A DNA stretch of 64,000 bases from Sipunculus nudus (lineage: Eukaryota; Annelida; Sipuncula; Golfingiida; Sipunculidae), in assembly GCA_026874595.1 (NCBI GenBank), contig CM049316.1:62045176-62109175 (forward strand), in the 5' to 3' direction. The notes under the pieces were generated by a model, which was given only the letters and a program-made list of their open reading frames with translations, did no database searches and was not told where the DNA came from. Made by a program: the position numbers and the translations under genes. Below, one piece after another: positions 1-64,000 of this stretch; position 1 is the first letter of the stretch, and every line of letters begins with the position of its first letter.

Positions 1-816
1 TTCACGAAGACGACGGTTTGAGAACCACTTCCTTACCTGCTCTGGTTTGATGTTACCCATCTGTGCCAGGGACTCAATAGTCGCAGCATCTGGGTACGGA
101 TTGTCCTGGTGAAGACTGTACCAGTTCTGTAGGATCTGCTGGGCCACTGTGTTAAGCTTGGATGACTTTTTGACTGGTGCAGAGCTGGAACTTGTCTGAT
201 GGCCCGACAAACTTTGCTGCGACTTGCCAGCTTCTAGTGTGCTGCACCACTGCTCCATCCTGTCGAGCAGATGGCCATGCACATCGTCATAGTAACTGTT
301 GATTCTTGGAGCTTGCCATGGTAACGCTGCTGAGTTGCACAGAGCGATGTAGCGGTCTGACTCCATCTGACCAGCCTGCATGGTGTAGAAGTTCTGTAGC
401 TCCTGGATGTACTGCTTGTCTTGTGCTTCCAGGGATAACAGCTTCAGTTTCAGTAGACTCATACGCAAAGTCAGTGGCATCTGGCTTGTGACTGGTGCAA
501 TTGATGCAGTACTGTGACAGTCCTGCTGCAGAGCTGTCTGCAGGGACGAGTAGAGCGGTGCTGAAGACATCTAAGTCAGGCTTGGAGCTGGACTTCCAGA
601 GTGTTCAGTGGAATGGCTGGTGACAGACAACATATTAGATGGCGCCATTGAGGTAGCAGCATGATCAATCTCAGTACTGTGTGTTGAAGCAGGAAAACCA
701 GAAGACTGCATCACTGTAGCTGGTGTATAACGGAGTCCATTGCTGTTTGTTGAATACAGATAACTGGTGTTGTCTTAGTAGGAGCCTGCCCCATACTGTG
801 TGCTGAAGCTGTCCAT
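1..816 (-). pseudogene. TALE-class homeobox gene copy 1, partial at window edge, two nonsense codons
   Basis: This is a near-identical copy of the intact gene at 7879-8796, offset by 7980 bp, with the same start-codon context at 816. Two in-frame stops are visible. Codon 14 (AAA in copy 2) reads TAA at 777-775, and codon 82 (CAG in copy 2) reads TAG at 573-571. The rest of the frame stays open into the homeodomain, which the window edge cuts just after the third helix. The recognition helix reads WFSNRR, so homeodomain residue 50 is Ser where the other three copies have Ala. A helix-2 Tyr has become Ser. The lack of frameshifts and the few differences suggest recent loss of function. Restart at an internal Met after codon 82 would spare the homeodomain, so a short homeodomain-only product cannot be excluded. 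Confidence 0.85.
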
Positions 817-969
817 CTTTGTTTATGCTGCAAACTACCTCTGTCGTCGGTTATTTTCTCTTCAGTTACTTTGGTACTCCTTAGTCTTTAAATCAGAATC
901 TGTCTCAGCTGGTGTGGAACCTGGTCAGAAGTAACTCTGCAAGTGTTGCTACATACCCAGATCACTCAG

Positions 970-997
970 CATAAATACCTGTATCTTGCTTTGATCA
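970..997 (-). promoter_or_regulatory. Core promoter of TALE copy 1 (TATTTA box plus GATCAAAG)
   Basis: On the minus strand GATCAAAG (996-989) precedes TATTTAT (977-971), about 155 bp upstream of the ATG at 816. The same pair at nearly the same spacing occurs before copies 2, 3 and 4. The promoter is intact although the coding frame is broken, so the pseudogene may still be transcribed. Confidence 0.5.
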
Positions 998-1399
998 GGG
1001 ACATTAAGGGCCCACTTTACCTACAGTTAGGTAAACCACAGAACAAACTAATTAGGATAAACCAACTAATAAAACAAACTGTGAGCATGATTTTACCCTG
1101 TATAATTCTTTAGGCCTTTGCTTATAACATGTACACTAAGTGATTAACAAACTGAGATGAAGCTCAGTAATAATTTGCTCTATAAAGGTAAACATTAATG
1201 TCACCGTCTGTTTGGTCTTCACAGGAATTGCTGATGCACGATTCACTTCATTATCTGTCTTTGATATAATTTTCTGAGGTTGTTCTTTATGGCTCAGTGA
1301 CTGTTTACCCAATCTGTCAATCTGATTTAAAAATAATTAATTAGAATTAAAGGCCACAGTTATAAACTATTTTGATTAATTAAACATTTTATGGGACAC

Positions 1400-4300
1400 T
1401 TACAGCTACAATTTATAAATGTAGTTAAGATTTGTTTAATGAACCATTTCACATACCTAAAAATTGTCCATATTTATTTAATTTAAGGTAAAATTATCTT
1501 TAACTAGACTTTTATTTGTTAATCAATCAATTTGATTTTAACATTACATAGTGTCTTCAGGTAACAAAATGTATATTTTAAACCTTATGTTTTATTTCAA
1601 AATTTATGTTTTATATTTTGCTACAATTTGTTTGAGAATTAATAGTTCATTTAAGGGTGCATTGCATTTTCCATTTAGTTAATTTATTTACAATTTTCAA
1701 AAGCAAACTATTATTTACCAAAAGTACATTACAATCAATGATTTAAAGATATAGTTCCACAAAGCTGCAAATTGTTTTTTAAAATATGTTCACATCAGAT
1801 GATTTGTGGTGTCCAGGATAATATGTTTGGGCAGTGGTGTAATGGTTAAGGTGCCTAAAGATTTTATTTCATTAATAATAGTGGAAATTAAAAAGAATAA
1901 AATTGCTCTATAAAATTAAAGTTTAGTGTTTGTTCTATTAAACCAAAGAAGAAAAAATTTATAACAAAAGGGGCTTCTTAAATAAAATGTATTATTTAAT
2001 TTTTTATAACTCAACAAGCATACGTAATATAAGGTTTATAATTATGCATATTTGAATTATGCATATGAATAGTACAGACTGAATTTAGAAACTGTCCTTC
2101 AGATTATTGTAAGAAGATTGGAACAGATTTAAGGTATCATTATTGTTTAAAACCCCTATATCTAACATTGATCTAAAATTGCTTTATATTATAAGCTCCC
2201 AGTAACAATAATCCACTTTTTAATGGAGTAGTATTAAAATACATGAAAATATCTCAAAAACATTTTTTATTTCCTCTATCATGTGTCTATCAACCCTAAT
2301 ACTGGAATTTGAAGTTTTATTCCATAATAAATTTAAAATTTCATTTTTTAACAAGAAAAACAAAGTAGAGGAAAAAAGTTTTTGAGATATTGTGTAATAT
2401 TAATTCATTAAAAAGTTGCTCATTGTTACTGGGTAAAAAATTTTTAAAATTTGTTACAAAATCATGTGAAAATGTATGAAAAGTTAAAAAGTATGTAAGC
2501 CATCAGAAAGCTCATGGTACCAGATTTAAAATAATGTACACTTTATGAGGTCTAATATGAATTTAATCCACATTTGAACCAATTTTAGTTTCAGGGGTTT
2601 TAGACAATAATGATAGTATACCTTAAGGCTGATATAATTTTGGAACAGACTGATTTTAAAATAAAAAACAATTTAATATTTACAATGTAAATTTATAACT
2701 TTTTTCCTTGGACGGTTTTGATGTACATGTTACACATAGTCATTATTGTAAATTATATTTGGCATTTATTTTCTGAGAAATAAACATTTTAAATTTTTTT
2801 TAATATTTAAAAATATCTGATTTTACAAACTTTTTTCAAAAATATTACTTCTTCAATAGTTAAAACGAGCAGACAAATCTTTAATCTTGATATAAAGGTT
2901 TTACTTTTTATATTCCATTAAAAATTATAATACAAACAAAAAGTTTAGGCCTGTCATTTGACCCTAGCATGAGCAGGAAAAATGAGGTACTGGCCTGGTG
3001 CAGATAAAATTTAAAGGTCTTCATGGGTTACGAAAATCATTGAACAACTGCTGGTCTCATTTTGAATTAACCCCCTGTACTTGAGTGTCAGTGTGAATTT
3101 AATTTTGAATTTTTTTGCCTCTTCATAATAATATATTATGGATTAAGAAGATATTATTACTGTACAATTTCAGTCTAGTTTCTTCCTCACAACTAAGACT
3201 GCGCTCAGCAAAAAGTAATTTGCATCAAGTATAAACCATGAAGGGGCTTGACACACAAAGTTTCAAAGTAATGAGCTGGATCAAGTTCAGTGGAAATTTT
3301 AAAAGTTATTCTCCAGATTTTCATTTAAAAAGTGTACATTCATTGCACTGGAGCTGGAGTTTTTTGTTCAAGGTCAATCTGTGGACTGTCATGACTTTGG
3401 GTTACTTCCCTGATTGCACCTTAAATATGCTTATCTCTCTTATCACTGATATAATCTGAAATTTGGTTGTTTAATATAATGTTGATGAAAAGTAGAACTT
3501 TCATTCAACAAACTAGATAACCACATACACAGAAAGCATGGGTTTACAAATACCATACAAAATAATGTCATTTGGAAAATCCCACAGGTGGCACATGAAC
3601 TATTGATCATTCAGGGTGAGCAAAATTTAGTGTTTGCTAGAGTCTGTGCAAAACCCTTTGGTTTCAACACAGGTTCATCTGGTTGCCAGGTTGCCAGGTT
3701 TCCATGTGTGACCTGTCAGATGTGATTGCAATGTTGGAAACCAGATCTGTGGAAATATGTTTTTTTTCAACTTTTGGGATAATATGTCACTAAATACACT
3801 TGGTGGACCAATTGACCAATTATTTTGATGATTGCAATGCACAGCTGGTTCTATCATTAACAGATAATGATTAAGATAATCATGCATAGTGATCATGTAT
3901 AGCGTAAATTTTAACAGGTGAAAGGAAAGACCTATAGTTAAGTTAGCAGGGAAAGCAAACAGCCCAGGACACACAAATGAACGACTTAATGACTGTATGA
4001 CTTTGAATTGAACACTCTAAGTCTACAGCCCTAGTGCTGTTGTTGTATATATTTATTTGACAACTGACTGATATAAAATTCATCTTGGTACAAACTGTTT
4101 TTGATTGAGAATTAGCATAGGAAACACAGGCAAATAAAGGGAAAAAAGGGAAATATGTGGATGGTTGGATATTATGATAAATTAGATGTGGATTTTAATT
4201 TTTACACAGATCAATCGAAACATTTTGTATCTTCAATATTATTTTGAAGGAACTGGAATAATTTCTGGTTAAAGAGTGGTCTTTGCTAGGGTCACCATAC

Positions 4301-5280
4301 AGAGTTTATTGGGTGTTGAGAGATATGTCCATATCTTGTTCGAGGTTGTGATTTCATGTATAAATCTTTCATATATATAATGCACACTCAAGGTAAAAAT
4401 GGTAGGAGTCTTTTATCAGAGATCCACATGTACAGGAAGGATTGTCAATGATGTGAGGTGGTGTTAAGTGGTAATGTAGATTGCTACATTTCAATCTTAA
4501 TCTTGTATGGTATATTTGTCATTTTGTTCCCCAATGAAGTAGTTTATGGGCAGTTTCAGGTTTGTAAATAAACATTTTTTTTAAGTGTATTAACACTGTA
4601 AATATTTTGTATTTCAATATTTAGGCTATTCCACTTAGTGATAGTATTGTGTAAAAATGATTTTCGTTAAAGTGATTTGTTGGCATGAACTGAATTGATG
4701 TGACTGGTACCTCTTCTCAGAACATTGTCATGTATTGAATGGTGAGGGGTAAAAATTGCACAGGTAAATATGGCACAATGGTAAACTAGGAAAAAATGGC
4801 ACACTAAAAGATATATAAATGTTACAGCCCAAATATGTAACATTTATCTATGATTATCATGTAATATATGTTCAAACAGCTTTCAGGAAAGTTCTGAGTT
4901 GTTAGTATAATAATAATCTGAAAATGATAAAAATAAACAACTGAAGTCAGAATCTCATTTACATGTTTGTGAACAAGTATAATAGAAATCGTATTTAAAA
5001 ATATACATTCTATATAAGCAAATTATATAAGCAGCTGTGGCAAACAACCAACCATGCAAGTACTCAGTAGTGACTCAGGTACTCAGTTTGGTCACGTAAT
5101 GAGTAGCTGTATCTGGTTAATGAAGCATAGTTTAATTAGGTGTGTATCTTCTCAGCCATAGGAGAGTTGATTTTGTTTATAATAACGCACAGCTAGCTTG
5201 GGTCTGTTGTGCTCACACAAAGGTAATTATAGGTTGTTTGTGTTAATGAGTACCATGCCATGCAGGTGACTTTCATGTTT
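1400..5280. other. AT-rich non-coding spacer of unit A
   Basis: I see no gene here. The sequence is AT-rich with many in-frame stops, and it is nearly all repeated in unit B (about 9380-12540). Around 1830-1858 a stretch contains TGGTGTAATGG, which fits a pol III A box, but no B box follows it. The block around 4605-4785 recurs at about 16298-16460, and the block around 4140-4380 recurs at about 18108-18400. Confidence 0.7.
3024..3708. other. Segment present in unit A, missing from unit B
   Basis: Unit B joins AGGTCTTCAT directly to TTGACCTGTC near 10958-10972, while unit A has about 685 bp between these two motifs. I see no terminal inverted repeats or target-site duplication, so a deletion from B is more likely than an insertion into A. 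The short open frame at 3238-3459 inside it has no recognisable similarity. Confidence 0.6.
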
Positions 5281-5287
5281 GTTTGAA

Positions 5288-6100
5288 TCAATGACTGTTA
5301 GAATGGCCTTTCCTTATCCTTTGATGTAGGTAGCTGTGTTTGAACCAAGGCAAAAGCTGGCTTGTTTTCTGTATTGAATATGTGTTGATTAGATTGCATT
5401 TATAAATTGAAGCTTCATATCTAAACATTTTGAATAATAAAATTATTTGTTGGGTGTTTTGTCTTTTTTGTAGAGTATCAAGACATGTTTCCTGGTATAA
5501 TAAGCTGTGACTGGTATATCCATCCCCCCTAGTAATGATTCTTGCTGCTTCTAATTGCACTTTTTTGAGTTTTTATGACAGCTTTTTCTTCACTAAAGAT
5601 GTTTCATATGATGGAACCGTATACTAATACAGGTCTAATGTAGCTATAAAACTTTAGATGAAGGGATTTTCTATCCAAGTACCATTTTATTAATATCAGG
5701 ATTAGCAGTCTATTACTAGCTTTTTGTACAATTTCATTTATGTGATTGTTCCAAAGACAATCATGACTTTAGATGATGCCCAAGTGTTCATGTTGATGAA
5801 ATTTTTTAATCTAAGTCTCAACTTACATCAGCAGTGCGTGATTAGATAAGATTCATTTGCAGCAAAATGTGATAGAGTGTTTTACTTGCATAAATCTTTA
5901 CCAACCAATTTTTTTCCAAGTGTTTTTTACACAGATCAAAAATATGTTTGCCACGAAAAATTTATAAAAATTTCTCTACAGTATGTTTTGCAAAATTTTG
6001 CAGATACATGAAGCTAAAAAACCTGTTCTGTAGTTTAAGGGATGTGATTTGTCACTTTTTTATAAATTGGTGTCACATGAGATCTTCTCCATTGTACTGG
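5288..6100 (-). mobile_element. Non-LTR retrotransposon 3' remnant (RT C-terminal region)
   Basis: The minus-strand frame from 5560 begins MQLEAARIITRGDGYTSHSL. This resembles the conserved 'LQLEAARIVTG..RYTS...LY.ET' segment that follows the reverse transcriptase in Jockey/CR1-like LINEs. Upstream minus-strand sequence, to about 6100, reads in pieces as the region before it and is broken by stops. The RT core itself is deleted in this copy but survives in the homologous fragment at 18440-19460. Confidence 0.75.
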
Positions 6101-6945
6101 CAATTCTTCTAACTCCAGGGATATATTAAATAATCTATACAGTGTAAAGCTCAGTTCAGTGGAACATTCATTAAGTTAGTGCACTTTTTTCATGAAAATC
6201 TGAGTCACAGCTAAAACTTTTGAATGATACCAATCTAACCCATTTCCTTAATTGTTAATATTTTATTTACATTTTGATTAGTACAATATACATCATGGTA
6301 AAAAACAGCATATGACTGAGCATGCACTTTACTTTTTGGTAGGTTTTTTTACTTAATTTAATTCATTTAAGACCAAGAAACTGAGCAAAGATAATTGCAG
6401 GTGTCATTGAAGAACATGGTTTGAAATGAAGACAAGAATGTGGGAAAAGGGTCTGATCTTAAAATGGAATTAAAGAATTAAGGCGGCAACATGGTAGTAT
6501 GGGTGGATGGATGAATGAAAAGCCAGTAGGGTAGAGAAATCAAACCTATTTCCTTAAAACTTTGTGTGCATCAGGCCCCTTTCAACTTTTTATTTATTTA
6601 ATGCAAAGTACTTTATGCCAAGCTCAAACTTAGTTTTTAGATAGAAGATGAGCTGAATTTGTACAGTAAAATAACATATTCCCTATTCCTAAATATTCTG
6701 GATTTTATATGTAGATTGTTTAATTTTATCTACACTATACTCAGACACAGATTGACACAGATGTTATCTTAAGATTAAGGGTGGGATTAAACATGGTTTT
6801 CTTTCATGTATGTGAAATGGTTCATTATACAAATCTAACTGTCATTAAAAAGGTGCAGCTGTTATTGTTTCATAAAATGTTTAACTAATCAACTAATTTA
6901 ACAAAAACATGCTTTGAAAATTAAATCCTCAGCAGGGAAAAAACG

Positions 6946-7545
6946 TGCCTAGGTCAAAGTTGAGCAAAATTAAGGTACCAATTTTATTTTTGCCAATATT
7001 TAAAAAAATTTTACAGATTTTGATCTAATTTTTGGTATACAATTAAATTTTGATCAATTAAAGTTGTATTACTGAAAAAAAGTCCCTACCTTTAACACTT
7101 TTGTTCTTAAGTGACCAAATATCTTTCCTGATTATTTTACAAAGTCCATTATGTTTGGACCCATAACTTTTTAAAATTAAATAATACTGACTTAATTTCT
7201 GGCATGTAGATAGGAACTATATAGAGGAATATTTATGGGAATGAAGAAAACCACATGAGTGGTTTGATATTAGGCAGTCCTGAAGTGTAAAAATAGATTT
7301 TTTCTAATGAAAATTGAGGTTTTTCCTTAACATCTCGAAGGAACAAAGTCCTATTGACCCAATTTTTGGCATGGTAGGGGATTTTGGGGACAAGTGTATG
7401 CCAATTTCACATTCGTAGGTCCAATGGTGTTGAAATCTGCCAGTCTTACGGACAGACATCCGGACAGATGGACGGACAGACAGATGGACGGACAACGGAC
7501 AATGGACCACGACTATAGGTCACCTATCCTTTAGGTCACCTATCC
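6946..7545. repeat. Dispersed repeat with GGACAGAYGGAC-type tail
   Basis: The block starting near GGTCAAAGTTGAGCAAAAT is repeated at 16465-16930. Its right part (7448-7505) is a degenerate run of GGACAGAYGGACG units, followed by two copies of TAGGTCACCTATCCTT. Such tails are common in invertebrate, especially molluscan, interspersed repeats. I see no coding capacity. Confidence 0.65.
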
Positions 7546-7637
7546 TTTAGTATCCTGGGAAGAATTGGGGTTATGGGTATAAATTCTAGGGCACCTTTGT
7601 ATTTAAGAAACTCAATCATTCTTTAACTTTGCAACAA

Positions 7638-7648
7638 ATTTATTAAAC
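7638..7648 (-). terminator. Poly(A) signal of TALE copy 2
   Basis: On the minus strand AATAAA occurs in the context TTTAATAAATTTGTTGCA, about 235 bp after the stop codon. The equivalent AATAAA followed by a TGTTGCA-type sequence follows copy 3. Confidence 0.6.
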
Positions 7649-7878
7649 CAAGATCATGTACTCAATGGTAAGTATCTACATGCATGGTTATAATTAACAT
7701 AAACTTATTCATATAATCCATATATAACATTCTGATAAAGGTGTCTTACATTTCAGTATTTATCAATTATTCTGATGTTATAATCCTAGACAAATAAAAA
7801 CATCATACAAATATGTTATATGATTTAATTTCCATCTTGGTGGAAAGGACACAAGGCACATCCTGAATTAACTCCTTT

Positions 7879-8796
7879 TCACTGTTCTCTTGGTTGTTTA
7901 GCATCTTCCTGAAGGTCAGAGGGGTCATCCAGGGGGCGCTTGAATCCTCTGGTGATCTCTTGTCGGTATCTGGATTTCTGTTCACGAAGACGACGGTTTG
8001 CAAACCACTTCTTGACCTGCTCTGGTTTGATGTTACCCATCTGTGCCAGGTACTCAATGGTCGCAGCATCTGGGTAAGGATTGTCCTGGTGAAGACTGTA
8101 CCAGTTCTGTAGGATCTGCTGGGCCACTGTGTTAAGCTTGGATGACTTTTTGACTGGTGCAGAGCTGGAACTTGTCTGATGGCCCGACAAACTTTGCTGC
8201 AACTTGCCAGCTTCTAGTGTGCTGCACCACTGCTCCATTCTGTCAAGCAGACGGCCATGCACATCGTCATAGTAACTGTTGATTCTTGGAGCTTGCCATG
8301 GTAATGCTGCTGAGTTGCACAGAGCCATGTAGCGGTCTGACTCCACCTGACCAGCCTGCATGGTGTAGAAGTTCTGTAGCTCCTGTATGTACTGCTTGTC
8401 GTGTGCTTCCAGGGATAACAGCTTCAGTTTCAGTAGACTCATACGCAATGTCAGTGGCATCTGGCTTGTGACTGGTGCTGCTGGTGCAGTACTGTGACAG
8501 TCCTGCTGCAGTGCTGTCTGCAGGGACGAGTAGAGCGGTGCTGAAGACATCTGAGTCAGGCTTGGAGCTGGACTTCCAGAGTGTTCAGTGGAATGGCTGG
8601 TAACAGACAACATATTAGATGGCGCCATTGAGGTAGCAGCATGATCAAGCTCAGTACTGTGTGTTGAAGCAGGAAAACCAGAAGACTGCATCACTGTAGC
8701 TGGTGTATAACTGAGTCCATTGCTGTTTGTTGAATACAGATAACTGGTGTTGTCTTTGTAGGAGCCTGCCCCATACTGTGTGCTGAAGCTGTCCAT
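7879..8796 (-). CDS. TALE-class homeodomain transcription factor, copy 2 (intronless)
   Basis: A single open frame of 305 residues, predicted to be a nuclear DNA-binding regulator. Residues ~1-110 are Ser/Thr/Gln-rich low complexity. Residues ~111-196 form a block conserved in all copies (from SQMPLTLRMSLLKLK to MEQWCSTLEAGK), which I do not recognise as a named domain. After a Ser-rich linker, residues ~214-280 form a homeodomain. Its three extra residues before PYP in the helix 1-2 loop (HQDNPYP) and the WFANRR third helix (Ala at position 50) mark the TALE superclass. The tail is basic, then acidic. Known families (PBX, MEIS, IRX, TGIF) do not match outside the homeodomain, so a lophotrochozoan-specific TALE (SPILE-like) gene is the best guess. 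The ATG sits in AAAG-ATGGA, conserved in all copies. The gene is divergent from copy 3. Identity as TALE is firm; function is inferred. Confidence 0.93.
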   Translation of the reverse strand: MDSFSTQYGAGSYKDNTSYLYSTNSNGLSYTPATVMQSSGFPASTHSTELDHAATSMAPSNMLSVTSHSTEHSGSPAPSLTQMSSAPLYSSLQTALQQDCHSTAPAAPVTSQMPLTLRMSLLKLKLLSLEAHDKQYIQELQNFYTMQAGQVESDRYMALCNSAALPWQAPRINSYYDDVHGRLLDRMEQWCSTLEAGKLQQSLSGHQTSSSSAPVKKSSKLNTVAQQILQNWYSLHQDNPYPDAATIEYLAQMGNIKPEQVKKWFANRRLREQKSRYRQEITRGFKRPLDDPSDLQEDAKQPREQ

Positions 8797-9380
8797 CTTT
8801 GTTTATGCTGCAAACTACCTCTGTCGTCGGTTATTTTCTCTTCAGTTACTTTGGTACTCCTTAGTCTTTAAATCAGAATCTGTCTCAGCTGGTGTGGAAC
8901 CTGGTCAGAAGTAACTCTGCAAGTGTTGCTACATACCCAGATCACTCAGCATAAATACCTGTATCTTGCTTTGATCAGGGACATTAAGGGCCCACTTTAC
9001 CTACAGTTAGGTAAACCACAGAACAAACTAATTAGGATAAACCAACTAATAAAACAAACTGTGAGCATGATTTTACCCTGTATAATTCTTTAGGCCTTTG
9101 CTTATAACACGTACACTAAGTGATTAACAAACTGAGATGAAGCTCATTAATTAATTGCTCCATAAAGGTAAACATTAATGTCAACGTCTGTTTGGTCTTC
9201 ACAGGAATTGCTGATGCACGATTCACTTCATTATCTGTCTTTGATATAATTTTCTGAGGTTGTTCTTTATGGCTCAGTGACTGTTTACCCAATCTGTCAA
9301 TCTGATTTAAAAATAATTAATTAGAATTAAAGGCCACAGTTATAAACTATTTCGATTAATTAAACATTTTATGGGACACA
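8797..9380 (-). repeat. Promoter-proximal inverted repeat, left arm
   Basis: Read on the minus strand, this segment is homologous to 14100-14626 upstream of copy 3. Shared blocks include TTGGGTAAACAGTCACTGAG, CCTAATTAGTTTGTTCTG and the GATCAAAG/TATTTA pair. It represents the common ancestral promoter of the family, here in inverted orientation. Confidence 0.8.
8950..8977 (-). promoter_or_regulatory. Core promoter of TALE copy 2
   Basis: On the minus strand GATCAAAG (8976-8969) is followed by TATTTAT (8957-8951), about 155-160 bp before the ATG at 8796. A GGGCCC-centred block lies just upstream. The same order appears in front of copies 3 and 4 on the plus strand. GATCAAAG matches the TCF/LEF core (CTTTGATC on the other strand). 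Factor identity is inferred. Confidence 0.6.
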
Positions 9381-12300
9381 ATTTATAAATGTAGTTAAGA
9401 TTTGTTTAATGAACCATTTCACATACCTAAAAATTGTCCATATTTATTTAATTTAAGGTAAAATTATCTTTAAGTAGACTTTTATTTGTTAATCAATCAA
9501 TTTGATTTTAACATTACATAGTGTCTTCAGGTAACAAAATGTATATTTTAAACCTTATGTTTAATTTCAAAATTTATGTTTTTTATTTTGCTACAATTTG
9601 TTTGAGAATTAATAGTTCATTCAAGGGTGCATTGCATTTTCCATTTAGTTAATTTATTTACAATTTTCAAAAGCAAACTATTATTTACCAAAAGTACATT
9701 ACAATCAATGATTTAAAGATATAGTTCCACAAAGCTGCAAATTGTTTTTTAAAATATGTTCACATCAGATGATTTGTGGTGTCCAGGATAATATGTTTGG
9801 GCAGTGGTGTAATGGTTAAGGTGCCTAAACATTTTTGTATCATTATTAATAGTGGAAATTAAAAAGAATAAAAATAGCTTTATAAAATTAAAGTTTAGTG
9901 TTTGTTCTATTAAACCAAAGAATTTTACACAAAAGGGGCTTCTTAAATAAAATGTATTATTTATTTTTTTATAACTCAAGCATATGTAAAATAAGGTTTA
10001 TAATTATGCATATATGAATAATGCATATGAATAGTACAGACTGAATTTAGAAACTGTCCTTCAGATTATTGTAAGAAGATTGGAACAGATTTAAGGTATC
10101 ATTATTGTTTAAAACCCCTATATCTAACATTGATCTAAAATTGCTTTATATTATAAGCTCCCAGTAACAATAATCCACTTTTTAATGGAATAGTATTAAA
10201 ATACATGAAAATATCTCAAAAACATTTTTATTTCCTCTATCAACCCTAATACTGGAATTTGAAGTTTTATTCCATAATAAATTTAAAATTTCATTTTTTA
10301 ACAAGAAAAACAAAGTAGAGGAAAAAAGTTTTTGAGATATTGTGTAATATTAATTCATTAAAAAGTTGCTCATTGTTACTGGGTAAAAAATTTTTAAAAC
10401 TTGTTACAAAATCATGTGAAAATGTATGAAAAGTTAAAAAGTATGTAAGCCATCAGAAAGCTCACGGTACCAGATTTAAAATAATGTACACTTTATGAGG
10501 TCTAATATGAATTTAATCCACATTTGAACCAATTTTAGTTTCAGGGGTTTTAGACAATAATGATAGTATACCTTAAGGCTGATATAATTTTGGAACAGAC
10601 TGATTTTAAAATAAAAAACAATTTAATATTTACAATGTTAATTTATAACTTTTTTCCTTGGACGGTTTTGATGTACATGTTACACATATAGTCATTATTG
10701 TAAATTATATTTGGCATTTATTTTCTGAGAAATAAACATTTAAAATTTTTTTTAATATTTAAAAATATCTGATTTTACAAACTTTTTTCAAAAATATTAC
10801 TTCTTCAATAGTTAAAAAGAGCAGACAAATCTTTAATCTTGATATAAAGGTTTTACTTTTTATATTCCATTAAAAATTATAATACAAACAAAAAGTTTAG
10901 GCCTGTCATTTGACCCTAGCATGAGCAGGAAGAATGAGGTACTGGCCTGGTGCAGAAGGTCTTCATTTGACCTGTCAGATGTGATTGCAATGTTGGAAAC
11001 CAGATCTGTGGAAATATGTTTTTTTTCAACTTTTGGGATAATATGTCACTAAATACACTTGGTGGACCAATTGACCAATTATTTTGATGATTGCAATGCA
11101 CAGCTGGTTCTATCATTAACAGATAATGATTAAGATAATCATGCATAGTGATCATGTATAGCGTAAATTTTAACAGGTGAAAGGAAAGACCTATAGTTAA
11201 GTTAGCAGGGAAAGCAAACAGCCCAGGACACACAAATGAACGACTTAATGACTGTATGACTTTGAATTGAACACTCTAAGTCTACAGCCCTAGTGCTGTT
11301 GTTGTATATATTTATTTGACAACTGACTGATATAAAATTCATCTTGGTACAAACTGTTTTTGATTGAGAATTAGCATAGGAAACACAGGCAAATAAAGGG
11401 AAAAAAAGGGAAATATGTGGATGGTTGGATATTATGATAAATTAGATGTGGATTTTAATTTTTACACAGATCAATCGAAACATTTTGTATCTTCAATATT
11501 ATTTTGAAGGAACTGGAATAATTTCTGGTTGAAAGAGTGGTCTTTGCTAGGGTCACCATACAGAGTTTATTGGGTGTTGAGAGATATGTCCATATCTTGT
11601 TCGAGGTTGTGATTTCATGTATGAATCTTTCATATATATAATGCACACTCAAGGTAAAAATGGTAGGAGTCTTTTATCAGAGATCCACATGTACAGGAAG
11701 GATTGTCAATGATGTGAGGTGGTGTTAAGTGGTAATGTAGATTGCTACATTTCAATCTTAATCTTGTATGGTATATTTGTCATTTTGTTCCCCAATGAAG
11801 TAGTTTATGGGCAGTTTCAGGTTTGTAAATAAACATTTTTTTTAAGTGCATTAACACTGTAAATATTTTGTATTTCAATATTTAGGCTTTTCCACTTAGT
11901 GATAGTATTGTGTAAAAATGATTTTCGTTTAAGTGATTTGTTGGCATGAACTGAATTGATGTGACTGGTACCTCTTCTCAGAACATTGTCATGTATTGAA
12001 TGGTGAGGGGTAAAAATGGCACAGGTAAATATGGCACAATGGTAAACTAGGAAAAAATGGCACACTAAAAGATATATAAATGTTACAGCCCAAATATGTA
12101 ACATTTATCTATGATTATCATGTAATATATGTTCAAACAGCTTTCAGGAAAGATACTGAGTTGTTAGTATAATAATAATCTGAAAATGATAAAAATAAAC
12201 AACTGAAGTCAGAATCTCATTTACATGTTTGTGAACAAGTATAATAGAAATCTTACTTTATATATACATTCTATATAAGCAAATTATATAAGCAGCTGTG

Positions 12301-12540
12301 GCAAACAACCAACCATGCAAGTACTCAGTAGTGACTCAGGTACTCAGTTTGGTCACGTAATGAGTAGTTGTATCTGGTTAATGAAGCATAGTTTAATTAG
12401 GTGTGTATCTTCTCAGCCATAGGAGAGTTGATTTTGTTTTTAATAACGCACAGCTAGCTTGGGTCTGTTGTGCTCACACAAAGGTAATTATAGGTTGTTT
12501 GTGTTAATGAGTACCATGCCATGCAGGTGACTTTCATGTT
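9380..12540. other. AT-rich non-coding spacer of unit B
   Basis: This is the copy of the unit A spacer with small indels and the 685 bp absence near 10960. I see no gene. The short frames at 10916-11233 and 11817-12104 are not conserved as reading frames in unit A and resemble nothing I know. Confidence 0.7.
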
Positions 12541-12547
12541 TGTTTGA

Positions 12548-13390
12548 ATCAATGACTGTTAGAATGGCCTTTCCTTATCCTTTGATGTAGGTAGCTGTGT
12601 TTGAACCAAGGCAAAAGCTGGCTTGTTTTCTGTATTGAATATGTGTTGATTAGATTGCATTTATAAAATTGAAGCTTCATATTTAAACATTTTGAATAAT
12701 AAAATTATTTGTTGGGTGTTTTGTCTTTTTTGTAGAGTATCAAGACATGTTTCCTGGTATAATAAGCTGTGACTGGTATATCCATCCCCCCTAGTAATGA
12801 TTCTTGCTGCTTCTAATTGCACTTTTTTGAGTTTTTATGACAGCTTTTTCTTCACTAAAGATGTTTCATATGATGGAACCGTATACTAATACAGGTCTAA
12901 TGTAGCTATAAAACATTAGATGAAGGGATTTTCTATCCAAGTACCATTTTATTAATATCAGGATTAGCAGTCTATTACTAGCTTTTTGTACAATTTCATT
13001 TATGTGATTGTTCCAAAGACAATCATGACTTTAGATGCCCAAGTGTTCATGTTGATGAAATTTTTTAATCTAAGTCTCAACTTACATCAGCAGCGCGTAA
13101 TTAGATAAGATTCATTTGCAGCAAAATGTGATAGATAGTGTTTTACTTGCATAAATCTTTACCAACCAATTTTTTACCAAGTGTTTTTTACACAGATCAA
13201 AAATATGTTTGCCACGAAAAATTTATAAAAATTTCTCTACAGTATGTTTTGCAAAATTTTGCAGATACATGAAGCTAAATAACCTGTTCTGTAGTTTAAG
13301 GGATTTGATTTGTCACTTTTTTTATAAATTGGTGTCACATGAGATCTTTTCCATTGTACTGGCAATTCTTCTAACTCCAGGAATATATTA
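12548..13390 (-). mobile_element. Non-LTR retrotransposon 3' remnant (unit B copy)
   Basis: Duplicate of the remnant at 5288-6100, with the same internal deletion of the RT core. A 1-bp insertion (ATAAAATTG for ATAAATTG, near 12665) breaks the frame that is open in unit A. It is an antisense passenger upstream of copy 3. Confidence 0.7.
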
Positions 13391-14099
13391 AATAATCTAT
13401 ACCGTGTAAAGCTCAGTTCAGTTGAACATTCATTAAATTAGTGCACTTTTTTCATTCATTATTTCATTCATTAAGTTAGTGCACTGAGTCACAGCTAAAA
13501 ATTTCGAATGATACCGATCTAACCCATTTCCTTAATTGTTAATATTTTATTTACATTTTGATTAGTACAATATACATCATGGTAAAAAAAAATATGACTG
13601 AGCATGCACATTACTTATTGGTAGGTTTTTTTACTTAATTTAATTCATTTACAAAAGATAATTGCAGGTGTCATTGAAGAACATGGTTTGAAATGAAGAC
13701 AAGAATGTGGGAAAAGAGTCTGATCTAAAAATGGAATTAAAGAGTTGAGGAGGAAACATGGTAGAATGGGTGGATGGATGAATGAAAAGCCAGTAGGGTA
13801 GAGAAATCAAACCTATTTCCTTAAAACTTTGTGTGCATCAGGCCCCTTTCAACTTTTTCTTTATTTAATGCAAAGTACTTTATGCCAAGCTCAAGCTTAG
13901 GTTTTAGATAGAAGATGAGCTGAATTTGTACAGTAAAATATGTAGACTGTTTAATTTTATCTACACTATACTCAGACACAGATGGACACAGATGTTATCA
14001 TAAGATTAAGGGTGGGATTAAACATGGTTTTCTTTCAGGTATGTGAAATGGTTCATTATACTAATCTAACTTTCATTAAAAAAGTGCAGCTGTTATTGT

Positions 14100-14626
14100 T
14101 TCATAAAATGTTTAACTAATCACAATAGTTTATCACTGGGGCCATTATTCTAATTAATTATTATCAATTCAGACTTATAGATTGGGTAAACAGTCACTGA
14201 GCCATAAAGCACAACCTTAAAAAATAAGATCAAAGACAGATAATGAAGTGAAAAGTGATAATGATGAATACTTAAATAGAACAATTTAATTAATTAGCTT
14301 CACCTCAATTTGTTAATCACTTGGTGTACATATTATAATCAAAGGCCTGAAGAATTATACTAGGTAACATCATGGTCACAGTTTGTTTCATATCAGGTTG
14401 ATCATCCTAATTAGTTTGTTCTGTGGTTTACCTTACTGTAGGTAAAGAGGGCCCTTTATGTCCAAGATCAAAGTAAGTTACAGGTATTTAAACTGAGATA
14501 TCTGAGTATGAATCAACACTTGCAGAGATACATCTGACCAGTAACCACACCAGTTGAGACAGATAAACCTCTATAAACTGGAGAGAAAATAACCTATATC
14601 CGAGGTAGTTTGCAGCATAGACAAAG
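14100..14626 (+). repeat. Promoter-proximal inverted repeat, right arm
   Basis: Homologous in inverted orientation to 8797-9380. It is also homologous in direct orientation to about 20320-20861 upstream of copy 4, although that copy has diverged (for example the GGGTAAACAG block is lost). Confidence 0.8.
14228..14492 (+). promoter_or_regulatory. Promoter of TALE copy 3
   Basis: Two GATCAAAG sites (14228-14235 and 14466-14473) and a TATTTAAA box (14485-14492) lie about 135-400 bp before the ATG at 14627. A GGGCCCTTTATGTCC block sits at about 14449-14463. Both GATCAAAG sites are matched upstream of copy 4; the proximal one is also matched before copies 1 and 2. Confidence 0.6.
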
Positions 14627-15532
14627 ATGGACAGCTTCAACACACAGTATGGTGCAGGATCCTTCCAAGACAATACCAGTTATCCATATTCAACAAACAG
14701 CACTGGATTCAGTTATGCACCAGCTACAGTGATGCAGTCTTCTGGTTTTCCTACTTCAACACACAGTACTGAGCTTTATCATGCTGCTACCTCAATGGCA
14801 CCATCTAATATGTTGTCTGTTACCAGTCATTCCACTGAACACTCTGGAAGTTCTGCTCCAAGCCTGACACAGATGTCTACAGCTCCACTCTTCTCTTCCC
14901 TGCAGGCAGCTCTACAGCAGGACTGCAACAATACTGCATCATTTGCACCAGTCACCAGCCAGATGCCGCTGACTTTGCGTATGAGTCTACTGAAACTGAA
15001 GCTGTTATCCCTGGAAGCTCTTGACAAGCAGTACATCCAGGAGCTACAGAACTTCTACACCATGGTGGAGTCAGACCGCTACCTCGCTCTGTGCAGCTCA
15101 GCAGCGTTACCATGGCAAGCTCCAAGAATCAACAGTTACTATGATGATGTGCATGGCCGCCTCCTTGATAGGATGGAGCAGTGGTGCAGCACACTAGAAG
15201 CTGGCAAGTCGCAGCAAAGGTTTTCGAGCTCCCTGACAAGTTCCAGCACTGCACCAGTCAGAAAGTCATCCAAGCTGAACACAGTTGCACAGCAGATCCT
15301 ACAGAACTGGTACAGTCTTCATCAGGACAATCCTTACCCAGATGCTGCGACCATTGAGTACCTAGCAAAGATGGGTAACATCAAACCAGAGCAGGTCAAG
15401 AAGTGGTTCGCAAACCGTCGTCTTCGTGAACAGAAATCCAGATACAGGCAAGAGATCATTAGAGGATGCAAGCGCCCCCTAGAGGACCCATGTGACCTTC
15501 AAGAAGATGCTAAACAACCAAGAGAACAGTGA
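14627..15532 (+). CDS. TALE-class homeodomain transcription factor, copy 3 (intronless)
   Basis: A single open frame of 301 residues with the same architecture as copy 2: a Ser/Thr/Gln-rich N-terminus, the family-specific conserved block, a Ser-rich linker, a TALE homeodomain with HQDNPYP loop and WFANRR helix, and a charged tail ending KQPREQ. Relative to copies 2 and 4 it lacks four residues (QAGQ) between NFYTM and VESDRY, an in-frame 12-nt deletion. The substitutions concentrate in the N-terminal region and linker while the homeodomain is nearly unchanged, which suggests purifying selection. It is transcribed away from copy 2. No splice sites are needed to explain the frame. Nuclear DNA binding follows from the homeodomain; targets and expression are unknown. 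Confidence 0.93.
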   Translation: MDSFNTQYGAGSFQDNTSYPYSTNSTGFSYAPATVMQSSGFPTSTHSTELYHAATSMAPSNMLSVTSHSTEHSGSSAPSLTQMSTAPLFSSLQAALQQDCNNTASFAPVTSQMPLTLRMSLLKLKLLSLEALDKQYIQELQNFYTMVESDRYLALCSSAALPWQAPRINSYYDDVHGRLLDRMEQWCSTLEAGKSQQRFSSSLTSSSTAPVRKSSKLNTVAQQILQNWYSLHQDNPYPDAATIEYLAKMGNIKPEQVKKWFANRRLREQKSRYRQEIIRGCKRPLEDPCDLQEDAKQPREQ

Positions 15533-15773
15533 TAAGGAAATTATTCTGAATGTGCCAGGAGTGCTTCCCAACCAAGATGGAACTTTCATCTGTTCATATT
15601 TGAATGATGTTTGTATTTGTTTGAATTAAACAAACTCTGCCTAATCCACTGATGAACACTGTTATTTAACACTCTTTTATCAGAATGCTATGTATGGATT
15701 TTATGAATCAGTTTATGTTGTAATTGTAACCTTGCATGTTGATATTAGCAACAGTGTATATAATCTTGTTGAA

Positions 15774-15779
15774 ATAAAT
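15774..15779 (+). terminator. Poly(A) signal of TALE copy 3
   Basis: AATAAA occurs about 240 bp after the stop codon, in the context TTGAAATAAATATGTTGC. It aligns with the signal downstream of copy 2. Confidence 0.6.
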
Positions 15780-15784
15780 ATGTT

Positions 15785-16280
15785 GCAATTATTATGAATG
15801 ACTGATTTTCTTAATAAAACCTAGCAATCCTGAAAATCCTTACTGTTCCCCGTAACCCCTTCCCTGGATACCAAAAGAAATGAGACTTAAAATAAAGCTT
15901 TGATCATGTGATGAAAAATTTATAATTAATTTTTTTTCCTCACTATGCAAATGAATAAAAGGTGCTCTGACAATTCTGACACTAGGTATACATGAAGTCA
16001 TTGCCATGCCCACTTTAAAAATCTCAAACCCCAATCTGCACACCAAGTCTTTCATTTGACAAAGATTAGAAATACCCGTGTCATTTATATATGTGAGGTC
16101 TTGCCAAAAAGTATAAATTTATAGCCAATCAGATCCATCCAAACTACTGCCTGCAGTATAATTGACCACAATACATATTAATTGGATCATGTAACCTAAA
16201 GAATGTCAGATAATTCAGATTACATATGAAAAGTGAAAGACCAGTAAGATCACATTTTTTAGGTTTTTTTTTTTAATGAA
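15785..16280. repeat. 3' flank shared with copy 4
   Basis: Sequence from ATGAATGACTGATTTTCTTA to a T-rich tract near 16280 is homologous to about 22043-22420 after copy 4. It marks the downstream end of the older duplication that produced copies 3 and 4. It has no coding content. Confidence 0.75.
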
Positions 16281-16297
16281 AACATATATATATATAT

Positions 16298-16460
16298 TGT
16301 ATTTCAATATTTAGGCTATTCCACTTGGTGATAGTATTGTGTAAAAATGATTTTCGTTAAAGTGATTTGTTGGCATGAACTGAGTTGACGGACTGGTACC
16401 TATTCTCAGAACATTGTCATGTATTGAATGGTGAGGGGTAAAAATGGCACAGGTATAAAT
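16298..16460. repeat. Displaced copy of the 4605-4785 segment
   Basis: The run TATTTCAATATTTAGGCTATT through GGTGAGGGGTAAAAATGGCA matches units A (4605-4785) and B. Here it lies downstream of copy 3 rather than in the upstream spacer of copy 4, where collinearity would place it. Confidence 0.7.
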
Positions 16461-16464
16461 GGCA

Positions 16465-16930
16465 AATGTGCCATGGTCAAACTTGGGCAAAATTTAAGGT
16501 ACTAATTATATATTTATACTAAAAACTTATACAATTTGAAAAATTCAGAACTAATTTTTGGTATTCAATTGAATCTTGATTAAATAATGTTACATTCCTG
16601 ACAAAAAATCTCTAGCTATAACAATCCTCTTGTTAAGGGAGTAAATATATTTCTTGATTTTTTAAAAAGTGCATCATGTTAGGGCCCATAACTTAAAACA
16701 ATTACGCAATACTGACATCATTTCTGGCATGTGCTTAGCGAATGTATAGAAAAATATGTATATTATATATGATCAAAGTCAGATCAGTGGTTTTGATATT
16801 AGGCAGTCTTACAGTGTAACATTGGGTTTTTAATGGAAAAATGAAGTTTTTCATTATTATTTCAAAGGAATTAAGTCCTAGTGATCAAATGCTTGGCATG
16901 GAAGAGATTTTGGAGTATGCCAAATTTAAG
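16465..16930. repeat. Second copy of the 6946-7545 dispersed repeat
   Basis: This stretch, beginning near GCCATGGTCAAACTTGGGCA, is a diverged copy of the element at 6946-7400. It lacks the GGACAGAYGGAC tail. It is non-coding. Confidence 0.6.
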
Positions 16931-17109
16931 GAACTTAGAGCTGAAGCTGGGGAGCTTGATGTAAACAAAATGTGACATGGTGCTTGAAAACTTGAATAAA
17001 ATCTACAATTTGATCAACTGGTTTCAAATTTTTGGTGTTAACAGTTGAAATGGTAACAAACACATGCTTTGAAAATTCAATTTGAAAAACAATCCACAAA
17101 ATGCTTTTT

Positions 17110-18100
17110 GAAGATATTCTGCTCACATGGCCAAAGTTGAAAAATCTGATAAAAATTCAATAAAATCAGAAATTGTAGGTAGCCCCGAAACTTGTGGAGC
17201 AGGTACAGACCATCAGTCCCAATGATCATAGTAAGTTTTGTGAAAATCCACCCAAAGGTTTCTGAGAATTAAGGTTCTAAGAGTTTTTCTATATTCAGCT
17301 CTAAAACGTAGAAAAATTGGTCAAGGTCACCCATCTTCCAACTTGACTGAGAAATTGTCAATATAAATCTTCACTGATGAAATAAAATTCCCATGGTGAA
17401 TCCTTTTAGAGATATCTTGCTCACAGGGCCAAAGTTGAAAAATCCGATAAAAATTAATTAAAAATCAGAAATTGCAGGTGGCGCCACCAAACTTGTGCAG
17501 CAGACAGAGACCATCAGTCCCAATTATCATAGTAAGTTTTGTGAAAATCCACCCAATGGGCTCTGAGAATTAAGCTTCTACGTGTTTTCTTATAATCGGC
17601 TCTCGAACGTAGAAAAATAGGTCAAGGTCACCAATCTTCGAACTTGACCAAGATTTTGTCAATATACATCTTCATTGAAGAAATAAAATTCCTACGGTGA
17701 ACCCTTTTAGAGATATCCCGCTCACAAGACCAAAGTTGAAAAATCCAATAAAACTTAATTAAAAATCAGAAATTGTAGCTGGCACCACCAAACTTGTGCA
17801 GCAGGTACAGACCATCAGTCCAAATGACCATAGTAAGTTTTGTGAAATTCCACCCAATGGTTCCTGTGAAAAAATCTTCTGAGTGTTTTTCTATAATCAG
17901 CTCTAAAATGTAGAAAAATAGGTCAAGGTCACCCATCTTAAAACCTGACCGAGATTTTGTCAATATACATCTTCAGCGAAGAAATAAAATTCCTACGGTG
18001 AATCCTGTAAGAGATATCCCGCTCACAAGGTAATTGTTAACGGACAGACAGCTTGGATGACACAATAGCCCATCAGCCTCAGGGCTGAGGGCTAAAAAGG
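17110..18100. repeat. Three ~300 bp tandem monomers ending in a hairpin
   Basis: GCTCACA followed by GGCCAAAGTTGAAAAATC or a variant recurs at about 17130, 17420 and 17720; GCTCACAAGG at about 18022 starts the divergent end. The unit also repeats CAGACCATCAGTCC and GGTCAAGGTCACC. The end carries ACGGACAGACAG and then a palindrome, TAGCCC (18066-18071) with GGGCTA (18089-18094). Tandem core plus 3' hairpin is the layout of non-autonomous Helentron-type elements; the class assignment is inferred. Confidence 0.65.
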
Positions 18101-18328
18101 GTAACAAATGGATAGTTGGATATAATGATAAATCAGATTTGGATTTTAATTTTTACACAGTCATGCAAAGATCAGTGGAAACATTTTGTATCTTCAATAT
18201 AATTTTGAAGGAACTGGAATAATTTCTGGTTCAAAGAGTGGTCTTTACTAGGGTCACCATACAGAATTTATAAGGTGTTGAAAGATATGTCCATATCTTG
18301 TTTGAGGTTGTGATTTCATGTATGAATC

Positions 18329-18332
<4 letters not shown>

Positions 18333-18393
<61 letters not shown>
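18333..18393. repeat. (TA)n microsatellite
   Basis: An uninterrupted AT/TA dinucleotide run of about 60 bp. The same site in units A and B has only four or five repeats, so it expanded in this copy. Confidence 0.95.
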
Positions 18394-18396
<3 letters not shown>

Positions 18397-18439
18397 CACA
18401 CTCAAGGAAATAATGGTAGGCATCTTCAATCATATTTAA

Positions 18440-19460
18440 ACATTTTGTACAATAAAATTATTATCTGTTGGGTGTTTACCTTTTCATAGAGTATCAAGAC
18501 AATAATAGGTTGTGACTGGTACCATTTACACCCCTGGTAATAATACTTGCTGCTTCTAATTGGCATTTACTCGAGTTTGTCTGACAGCTCCTCATTACAG
18601 GTATTCCATATAATGGAACCGTGTATGGGTCTAAAGTCAGTCTAATGTAGCTATTATACATTAGATGAAGGGATTTTCTATCCAGATACTATTTCATTTG
18701 TTTATGGATTAGTAGTCTATTATTAGCTTTTTGTACAATTTCATTTATGTGATTGTTCCAAAGACAATCATGACTTAAGATGATGCCAAGTGTTTATACT
18801 GTTGAACATCTTTAATTTTAGAACCGCCTAGTATTAGTTGAGGGTGATTTGATTTGCTTGTGGCTAAATATGATAGATTCAGTTTTATTTGCTTAAAACT
18901 TGACCAACCAATTTTTTACCAAGTGTGGATTTTACACAGATCCTCATCAGTTATTTTACCTCAAGGGTTGGATTTTCCACAGTGGTGTAAAATCATAGTA
19001 TCATCAGCAAATGATTTAACATCACTAGTAATGTTGTTTGCAAGATCTTTCATGAACGTCAGGAACAGCTGAGGTCAAAGGATGGATCCTTGTGGTACTC
19101 CTGATGTGTACGCCCAAGCAGAAAACTCATCATCCAATCATATGCTGTGTTCTTTTTTTGTTAAATATTGTACTATCCATCTTAGAAATTTACCTTTGAT
19201 ACCTGCAGAGTTTAATTTTGATAGTAAGCCTCTAATTCATAACTCATCAAAAGCTTTACCTATGTCAAGGAACACTGCTCTTATTTCTTTGTTGTTGTTG
19301 AGTGACTGACAAATTGAGTTATATAGATCTACAAGTTGGTAAGTGGTGTTATTACACGGTATAAAGCCTGACAGGTGAACCAAAAAAAAAGTTTGCCACG
19401 AGAAAATTATAAAAATTTCTGTACTGTATGTTTGACCTGCAAAATTTTGCAGATACATGA
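18440..19460 (-). mobile_element. Non-LTR retrotransposon remnant retaining RT motifs
   Basis: Read on the minus strand, this degenerate element shows FLDIGKAFDEL near 19237-19270, SGVPQGSI near 19080-19100 and FADDT near 18990-19005. These are reverse transcriptase motifs in the right order, followed by the C-terminal region shared with the remnants at 5288 and 12548. In-frame stops and frameshifts make it inactive. It resembles Jockey/CR1-group LINEs; the clade is uncertain. It lies antisense upstream of TALE copy 4, in the position it occupies upstream of copy 3. Confidence 0.85.
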
Positions 19461-20320
19461 GGTTAAAGAAATTAGTCTGTAGTTTAGGGGATTTTGATTT
19501 GTCACCTTTTTCATATATGGATCACATGAGAACTTTCCAATTTAACTGGCAATTCTTCTGACTCCAGGAATAAATTCAATAATCTATACAGTGGAAAGCT
19601 AAGTTCAGATGAACATACATTAAAAAAGTGCTATGAATGTACGCCTTTGTCTGTGAAAATTTGGAGTCACAGCTAAAAATTTCTAATAAAACTGATCTCA
19701 CCCCTTTCCTAAATTATCTATATTTTATTGAAATTTAAATTAGAACAATGTACATCATGGAATGATAAACATGGGATTGAGCACAAGCATAACTCACTGG
19801 TAGCTTTTTTCCTGGTTTAATTCATTTACAATCATATGAGCAAGTAAGTGAGCAAAGATAATTGTGTGTCATTGAAGAAGATGGTTCAAAATAAAGACTA
19901 GAATGTAAGAAATGAGTCTGATATTAAAATGGAAATACAGAGTTAAGGAGGTAAAAGAGTGGTATGGGTGGATGAAAGGATAACAGGGAAGAGAAATCTA
20001 ACCCATTTCCTTAAAACTTTGTGTGTATTGGGCCCCTTTCTGCTTTGTATTTATTAAATGCAATACCTTATGATGAGCTCAAGCTTAGTTTTGAGGTAGA
20101 AACTGAATCTGTACAGTAATAGTATATTTTCTCAATCCTAAATATCCTGGTTTCATATGTGGACTGTTATATTTTTTCTGCACTTAACTCAAAAACAGAT
20201 GGACAGATTTATCACCTAATTACTTAAAGTTAAATGTGGGATTAAATATGGTTTCCTGTCAGGTATATGAAATGGTTCCTGAGGATTCCAACTATTATTT
20301 ATAAATTGTAGCTGCTTTGT
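19461..20320. other. Non-coding spacer upstream of TALE copy 4
   Basis: No gene is seen. The sequence is a diverged copy of about 6010-6850 in unit A and 13260-14100 in unit B. Shared landmarks include the AACTTTGTGTG...GGCCCCTTTC block. Confidence 0.7.
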
Positions 20321-20457
20321 GTAAAAAAATGTTAACAAATCAAAATAGTTAATCACTGTGCCCACTAATTCTAATTAAATAATATCAAATCAAATTGACA
20401 GCTTGCGAATACAAATATTACAATAATTGAGCTATAGAGCACAACCTCATAATATAA

Positions 20458-20713
20458 GATCAAAGAGAAGACCAAACAATGATAATAATGAATACTTTCA
20501 TAGAACAATTTAATTAATTAGCTTCATCTCAGTTTGTTTATCAACAGGTGTACAAGCTATTAACAAGGCCTGAAGAAATACACTAGGTAACATCATGGTC
20601 ACAGTTTGTTTCATCAGGTTGATAATCCTAATTAGTTTGTTCTGCGGTTTACTTAACTGTAGGTATAGAGGGCCCTTTATGTCCCAGATCAAAGTAAGTT
20701 ACAGGTATTTAAA
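20458..20713 (+). promoter_or_regulatory. Promoter of TALE copy 4
   Basis: GATCAAAG occurs at 20458-20465 and 20687-20694, a GGGCCC-type block at about 20670, and TATTTAAA at 20706-20713, about 150 bp before the ATG at 20862. Order and spacing match copy 3. Confidence 0.6.
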
Positions 20714-20861
20714 CTGAGAGATCTGAGTACAAATCAAAACTTGCAGAGATACATCAGCCCAGCTGAGACAGATTCTTGAGTTAAAGACTACAGATTACCA
20801 AAGTACCTCTATAAACTAGAGAAAGCACCTACGACAGAGGTAGTTTGCAGCATAGACAAAG

Positions 20862-21779
20862 ATGGACAGCTTCAACACACAGTATGGTGCAGGATTCTTC
20901 CAAGACAACACTATTTATCTGTGTTCAGCAAACAGCAATAGATTCAGTTATACACCGGCTACAGTGATGCAGCATTCTGGTATTCCTGCTTCAACACACA
21001 GTACTGAACTTGGTAATGCTGCATCTACAGCAGCGCCATCTTCAGGGTTTTCTATGACCAGTCATTCCACTGAACACTCAAGTTCTGCTCCAAGCCTGAC
21101 TCAGATGTCTTCAGCACCGATCTACTCGTCCCTCGTGCAGGCAGCTCTACAGCAGGACTGTCACAGTACTGCACCAGTTGCACCAGTCACCAGCCAGATG
21201 CCGCTGACTTTGCGTATGAGTCTACTGAAACTGAAGCTGTTATCCCTGGAAGCACACGACAAGCAGTACATCCAGGAGCTACAGAACTTCTACACCATGC
21301 AGGCTGGTCAGGTGGAGTCAGACCGCTACATCGCTCTGTGCAACTCAGCAGCATTACCATGGCAAGCTCCAAGAATCAACAGTTACTATGACGATGTGCA
21401 TGGCCGCCTCCTCAGCAGGATGGAGCAGTGGTGCAGCACACTAGAAGCTGGCAAGTCACAGCAAAGTTTGTCAGGCTACCAGACAAGTTCTAGCACTGCA
21501 CCAGTCAGAAAGTCATCCAAGCTGAACACAGTGGCCCAGCAGATCCTACAGAACTGGTACAGTCTTCACCAGGACAATCCGTACCCAGATGCTGCGATCA
21601 TTGAGTACCTGGCACAGATGGGTAACATCAAAACTGAGCAGGTCAGGAAGTGGTTCGCAAACCGTCGTCTTCGTGAACAGAAATCCAGATACAGACAAGA
21701 TATCACTAGAGGATTCAAGCGCCCCCTGGAGGACCCATGTGACCTTCAAGAAGATGCTAAACAACCAAGAGAACAGTGA
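20862..21779 (+). CDS. TALE-class homeodomain transcription factor, copy 4 (intronless)
   Basis: A single open frame of 305 residues. The N-terminal ~110 residues are the most divergent of the family. The central block, from about residue 108 to 196, and the TALE homeodomain are close to copies 2 and 3. Homeodomain differences are conservative: an Ile replaces Thr in DAATIEY, KTEQVRKW replaces KPEQVKKW, and the WFANRR recognition helix is unchanged. It keeps the QAGQ residues missing from copy 3. A TATTTAAA promoter precedes it and an AATAAA signal follows. The gene ends about 710 bp from the nearest AOAH exon, which is on the opposite strand. It is probably a functional nuclear regulator; the role is not known. 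Confidence 0.93.
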   Translation: MDSFNTQYGAGFFQDNTIYLCSANSNRFSYTPATVMQHSGIPASTHSTELGNAASTAAPSSGFSMTSHSTEHSSSAPSLTQMSSAPIYSSLVQAALQQDCHSTAPVAPVTSQMPLTLRMSLLKLKLLSLEAHDKQYIQELQNFYTMQAGQVESDRYIALCNSAALPWQAPRINSYYDDVHGRLLSRMEQWCSTLEAGKSQQSLSGYQTSSSTAPVRKSSKLNTVAQQILQNWYSLHQDNPYPDAAIIEYLAQMGNIKTEQVRKWFANRRLREQKSRYRQDITRGFKRPLEDPCDLQEDAKQPREQ

Positions 21780-21952
21780 TAAGGAGATTATTCTGAATGT
21801 GCCCTGAGTGCTTCCCAACCAAGATGGACGGACTTTCATCTGTTCATATTTGTATAATGTTTGTATTTGTTAGAATTAAATTCTCTGCTTAAGCAACTGA
21901 TGAACACTCATATGTTACACTCTTTTATCAGAATGCTATGTATGGATAATAT

Positions 21953-21958
21953 GAATAA
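21953..21958 (+). terminator. Candidate poly(A) signal of TALE copy 4
   Basis: AATAAA occurs in TATGAATAAATTTGTTG, about 175 bp after the stop codon. It may not be the exact homologue of the copy 3 signal, which lies slightly further downstream. Confidence 0.5.
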
Positions 21959-22042
21959 ATTTGTTGTAATACTGGAACCTTGCATTGTATCTTGCATAGA
22001 TATTTCAACTGTGTACGTTATCTTCTGTTGCAATTATTACTA

Positions 22043-22420
22043 CGAATGACTGACTTTCTTAATTAAACCAAACATTTAGGAACTGAAAATCCTTACTCTC
22101 ACCCCTAACCCCTACCCTGGATACTAAAAGACAGGTGACATAAAAATAAGCAAAGATTAAAAATACCTGACCTTTGTGTTGTGTATATGTGAGGGCTTGC
22201 CAAAATGTATATAAAAGACAAATATCGTAATATTCCCCAATCAAATTTTCTAGCCAATCAGATCCAACCAAACTACTGCCTGCAGTAGTGTGTATTATAA
22301 TTGACCTCAATACATATTAATTGGACCATGTAACCTAAAAGAGTTTCAGATAATCCAAATTACATGTGAAAAGTGAAATACCAGTAAGATCACATTTTTG
22401 AGGGTTTTTTTATGAAAACT
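22043..22420. repeat. 3' flank of copy 4, homologous to 15785-16280
   Basis: This diverged copy of the copy 3 downstream flank ends in a T-rich tract within about 70 bp of the last visible AOAH exon (22488-22548). The boundary of the homeobox duplication therefore abuts the AOAH coding region. Confidence 0.75.
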
Positions 22421-22487
22421 TTATTATTTTAGCTTAAGCTAAATTATTTATTTTACCTGAATTATTATTAGTTAATTATTTACTCAC

Positions 22488-22548
22488 CATCACTGAACTA
22501 AAGCCATCTTGGTCATTGTCGTATGCAGGTAGATGGTTGCTAAATACC
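22488..22548 (-). CDS. AOAH: AOAH coding exon 6 (acidic calcium-type loop)
   Basis: 61 nt with acceptor TTTCAG and donor GTGAGT. It encodes RVFSNHLPAYDNDQDGFSSV, matching the vertebrate segment just before the RGYHWRG motif. The intact donor argues that splicing to a further exon is, or recently was, functional. Confidence 0.85.
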
Positions 22549-25500
22549 CTGAAACACACAAGTTCAGTACAGATTTAAAATATTTCAAGATGCACTAGAG
22601 TGATTAAAATCTTCTGTTACAGGATTTTAGTACTTATCTTAAATATGAACATGCCTTGCAAACAAAAATTTGCATTAATAGGCATGGCTAAAAATCAGTG
22701 ACCTTTCATAAATTTAGGGATTACAAGTTCAAGTAGTTCATCTTTCAAGACCTTTATGCTTTAGGATTGGAATTTATTCATGTAAAAAAAAAAACAAAAA
22801 AAAAAACTTTCAGAGGTATAAGGGTAGAAATGAGGCCTCCAGAGGGACAGAATAATCCCTGAATGTCAATGTGACAAACACACCTTTCCCATGGTGTGGC
22901 TGGTTTCCTATATGCTGGGTTGAATTTTCACAAATTGCATTTTTGCAATGTTTATTTTTTTGTGATCCATGCATATAGTGACCCACACATGAGTTCATTT
23001 TTGCATGAAATATTATATAAAATCTTTGAAAATGAGAACTCAAAGGTACATCAAAGAATAACATTTTTTCATTCATATAACACAGGATCTGTTAATATAT
23101 ATAAAATGGCTCAGTACATAATAACTGTTCACCTGTGTTGATGAGGCATCTTATTCAGGGGGTTTCATTTTCATGAAAATTTCTGTTTCCCAAATATCAC
23201 AAATTTTAAAGAAGATAAATCTAGTTGCATAAAGATTTACTAACATGTAAAGCTGTCATGAAACGGTTGAGATAAAAATAATCCCTTCATTATGCACGGG
23301 TGAGGTCTGTCTGTGCGTCAGATGCAAAAATCTGTTGTTTACACACACAGCAGGACCTTGGGATTTATTACATTGTGGCTTATAAGAATGCACTTGAAAA
23401 TGATGAAATAGCCATTAAAAATGACAATGTATTATAATAAAACCACTTATCTTGTTGCACACAAGCTTATGAAAATATGTTCAAGTTGAACTGTCATGGT
23501 TATTTATGATACAAAGTTTGCTAGATGATTTAAACTAAATAAGATGAAAAAACACATGTGTAATGGGTCAGCTGATTTTTATGCAACTAGGGAATGGTGC
23601 CTCTTGTCTGTACTTTACATTGTGGACATATCTATAATCATTTACAGTTATATGTAGTTTTGATAATCAAATACAGGCAAGTTATGGGCAGTATATATTA
23701 AACTGCTGTCTTACACAGATACAGTTAAGTAAACAAATATATAATAATTACCTTTCAAATAATTCACAAATAGTTTTTATCCCAGGCAAATGACAAATAT
23801 GGATCTTCTGTGCCCCTAGTCCATGCTGGAATGATAATAATAAATAATGACATAAGAGGTTTCTGCAGATGAAATATCCATAGTCAGAATATACATAAAC
23901 CAAAATTTAACAGAACATAAACCCCCATATTGTATGGGTATTGTTTGGCTGGCAAATAAGGAGTTGGAATGAAATGATATTTATAAATCAATGTGTCTCT
24001 CGTCAAAAGACCATGTTAGGTATAAATGTTATAAATGTTGGAAGTAATAAAAGAAGATAATTTATTATTTTTTATTTGAAATGTAATAAATTTTATAGTT
24101 CCAAAAGACTGGAAAGTTTTTTTTACTTTGCATATTTTCATATATATATATATTTCATATATATCTGAAATCATGAATAGTTAAAAAAAAATAACTTTGG
24201 TAGTATGGTTAATTCATATGGGTACACTGGCGTAAATCATCATGATTTATCAATGATTTAATAATGTAGCCACTGATAAGGCTGTTGAAAACCAGTGAAT
24301 CCTTTAACAAAACATGATATTCCATTTAATCTGATCAGATTAAGAGGGTTATATGCAAACCAATACACAGCTCAATCATCTCATGCAAATTGGAAAGTAG
24401 AGAAAATGTACAGTCATTTCAGAACAAGGCCTCCTCTGCAAGTCATATAGTCGTCTGACCCATTCAGTACTTGTATAAAATTAGGGCTTTGTGCATCATA
24501 TTGTTAGTTTAATAGTGTGCTGTACAGCTAAATTGCACAAATTTGCATGATTCTGGCAGTACAAACAACATCGCCTGTCCATAACTACAGCTGAATTCCC
24601 ACTTATTCTATAAATTGCAACAAATACAGTCTGCCAAAAATATACCAGTCATTGTCCAGCATCCAGTAGTGATATACCCATAATTTCAACATGTGATTTT
24701 GACATCCAGGTTTTAGAATGTATGCAAAATGGTAGCCCACAGGAGTAGTTTTGATAAACTGGGAGGAAAAAAAACTGTCAGGGTTTGATTAGGGCACTAG
24801 GATGTCACAAGATAGAACACAGAGGTTAGCATCAAAGCAAGAATCTATCTGTGGAGTTTGATGCAAGGGAACATGTATCAGGAAAATTTAGGACAGAATA
24901 ACACTTTGTTGGGTCAAGCCCAAATTTTCAAAATACAGTAGAATTGTTAGAATAGGTTAGAATAGGAAACTCTATTTGTGTATCTTTTCATTAAAAAGAT
25001 ACATGTAACTAGTTTTTACCTACCATGTCCATGTATTTTCTTATTCCATATGACAGTCTTTGCTGGCAGTCCTTGTGTTTTACTTGACTCTGAAAACATG
25101 AAGACATAACTGAGTTACTCTGTACAATCTTCATACTATTAAGACTGTGGTATCTATGTTTTCACAGACCATGGTTCAGCTAGATGTTCTGGCATCTATT
25201 TCATGAATAATGAACAAGGTAATTGAACCAATCAAATGACTCATGTAAACATGTTTCACGTGGCTGCCAGAGCATGTCTGGTGCTATAAATAGACCAAGC
25301 ATTTAGCATTTGAGGGCATAAACAATTTGACCAATCAAATAAAGCCATATAAACCTGTCCTGTTTTGTATTGTTTACATTTCAATCATTACATTTAATTA
25401 GCAGTTTTGTTTTCTGCCTGAAAACTTACAGGCTAGTTCATGAAATATGCACCAGGGTGGCTAGCTGAATCAAGGTCCGTGAAAGCATAGCTGCCATGGA

Positions 25501-28500
25501 CTTGGTGGTATTGAGATGTTCTCTAACAGCTTAACCACATCTCCTACACTAAACATAACCATCACAGATAACCTTTTGTTGCCACATACTGATATCTGAA
25601 AACGTTTAAGATAATAAGTTCTGATTGAATTATATTTAGTAAATCCTTTGATCTAAGAATGTAAGAGCTCTAGCTTACAAATGAATAATATTAGTCTTAG
25701 AATAGGTCAAAATGCATGCTGTGTTTCAACTCAATATGGTACAGTAAAAGTAACTCAAGGCAGTGAGAAATAATGGAAGGCCCAGATTTTTTCTCATCAT
25801 CTAAAAATACATTTACTTGAAACACTGAATCAATCATGAACATTAGGGTTGGGACGGTTATCGGTATACGGTATTATCACGATATCTGACAGCTACGGTT
25901 ATCATACCGTCAACTTTCCTATTATCGCAATATCACGATATCAATTTTTGTTTACGATTTTGGTTCACAAGCAAGCCCTTGAAGTTCAAAATAAATTTAT
26001 TTCAAAGAATCACATTTATTTTTATAAACCACATGTAATGATGTATTTAAATACATGCGTGAGGGTGGAACCGTGTGCTTACAGACTTCGGGATTAGTCA
26101 GAAATGTCTGAAAGTAGCAGGATGAATCAGAGAGGACAAAAGCTTGAGAATTCCAGGAGAAAATAACATTATAATGAAAGATCAATAAATTCACATATTT
26201 ATGCTTTTATTGCATGGAATGAAAATGTCCACATAAAAGTGTCACCAGTGAATCGAACATTCCATACGGGTTGCATATTTTGCCATATGCAATTGGGATG
26301 GTATATTTAGCCATGATTGGTATGACACGCTCTCCGAAAATTCGCCGGGATTCTCCGGCTTTAATGTAGCTATAGGAAACTGATGGAAAATTCTGACAAG
26401 TGTGATTCGTCATTCGACGATGGGGGCAGGACTTCCCGCACCTCAAGCTTGCACACCTGCAGGACTTTCATGCAAGTTACATCACTTAATGAGTCATTCT
26501 GTAGTACTGGCACAATAGGTATAAATGATATTAATACTTAACCCCTTGTATAAAGTCAAGACTTTAAAGGTGGTTGTTAAAAATATCATTATTGATGGCT
26601 TATTAATGCCATTAAATATAATTAAAAATATCGCGATATCACGGTATATCGCGATAAAATTTGAATAATCATCATGATATCAAAAACCCATATCGTCCCA
26701 ACATTAATGAACATATATATGTATGCATGAGGACTGATGGTCTGCCATTCATTTTATATTAGCTCACCAGAAATTAGTCTTTCTGTGATGTCTATTCAGT
26801 AATGTCTCAATTTCAATGGCATTTAATTAAAGTTTATCTATATATATATGTGTGTGTGTTTTCTTCTAATAAGTAAATACCACAGCTGGCCTTTTAATTT
26901 GTGAAGCTGTCAAGTAAATGACATTCGCAAAAGGGAAATTGAAGCAGATATAAAGCTTTGTGTAAAAATATATATAGTCATTTATTGTATCGCTTCAATT
27001 ACATCTTGAGAACATCATATCCACATCTGTAGCTTCAAAGGTAAAAGACTGATATAATAAACTTCAGAAATCTTTTCTCTAATCTTTAAATCACATATTG
27101 ATATTATATTTAATATATAAGGTATCTTATATATCATTTTCAAATTATGAATAATTATTAGTTCAATGTTCTCCTTGGTTCTTCTAAAATTGTTAGATTG
27201 TGTGATGTATGTGTACATTACTTTATGGTGAAATCACGAGAATGAGACCCTCAAAAAACACCGAAAAAGTGAAAATGGTTAACATTTATTCACACAAATA
27301 TAAAGCAAACCTCATTATCATACAGGTATGATGTGAGCCAAAAATTCTTCTTTTACATATTATGGTATACCCACTGTCTGTCCATCCGTCCATTAACTTT
27401 AAGTGTCGCCTTGATGATTAATCAGGGTTTTCATGGATTTTCAAGAAACTCACCATAACTACTTACCAATAGATTCTCTCGCCTGAGTTTGATTATAGGC
27501 AAAATCCATGCATATTAAATGAGGTCAGAGGTCATGAGGCTACTTTGTGGTGTCGCTGTGATAACTTATCAGAAATATGTTGGATTTTGATGAAATTCAG
27601 TATAAATATTAATCATACAGTTTCTCACCGGAATATTATTCTCAGCAAAATTCAAGCATATTTAATGAGGTCACAAGAGATAAGACGAGCATATTATGCA
27701 ACTTACAATAAAAAAAATTACAATTTGTTAGTTATTCTAAGGATACAGAGGAACTGAAGGAAAGACACTATATTATCATATGTTAAATCATATAACACCA
27801 GATTTCATTTCTTAAAATGACTTGTACCAACTGTTTGTCATACTTGAGCACACGTGGGCAATATTACTTGTATTGTTGTCCTTTGAGCCACCATTTAATA
27901 TACAGAACACTGAGAATAATATTACCAGGATGTATTTCAATTCACTAGCTGTGCGTAGTCAATACAACTACAGTAATATCAGTGTGATAAGGGCCCTCTT
28001 TAAGGTCCTCCTTCCTATATACATCAGGTTTTTCAAGCATCACAACTTCCTGGAATTCTTTTACACATCACAATCTGTTGTATAGTCTGGGTAATTCCCA
28101 TAAAAGTTTTGATCCTATCAAAGGATACTGTGGTTGACTTCATATTTGCGAGGCTGAAATTTCGTGATTTTTCCATTTTTAATGTGTGAGGGTTTCATTT
28201 TCGCCATCTCACAAGAACCTACCAGTATATCAAATCTTTGGCAAAACCATATACCTTTGTGTTTTATAAAATGAGAATAGGTCATGAGTTTGTGACATTT
28301 TCTTATATAATGATGGGCCAGTACACACAGCATAGGTGGTTTAGTTCAAACTTAAGGTTTAAATTTCCCTATACCTGCAAGGATGTAATTTATTAAAAAA
28401 TTCTCTCTGTTCTAACCTATTACCATACAAGTATTGATTACACTAAATAAGAAGAACATTCTCCATTGGCTGATTATTCCTGAGGGTTTCATTTTCGCGA

Positions 28501-31500
28501 TTATTTCCCATTCGTGAATATCGCGAAATTAAAACCCTCGCGAACAAAAAGGCAACCACAGTATGTCCTATCAAACTTGTGATCTAGTACAGCTTACAGA
28601 CATTGATCTAGTACAGCTCACAGAGAGCCATCCCCAAATATATGTATTAATAATGCAATCTCAAAAACTGTTCAAGCAACTGCTGTGAATTTTTATAAAT
28701 TCAGTCTCTATGACAGGATGTGCACCATTAAATTTCAGACCCACAATAAATTAAAAAGGCTGATCTTGGAATTCCTATCACCCATACAATTAAAGAAGAG
28801 TTAAATTGATTGCAGCAATTTTTTTTATATGGACCCTAACAAAGGAAGTGTGCTATCAAATGATAAATCTTACTGGTAGCTGTCTTGAGGACTGAAGTAT
28901 AACAGGGTCATCATTGGGGACCAAATTAATTTCAACTTATTTCTATATTACATCCTGCTCACAGATGGTGGTTGCTCAGTTTTTTTCCCAAGGCTGAATA
29001 GAAGGAAGTTTTCACATTGTGATTAGTATTCCATGACACCACATTGACAGTACATAATGACATCCAATGTTTACTTGGAGAGAATAATTGTGTATTTTTA
29101 GTCATGACTGACTTGTCAGCTGCCTTTGATATGGTCAGTCATCAGCTCCTGATTGATACATTGATTGATAGATTGGTCTATGGGAGTTACCAGCACTGCC
29201 CTAGAATGGTTTGCATCATATCTTTGCATGCGTAGCAAGTCAGTGCAGTGCTAAGTTACAAAGATTTGACTGTAGTGTGCACCAGAGCTCCGTCTTAGGA
29301 CCTGTCCTCTTTACTATATACACTCCCTAAGATACTTTACTGCATGACATGGTTTTTATATTATGTATGCTGATGATTCTACTTTGTATTTGATTTTCAG
29401 GCCTGAGCACCTCAGCATTAACATCACATATATGGAGGACGATTAAACAGAGGTGATGCTGATTACACCTAAACATTTGGCAAAAAAGATTAAATGTCCA
29501 AATCTTCTAATCAGCAAACATAAAGTTCCACCGTCTCAGCAGATTCACAGCCTTGCATAGTGTTTATTTTGATTCTCATTCCACCAAGGAGCATCACATG
29601 ACCACCATTTTCTGTGTGGCCTACATGCATCTCCACAATATCTATAAAATGAAAGCTTATTTGAATCAACTTTCTCTTGATAGCCTGATCCATCCATGAC
29701 TACCAAGTTAGATTATGGAAATGCCTTACTTCTCATGTATCAGTCTTTTATTAATTCAGAGTCTTTAGAGAGTTCAGAACCGTGCAGCCTGTATTCTAAG
29801 TGGATGGGACAAGTATGATCACATTACACCGGTACTGCTTGAGCTATACTTGCTCCCTGTGAGTCAGTGCATTAAATTTAAGGTGGCCATACTACTTTTC
29901 AAGACCAAACACTGCATAACTTCAGCCTAATTACAAGATCTAATTCATTTGTACACACCAGGCATATGCCTCAGATCAGCCCATCAGGACTCACTCTTCA
30001 TACCAAGTTCAAAGTCTTTCTATTGCTCAAAGAGCATTTTCGGTGGCAGGTCCAACTTTGTTGAAATCATAACCTCCGGCATTAAGAAAAGTTGAGAACC
30101 TACTCACTTTTTAAAAAATGCTCAAGACATACTTATTTGTGCAATGGCCTGTGATTTTGCAGATTTTTATTTCTATACCCTGATTTTTATGACTTTTTAT
30201 GGGTTTAATGTCTGTTATTGGTTCAATGGCATATCATAGTATATTACTGGATTATGTGCATTCCTTATCTAGCCTATCTCACATCTAAATTTTAGTCTTT
30301 ATCTTTATTTCAATGAATAATTTTTTTCTCATAGTCAATCATTTTAAATGCAACTGCTTGCTTGTAATTTTAAGCCTTTGAGAGCACAACATCCTTGATT
30401 TTACGCTTCACAAAATAAAATATTATTATTATAATTATCATAATTATTATTATTTTAATTAATCTCCCCTCTCTGGCTGCACAGGGGTTGACTGAGCACA
30501 ATAAATAAGAATTTCAAAATCTTCAGAAAATCAACAAGTATGACTTCTTCATTGCTCTTCTTTTATGTGTTATGACTTTGAAAAGTGACTAAAAAATTCT
30601 TCTTTTTGATGGGATAACAAGCTCTCTTCTATCTTTTTTCAAATATCCTGCTCCTCGTGGGTTTATATGTAGCAAAAACAAAAAATGCTATGCTGTCAAA
30701 TCTGTAGTTCCGAAAAAGGAATGGTCTGTTTTATAACATTGTACACCAGTCACCAGATCTGTCAATTATCATCAATTACCGTGGCCTTCTAACTGATAAA
30801 ATATCAGGAAATAATATCAAAATAAGGTTAACACTTTTGTATGTATGGTATGTTTCCCCTTATCTTGGCTATCATTTCCTTGCTTCAACCTTCAGGAGGA
30901 GGAAATCATGAGCACACATAAACAGCCTGACCAACAAGATAACTCAGTGAACTTAATATTTTCAACAGTGTTAATATATCTAACTGCAAGAGTACATTTA
31001 GACAAGTGCTACTGGGTACATGAGAATTTCTATACCAATGTATCATTACATATTATGAAATAAGGTGGTTGTCTAAGTGAAAGCTGATGTAAAGAGCAAA
31101 AAAAAATGGGTCATTATTTTGAAGTGGTCACTAAACAGAGGTGGTCAATATGTAATGACTGTGTTTAATAACATCCTGTTTTTGGGGGTCTTGTGACCAA
31201 GTGACATGGCATCTGCCATGGGTTGGCAGCCTCTCATTAATAATTATTTTTTTTTTAGACATTTATGACACTAAACAACCAGTTATTCACTTGTAAAAAC
31301 CAGGTGGTGAGAGGTATTACCCTTCACCCTTGGTTTGTCTGTCAGCAAATTTACACAAAATGTTCTGAACAGTTTTGGTTAAAATTTTGAGGGTCAGGAA
31401 AATGCCCAATGACGCTCCTGGCAGGTGTGTAGATCTCATACCTACACAGCAAAGGTCATCGCCAGGCATGGCTTTGTTGACTCAAACAACATCTTGTTTG

Positions 31501-34490
31501 TTGTTAGGGAACCAAATGTTTCTTTTGAGGAAACCACAACCTCTCATGGGTGGTAATGACTGATACCTTGATTACTCACCAGATGGGGCCACCGAGGGTA
31601 CAGGGCACACTTAGGCAAACCAGGTTCAGTGTAACAGAATCCAACAGCTGAACATATATCATCTGGACTCAACTTACACTCAATCCTGAAATATATATTT
31701 TAAAAATTTTAAATACCATAAAAAGAAGGGGGAGGGGAAGCATTCTAAACTCTACAACAGTATTATGTAGGATAACTGATCATATCTTTAAAAGTAAACA
31801 ATTAACAACTAAGTCTGATTATATGCTGTTAATATTTTTGACTGACAGATTATCATTATTTTTTTCCCATATAATTTAAAATTTGTTATCTTTATCACAC
31901 ACACATATATTTTCAATGCAACTGGAGGTTATTTATTCAATGCAGGCAATTAGTCTTATATAATCATTATAGAACTGTAAAGGGGATTCTTTATTCGAGT
32001 GAATACAGCCTTATAAGGCACAATTTCTGTACTTACGGGTACATAAGAAAATCGAGGATATCCACAGCAAGTGTGCACTCCTCTTGATGGTTTGGCAGTA
32101 CGTAAGAACAGAAGCGCAGCAGACTCTTGTGTATTGTTTCATTGTGGACCTCTGCCAGCTGTTGAACCAAACTCACCCCTATGGTGCACACTGCAAAAGA
32201 CAGAAAATGTGATATATCTTGAGTTACGCCAAATGATTTCTGATGCATTATATACAGAGATACTATGGTCAGCTTCATATTTGTGGGGTTGACTTTTCGC
32301 AAGTTTCACTTTTACAGTGTTTCGCAAAGGTTCCGTTTTCACAGTCTCACCATAGTATAGCATACACAGAGTAAACCATTATTATATGAATTATAATTTT
32401 GAATAATATATGAGCAAAATCTTAATAATTGGACGGGGACCCAAGGGAGCATCAAATGAGTTGAAATTATTTTCATTTATGGCAGATATTTGACAGGTTT
32501 GTTATCCTTAAAGGGACATAATCAGGAGTAATATAATGCTTATTTTTTCACACTATCAGTTCAGTTTTGCTTTATACAAAAGTTTCCCAGCAAAACCATC
32601 CCAGCAGAAGGTCTCATACCTCACATACACACAGTTATCACCTTATTTTGGCTCTGCATGTGAGTAAACACAGTCCATGTGTGTCTGTTTACCACAACAA
32701 GGCCACGTGCTTGGGGAATGATTGTGAACCACAAGATGCAATGTTTCAGCCACCCAGAACATGTATTACATTTTCCAAGCCAAGTGAGTTAGGACTTCAC
32801 ATGATTAATACATCTTGTAGTCAAGCAGTGCACAGGGCCCCACACGCTGTGTTTATGTGTGACACCTTTTTGTGCTCCGTGCACTGTGTTCAACACTTGC
32901 TTACAGGAGTAAGGAATGGTTTCAAGGCAATATTTTGGCAGGTACACATTTATTTTAGAGGGAAGAAGCTATTTTTCATGTTAATTCAACATGCTTAATA
33001 GGTGATTGGTCACCTTTTATAATGGAGGAATGAGATCTTAAAGCATACAAGATCTTATAATTATTATTTATTTTAAACATCAGTCTTTTACCTATCAACT
33101 TTCCTTCACCATTTGGACATCTCATTCACAAAGTTTTCATTTTGGCGATAACTCCTCATGAACAAAAAGGCAACAACAGTACTACTCATATGAGGTAGAA
33201 ACAGATCTAGTGTTAAAGGGACCTATTCATATACCAAACATATATACACATATTGTTATATGCCAATATTTTGTTCTACATTCACTTTTTTACTCCTGTA
33301 CATAAGTGGAAATAAGCTTGCACTGGGCCTCGACAATGTTGCCAAAACATAAACATAGTGCACATGCCACCTTGTGGCCATACAACACAATTTCACAAAT
33401 CATGATTTTTCAAGCTCCCAACTCCTATGTTTCTAATCTTCATTTCTTTTTTATGTTTCCTTTCCTTATTAACAGTTAATGGAAGCTGTAGCACTTATGC
33501 AGATCAGACTGTTGATCATGCTGTATGTCTTGTCAATTTTGTCATGGCATAAAGATACATGTGGACTGTGTTTAATACCACAAAGAACCACAATAATGTA
33601 ATAAGGTGAATTGGAGATAGTACCCTTATAACCTCATAACATATTAAACAGTGAACTCATTACATGTATATGACTGATATACCATACTTGTTTGTTTTGG
33701 CAACATATTTTTATGCAAACAATGTTAGTCATTAGTCTTATGACAATTCCCCGCATGATAAGTTTGTTACCCCAGTACAGAAACTACGCAGTTGTTGTAA
33801 AGTATAAACCAGGTCAAGTTCAATACTACTCAGATTTTCTTACCAAAAGATATGTGTAAATAATTTTATAGATATATAAAAAAATACTCAATGAAATTTA
33901 TCAATATCATATGGTTAGCATTTAAGCCTTATAACCAGATATTTTAAATATTTAATTATTAATAAATTACTAGATTTTACGTATTTTTCAAATTTACCTA
34001 ACGGAGCCTTCCACTCTATATATATGCACTTTATCACGGTTTATTATCCAAAAATGTGATCATTGAATAAGTAAATTGCAAAAAAAAAATGAAAAATTTA
34101 AAAAAAATATATATATTATCTTCAAGTACCATTGCAGCATTCTTGAAATGCTTATAAAAAATAAACTTTTAATTAATTTTCGAATCTGCAGTTAATTATT
34201 TTTGCATTTACGCTGTATTTGTGTATAAAATGGTTACCAATTTCCAATTAAGCTTAGCTGAATCAAAACTTGAAACCACTCGACATCACTCATGTTAATA
34301 AACAGTGGCAAAGCACAGCCATATGATAACATCGAGTTGGTTGAGCAGAGAATCGAGAATTTCTGTGTTTTACATGGTTGCTGGAATACTCACCGGCACA
34401 AGAATAATCCCCATTCACAGGCTTATCGTTTCGACAATCTATCAAATTTACGCAGACAGTTGTAAATATTACTAAAAGCGCGAGTTTCAT
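22488..34490 (-). CDS. AOAH: Acyloxyacyl hydrolase (AOAH), first six coding exons; 3' part not found
   Basis: AOAH removes secondary acyl chains from bacterial lipopolysaccharide and acts in secretory/lysosomal compartments. Six exons join with compatible phases into 186 residues: 34394-34490, 32037-32190, 31580-31685, 25024-25089, 23752-23825 and 22488-22548, all with GT..AG borders. Residues 1-19 are a signal peptide. Residues 31-101 are a saposin B-type domain with its six cysteines (31, 34, 60, 71, 95, 101), containing VQQLAEVHNETIH and FCSYVLP, close to vertebrate AOAH. A CALYP motif, an ICHLPGIKTIC segment and an acidic calcium-type loop (DNDQDG, 176-181) follow in the order known for AOAH. 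The catalytic GDSL-type serine region should come next. It is not seen between here and position 1, where the homeobox cluster lies. The gene either has a huge intron or is truncated. Confidence 0.9.
22560..25020. other. AOAH introns 4 and 5
   Basis: Apart from exon 5, I see no gene here. The DNA is AT-rich with A-runs and short AT tracts. The open frames near 22810-23141 look like chance frames. Confidence 0.6.
23752..23825 (-). CDS. AOAH: AOAH coding exon 5
   Basis: 74 nt with acceptor ATTCCAG and donor GTAATT. It encodes KIHICHLPGIKTICELFE, matching the ICSLPVLAKIC-type segment of vertebrate AOAH. Confidence 0.85.
25024..25089 (-). CDS. AOAH: AOAH coding exon 4
   Basis: 66 nt, phase 0 at both ends, acceptor TTTTCAG, donor GTAGGT. 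It encodes 22 residues of the linker after the saposin domain. The sequence is not strongly conserved; it is supported by length, phase and position between exons 3 and 5. Confidence 0.78.
25844..26706. mobile_element. hAT-type non-autonomous element with perfect 8-bp target duplication
   Basis: The ends read TAGGGTTGGGACG and CGTCCCAACATTA, imperfect terminal inverted repeats. They are followed inside by inverted TATCGCGATATC-like sequences. ATGAACAT flanks both ends directly (25836-25843 and 26707-26714). The 863 bp interior has no transposase frame. It lies in AOAH intron 3. Confidence 0.88.
28123..28565. mobile_element. 443-bp MITE with 9-10 bp target duplication
   Basis: Inverted ends ATACTGTGGTTG and CAACCACAGTAT enclose an AT-rich core containing mirrored TTTCATTTTCGC / GCGAAATTAAAACCC motifs. 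TCCTATCAAA occurs directly on both sides (28113-28122 and 28566-28575). The duplication length suggests a Mutator-like rather than hAT origin. It lies in AOAH intron 3. Confidence 0.82.
28960..30460 (+). mobile_element. Degenerate L2/CR1-like LINE
   Basis: Plus-strand reading recovers FLVMTDLSAAFDMVSHQLL at about 29095-29152, a damaged SVLGPVLFTIYT near 29290, YADDST near 29365, and the C-terminal RVQNRAACILSGWDKYDHIT near 29768-29827. The element ends in an ATT-rich tail at about 30420-30460. Stops and frameshifts occur throughout, so it is inactive. The orientation opposes AOAH. Confidence 0.88.
30470..31570. other. Rest of AOAH intron 3
   Basis: I see no gene. The sequence is of mixed composition without clear repeats. 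Confidence 0.6.
31580..31685 (-). CDS. AOAH: AOAH coding exon 3 (end of saposin domain)
   Basis: 106 nt with acceptor TTTCAG and donor GTGAGT. It encodes the last two saposin cysteines (DDICSAVGFC) and the CALYP segment equivalent to CHLYP of vertebrate AOAH. It ends in phase 0. Confidence 0.9.
32037..32190 (-). CDS. AOAH: AOAH coding exon 2 (saposin domain core)
   Basis: 154 nt with acceptor TTTTGCAG and donor GTAAGT. It encodes VCTIGVSLVQQLAEVHNETI and the following helices with cysteines 60 and 71. NET is a potential N-glycosylation site. Frame joins cleanly to exons 1 and 3. Confidence 0.92.
32260..32358. mobile_element. ~99-bp mini inverted-repeat element
   Basis: ATACTATGGT at the left and ACCATAGTAT (reading CACCATAGTAT) at the right are inverted copies. 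The interior (CTTCATATTTGTGGGGTTGAC, TTTTCGCAAGTTTCAC) resembles the left end of the 28123-28565 element. It lies 70 bp upstream of AOAH exon 2. Confidence 0.55.
32400..34390. other. AOAH intron 1
   Basis: No gene is supported. A 143-codon plus-strand frame at 32567-32998 is rich in His, Ser and Cys, has no recognisable motif and is treated as chance. A TTAAAGGGACATAATC-type motif at about 32510 recurs at about 33215 in variant form and may mark an interspersed repeat. Confidence 0.5.
34394..34490 (-). CDS. AOAH: AOAH coding exon 1 (signal peptide)
   Basis: 97 nt from the ATG at 34490. It encodes a hydrophobic leader (MKLALLVIFTTVCV...) and the first saposin cysteine (SCA). The donor is G|GTGAGT, with the intron entered after one base of a codon. 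Confidence 0.88.
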
Positions 34491-35360
34491 CCTTTTTGGG
34501 ACAACTGACCCACACTGTCTGTGCGCTTGTTATGTGTCTCGTGACTGTCGAGTACAGAATCACCAGTTCTGGTAATCCCCACACGTTTCTATGTTTACAG
34601 TGAGTTGGGGACAAGGTTCGTCCCGATTTCGGAACATATCAAAATCGGCCTACATGAAACTTTCACATCGTTCGGCTTAAATGTTATGATAAAAAAAACG
34701 AATGCGAACTGAAAGAGTGAAGGGCCGATTCTCGCGAGGTCAAGGGGTCAACTTATCAAACATGCATACAAGATAAATATCTCTTACATAATTATGAAGC
34801 ATATCTGTGACTCTAATCCTTGCACTAGGTCTATATAAATACTAAACACAGCTAAAGTTTAAATATTATCTAATTTTTCGTGAAGCAATTTTTCAAAGGG
34901 TTCATGATGTTGCTATGTTGTATTTGAACGGCGAACATGATCGAAAGGCACTTTCAGCCAGAGCGCTTTACCCCGCTTACTCCCGCCAAGTATAACAACT
35001 GCGAGGGGTTCTTGAGTGTTCTGCCCCCACCATACAGACATACATGAGTTATTCTGGCGCTTGTGATGGATATATTTAAATAAAATTAGAAAAATTATCT
35101 GGCTTCTCCAAATGTTTCTCAATAAATACATCGTTTAAATGCACCATGCAGTTATATATGAGGCATATATACGATCTGTTTTTTTCCTTTTAATTATTCT
35201 TTTATTTATTTTAAATTTTTTTTACATTCTATATGAATTTATAAATCCTGAGTGTTGTAACATTGTTCCTAACCTTACATATGTATATGTATTGCAATTC
35301 ACAAAACGGGGTCATAAATCTGACCTCCCCCGCCCCCCCCCCCCTTTTTTCTGTCGCCGC
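34491..35360. other. AOAH 5' flank
   Basis: This should hold the AOAH promoter and 5'UTR. I see no clear TATA box. A somewhat GC-richer patch lies at about 34500-34750. No other gene is seen. Confidence 0.4.
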
Positions 35361-35667
35361 CAGGGGCGTCAATATAGGGGGGATGGGGGGTATATATATC
35401 CCCCACTTTTTGGCAAGGGGGGGATGGCCAATTTATTCCCCCCCCCCACTTTTCAGAGAATAATATCACAATATAGCAAATGAAATATATTAATAAATAT
35501 GATTAAAAACTTTGAATCCATTTACTAAAAATTGTTCTATCCAAACCTTGCTTAGAATTCACAAAATAACTTATTTTCTATTATAATATTATAATCATTT
35601 GAATTATAAATAAGTATATATATATATATATATATATAAATAAGTATAAATATATAAATATGTATAT

Positions 35668-35729
<62 letters not shown>

Positions 35730-35768
35730 TTGCATATGTCACTCAGAGACGCTGAAAAAGTAATATAT

Positions 35769-35818
<50 letters not shown>

Positions 35819-35864
35819 TACAAAGTCATCCCCCCCCACCCTGGAAGAAAAATTGACGCCACTG
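35361..35864. mobile_element. hAT-type MITE carrying (TA)n tracts
   Basis: The ends read CAGGGGCGTCAAT and, on the other strand, CAGTGGCGTCAATT. The flanks GTCGCCGC (35353-35360) and GTCGTCGC (35865-35872) agree at 7 of 8 bases, as expected for an aged hAT target duplication. The interior is C/G runs plus expanded (TA)n. Confidence 0.7.
35605..35815. repeat. (TA)n tracts inside the MITE
   Basis: Three long AT/TA runs (about 35616-35638, 35670-35725 and 35777-35813) are separated by short spacers. Confidence 0.9.
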
Positions 35865-36706
35865 GTCGTCGCAACCTTTACACACCAAATTTACGGCCTG
35901 GAACCCCTCTTTTCAAGACCTAGGGACCTTTTTTAGTTTTTTTTGTGAGTCCTCCTAGATTAATTGGATCCCCCTTTTTCTAAATCCTGGATCCGCCACT
36001 GAAACTTGTATATTCAACATGATACTCTGTGATACAACATAAATTTAATTCTTGAAAATTTGCTGAGCGGCTTTATTTTTAGACCTGATTTGAATTTTGA
36101 CATTTATTTGCCTTTTGTATATAAATAATAGAAGATATGCATATGAAATTTTTATGTTTGTGAAATAAAACTAGAATTAAACGTTATCAATTTCAAATTT
36201 GATTTCATTTAACATTCATTTTTAAAAATGAAATTTAAAATTTGAAACCATATTGAGAGGTGGCACTGCATGGGGTTTTAAATTAACTTATAATTATTGT
36301 CTCGAATAGGCGACAATAGTCAGTATAAGGGCCGCACGGGTGTCGCATATGCAATTTTCGTTTTACAGTATAACGAAATATGTGGAAGCGTATTGCCATA
36401 TATTTTTCATTGTATCAATTAACAGTAAATGAGTTTTTCTTAGTGTTTCATGGGAGATACAATATAATTAAATATGTTATAAATTTATTAACTTATAAAT
36501 ATAATGATACATTGAAAGTATATGCAGATTAGTTTATTTCACACAGGAAATATGGCAAAAATTTACTGCAATTAAGAACTTTCTTGTATTGTTGAAACAG
36601 CTGGAAAAAATTTAAATAAGGGTTTAATGTTTCCTTTATACCTTTTATACTTGCAAGTATAACATGGTAATAAAAGCATTCTGGACTGTGGTTCGATATG
36701 GAAGTA

Positions 36707-36841
<135 letters not shown>

Positions 36842-37274
36842 CGGAGCGAGTTTAATGTACGCTTGAATGAGTATGTGTGTGCAATATTCATCAAAAGTCA
36901 TATGGTCTTACTGGAAAGAATGGCAGCACGGACGGGTGTTGTTCCTTCTTGCTGATTGCCTGTATACTATATATGTGCTGCAAACGGAAACTATAATGCA
37001 ACTAGAATTCTGAATCACAATCGATATACATGTACATATATACATATGCCTTCACCATGGAAGCACAAGTTTCAAAAACACTCTGTGGAGTGGGAACAAA
37101 GTGGACTCCGCCACCTCGATGTACTGGATGCACGACCGTGACGTGAACAGGTGCCCGGGCCGCAGTGATGATCGCGTTAGTTATTAAGTATGTTGTGTAC
37201 AAAGAGTCTCGCACAAACATACACGTAGGCATCTAGAAGATACGGGACCACCATTCACATAGGCTTTGGAGCCC

Positions 37275-37298
37275 GGGGGGGGGGGGGGGGGGGGGGGG
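37275..37298. repeat. 24-base poly-G tract
   Basis: Twenty-four consecutive G follow GCCC. It could form a G-quadruplex and is also a likely site of sequencing or assembly error. Confidence 0.95.
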
Positions 37299-37809
37299 CA
37301 CTTTCTGGCCGAAGGGTTGAGGTCAGTGTCCATGGCCTTTTTTTAAATGACGTTAATTCCATCAATTAGAATGAAAAATTTTATTTCTTCTCAGTCATCA
37401 TTTCTTTATTGAGTGTGTTTAGTGATGAAGGCCATTACTGTTTAATTTTTAGAGGTATAAGGTAATTAAATATAATGGAATCCATTTTAGTGAGAATGGT
37501 TGGAAATATACTTATATATGCGTAATATTTAATCAGACTATATAGAAAGGTCTGCTTTGTAATATGACAAACTTTTGTACTGTTCAATGTGTAATTATAT
37601 ATATAAAAATATGACTGAAATCAGGTTAATGTTCTGTAAATCAATTGTTCATGGTACAATATTTATTTGAAGATATCAATTTAAACTTCAAGTAAGTTTG
37701 AAAATGGTCTTTCCTTTGCCTCTGAGTAGGCCCATATTTAATTCGTGTTTCATACAATGTAGCCTTATGGTTTTGAGCAAAATTAAAAAAAAATAAATAA
37801 ATAAATAAA

Positions 37810-38960
37810 ACTAGACGACCAGAGGTCGTGCGCTTGCCGGAAATGATATGGAAACAGTCGAATGAATGAACAATGAAAAAGAGAGAGAAAATAAGCCATA
37901 TTTTAAAAGATATAACCAATATTGACAAAGTTATAAAGGAAATAAGAATCTGACGTGTTTTGATGACCTTGATCTTGACCTTTGACCTATATAATTAATA
38001 CACATATTGTTTCCATAAATAGTTCCGATGTATGGTATGTTTAAGTGTAATAAGTTATTCCTGCTAAATTTTGGGCAGTAGAATGCTATACGCCATACAC
38101 AAGAACCAGCAAGAAGGTGAAATTTAAGATAACTGACGAACAGACAGACATAATGAAAATGTGACACAAGGTTGAGACTAGATGACAAAGCCAGGTTATG
38201 CAGAAGACCAAGAGGAAGAAAATAAACCTCAGTATATTTTATTAAGATTTATTCTTTTGGAGATATGGCCAAAAATCATATGTCGTGGAGGATCCAGTGC
38301 AGCGCCCCCTAGCGGGGCTAGGGATTAAAAGGATTCCTGCCAAAAATGTGGCCTGTAGATTGCCAAATGTAAGATGCAGGAACCAGCAAGCATGTAAAAT
38401 TGAGGGTAACTGACAAACAGACTGACAAAGCGACACAAGACTGAGGTCAATCGACTAAACCAGGTAATGGAGAAAACCAAGAGGAAGAAAATAAGCTATA
38501 GTTTATGTAATTGAGGTTTACAGTTTGGAGATATGGCCCAAAAAATCATATGTCGTGGAGGATCCAGTGCAGCGCCCCCTAGGGGCCATATCATGTAAAA
38601 GAATTATTCATTTCGATATATTAGTGTAAGACATAGGATGTACCAGTTTCAGAAGGATTCCTGCAAAACTGTGGCCTCTAGATTACTAAATGTAAGATGC
38701 ATGAACCAGCAAACATGCGAAATTGACGGCAATGACAAACAGACGGACATACTGACAAGCAAACACAAGATTGAGGCTAATCGACAAAACCAGATAATGA
38801 AGAAAACCCGGAGGAAGAAATTGAGCATAATTTTGTGACAATAGGTCTAACATTGATGAGGTTATGACGAAATTTTGACGTTTTTCGATGACTTGACCTT
38901 TGATAGATCATGACAAAAATCAATAGGCTTCGGGGACTTTTAGTTTTACATAAACTGTGT
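37810..38960. mobile_element. Truncated tandem-core element (same family as 54058-56370)
   Basis: The left end ACTAGACGACC, hairpin CGACC-AGA-GGTCG (37816-37828) and GCTTGCCGGAAAT match the element at 54058. Two CAGCGCCCCCTAG anchors (38300, 38570) mark tandem monomers about 270 bp apart. The expected 3' hairpin is missing. Confidence 0.65.
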
Positions 38961-39201
38961 AAGCGATCGCTGCAAAACTAGCTGTGCATTGTGTGTGGTG
39001 CAGCATATGGTTGAAAGTAGGAAAACTGGATAAAATACTACATTGAAAATGCATATTTTATGTTTTACTTTTTTTTTAATTTTCCAAACCGTGTGAGGGG
39101 GATTACCCCCTCCCACACCCACCCCCTTTCGGGTGCTTAGCCGTCCTCAACCTCGCTTCACTTGCAAAATGCACACCAGACTTTAAAAAACGCTCAAAAG
39201 C

Positions 39202-39247
<46 letters not shown>

Positions 39248-39744
39248 GAATGCGTCCCCCCCCCCCAAATTTTAATAACGCTCCAAAGCCAATGCATACA
39301 TATATGTCAGCGCTGCAGACTGTATACAGCAAATGTATACCGTGATGGAGGACTCGTGTCCAGAGTATGGACTCAAGATAACTTTTTCGGGGGATTCGGG
39401 GGTCCTTGACGTGGACTTGTACTCACATTTGGAGTTAAGGACTTAAGAAATCAGGCCGAGCCCAACTCGATTCCAGCAGCTTGTCACATACCAGGAAAAC
39501 AATTAATTTATGTACAAATGCGAAGGTCTGACAGAATATTACAAAAAAAGACTGCAATGTATATGCCTAGTTTTAGCTCTGTACTATATTAATTGGGGGC
39601 TTAACATAATTAAACATTCAAGTAAAAAGCATGGTAATCTCAAATTTTCATTTTAAATTTCTTTAAAAAAGGAGCATTTTATGTTAACAATCGGACTTAG
39701 ACCCGGTTCAAGATGACTTGCATGGATAAGAAGAAGATGGACTC

Positions 39745-39792
<48 letters not shown>

Positions 39793-41580
39793 CCTGGACT
39801 TGGACTTGCAGTCGACTGGTCGGACTCGAATGGTGTGAACCCGATTATACATCATTGTGGACCACCATGCAGTTACGGAATATTACACATGCATCCGAGC
39901 AAACTTCGGTGTCCAGTATATAACGTTCTGCTGAAACATTCAAGTTTTAACCTACGTATAGAAATTTGATTCTTAAGTGTTTATCCCCTAAATTTAAAAA
40001 AAAGTTATCACCTGATTTCTGCTGGTGAATTTTGTTTTCATGATAACAATTATAAATTTAATTTTTGAAAATGAAAAAAAAACCATCAAGATAAAAGAGC
40101 AAATAAAAATTCGTCTGGAGATATTCTGATGCCGGTTCACACATGACGACCAACAATTTATAAGCTATTACTGGAAGCTAGGTATATCGCATTTTTAACT
40201 AATTTATTATTCTGTTTAAACCAATTAAAATGTTATATTTGGGTATAACTTTATCGATGTTTATATTTAATCAGGTACAAAACTTATTGATGATATATAC
40301 GCAGTATACTTTAAAGGGTTTTAGTCATGCAGGGACATGGTACAAACGATATTGAAAAGTTATATATACATGCAAGCCGCGAGTGAAATGTTGGCATCAG
40401 AGGCCAGCTATATATCTGTCAGAGCAAAGGCGGCCTGAGTATTGTGAAATTACTGTTCAAATTCACTTTGTTGGAAATTTACACTTAAAATTTCCCTATT
40501 ATGAGTAAATGCTAACGGTCTTTATTGTCCTATCTCTTGAAGGTATAATTATTAAAGAATCCTTTAAACAAAAATATTTTATGTTTACCCAGATTACCTC
40601 CGAAAGGTAATGGATTGTTCGACTAATAACCCTTCAAGAAAATTTCTCAACATTTGTTCAAATTTTTAGGAGTTTGCTAACAGACAATCAATCAAACAAA
40701 CCAACGTCAATAAAAACATGATATTTCCTGTCGAAGGTCATATTAATATCCCAGAACGACCAAAAGAGTGAACGGTAAACAGGGGCGGATCCAGGATTAA
40801 GAAAAGGGTGGGTCCAAACCTGGAGTACTTACGAAAAACCGTAGAAAAGGTCCACATGTCCAAAGGGGGGGGGGGGGGTCTAGGCCTCAAAAATTGGTCT
40901 GAAATCCTTGAAAAGAGGTTGCAGCGGCTCGAAAAGGTGGGGCTCGGACCCCCTGGACCCTCCCCTTGGATCCGCTTCGGGTATAGCAATCAAAATGTTA
41001 CCTACGGATACACACCTGCCATGGATCTCTATACAATTGAGCACATAAAAAACTGACGAATTTAGCAGCATATAACTGAAATTTTAATATATGGTAAAAA
41101 CTAAAGTCATTTTCCCTCTGTCAAAGTAACTATTTAGCACTGATTTTTAACTGCAAACTTGACAAATGGCTGATGCCACAGTGGTTACACGTCCCCTGCA
41201 GTCGCCATCTGGTGAGAAGCACTTATATATATTATATTAATAATCAGAATATATTATTATTAATAATAATAAGGAATATCTAATTCCAGCCCCATGCAGT
41301 TGAAAGAGGGGCGCTTATAATTATTATGGCCTGTGTGCTGTCTGTTCTGTTACGTATACGTAATATGTATATACTTGATTGAATATTAATGTTTGCTAAT
41401 TGTAACAAGAAAATATTGGGCCCTTAGGTGTCGAAAATTACAAACAAAATTTAATTTAATAACCAAAATTAAATATATATATATTTATTTATATATATAT
41501 ATTTGTGACAGTGTCTTAACTTTTTCGTCATCCATTGCAATTGCAATGCATAATATGAAAATTGATAATTAGATTCCTGA
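38961..41580. other. Intergenic DNA with simple repeats
   Basis: No gene is seen. It contains (TA)n(CA)n at 39204-39247, a (TA)n run at about 39748-39790 and degenerate GGACTTGGACTC-like repeats at 39340-39840. A hAT-like end, CAGGGGCGGATCCAGG, lies at 40780, with a damaged partner near 40965-40985. Confidence 0.6.
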
Positions 41581-41959
41581 GCAGCGGCGTACCTAGCCTT
41601 TTTGCCGCCCGGGGCGGTCGTAGAAATTAATTGCCGCCCCTTTAACGAAACATTACAAAACTGGACAACATATGGAAACATATCAAACCAAAATTGTATT
41701 CTTATATAGGCTTTTAGTTGAAAAGAACGCAATAATATCGATAAATTCATTAAAAGGATTTTTTTGCCACATATTAAAGAGAAATCACCATGTACTTTGC
41801 TTATTTAAGTCAAAATATCGCTTTGAATAGAAACAAGTGTATTTAGTAAGGCGTGCAAAGTATAGAATAAATTGCAACTAGAAAAAAAATTACACCGTTG
41901 GATATTCATAAACTATAGTAAATTAAGTTTTCATATACACACGATTTATGCATGGTAAA

Positions 41960-43155
41960 ACCTCATTGTATCGCCAGACATAGTCTGTAGATACTATGGT
42001 TTAGGCACGGTTGCGCCGCCGCCGCCGCCGCCGCAGAGATATCTTTTGGACACAATAACTCAAAAAATATTTCAAGGATCTTTTTCAAACTTGACACATT
42101 TATAGATATAGGTGAGAGGACGAAGCCTATTTAAAATGGGGTCATGACCTCAACTAGGAGAGTGACCTTGACCTTGAATAGATCCATTTTGGGGGAAAAT
42201 CACACAAATTCTTAAATATCTCAAGAAATCTTTCATGGATTTATCCAAAAATCAAGTTGGACAAAGATCTTGGATAGTGATGTCATGTACCGGAAACTGG
42301 TGGTGCCACCTAGTATCCTTTTCTTGTTTTTTGTGCCGTTTAATACCCCCATCATTGCCACTTGACAGTACTTTTAGCATCACAAGTCAAAAACTGATTG
42401 ACAGATTTCTTTAATATTATGCATGTACATAGGTATGGGTTATGGGATGATGTGTATTAAAATTGGGGTCATGACCTTTCCTTTGAGAGTGGCTTTGACC
42501 TTGAATATTACCATATATGGTGAAAATCACATAAAATCATGAATATCTAAAAAAAAAGGGATGCATGGATTGGTCCAAACGCAAAAATCAAGTTGACGGA
42601 AGATCTTGGATAGTTTTGTCTTTTGCAGAAGAAAGGTGGCGCCACCTGTTGTCCTTTTTTTTTGTTTTTTTGCGCCTTTGAATACCCCATCATTGCCACT
42701 TGACAGTATATATACTGTGAGCATTATAAGTCAAACAGTAATGGACAGATTTCTTTCATGTTATGCATGTATATAGATATGGTTTATGGAATGAGGTATA
42801 TTTAATTTTAAATTAAATTTTAAAATTTAATTTAATTTAAATTATTTTTTTTTTAAATTTAATTTTTTTTTCAAATGTTGGATATTTTGGAATGCAGTTT
42901 ATTGATTTGGGGTCATGACCGTGACTATGAGAGTGACTCTATATTATTCTCAAACAAGTAACTCCAAACATACATATACAACTCAAACATCATTAAATAT
43001 ATACTTCTATTTATACATAACCTTTTACATAACAATTGCCTTCACTTTAAATATTCCTATATTTTGTACAAATGTTTCTCACATTCATTGCTTAAATACA
43101 AATACATCACATTATATCAACAAAATACCACAAAACCTCATTTGTCTGGCGATAC
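41960..43155. repeat. Nested repeat block with ~320-bp monomers
   Basis: GGGGTCATGACC followed by GAGAGTG...TTGACCTTGAATA recurs at about 42140, 42465 and 42905. The block opens with a (GCC)n run at 42015. AAAACCTCATT plus inverted forms of TATCGCCAGACA occurs at both edges (about 41969 and 43142). The arrangement suggests a separate element inserted in the hAT. Confidence 0.6.
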
Positions 43156-44419
43156 TATGGCACCAGCGGTGCCAAGAAATGTCTAGTTTGTTTATTGTTA
43201 TTCAATTTTTAACGCATATAAATACATTGCCCCTTCTGTGTAACTAAACCTGCATGTTGTTATCGCATAAGAGAGCTCTGTGATATGCATGGTGTTGTAG
43301 CAAGCAAGGCATGTGTAAAAACTCAAGTCTATGGTTATTTCATGAGCTGTGTGTGTGTGCAAGATATTTTTAATATTTTCAGATAGGACCAAATGGTTGG
43401 ATAAACTGTTTTTTTTTTTTTTGTTTAAACAATATCCTCGACGGAAAACATACTTTAATCACATCAATTTAATTTAAGATTAAGTTAAAATGTTTGTGCT
43501 TTTTTCTGCAAAGTTACATTTTTGAACTAATGATTATTTGTTATTCTATAAATTATATAATGAAATTTCAAGTAATTGTATAACTGAAAAATATATTATA
43601 TTATATTATAATATATATTATACGGAGTAATTTTCTTGAAATGATCTGGCACAACATATACGTATATATACAGCAATAGTCTGTTGGTAAACTCTTAATA
43701 ATAGACAGGTTAATTTTAGCTTTGAACTCTTATTCAGGTAACATTAATACTAGAAACATATGTACTGAACGTGACATGTGGCATCGCGGCTAGGAGGATT
43801 CACCCCCTACCCCCATGGCAATTTATAATAGATTTATATTTGATATGCAATTATACATGTAACATCTTAAAGATAAAATAACTCCTTCATAGGTCTTGGT
43901 GAAATATGGTTATATTACATAAAAGATTTAGTCATATTACCAATTTACCATCCAGTTCAACAGCCAGTGGTAAAACTAAAGACACCACAGAAATTCGGGT
44001 ACTCAATATGTTCAGAATAGTGTAAATGTTTGTATTTTAACGAGACTTTTGTAAGAATATGGGGAATCATATAAAAGGACATTTTTTTGTTTCAGGCTTT
44101 TTTCAATATCATGGTATTTTGGTGAATTCAAGAATGGAAATTCCTTATACATTCCAAGGAAAAGAGCAACAAAATTAGTCATAAAATTTGCACACAATGT
44201 GTAAGAGAGATAGGCCTACCCCTCTAGGGGCCATTGTTCTCATAACATGGGCTTCTTCCTATTCAGGTCAAGCACACGTATTCCAAATCTCATTATATTA
44301 TCATATAACATAATTGCCTATGAAAAAATATTAATATAGATTTTACATAAAATAAGCCCAATTCCTGGAGGAAAAACATTTTTTTATCTATTGTTCCACT
44401 AAAAACATGAGGCTGTGTG

Positions 44420-45095
44420 ATTTGTTCAAAAACTATTGTAGTAAAAACGGCCAGTTTTGTAGTAAAACCGGCTAATATTGTAATGATGGCCAATACTGAA
44501 ATAATAAATGTAATATAACTATATCTTACCTTTGCTCTAATCAGAATGGTGGGGGTTAAACGGGGAAAAGGCCAATATGGTAAAATTGATGTTTAGAGAT
44601 TATGTTTAAATTCATGTCAAATTACTTTAGACAGCATAAATTTTGACTTCTTGTGACGTGAATATTTACGTGAACAAACAAATATGAAAAGCCCTGGATT
44701 TCCATTATAACTGTATCTATTATGCTAATGAGGAACCCAAATGGCTCTTCATTTGAGAAGCTATTCTCAAACGACATATCGCTTGTTAGATCTGGGATTC
44801 ATTCTTGAGCTAAAAATATGTATTATTACATTATTGGCCGTTTTTGCCTTTCTCATTTTAATTCCAATATAGGTAGGGTAAAATTATTACTATATGGGCC
44901 GTTTTTATTACATTATTGGCAATTATTTCAATATAGACTATTTTTTTATTACAAAATTGGCCGTTATTACAATATGGGCCGGTAAATTTTATTACAATTT
45001 TGGCACTTTGAATTTATAACAGTATGGGTCGTTCCTATTACAATATGGGCTTTATTACAATAAGGGCCGGTTATTACAATATGGGTCGTAACAAC
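44420..45095. repeat. Degenerate TTATTACAATATGGGCC minisatellite
   Basis: Variants of TATTACAATATGGGCCG occur many times at 44820-45090. Inverted forms (GGCCAGTTTTGTAGTAA) occur at 44420-44515, so the segment can fold back on itself. It is non-coding. Confidence 0.65.
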
Positions 45096-45940
45096 ATGCC
45101 TTTGCAGGACTTTTCATGCAGATTATATAATGGCGTTCTGGCATATTGCAGGACTGCTGATCTTACGAGGAATAACAACAGATTTGTATTTCTTCCTACC
45201 TAACATGCCTATAGAGCGTTCGTGAACCATTTGATTGGTTCAATTTCCCATGCAGTTCATGAACTAACTGAAATGGGGAAACTAAAAAAAAACAACATTT
45301 AAATTTTTAAAAAAAATCTAAATAATTTTTTTTTACCTATAATTTTGTACATTTCGAGGAACTCCTAGTTCGGCGAAATGCCGCCCCTTAAAATGTGCCG
45401 CCCGGGGCGGACCGCCCCCGCCGCCGCCACCCCCCTTAGGTACACAACTGTTCCTGAGTAATTAAAAAACACAGATTATCAATAAAAAAAATCATGATCC
45501 CAACTGAGTAAATATGATATTGTTGCTACACAATTTTAAGTAAATTATAAGAAATCGAAATATTTTGTGCTGTATCAGGTATTTAATCTGTTTCAATACA
45601 TATTCCATGGTGATTTTTTCTCATTAAATTCTTTGTCAAGAAACTAAACTTAATTTTAATTTTTATAATAAATAACTTACAAATTGCTTATATTATAAGT
45701 CAGTCACAATTATACTTTAATAACACTGTATTGTAGTTATACAGGCATGAACAAAATGCTTTCCGTTCAAATTTCGAGCCACGTTCCGCTTGGCCCGTGT
45801 TGCCACTGCCTGTAACCGGTGAACCGTTCTGTAGTATCCATTCAGCTGCCAACACCCGGTGGTTTGTGATGTATGCGTGGAGAATGCCTGGCACGCAGTC
45901 ACATGACATGCCGTTTCGCGTGATCTCCGCGAGACTATAA

Positions 45941-45954
45941 CCGCCAAATTCAAA
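45941..45954 (-). promoter_or_regulatory. E2F-like plus CHR-like site upstream of anillin
   Basis: On the minus strand TTTGAA (45954-45949) is followed directly by TTTGGCGG (45948-45941, one T shared with the spacer). These resemble the CHR element and an E2F site, found together in G2/M gene promoters. They lie about 107-120 bp before the anillin ATG in a short GC-richer region. This is a motif match only. Confidence 0.45.
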
Positions 45955-46060
45955 CCTCCACCTGTCACAACAACACGACACGGCTGACGCCCGGAGAGAG
46001 TGCGAGAGGAACTGTCACGAAGGATCCTCTACAAGGAAACCCCGTGTCAGAGGAAACAAA

Positions 46061-46078
46061 ATGGATCCATTTACACAG
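46061..46078 (+). CDS. ANLN: Anillin coding exon 1 (18 nt)
   Basis: Encodes MDPFTQ from an ATG in context AACAAAATGG. The donor CAG|GTAAAT leaves phase 0. The 5'UTR probably spans about 45980-46060; the transcription start is not defined. Confidence 0.9.
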
Positions 46079-49000
46079 GTAAATATTTGACATATTACAA
46101 CAGTTTTTATGCAGAGTATTGCCTTTGATTTACGATGGTTTCACAATAATGATCGACCGTCACTGCAGGCATTTCACTGTTCAGATTTCAGTTTCTGGCT
46201 TAACGTGGTGTTGGCATGTGGGGGGGTTTCGACTCTCACACACTGTCATTCGTTAAGTTAAATGTGAGCCAGACATATCTTGTGTGTTTCACAATATTAA
46301 TGTGTTGTCTAGCCTTTGTTTAATCTAATTTTGTTGGATCTTCTATTGTGACAGTGAAATTAAAGCGTTGACCTTGTTATAAAAACTTGAGACCTGGTTT
46401 CAGACGAGAGTGGGGCACGTCTTCAAGCTCAGCTGTTCAACTTCATGTCACACTCGCACTCATTTATGTGGACCATGGTCCATGCCGTGTGGATCTGATC
46501 TGCTTAACTTAGCAAATTTTGAAAGATCTTAACTTTTTCAATGGTCTGTCAAATGTTCTGCTCTGTTTTGCAGTATTGTTGACTTGTAATGTTTTCAACT
46601 TTTTAAGTTTGATGCCACTATGCTATTTTTTTCCACTTGTATGGTTCCTATCCTTTTGTATAAATATTAATGTTCAAAGTCAGTTTACTTTAATTGATTA
46701 AAAAAAATAGCCTTTAGGTATCAGTGACCAGAAATTATTCTATTTCATTCTCGCCTAGTTCACAATCAGGTGTACACTTTATGTTGCAGTTTAGTGAAAT
46801 TTTCAAAATCATGTCACATGTGAGTCACTTTGTTGCATAAACAACCTTTCCCTGGGGGAATCAGGAAAAAAATTTCAGAGCACAAACATTAACTGTTTTG
46901 GTTTAACCAGATGATGAATACTGGTGGCAAAGTTCTGTCTACGGACACTACATATTTAAGAGAAGATATAAAAACTCTGAATGGATACCTGTAAAACACT
47001 TTAATTGTGTGAATGATATACCCAGTGATTCTGTTCACTAACATAACCAATATAAACATATCAGTTATGGAATGAGTATTTTCATATTTTGCTCTTTGTC
47101 CTGTATATATGTTATAAATATGAAAATTAAATTTTTGGTAAATCTGTTAGGCTGGAGGGTTTTAACTTATAATACTGTGAACAATCAAGCATGTAAAATC
47201 TAACCCTAGCCTTAGAAAAGTAATTTTCCAGGGAAAAAAAATTTTAATAGGATGTTAAACTGGTAATGTTTTGTCTACGGACACTACATGAACCACAATA
47301 TAGGTATCTGTAGATGACACAAAAACTTAAAGATCAGCTTTGTCTACGGACACTACATGTCTACGGACACTACATTTGTACATGTTGGCCCATTTGTATA
47401 TCATATGGAATGGAACTGGAAAATAATTTTGATATTTATCTGAACAGTAGCTACTTTAATTTCTACTAAAGAACCTTTTCCTGAAGATGATGTATTTAAA
47501 CTATGTGTAATGGGCATAAAGTATTTGAATATATTACAGGGTGCTTTTCTCATAAAAACTTGTATGTTATAATCTTCTAATAATGGTAAAGAAAAACTGA
47601 GCTTTATTTGTTAACTTTTAAATTTATGTACTTGATACCTGGATAATTTAATGACAATTTGACTAATAAACAGTTTGTTTTTACTGTAGATGGAGACAAT
47701 AGCTGTTCTTAAATCACCTTTGTCTACGGACACTACATGTCTACGGACACTACATTTGTACATGTTGGCCCATCTGTATATCATATGGGATGAAACTGAA
47801 AAATGATTTTGATATTTTTCAAAACAGTGACTGTTACAATTTCTCAAGAGCATTAAGAACTGAGGATAGTTACATTTGTAATAGCAGAGAAATAGTGTCT
47901 ACGACCACTACGCAATCTTGCGGAAAATTTACAATAATCGATGAAAGCAGATTTATTGTATCAGGACCTGCCTGGGTAAAATGTTTGACCCGATTTTAAC
48001 AGTATGCTTGAATGTTGTGTATTAGGAGGTAACAAAATGAAACTTAGCCCACTACCTAGTTTGGTGTCCTCATTTAAAATGATGTATAGGGTAAATGTCA
48101 ACTCTGCATAACATCAGGCATATTATCTGTAGTGTTGTAAATTTGTTAAATTCTTGACTAGCAGCTTCTAGTTTTTTTTTCTTACAGGAATGTCCATATT
48201 TCATAAAATACCACAGTGACAACAGACATCCCCAGTCCAAGGTATCATTTTGTATAAGGGTATTATTACAAAAATTAGAAATCTACCTGCAACAATATAA
48301 CACAGTGCACAAGCTACATTTGACTCATTAAAAATATCACAACTTTTTTTTCAATTTATATATTTAAGTCTGGTTTTCAATATTTAGATCAACTATTTAT
48401 GCTGAAGTGATAGAAATACTGACTTTGATGTCATGGCCTACAGATAATTGTTGATAATAGTATAACAGTTTATGAAACAAAAGTGTACACCTGATTGTGA
48501 ACTAGGCGTCAAGCAGTATTATTTATGTCCCAGTTCTTCTGAAATCTGTCCTAAGTTAATAACCTAAATGAACTTAAAAATAAAACATGGTGTTCCCCTT
48601 CACCTATTAAAAAAATAATCTCCCTTTAAAGAAAAACAGGCACAAAGTCTTGAATGACAAACTTTTTTGGTGTTAATATGTCATGATAATTTATTTATGC
48701 TTCATTACTTCTTTGTCAGCAATGATTGATTGTCTTTTATATTCCCAATGACAGTTTGTTGTATTATACCACATCGGATTTTCTAATTTATTGTAGCATT
48801 ACTTTTAACTACATGAAAAGAAGTTTTGACTTTTGGTCCCATAGTTTTGACTGTAGATATGAAGACCATATACAAGAGACTGTATATGGTTATATAACCC
48901 ACTGTGAAACCCCAGACTGGATATTTTCCTTCAGATGTAAAACTTATTTGAAAACTAACTTTGTTCAAGAAAGGTGAAAAATGTGGGATAATTGAAGCTT

Positions 49001-52000
49001 AACCTTACATCGAGAAAACCAATAAAATGAATACATATATGTATATTACATTCATCAATCAAGAGTGGAAAATTAAATTTTGCATTTTTTGTCACATTCA
49101 CACATTAGCGATACAGGATTGTCTCAATTGAATCATCCATTATCAGCTTAGGTATGTAACAGGCTTAGCAAACAGGGGAGGGCAGATTACATAATATGTG
49201 TGCTTGATACCCTAGCCTGGCACTTAGATCCTGTTATGCATAACAACAGACCAGACCTAATGTGTGTTTCTAGATGTTTCTGGCTTTAGGCATACCTTGG
49301 GTGTATTATGAATGTCCTTTGTTCAAACTGCAATTTACATAGCCTGTTTCCACTGTTGTGGAAAAGATAAACCCCATTTTCCTTATGTACAAATTTTGTA
49401 TGTAGAAAATGTTTGCTTAATACTGGTTATTACTTAAGACTCCAAAATCTGTATATTGTAAGACTTTTTTTGAATATTCATTTAAGTATTATGCGCTTTT
49501 AAATCTGATAAAAGTAATCAATCCTATATCAGTGTAATAGACTTCATATAATTTGAAATACCAGTACCATACTAAAGTTTCTGGTAAAATAACCTGTGAC
49601 AGGGTTTGCTATTCATGTATTGAAATTATTCACATAATAATTGATTATTAATATACCTGACTAAATTATTTCAGCTGTATAATTAATAAGTAGTCATTTG
49701 AATATTTAATGACATTTTCCCTGTTACAGCGCTTGTTAGAGCGTACGAGGCAGCGGCGTGAGCTGCTTCAGGAAAAACTGGCCAACTCCCCTCAGCCAGC
49801 CCAGCGAAAGAGAAAACCCCTCCTGGATGATCAGACTGAAAATATCCCTCCAGTGGACCCCAGTAATGATGGTAAGGAGATTTCTCTGCTTTGCAGTTCA
49901 AGAAACTGAAATTATTATTAATGGCCTTCAGTATTGATGTTGATTTCTAATATTAGGCTTGCAACTTTTTTTATTCATGTCAAGCCTCCAGATTTGCTAT
50001 GATCGTTGCAGTGTGCAGTTGTGCACCCAACTGACAGTATTTAAAGAAATTTTACATTTCTATATAATATCTGCCACTAACTTATTACACTCTTTACACA
50101 GCGCTTTAACTATAGGCCAACTTCCTATATCGTAAGCGCAGTTTGATATGACCTTGTATCCTGAATTGCTACACCAGATGGGAGCAGTGTATTTTCATCC
50201 AATCAGATGAGACCTTGTGCTGGAAAACACGGCTAAGCGAGGATTACACGTTTTGAGTGACAGCTCATCACCCTGGTAACCGTCTAAACAGGCCACAGGC
50301 TCAAAGAGAATTGCCCCAGACATTGTTTGCTTGGGGCCTTGGGCACATTGGATGCCTGGCCAGTGAGTTGTAATTCAAACGAAACGTAACAACAAAGGCA
50401 GCGTGCACACCTCGCTGGCTGGTTTCAGTTCTGCAGACCACAGGTACATGGCTACGCTAACACAATCATAATGTCATAATTGAATCAGTCGATGATGCGG
50501 AAATACAGAGGGAGCATTTAAAATTTGACCGTTACATCTCATCAAGCGGCGCTTGAAGCGCAGCTGTGGGCGGAGCCAGGATGCCTGTCGAGTGTTTGTT
50601 TATTGGCATCTGGTTGGCTGCTTGTCACATCATACGCACGTTTTTTCAGCGGACAACGAACCGCCATCTGGTGTCTAAATATATCATAAATGGTCAGAGC
50701 TGGCAGCGTGAAAATCAGTTGCTCCTTTAGAAGCGCAAGATTTCCGCTGCCTCAGGAGCTTACTAACTTATTATTTTTTTATTATTTCTGTTATTAACAC
50801 CAAGCAAGTACCTGGTGAATTTTGCAAAACACCAACCTGTAATTTTTGGATCAACCTTGCAAATGTTTAACAGTTTTGATAAACTTTTCTAAGCACCAGA
50901 ATTTGAATTCTTTGTTTTATTATTGTTATAATAAAAAATATATATTTCAGGGCCACAAAATTGTATAAATCTAAGTCCTGACATTGTTTGACACTTCCAA
51001 GATAATTAGCTTAAGTGGGAAATTGAAAAAAAAGTCAGTCCCTCAACAGTTTCAAGTGGTTGGTTGACAGCTTGGTGAATCATCAGAGAACTCTGACAGG
51101 AGAAGGAATGTCAGTCTGTCAAGTGTTGACATCTGTATCCTGTGTCAATTCAAGAAAGTCTTTCTGCAGGAAGTCGCTAAGTTGTTATAAGAGAGAGGTC
51201 CTAACTGTGCTAAAAATAACTGATGCGTGCAGTCAAACAGTGTGTCTTTTTTTTTTTTTCAGTTCAGGTTATTTCAGTGCACCAAGTAATGTAGTCAGTT
51301 ATTTCTATTCATTTCTTATAGTTGCTAATGTGCCACTGACTTGGATATCTCTTAACATTGAGAATATTTATAATCATCTATTTTGATTGTGAAGAGTACA
51401 AAATGTTATAAACAACAATTTAAGGTACTGGTGATGTTCTTTTATAGTTTGAAATCCTTAAATTCACATTTACACTTAAGGATCAGAAAAAAAATTAAAA
51501 CATTTACTTCTCCTCTCAGTCTCAGATTGTTTATTACATATTGTATTAAACGTGATACGGTTTAATCTAAATCAGGTGTTTCTTGTGTATGCAGGCCATG
51601 ATTTTAATGTATGATGTGAATTTTGTGCAAGAAACTATTATCACTTTTGAATTTCATTCCATGTAAACAATTCTTATAATTTGGGATTTCAGAGAGAGGG
51701 TTTGGAGGTAAACTTTATCAATTTGTTTTTATTGTAATGTTGTTGCATGCTGTTTTCATTAGGTTGCTGAGTTGGCTTTTATTATTTTGCAGGGTTCATG
51801 CTTTTAATTTGCTGAACATTCATGTAATGATGTTTTTTTAAGTTCATGAGACTAATACGGTCTGTTGGTGTTGAAGCACTAGGGCTCATCAATTGTGTCC
51901 ATTCTGCTTTCAATATGCAAATATATAGTAAAATGATAGTGATGACCTGAAAAATGTAAGATTTCTTTTGTTGAAGGGGGGTCTTAGAATTGATTCCGAT

Positions 52001-55000
52001 TTTTTACCTTCAGTTTATTTGAATTCAATTTTTATTTCAAATAGTTAAATTTCAGACTTTCTTTAAAATAGCAAATATATAATATCACAGTGGATATTAG
52101 TTGATGTTTAATGAAGATCTTCCTCTGTTTATTGCCACAATACTTGTTTCTATACAAACAGCTTGGTCAACCAGCAAGATCTAGGACACATACTATGCAC
52201 AAAAAATAGCCTGGGCATTGCAGTGTTCACATTCCGTCCAATTGACCTATCCACCACAGCCCAAATGCTCCGCCCTTTTAACTTGTGAATATAATTAGCC
52301 CCCAAAACGCTCCTACACATATGGACTTCCATGCCCATGGAAGCTAGAGCTGATTATAACATGATAATGACGTCACAAAGGGCGATGTCACATGACGTCG
52401 TATTGACTGACGTGATCAACTGGTATCACCTGACCATTGTTTAGCCTACTATATCGCAGTCATATATGAACTGTGTTCCAATATATATTAGATTATTTGT
52501 CCCATACGAATTATGTGCCAAGTAAGACATTATTATTCACTCGGTAGTCAGAGGAATGGCTCCCGCAACCTATAGCCTAGAAACTTTCTGTCTCCTTCGT
52601 ATAATAAAATATCCCGAAAAACATGACGACATGGGTACTGGTAGTATTTACAGAATACACATGTTCTGTTTGCCAGAGCTCTGTCAAATTATGCAAAATT
52701 TTGTTTTTGTCAGATGATTGACGCTTTACAATGTTTGAGGTCACCTGATTGGTTGCTCCTTAGTCCCATGCTTATGTTTATTCATTGAATGAATATGCCA
52801 TTAAGGTCGCAGAGAGCTCATGGATAGGTCAGTTAGACACTCACAGCGGGCTTTGGGATGGTGCATGCAAAGACGATTGGGAAAAAAAAACCCAAAAAAA
52901 TAATCAAATCTTTAATTTAACCAACAAAGACTGAATTTATTCAAGAATTTTTAGTTCTGGTATATGAAATGGATTATCTGATGTATGCAAAATTTGATCT
53001 ATCTCAGAATTATTAAGGGAGCTATAGGATCAACCTTCACTCTGAATTCATCAATGAATCCATTGATATATATCGCTAAAATTGGAAAGCTTGTTTTTTG
53101 GATAAACGAATAGGTTCCTGTCTCTTGAAAGATGGAATTAAATCGGTCACTGTTGTATTCACTAAATAAAGTTGTCTGTTTCGTATTGATCAGGTTACTT
53201 TTCTCTTTTATTTTGTAGATTCCCCTAAAAGACATTGTATGCGAGAATCAGAACAGGAGATTAAGCCCGACACGCCAGCAGTCCAGAGTGTCAAGTCCCG
53301 TATGCAGGGCCTGGTTTCTCAGAGACAGGCATGGTCTGGAGGTAAGACAGACGTTGCTTACAAATATGTCAAGATGCTGCTCAGATGTTTCACTGTTCCC
53401 GTGCATATACCATGTGATGTCCATCTGATCTCATAAAATGAATTAAGTGTTTACTACATATGTAGTGGTTTGCCAGTAAATCAGTTATATAGATGATCGG
53501 TTTTCTTTCATAAGTAATGAAATAAATTTATTTTTTTGTTGTTGATCATAAAGATTTTGTATGCCCATCCAAAGAAGTCATATTTTTCCCGATAAAGTAT
53601 TCTTAATCTGTCAGAGGTATTAGACAGATGGTTAAAAAAATGGTGAACAGCATTAAATTCTTAACCTTGTGTAACTGAAGATGTTAACTTCCTCTATCTG
53701 GCCATTACTTTGAGCTGTAAGCATATTATTTTGAATTTACTCTGTCAATATTTAAGGTATAATTCTTTACAGTATCTTACATGGTAATATAGATGGTACA
53801 TACATGTATAAAGTTATGATTAATAATCAGTTTTTGGTTGTTTTTTATTGTCCCCTGCTTCTGCAGAATGGATACATTGATTTGGGTTGGTCTGTCTGTC
53901 CTTATGTCAGGTTTTTGTTTCTGTGCGATAACATTCCTAAATATCATTTGATTTCATTCAAATTTGGTTCAGTTGTTGCTTTAATGCATACCTTGATTGG
54001 GATTGGTTTTGGAGTGTCTGTCAGAAAAATTATTATCAACAGCTCCAAAAAACAAAACTAGACGACCATAGGTCGAACTCTTGCCGGAAATCGGAAGTGA
54101 AACACAGACGGAGAGACAGAACATATTGTTGGTTTTCTATTAATGGAATGACCCTCAGGGACATTGCTGAGAATATGTGGCCCGTAGAATGACATATGAG
54201 ACAAAAGAACAGGCAAGCAGACAAAGCTGACAACAAAAGACGAACAGACAGACATACTGACTTTGTGAGACAAGATTGACACCAGATGACTTAACCTAGT
54301 TATGGAGAAGATTCAAAGGAAGAAAATGAGTTATAATTTATGTAATTTAGATTTTTAGTTTTGGAGGTATGGCGAATTAATGATATACTTGGGAGGCTCG
54401 ACTGTAGTGCCCTCTGGCGGACATATTTCGAAGACGACAAATGCGTTTTGTATTATCAGTGTATGACATGAGATGTCCCAGTTTCAAAAGGATCCCGTCA
54501 AAGCTGTGGCCTGTAGAATGCTATATGTAAGGCTTAAGAACCAGCAGGAAGGCGACTTTGAGGATAACGGACAAACAGATGGACACACCGACAAAGTGAC
54601 AGAAGATTGAAACCAGATGCCTCAATCAGGTTAAGGAGAAGACTCAAAGGAAGAAAATAAGCTAAAGTTTATGTAACTGAGGTTTTGGGTGTAGAGATAT
54701 GGCCAATACAATGGTATGTGTGTGATGGTCGTGTGCAGCGCCCACTAGTGGCCATATCCCGATAATGAAAAATTTATTTCTAGATATTAGTGTAAGACAT
54801 AAGATGTAATAGTTTCAAAAGGATTCCGTCAAAACTGTGGCCTATAGAATGCTATATGTGAGACGCAAGAACCAGCAAGCAGGCTAACTTAAGGACAACT
54901 GACAAACAGACGGACACACTGACAAAGTGACTCAAGATTGAGTCCAGATGACTACTTCAGGTTATGGAGAAAACTCAGAGGAAGAAAAATGCTACAGTTT

Positions 55001-58000
55001 ATGTAACTGAGGTTTATAGTTTTGGAGATATTGCCAAAGCATGATATGTTGGGAGAGGTTCGAGTTCAGCGCCCCCTAGCGGCCATATCCGGAAAATGAA
55101 AAATTGGTTTCGAGATATTAGTGTAAGACTTAAGATGTAATAATTTCAAAAGGATTCTTTCAAAACTGTGGCCTGTAGAATGCTATATGAGAGCAAGCAG
55201 GCGAACTTGAGGACAACTGACAAACAGACGGACACACTGACAAAGTGACACAGGATTGACACCAGATGATATTACTAGATCGTGGAGAAGACTCAGGGGA
55301 AGAAAATAAGCCATAGTTTCTGTAATTGAGGCTTTGGGTTTTAGAGATATGGTCAATATAATGATATGTGTGTGAGGGTCATGTGCAGCGCCACCTAGCG
55401 GCCATATCCGGAAAATGAAAAATATGTTTTGAGATATTTCTGTAAAACATAATATGCATCAGTTTTCAAATGCTTTTTAAAAAAACTGTGGCCTGAAGAA
55501 TGCTATTGTGAGACGCAAGAACCAGCAAACAGGCGAATTTCAGGACAACTGAGAAACAGACAGACACACTGACAAAGTGACACAAGATTGAGACCAGATG
55601 ACATTATCAGTTTATGGAGAAGACTCAGAGGAAAAAAATAAGCTATAGTTTATGTAATTGAGGCTTTGGGTTTAAGAGATATGGCCAATGTAATGATATA
55701 TGTGTGAGGGTCATATGCAGCGCCCCCTAGCAGCCATATTCAAAAAATGAAAAAACAATTTCGAGATACTAGTGTAGGACTTATGATATTTCAGTTTCAA
55801 AAAGATTCCTGAAATAATGTGGCCTTTGGCGCAAGATGAATGCAATCTCGAAATATCTCTATTCACGAGATATTTTACGAGATACTGCAAGACTTGTAAT
55901 AAAATCTTGTAGTACTAGTTGAATGCTACCTGATACAAAAAACTAGGTCTCTCTAGCTTTAAAACTGACAAAGTTAGAAAAATAAGACCCCTTAATTTCG
56001 AATATCATGACTTTTCCCCCAAAATTTGTAACCATGGTTACGGCAAATTTGAGTCAGCTACACACCGGATGACAGGCCTTGGAATGACGATTAAAATGAG
56101 CTATTGTTGAAGTAGATACGACTAATAGTCACAAAGATATGAAGAAAAAAACGTTTTGAGAAGTTTTGATGACCTTGACCTTGACCTTTAACTTATTTTG
56201 ACCAAAAACAATAGGGCACCTAGAATTTTGTTTGACCATCATCCCTGAAAGTTTCAAGGTGATTGTGGCGAAATTGTGGCCAGGAGAGTGATGACAAACA
56301 AACAGACAGACAAACAGACATACGCAACTGACCAATATGCTTGCCGAAATCTTTGATTCCGGCAAGCAAAAATCCTTTTCTTCCCAATTCACAAAAAAAA
56401 TAATGACATGTGGAGACATCTTCAGGGGACAATTAAAACTATAACACGGCCCTTATGACATGTAGAGACATCTTCAAGGGAAAATAAAAACTAAAACATG
56501 AAAATGGGAAACATTTGTCCGTCATTCACTAGTGAGTGGTCTGCCCAATACATGTATCAGTTTCGATTCAAGCAGCTGGTTTCGTATCTTTTACTATCAC
56601 TTTCACAACGCAGGTATATATCGTAAATAAATATTATATCATATATAAAAACATCGTTTTAATCCGCTACCGCATAAAAGGAATTGGCCTTGCTGCAACT
56701 GCATACTGCGGCTGCAACTTGGTAAAAGGAATTGTAGTGTACCATAAATATTGAATCTGATGTCCATACAGTATTAGTAACAATATGTAAACACAAATTA
56801 ACATGCTTGCAAAAATTAAACAGGACAGCTTACCATATTTGACATAAGGAGCACCCCTGATGCTCTCAAAATTAATTTTTTACAAATATATTTTACACCC
56901 CGAAAAATGCCAATCAGAAACTCATTTATGACATGCCCTGCAAGTTCCATTTCATTTATTATATTTTAAGACGAGAAAGATTGTGGGCTGACATTTTGAG
57001 TGTATTTATATTTTTTCAGTGAGGAAATAGCATGATGTTTAAACTGTAATCCACTGACTATCTTTCCAAGGGTTTCTGTCATTTCTTAAGTATTAACGCA
57101 TCATATTATATCCAGGGGGTACCCCCACATAAGATGTGCCAGCCATTGACCTTGTGACTTGCATGTTAGCCAATCATTCCTATCAGCGCAAACAACTGTA
57201 CACATGAGGCTCGGTAACAGCTGAAGTTACCCAGATACTGATAATGGCTCTGTGGATAAGGTCAAGTGAAAAGACCAAGAGACAATTCATATCCTAACAT
57301 TTCTGAGGAACTATGAAGTCTGACGAACGTCAGCTGTTATTTGCTGAAAAGATAACATGGTTTTCGATGTGTCAAAATGAACGTTTATGTGGCCTGGAAG
57401 GTGCTGTCAGGTTTCAAACTTGGGTACTTTTTATATCAACGTAATTTTTTTCAGTTAAAGCCAGCCAAACTGTACTATGCTGGGATAAAACTCCGCAAAA
57501 GTTAGTGAAATGGCGTGACCTATAGGACGCAATTTTCCATAATATTAAAGCAACCAGCCAGATGACTGATACGTCCGTGCAAGAACACTGAAATTCCCTG
57601 CCAGGGAACAGATTGTTTAGATTGTTACAAAGACAAATTGTTGAAGGGAAAAATCCTGGGCCAATCCAGGTGTTGAACCCAGGTCTGTGGCGCACAAGTC
57701 CGGCGTCCCAACCGCTTCGCTAGAAAAGCAAGCTTCACTAGCGAGACAGTTAGGTCCGGTTTTATGTGCACCTGGTAACACACCCCTCTTAAGAGCGTTT
57801 TGCTATTAGAACAAGACTAAATTTTCCCCAGGAGTCACACTTTGGTGAGCTTATTCCCTGGGCCACAAAGTTTTATCGTCATCCTGGGCGAGCCTCCATT
57901 TTGTTACGAAGACTAAGTGCTCTGGGGAAACCGTTGAGCCGATCCTGGTTTCGAACCCATAACGGTGGCGCACAAGTCCAGCGTACCAACCGCTTTGCCA

Positions 58001-60325
58001 TCAAAGCAAGCTTCACTTGCGAGATAGTTCAGTCCGCTTTTATGTCACCCCGTAACACACCCCCTCTCTAGAGTGTTCTGCTATCAGAACAAGACTAAAT
58101 TTTCCCCAGGAGTCACACTTTGGTGAGCTTATTCTCTGGGTCATCAAAGTTTTATCGTCACATCGGACAAGCCCCCATTTTGTTACGAAGACAAATTGCT
58201 CAGGGGAAAAATCCTGGGCCGATCCGGGAGTCAAACCCAGGTCGGTGGTGCACAAGTCCGGCAAACCAACCGCTTCGCTAGCAATGCAAGCTTCACTAGC
58301 GAGACAGTTCAGTCAGTTAAGTGACCCCATAACAAGATATATTAAGGACGAAAAACAACAATGTTAATAGTAAAAACAGTCTGGACAATTCCATCTTATA
58401 AACATGGTGCTGTTCTAGGTTAAGATTTGACCTTTTTTCGAGGATTCTTGGGTTATTATTTAGGTTTCACTAGCCAGTATTTATGGGCTTGGGTTAATTG
58501 GGACACACTGACATAATTTCTCGCCCTCAAAATCATCAAGCGAGGTGGGGAAATTAACTGTGACTTCCATAGCTTTATAGGTGAGGATCGCTCATTCCTT
58601 TTGTTTCTCAAGGAGGGCCATAAAAAATCCATGGGGGGCGCTGAAGACAATCGGGGCTCTCATTACATCAAATACAGTAATATACACAGTAATTGATTTT
58701 GTATCCATTTTGGGCTTTAAACCTGCAACACTGAAACACATCCAAGTAATGTTGAAAATAATAAGCAAAATTTGTTAAGATAGGGCTTCAGAATAAAAAT
58801 ACATAATTTTTAACACTGGGGCATTCTAAAATAATTTCAGCCAATTGGACATTATATTGCATGTCACTGACTTATTAGTCCTTAGGAAGTAAAGCTATTG
58901 GATGGTATAACAGGGTTTGGCAAGTTTTAGTCAGTTAGGTTTCAACCATAGGTTAGGCCAAAAAAATAAAGAGGAATGGTTCTCAGGCACTTTTTCAGAA
59001 ATTACTGCGGGAGTATTTAATTTTTTACCTTTTTTGTATGTTTCAATAAAAATGTCATATGATCAGGGAAAAGCATGAAAATAACAGGGTTTTTTTTGCT
59101 AAACTGGTTAAAGCACTAGATAATGAAGAAATCATATCAAAATTGTATTTTATCTTCTTGAAAGATGAAAATCAAAATAAAATGTTTGATGCTGGGGTTA
59201 AAATTGACTTGGGCGATGCCTGAGAACCATACCTTTTATTTTTTTGGACTCATAATCTGGTATTTAACTGCCTCGCCTAAAACATTCTTACCAAAAATGA
59301 TGCACAAAGACTTTTCTTACAAATTGTCTGTGAAAACAACCGAGTATGTGATTGTTAATACAGTAAAACACCCTTTTGTATTTAATCCTCATATAAAGTT
59401 TATTATTCAAACACCAGGTGGTGCTCATGACACATATTTAAAGCCTATTTTTCATTTGCCTGCAGACGATATATATTGCTTAATTCCAATCAGAAGGATC
59501 CTTATTATGCAGAATAACTTGGATATAAAAACATGACATTCACTTGGGACTCAAAATAACCTGTGGTTAACTGCCGTAAGGGCAATTAAACTTAATTTTA
59601 AAAAGAAGGAAACCATGAACTGACTTGTGGCTGTGGACACCATGAATAGAATGCATGTTAGGTCTGGGAATCAGTTAATTAAAAATATCTATCAGTCTAG
59701 AAACCTCAGACTTTCGCAACTTAGGCCTTATTTTATGAAATATATCTTCCTTGTTTGAAAAACCATTTCTGTTACAATCTAATGGCAAGAAATGGATTTT
59801 CAAAACGCAAATACAATTTTACCTTAATAACTGTTCTAATTGCTTGAAATGAAACTGCGATGAAGGATACAGAAATTTACATGTGGCATAACTGGTACAT
59901 GCATTTACAAACACTCTTTAATGGCTTTATACATGCATTTAAAAGAAAACAGAAAAAAAACAGAATCCAAGAACTTAAACAGAATTTTATCAATTTAACA
60001 CAGAAAATCAGTGTCCCTAGATTAAGTCTGTCAGGATTCTGAGACAGTCACACTGAAATAACCTTCAGTGTGACTGTTTGGAAAAGGTACCAAGTTGATC
60101 ATTTAATTCTCACTAAATTGTCATTAAGTAATTGACAATTATAATTTTTCTCTTTCTAGAAATTGATGAAGTAGATACATCATGTATCAGACCAAGATTA
60201 CAGAGAAGCCCAGAAAAACTGACAGCGGAGAATCCACCTGTTCCTTCATCTCGCAAGTCTCGTCTTGCAGCGCTTGCACAAGATATAAACAGCTGGGAGG
60301 ATGATCTTAGTCACTCTCCAATCAG
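46061..60325 (+). CDS. ANLN: Anillin, first four coding exons; continues past the window
   Basis: Anillin is the actin-, myosin- and septin-binding scaffold of the cytokinetic ring. Exons 46061-46078, 49730-49871, 53219-53341 and 60160-60325 join with compatible phases into 149 residues plus two bases. Residues 1-22 (MDPFTQRLLERTRQRRELLQ) are the hallmark Anillin_N start, close to vertebrate [20 protein letters not shown]. Residues 78-92 (VKSRMQGLVSQRQAW) match the VKTRMQKLAEQRRRW segment. Residues 126-143 (RKSRLAALAQDINSWEDD) match GRLANLAATICSWEDD. Spacers are shorter than in vertebrates. The actin-binding, anillin-homology and PH regions must lie to the right. All introns are long and transposon-rich. 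Several in-frame stops after 60325 confirm the donor there. Confidence 0.93.
46937..47913. repeat. Seven copies of a 17-mer in anillin intron 1
   Basis: GTCTACGGACACTACAT occurs exactly at 46937, 47273, 47342, 47359, 47722 and 47739, and as a variant at 47897. Two pairs are perfect head-to-tail doublets. The doublets sit in a longer direct repeat of at least 110 bp with a 380-bp period (47340 and 47720). Confidence 0.9.
48000..49700. other. Rest of anillin intron 1
   Basis: I see no gene or clear repeat; the DNA is AT-rich. Confidence 0.6.
49730..49871 (+). CDS. ANLN: Anillin coding exon 2
   Basis: 142 nt with acceptor CTGTTACAG and donor G|GTAAGG. It encodes the basic RLLERTRQRRELLQEKL helix and a KRK-containing, potentially nuclear-localising, segment. 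Confidence 0.94.
50088..50761. mobile_element. 674-bp insertion flanked by a 12-bp direct repeat
   Basis: ACTAACTTATTA occurs at 50076-50087 and 50762-50773, on either side of a segment clearly richer in GC than the surrounding intron. The flank length fits retroposition or a MULE-like event. I see no inverted termini, poly(A) tail or coding frame. Confidence 0.55.
52190..52860. repeat. Imperfect inverted-repeat block with CRE-like sites in anillin intron 2
   Basis: GACCTATCCA near 52242 is mirrored by TGGATAGGTC near 52821, with weak pairing around it. Inside are TGACGTCA (52368-52375), TGACGTCG (52393-52400) and TGACGTGA (52408-52415). It could be a MITE or an enhancer. Confidence 0.45.
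53219..53341 (+). CDS. ANLN: Anillin coding exon 3
   Basis: 123 nt with acceptor TTTTGTAG and donor G|GTAAGA. It encodes the conserved VKSRMQGLVSQRQAWSG motif. Confidence 0.93.
54058..56372. mobile_element. 2.3 kb tandem-core element with terminal hairpins (Helentron/HINE-like)
   Basis: The left end reads ACTAGACGACC with hairpin CGACC-ATA-GGTCG (54063-54075) and CTTGCCGGAAAT. The core has about five monomers marked by GTGCAGCGCC(C/A)(C/A)CTAG at 54736, 55067, 55386 and 55718 (spacing 331, 319, 332), plus a degenerate one at about 54402. The right end is a GCTTGCCG/CGGCAAGC hairpin (56339-56367) that mirrors the left terminus. Class is inferred from layout. Confidence 0.7.
57640..58320 (-). 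mobile_element. tRNA-derived SINE in three tandem copies
   Basis: On the minus strand each unit begins with a pol III A box and then a B box. A boxes TAGCGAAGCGG, TGGCAAAGCGG and TAGCGAAGCGG lie at 57722-57712, 58000-57990 and 58280-58270. B boxes GGTTCAACACC and GGTTCGAAACC lie at 57679-57669 and 57957-57947; the third is damaged (about 58237). The period is about 279 bp. The head resembles a Leu/Ser-type tRNA. It lies in anillin intron 3. Confidence 0.75.
58330..60155. other. Rest of anillin intron 3
   Basis: No gene is supported. A 123-codon plus-strand frame at 59165-59536 has no recognisable similarity or splice support. Confidence 0.5.
60160..60325 (+). CDS. ANLN: Anillin coding exon 4
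   Basis: 166 nt with acceptor TCTTTCTAG and a weaker donor G|GTCTGA. It encodes SRKSRLAALAQDINSWEDD, the conserved segment that in vertebrates lies in the myosin-binding part. A further exon is required to finish the split codon. Confidence 0.9.
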
Positions 60326-60905
60326 GTCTGATTATTATGAACTTTTCTTTATTCATAGTTTTGTGTTTAATATGCACTTTCAACAAAAAATTTATGGTAA
60401 TTGTGCATTTTACAGTGGGTTTTTTAAGGCTTATTTTATTATTTATAACGCAATATTCCCAAAATTTTATTATTCCACTATATAAGGAGAAATGTATAAA
60501 ATAAGGCTTATATAGTTTAATAACCAATATATTTGATAAAAAATGATAAAAAGTGTTCAGATATAGCTTGTTTTCTTGGTGACTTATCAATGTCATGCAT
60601 AATGTTATGGCAGAAGATGAAAATTTTGGCCAATAAGTCCTCTTATGAGGCACAATGACTCTCAAACACCACAGACTTTCATTATATAATCCTTATTTTT
60701 ATAAAACTTATAAAAAATTTCACCTCCTCTCTTTCACAGAAAATTACTTGTGTTTATAGTTTGCATTAAAGATTGTAAAATAGCCCACTGAAAAAAAAAC
60801 TCAAAAATGCACAATTGCCAAAATGATGTTGGGCTTGCCGAGAAAAAGAAGTATATGCATGTTTGTAGGTTAAAAAGGTTGACTTCCTTATATGAGGGTA
60901 TAGAG

Positions 60906-61796
60906 TAGTGGTGGGACTCGGTTCCTTTTTCATAATCAATCATCGGTTTGGGCAAACCGATCAATGATCGATTATTAATCGGTTTAGACAAATATAAAGA
61001 AATGTGCAACTATCTGTGAAACTGTACTCTCTTAACCCAGCCGGCATATCTTAGTAATTCTACCTGACGAAAAGAAGTTTTTGCCTTTTTTATATTTTCC
61101 TTTTTTCACTAAGATATGCTATCCAAAGTTTCATTTTAATTAATTATAGTAATCAAGAATCAAACCACAGTCCAGGACATCTACTTGCTGGCCCTAATGA
61201 ATACTCTTGCGTATCATTTTAACTTCACCACCAGGACTTGCATTTTATAACAAATATGATGACTGCTGACATGCATACTGATTTCACAGGCCTGCCAGAA
61301 AAATTACAGGCCCATATAATTTTTGGTAACAATTGAAAAATAAGTATTTGAAAGCTAAAAATATAATTACTCATGCGGCAGCGGTTCCTGACATCAGTTG
61401 AGGAGATTATTTCTAATAGAATCTTGCAAAATTGGCATAGACCTGGAGCAGTATGGAGCAATTTAACGCCATACCTCCCATATTTTGCAATGAACATCTC
61501 ATTAGAAAACTCTCCGCTAATTCTGCAGCTCCCTGCCAGTTCACTGAGGTTTAATGAGTCCTCTGTTCTCTCTACCGTGTCATACTAAGTTATATTCGGA
61601 GGTTATTTGGGAACACAGACTCTATATGAAGCGCGGAATGTTTTAAAAAATGGAAGAGTAATTTTTGCCTATAACTTGAAGACATTCTGGTAATAACAAT
61701 CATGAGTATGATGTTATTGATAGTTGCCTTTTGTAATCGAACGCTTGAAAGTGGCAGCAAACCAACTGACAAAACTCGATGATCGGCCCACCACTA
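60906..61796. mobile_element. 891-bp hAT-type MITE with perfect 8-bp target duplication
   Basis: Ends are TAGTGGTGGGACTCGG and CCGATCATCGAG-like sequence, reading CGGCCCACCACTA at the right. GTATAGAG flanks both sides (60898-60905 and 61797-61804). No transposase is present. It lies in the anillin intron after exon 4. Confidence 0.87.
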
Positions 61797-61804
61797 GTAT
61801 AGAG

Positions 61805-64000
61805 TATGTATGCGTATGCAGCTGGGAATCAACTCATTATGTTATCTCAGAGTTATTCTATATATATACGTATGCCTGTGCTGCACATTTCAATTGCTAA
61901 CTTAAAGGTAGCTATTGAAAACACATACGCATGGTAATGGATGGGGAAATTCCACACTTCTCTACTCCTGCAGCTCTGCACTATAGCTAGAATTGGCTGC
62001 ATCGGTACAACATAAGCATATATTAATGGAATCTCAGGCATCCTTTGTATATGTACTACATATGGGCACTTTCACGCAAAAGGTTGAGTGATTAGTCTCA
62101 CAGGGGAGTAAAAACTGAATACCTAACAGAGCAATATTAAGTTTACCCCTGAAAAGGTATATATCTTAGCTAAAGGAAACTGTTTAGTATACCATTTTAC
62201 CCATGAACTAGTAAAAGTTACATTGAATTCAGAAATTCAAACATTCCATATTTTTACAATAATCTTTTTCTCTTCACAGCCCTACATAATTTAAATTTTC
62301 GCTCATTGGTTTGTTCTAATGTCTTTATCTGATGTATTTGATCATGCCCTAAGTGCATGGTAAAAAAAATCTGCAATCACATTTGTTTGTTTTATGAAAT
62401 TTCATATTTTTATAAAAATTTAACAGTGCTTTTTAATAATGATTATAGGAAGTATGCTGTCAGTCTTTATTCTGACACTGCTCTGGTCAGTTAGTAACAG
62501 AAATGGTGAGAGAAGTTGTTCAGCTGTACAGAGTTCAAGAAATCAGGAAATATGTTGATGCCTTAGTCTGTTGTCACTTGATTTATATGATAATGGTTTT
62601 TACCAACATTTGTACTGGAGAGGACATTATTTTAACATGCACTGTGGAAGAATTCAAAAGGAATATTTTTGTTCCCTCTCTCTCTTGTATTGTTCTTGGA
62701 CCTCTTGAACATAAAGTGAATCAGTGTCCACCTCATTTTCCAGAGGCAAGTTCATCTGCAACTATTTGGACCTTGTGGTTAAAGGAGCACAAAATAGACA
62801 TACCCAAGTATCAGTTATTAAGTATAATGTAAGTCAGTTATGACTCCATGATATTAAATGACACTTAAAGCGAGATTATAAATATTGAATGGCTTGTACC
62901 TTTTGCTTTGTTGAAAAAAAATATAATCCAGACAAAATATTTTTAACAAAAATTTGGAGAAATGGTCATCTTGAAAAATTAAATATTTCACAGATTTTTA
63001 ATCAGAAGCAGTTTTGTTCACAATCCGTCATGCAAATATAATTTGTTTTTTTGCACTCATGCTTTATTTCGAACACATTTAATTTGAATATCAACATCTA
63101 TCAACTTATTTAACAACATACATTAAACAATTGGTTCATAGACAACATAGCTCTCCTGAATGAAATATAAACAAAATGTTTATTGTAGACCTGGGGAAAA
63201 TATCCATATATATATATATTAATTTATTCAAAATTTGGGACATACATTTTTGTATCATGTGATAACTACAGATATGGGTCCCGCTAGTAGTATTTTACAT
63301 TGTTTCACAACAGTTGTGGAAATGGACATTTCAGTTGCTTTTGGCTTTTTACTTGTGAGGATTTTACCATTAAATTTGAATTTAAAATAAAAACTACTTT
63401 TCTGAGATTTAGATAAACTGGAACCAGAAAATTAAGCTTTTGCAAGAAGACAATGTTGATATCATTGTTTTCATAGACTTTGCTATGAGACTTGGTAAAA
63501 TGGATGGAAAAATAAAAGCACATTGTCAAAGACCAAGTTCACATGATGCCTTCACACTAACCACCCCCAGCCCCAACACTGATAACTGTGTCATTTAAAA
63601 TGTGTACCAGCAATTTGGGAGACCATAGTTTCAAAAGCTGTTTTACCAAACTCTTTGGTTTCACAAGTTGTTGACTTTTTCATGAGGCAAAAGTATCGGC
63701 AAATATGATTGTAGTTGCTCTCATGAAGTAATGATTCATAGCTGGTGAGATGGCAAGGAAACAAAAAGCACTGGTATTTTAATAAGAATTATCTTTGGCC
63801 AAAACAATTTGGGTTGATTCGTCAGCAATAAAATCATCAGTATGGCACAGTTACATAAAATATGTGACATGAAGAGAGTTAATGATCCAGATAATGAAAT
63901 GTTAGATTTTGGTAAAAATGAAAATTAGGGCTGTTCGACTATTTCTACCAGTCTAATTTGGTAAAGAATCTTAATATGTATGTGGTTCTAGTTAAAAACA
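61805..64000. other. Anillin intron 4, continued
   Basis: I find no further anillin exon. Candidate acceptors near 62279 and 62450 lead quickly to in-frame stops. The 109-codon frame at 62503-62832 is unrecognised and unsupported by splice context. Confidence 0.55.

Follow-up and report, generated by a model that had tools for sequence, protein, structure and literature searches.

The 64,000-nucleotide stretch of Sipunculus nudus DNA analysed here (the window) most probably carries four genes of a small five-gene tandem cluster of SPILE A/C (TALE-VI-like) homeobox genes, a spiralian-specific and putatively cleavage-stage group. This putative membership is based on protein architecture and motifs. 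SPILE-like genes are a known kind; what is new here is their scale, with 63 A/C-type loci in one assembly. A preliminary description had placed four TALE homeobox genes in the window, and these were confirmed as four open reading frames (copies A to D) with Homeobox_KN matches above the curated cut-off (Pfam, E 2.2e-10 to 9.9e-10). The cluster itself is larger than the four genes then proposed, because a fifth intact copy adjoins the window just to the left, at C11:62039380-62040300. The genes and their domains are as follows:

1..816, minus strand: copy A, decaying TALE homeobox gene, 3' end beyond the window edge
1-570, minus strand: open reading frame of copy A from Met83, PADRE-like block and homeodomain retained
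1..171, minus strand: homeodomain of copy A, incomplete at the window edge (WFSNRR, QVRK)
7879..8796, minus strand: copy B, intact single-exon gene, 305 aa plus stop
7960..8151, minus strand: homeodomain of copy B (QVKKWFANRR)
8197..8487, minus strand: PADRE-like block of copy B
14627..15532, plus strand: copy C, intact single-exon gene, 301 aa plus stop
14936..15214, plus strand: PADRE-like block of copy C
15260..15451, plus strand: homeodomain of copy C (QVKKWFANRR)
20862..21779, plus strand: copy D, intact single-exon gene, 305 aa plus stop
21171..21461, plus strand: PADRE-like block of copy D
21507..21698, plus strand: homeodomain of copy D (QVRKWFANRR)

The TALE class is distinguished by three extra residues (PYP) between helices 1 and 2 of the homeodomain; the window copies carry the loop HQDNPYPD, and the alignment of copy D with PBX1 is free of gaps. 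The HQDNPYP loop was found, as first described, in all four copies, with WFANRR in B, C and D and WFSNRR in A. The count of three intact copies also stood: the coding sequences of B, C and D each run uninterrupted within a single exon, though a 5' untranslated intron is possible, while codons 14 and 82 of copy A are in-frame stops and its long open reading frame starts at Met83. Copy A is not truly truncated, its 3' end having been found outside the window (locus L009), and copy C is shorter because its PADRE-like block lacks four residues. Searches of the window returned no further copies (tblastn with copies B and D as queries, the next match having E 0.29), no tRNAs (ARAGORN) and no Rfam matches at the gathering threshold. 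Chance open reading frames were rejected as the origin of the window genes because of the Homeobox_KN E-values and dN/dS.

Upstream of the homeodomain lies a conserved block of about 85-90 residues, which fits the published PADRE by length and place. A profile built from B, C and D, whose matches within the window hold by construction, found the block in all A/C-type open reading frames fetched (E 2.9e-13 to 3.4e-64) and did not find it in four E-like proteins, IRX or MKX; a D-like gene gave a weak match (E 9.5e-5 with ten proteins searched). No Pfam family matched the block above cut-off, and its single solved-structure match (E 0.27) is not credible. Within the homeodomain, QVKK is the signature of mollusc TALE clade VI (Paps 2015; PMC5322547). 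This motif is present in B, C and the fifth copy, with QVRK in A and D; elsewhere, QVKK occurs in the fetched C3, C6:5.3-Mb, C6:20.8-Mb and C1:97.9-Mb copies and L040, QVRK in five C15 copies and L041, and QVKR in C14. The block and gene complement found here match the features published for SPILE clades (PMC8524836). The SPILE-type identity originally suggested is supported by the homeodomain tree described below, the PADRE-like block, the QVKK motif of B and C, and the parallel between the gene complement of this genome and the published clades.

The 63 A/C-type loci lie at eight places in the assembly, broken loci included and a fragment without homeodomain (C15:15836454) omitted, and most of them arose by local duplication. 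There are arrays of 19 (C3), 19 (C15) and 14 (C6:5.3-Mb) loci; C3 consists of equal-length single-exon genes in units of 3.0 and 4.2 kb. The PADRE-less, E-like type comprises 19 loci with a full or nearly full homeodomain, one of them with a stop, and three further fragments; the E-like assignment rests on the missing block in four members tested, and absence alone is no proof. Locus counts were read from two lists, in which 120 of 120 and 103 of 114 candidates were scored. A wider scan (150 of 179 candidates scored) lists 97 homeodomains, TALE and non-TALE mixed; SIX- and CUX-like homeodomains (L043 and L044, judged by eye) were also taken in. L018 resembles SPILE-B / TALE-IV, a group with two homeodomains and a modified PADRE: its 675-aa open reading frame has two homeodomains and a weak PADRE-like match (E 1.5e-7 with ten proteins searched), whereas L053, a second B-like gene whose block was judged by eye, differs in having one homeodomain. 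Bacterial/archaeal contigs gave 97 pattern matches and viral contigs 68, none of which encodes a relative.

The window copies are recent duplicates, flanks included. Their proteins are 84-95% identical (five pairs compared), and 'divergent', as they had been called, is accurate with respect to other TALE families but not among the copies, which are close paralogues. Duplicated units and upstream regions are as follows:

1..6903: left unit of a direct segmental duplication of about 7 kb, pairing with 7981-14135
7981..14135: right unit of the same duplication, pairing with 1-6903
817..1466, minus strand: about 650 bp upstream of copy A, aligning across the four window copies
8797..9446, minus strand: about 650 bp upstream of copy B, aligning across the four window copies
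13977..14626, plus strand: about 650 bp upstream of copy C, TATAAA at -55
20212..20861, plus strand: about 650 bp upstream of copy D, TATAAA at -52

Aligned pieces of the 7-kb duplication, which holds A and B, are 96.8% and 95.7% identical, and about 270 bp downstream is common to B, C and D. This duplication, the decay of copy A, the clumping of informative sites and the arrays elsewhere bear out the earlier impression of an actively evolving cluster. The PADRE-like block and homeodomain are under purifying selection, with dN/dS of 0.07-0.22 and 0.06-0.19 respectively among pairs of B, C and D; the N-terminus has 0.35-0.59, and the linker between block and homeodomain is unconstrained in some pairs (dN/dS 2.8 for B vs C, from 8 nonsynonymous changes and 1 synonymous).

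Selection of this strength on B, C and D (0.06-0.22 across block and homeodomain), the C3 array with 19 of 19 copies open and pN/pS of 0.45, and the conservation of upstream regions make it unlikely that local duplication and neutral decay produced the array as a mere side effect, with no current early-embryo role and with selection on only one or two copies, even though decay is visible in several places. Copy A is decaying: it carries two stops, and its branch looks neutral, with 6 nonsynonymous and 3 synonymous changes. A stop falls in some matched piece at 9 of the 19 C15 loci (a few perhaps at an intron edge) and likewise at single loci on C6, C1 and C14. In two C6 copies, of which L036 was inspected, a deletion has removed the last part of the block together with the first part of the homeodomain.

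Homeodomain phylogeny sets these genes apart from the canonical TALE families. In a first tree, the window homeodomains, 25-40% identical to canonical TALE homeodomains, form their own branch at 100/99; membership of a canonical family was dropped. In a 26-row tree, computed without copies A and C, the fifth copy, L004, hth and ara, the A/C-type rows form one side of a 100/99 branch and 17 non-canonical homeodomains are split from 9 others at 95/94. L005, an unclassified homeodomain of the same genome, falls on the canonical side; neither the three B-type homeodomains nor the two of L018 share a branch of their own. L004 is a 98-aa open reading frame of an unplaced TALE gene. Both trees carry long-branch warnings; a further tree of 37 rows left out copy A and L040. 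A/C-type copies group by array. Neither of the first two trees places these genes inside a conserved bilaterian family, and this agrees with the initial expectation: they lie outside PBX, MEIS, PKNOX, TGIF, IRX and MKX. Constraining the A/C-type with MEIS/PKNOX was rejected (p-AU 0.0201), and constraining it with PBX was not (p-AU 0.179). The latter result, and the identification of PBX1 as the best solved-structure match of the copy D homeodomain (E 1.7e-7), could be read as signs that these genes are a fast-evolving offshoot of a canonical family, most likely PBX, and not a spiralian-specific group; such an origin is very improbable, however, given identity to PBX1/exd of only 35-40%, Pfam matches of the window copies that include no PBC domain, and the position of 17 non-canonical homeodomains together on one side of the 95/94 branch.

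The genes had also been described as intronless, which holds for the single-exon window copies, and single exons were seen in the C3 and C6:5.3-Mb copies examined (4 of 14 fetched for the latter), but the related C15 array (5 of 19 genes fetched) has a first exon split at a site where C6 copies read through. Independent retroposition of each copy would account for introns missing beside split C15 relatives, yet is scarcely credible and was dropped, being contradicted by the 650 bp upstream common to the window copies, the 270 bp downstream common to B, C and D, and the inclusion of A and B in one duplicated segment, all of which point to copying by DNA. A single earlier loss of the intron by retroposition, before amplification, is possible.

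A TCF/LEF-type octamer recurs in the upstream regions:

989..996: octamer CTTTGATC/GATCAAAG upstream of copy A
8969..8976: octamer CTTTGATC/GATCAAAG upstream of copy B
14466..14473: octamer CTTTGATC/GATCAAAG upstream of copy C, with a second at 14228
20687..20694: octamer CTTTGATC/GATCAAAG upstream of copy D

Picked post hoc and not predicted beforehand, CTTTGATC occurs in the upstream sequence of 35 of the 39 A/C-type copies scanned and in that of none of 11 others, in a scan that had less than 400 bp for C14 and three of the four C6:5.3-Mb copies. Taking one copy per unrelated lineage, the octamer occurs in 4 or 5 of 6, or in 3 of 6 if the odd edge copy represents C3; in shuffled controls some 8-mer reached 4 of 6 in 20-29 of 600 sets and 5 of 6 in none.

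As SPILE A/C genes, the window copies would encode sequence-specific transcription factors. The protein has lysine at homeodomain position 47, where the canonical TALE proteins compared have Asn or Thr, and this residue would alter DNA specificity; the PADRE-like block may be a protein-interaction domain. The array genes would be switched on in early cleavage, TCF/beta-catenin perhaps feeding into their activation. Early expression and a cell-fate role are published for SPILE genes, reported in limpet and proposed in mussel, with A/C expression starting at 4-16 cells, and by analogy the array genes may help to assign blastomere fates. CgTALE6, a published A/C gene, is hardly expressed at any stage (PMC8524836). 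It is conceivable, if rather doubtful, that the homogenised arrays, chiefly the 19-copy C3, are a dosage device in which many TCF-site promoters allow a fate factor to be made within one short cell cycle, reading beta-catenin asymmetry along the animal-vegetal axis. If so, dosage arrays would be a spiralian counterpart of DUX4/D4Z4, independently reached with a different homeobox class, and early cell fate would depend on a heritable variable, the number of array copies.

The embryonic programme of spiral cleavage is highly conserved, yet turnover is rapid among the SPILE factors that reportedly assign its quartets. Among the published counts compared, 63 A/C-type and 19 PADRE-less loci are the extreme of this contrast. 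The set of arrays allows a test of which factor is the driver, be it copy number, TCF input at the promoter or change in the protein, and this one genome offers material on concerted evolution of a transcription factor, in the homogenised C3 array, the decaying C15 array and the young five-gene window cluster.

Among known systems, mammalian DUX4/D4Z4 is likewise a homeobox gene in a tandem array, with units of about 3 kb, and works at zygotic genome activation (PMC12376486); it is a double-homeobox retrogene of another class, unrelated, so that its likeness to C3 is one of arrangement, extending to use only if C3-array expression proves early. SPILE-E / TALE-III resembles the PADRE-less group in being a TALE homeodomain protein without the block, but has one gene per species in a published five-species table against 19 loci here. 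PADRE-bearing mollusc TALE clades include VI, VII, XV and XVII (PMC8524836, PMC6118893, PMC5322547). Like the window genes, mollusc SPILE A/C genes have a single TALE homeodomain with a PADRE block of about 87-90 residues upstream, share QVKK with B and C in clade VI, and also occur as near-identical tandem copies, of which Lottia has 8 and a single chiton scaffold 7. SPILE totals in molluscs reach 13 genes among the published counts compared, and A/C-type loci at most 9 in the published mollusc table against 63 in S. nudus, where, unlike in molluscs, three arrays of 14-19 are found and spliced and single-exon arrays stand side by side.

Four single-exon TALE homeobox genes, copies A to D, lie in the window (C11:62045176-62109175, within the 1.4265-Gb assembly) where the preliminary description had placed them. 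In each, Pfam Homeobox_KN scores above its curated cut-off and the general Homeodomain model overlaps it, and nothing else passed the cut-off in the four ORFs. Genome search and the fetched locus added a fifth, intact copy to the left, and the whole cluster comprises three leftward and two rightward genes spanning ~28 kb; tblastn with B and D found no additional copy across the 64-kb window.

Genes of the window cluster
1-816, minus strand: copy A, stop-to-stop ORF with Homeobox_KN
7882-8796, minus strand: copy B, stop-to-stop ORF with Homeobox_KN
14627-15529, plus strand: copy C, stop-to-stop ORF with Homeobox_KN
20862-21776, plus strand: copy D, stop-to-stop ORF with Homeobox_KN
C11:62039380-62040300, minus strand: fifth copy, intact, outside the window

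Copies B, C and D are intact, each a single exon from an ATG in ACAAAGATGG context through to the stop. In copy A, codons 14 and 82 are stops and the open frame starts at Met83; its 3' end, beyond the window edge, is intact. Elsewhere in the window there is an anillin exon at 60132-60482 (plus strand; Pfam Anillin_N, E 1.2e-9), the sole one of ten ORFs scanned to pass the curated cut-off, a 331-bp tandem repeat of five units at 54176-55825 with related copies 16 kb off at 38041-38837, and a 301-bp repeat at 17100-18030.

Copies A and B are carried by a direct segmental duplication (1-3004 versus 7981-10956, 96.8% identity; 3709-6903 versus 10968-14135, 95.7%). Approximately 650 bp upstream are common to all four window copies, and ~270 bp downstream to B, C and D; given these shared flanks, duplication was DNA-based. 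Clumping of the informative sites in the comparison of B, C and D (62 same-label adjacent pairs versus 38.2 in shuffles, p 0.0002) suggests that conversion has occurred between copies or that selection on them is unequal. When A is compared with B, six nonsynonymous changes, three synonymous changes and one stop fall on the A branch, and two nonsynonymous and five synonymous changes on the B branch, seven more differences and the second stop of A being unpolarisable; copy A looks unconstrained. In comparisons of B, C and D, dN/dS is 0.06-0.19 in the homeodomain, 0.07-0.22 in a block of ~85-90 residues lying ~20 residues N-terminal of it, and 0.35-0.59 in the N-terminus; a 17-residue linker reaches 2.8, from very few changes.

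Homeodomain identity to PBX1, exd, MEIS1, hth, PKNOX1, TGIF1, TGIF2LX, IRX, ara and MKX is 25-40%, and the best solved-structure match of the D homeodomain, PBX1 (E 1.7e-7), is weaker than that of MEIS to PBX (1.6e-14). In a tree of 26 homeodomains, for which the program warned of long branches, a branch (100/99) separates the 11 rows of the window's type (A/C-type, after the SPILE A/C clade) from all others, and a second (95/94) divides 17 non-canonical rows from eight canonical and one unclassified. The proposed separation from canonical TALE families holds against MEIS/PKNOX, grouping with which is rejected (p-AU 0.0201), whereas grouping with PBX survives (p-AU 0.179).

Novel lophotrochozoan TALE clades were described by Paps et al. 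2015 (PMC5322547) and extended by Barton-Owen et al. 2018 (PMC6118893). Mollusc clade VI has a QVKK motif, and clades VI and VII share PADRE, a region of ~87 residues N-terminal of the homeodomain (PMC5322547). Among the SPILE clades of Phuangphong et al. 2021, A/C have PADRE, B has two homeodomains and a modified PADRE, D a modified PADRE and E none (PMC8524836). Copies B and C carry QVKK, and A and D QVRK. A block profile built from B, C and D matches the ORF of every A/C-type locus retrieved up to that point, and place, length, sharing and the EADRY stretch of the C3 copies suggest that the block is PADRE. A second profile, in a ten-protein search, matches weakly in the two-homeodomain gene L018 (E 1.5e-7) and in L025 (E 9.5e-5); four E-like proteins, IRX and MKX gave no match. 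Present in the A/C-type loci retrieved, weak in L018 and L025 and absent from the four E-like proteins, the block therefore mirrors the published clade pattern within one genome. Together with the homeodomain tree and QVKK, this argues for the SPILE-group membership that had been proposed.

The scale of the family is far beyond what the window alone could reveal. A search with a C6 copy, in which all 120 candidates were scored, yielded 63 A/C-type loci by our reading of its list, including broken loci and homeodomain-bearing fragments. A PADRE-less group, mostly of 400-440 aa, adds at least 19 loci whose homeodomain is complete or almost so, one of them with a stop (103 of 114 candidates scored), and at least three fragments on C1, C5 and C6. 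B-like genes number two (L018, with two homeodomains, and L053, with one) and D-like genes one (L025).

TALE loci by contig of the same assembly
C3 59.20-59.26 Mb (C3:59195903-59262300, L010-L017): A/C-type array, nineteen open single-exon genes
C15 15.60-15.73 Mb (C15:15599344-15726732): A/C-type array, nineteen loci
C6 5.31-5.39 Mb: A/C-type array, 14 loci
C11: A/C-type cluster of the window, 5 loci
C1 26.4 Mb: A/C-type, 2 loci
C14 17.9 Mb: A/C-type, 2 loci
C6 20.8 Mb: A/C-type, 1 locus
C1 97.9 Mb: A/C-type, 1 locus
C1 8.76-8.80 Mb: PADRE-less, at least 4 loci
C2 88.59-88.61 and 8.84 Mb: PADRE-less, at least 4 loci
C6 7.24-7.31 and 27.59-27.63 Mb: PADRE-less, at least 7 and 3 loci
C12 4.06 Mb: PADRE-less, at least 1 locus
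L018 2555-4579 (C1:17.28 Mb): 675-aa ORF, TALE homeodomain present twice, weak match to the PADRE-like block

As to the assembly itself, contigs C1-C7 and C11-C17 measure 61-111 Mb and C18 52.5 kb, sizes that point to 17 chromosomes. Contigs C60, C61, C62, C66, C72, C74, C75 and C89 carry cytochrome oxidase genes of bacterial type (577-578 aa; L045 alone was read) and are symbiont or contaminant DNA within an animal assembly; C123 carries a further bacterial-type oxidase.

All 19 ORFs on C3 are open, with 289 codons each, 98.0-100% identity, 15 distinct proteins and pN/pS of 0.45. They are spaced at 3.0 kb (seven times) or 4.15-4.23 kb (nine times), with exceptions of 3.6 and 2.9 kb. In 25 sampled pairs, the 600 bp on each side have median identities of 98.7 and 98.6% versus 99.0% for the genes, with outliers to 48%; at greater distance downstream the median falls to 79%. 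With units of ~3.0 and 4.2 kb, this array of transcription factor genes resembles a macrosatellite. A stop occurs in some matched piece of 9/19 loci on C15, a few of which may represent an intron edge, versus 0/19 on C3. The first exon on C15, of ~34 codons, is separate from the remainder, with a donor-like junction (ATG, then GTGAGT) in locus L033, and the sister copies at C6 5.31-5.39 Mb run uninterrupted across it, lacking the probable intron there. Between arrays, 21 of 26 dN/dS values are at most 0.30 and the maximum is 0.50 (13 pairs by two domains, the deepest pairs being synonymously saturated). In a tree of block plus homeodomain, rows cluster by location (C3 98/94, C11 98/92, C14 100/99, C15 88/86; C6:5.3 Mb just 50/0), and amplification has therefore been mostly local.

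Of 39 A/C-type copies, 35 carry the octamer CTTTGATC, a canonical TCF7L2 motif (PMC7315491), in the 400 bp upstream of the start codon, or in as much of that stretch as was available, versus 0/11 B-, D- and E-like copies; its background is 14 in 112,406 bp of other fetched loci. By place, it is found in 5/5 copies on C11, 18/19 on C3 (the edge copy lacking it), 4/4 at C6:5.3 Mb, 5/5 on C15, 1/1 at both C6:20.8 and C1:97.9, 1/2 at C1:26.4 (the other at -420) and 0/2 on C14. These counts are non-independent, copies and promoters being homologous; upstream similarity is 83% over 589 bp between C15 and C6:5.3 Mb, and 83% over 342 bp between C6:20.8 and C1:97.9. With one copy per unrelated lineage (n=6), CTTTGATC is present in four or five, depending on the C1:26.4 copy, or three with the C3 edge copy. 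In 600 shuffled sets it reached at most 3/6, while some 8-mer reached 4/6 in 20-29 sets and 5/6 in none; GTGAATGA likewise reaches 4/6 lineages. The presence of CTTTGATC on C15 was predicted beforehand and found, a weak test because C15 is kin to C6. TATAAA lies at -55 in C and -52 in D, and is absent from that place upstream of A, B and the fifth copy.

These genes are best read as encoding SPILE A/C-type transcription factors that would be active in early cleavage. Cleavages of the annelid Platynereis are polarised by beta-catenin activity (PMC5996498), and TCF input to cleavage-stage genes would therefore be reasonable. Genes of the window type may be transcribed in early cleavage, perhaps partly driven by TCF; their products would contact DNA through a TALE homeodomain whose residue 47 is Lys, bind partners through the PADRE-like block, and act in blastomere specification. 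That role would follow limpet SPILE genes (Morino 2017, as cited in PMC8524836 and PMC12550047) and the mussel, where expression suggests it (PMC8524836). In the annelid O. fusiformis, more than 10 unclassified TALE homeoboxes are among early-upregulated genes (PMC12550047).

Published A/C genes number 9 in Lottia, 7 in oyster, 8 in pearl oyster, 8 in Mytilisepta and 2 in Nipponacmea, with SPILE totals reaching 13 (PMC8524836); 14 novel TALE genes are reported in oyster (PMC5322547) and, by our own count from Table 2, 27 non-canonical ones in the annelid S. lamarcki (PMC6118893). No count above these was announced in the literature searched, mostly at record level. L018 resembles SPILE-B/TALE-IV in having two homeodomains and a weak PADRE-like match. 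SPILE-E is reported as single-copy, with one gene in each of five species (PMC8524836), whereas the PADRE-less group, if it is SPILE-E, is amplified here. The C3 array is like DUX4 in D4Z4, as described in PMC12376486, in arrangement alone.
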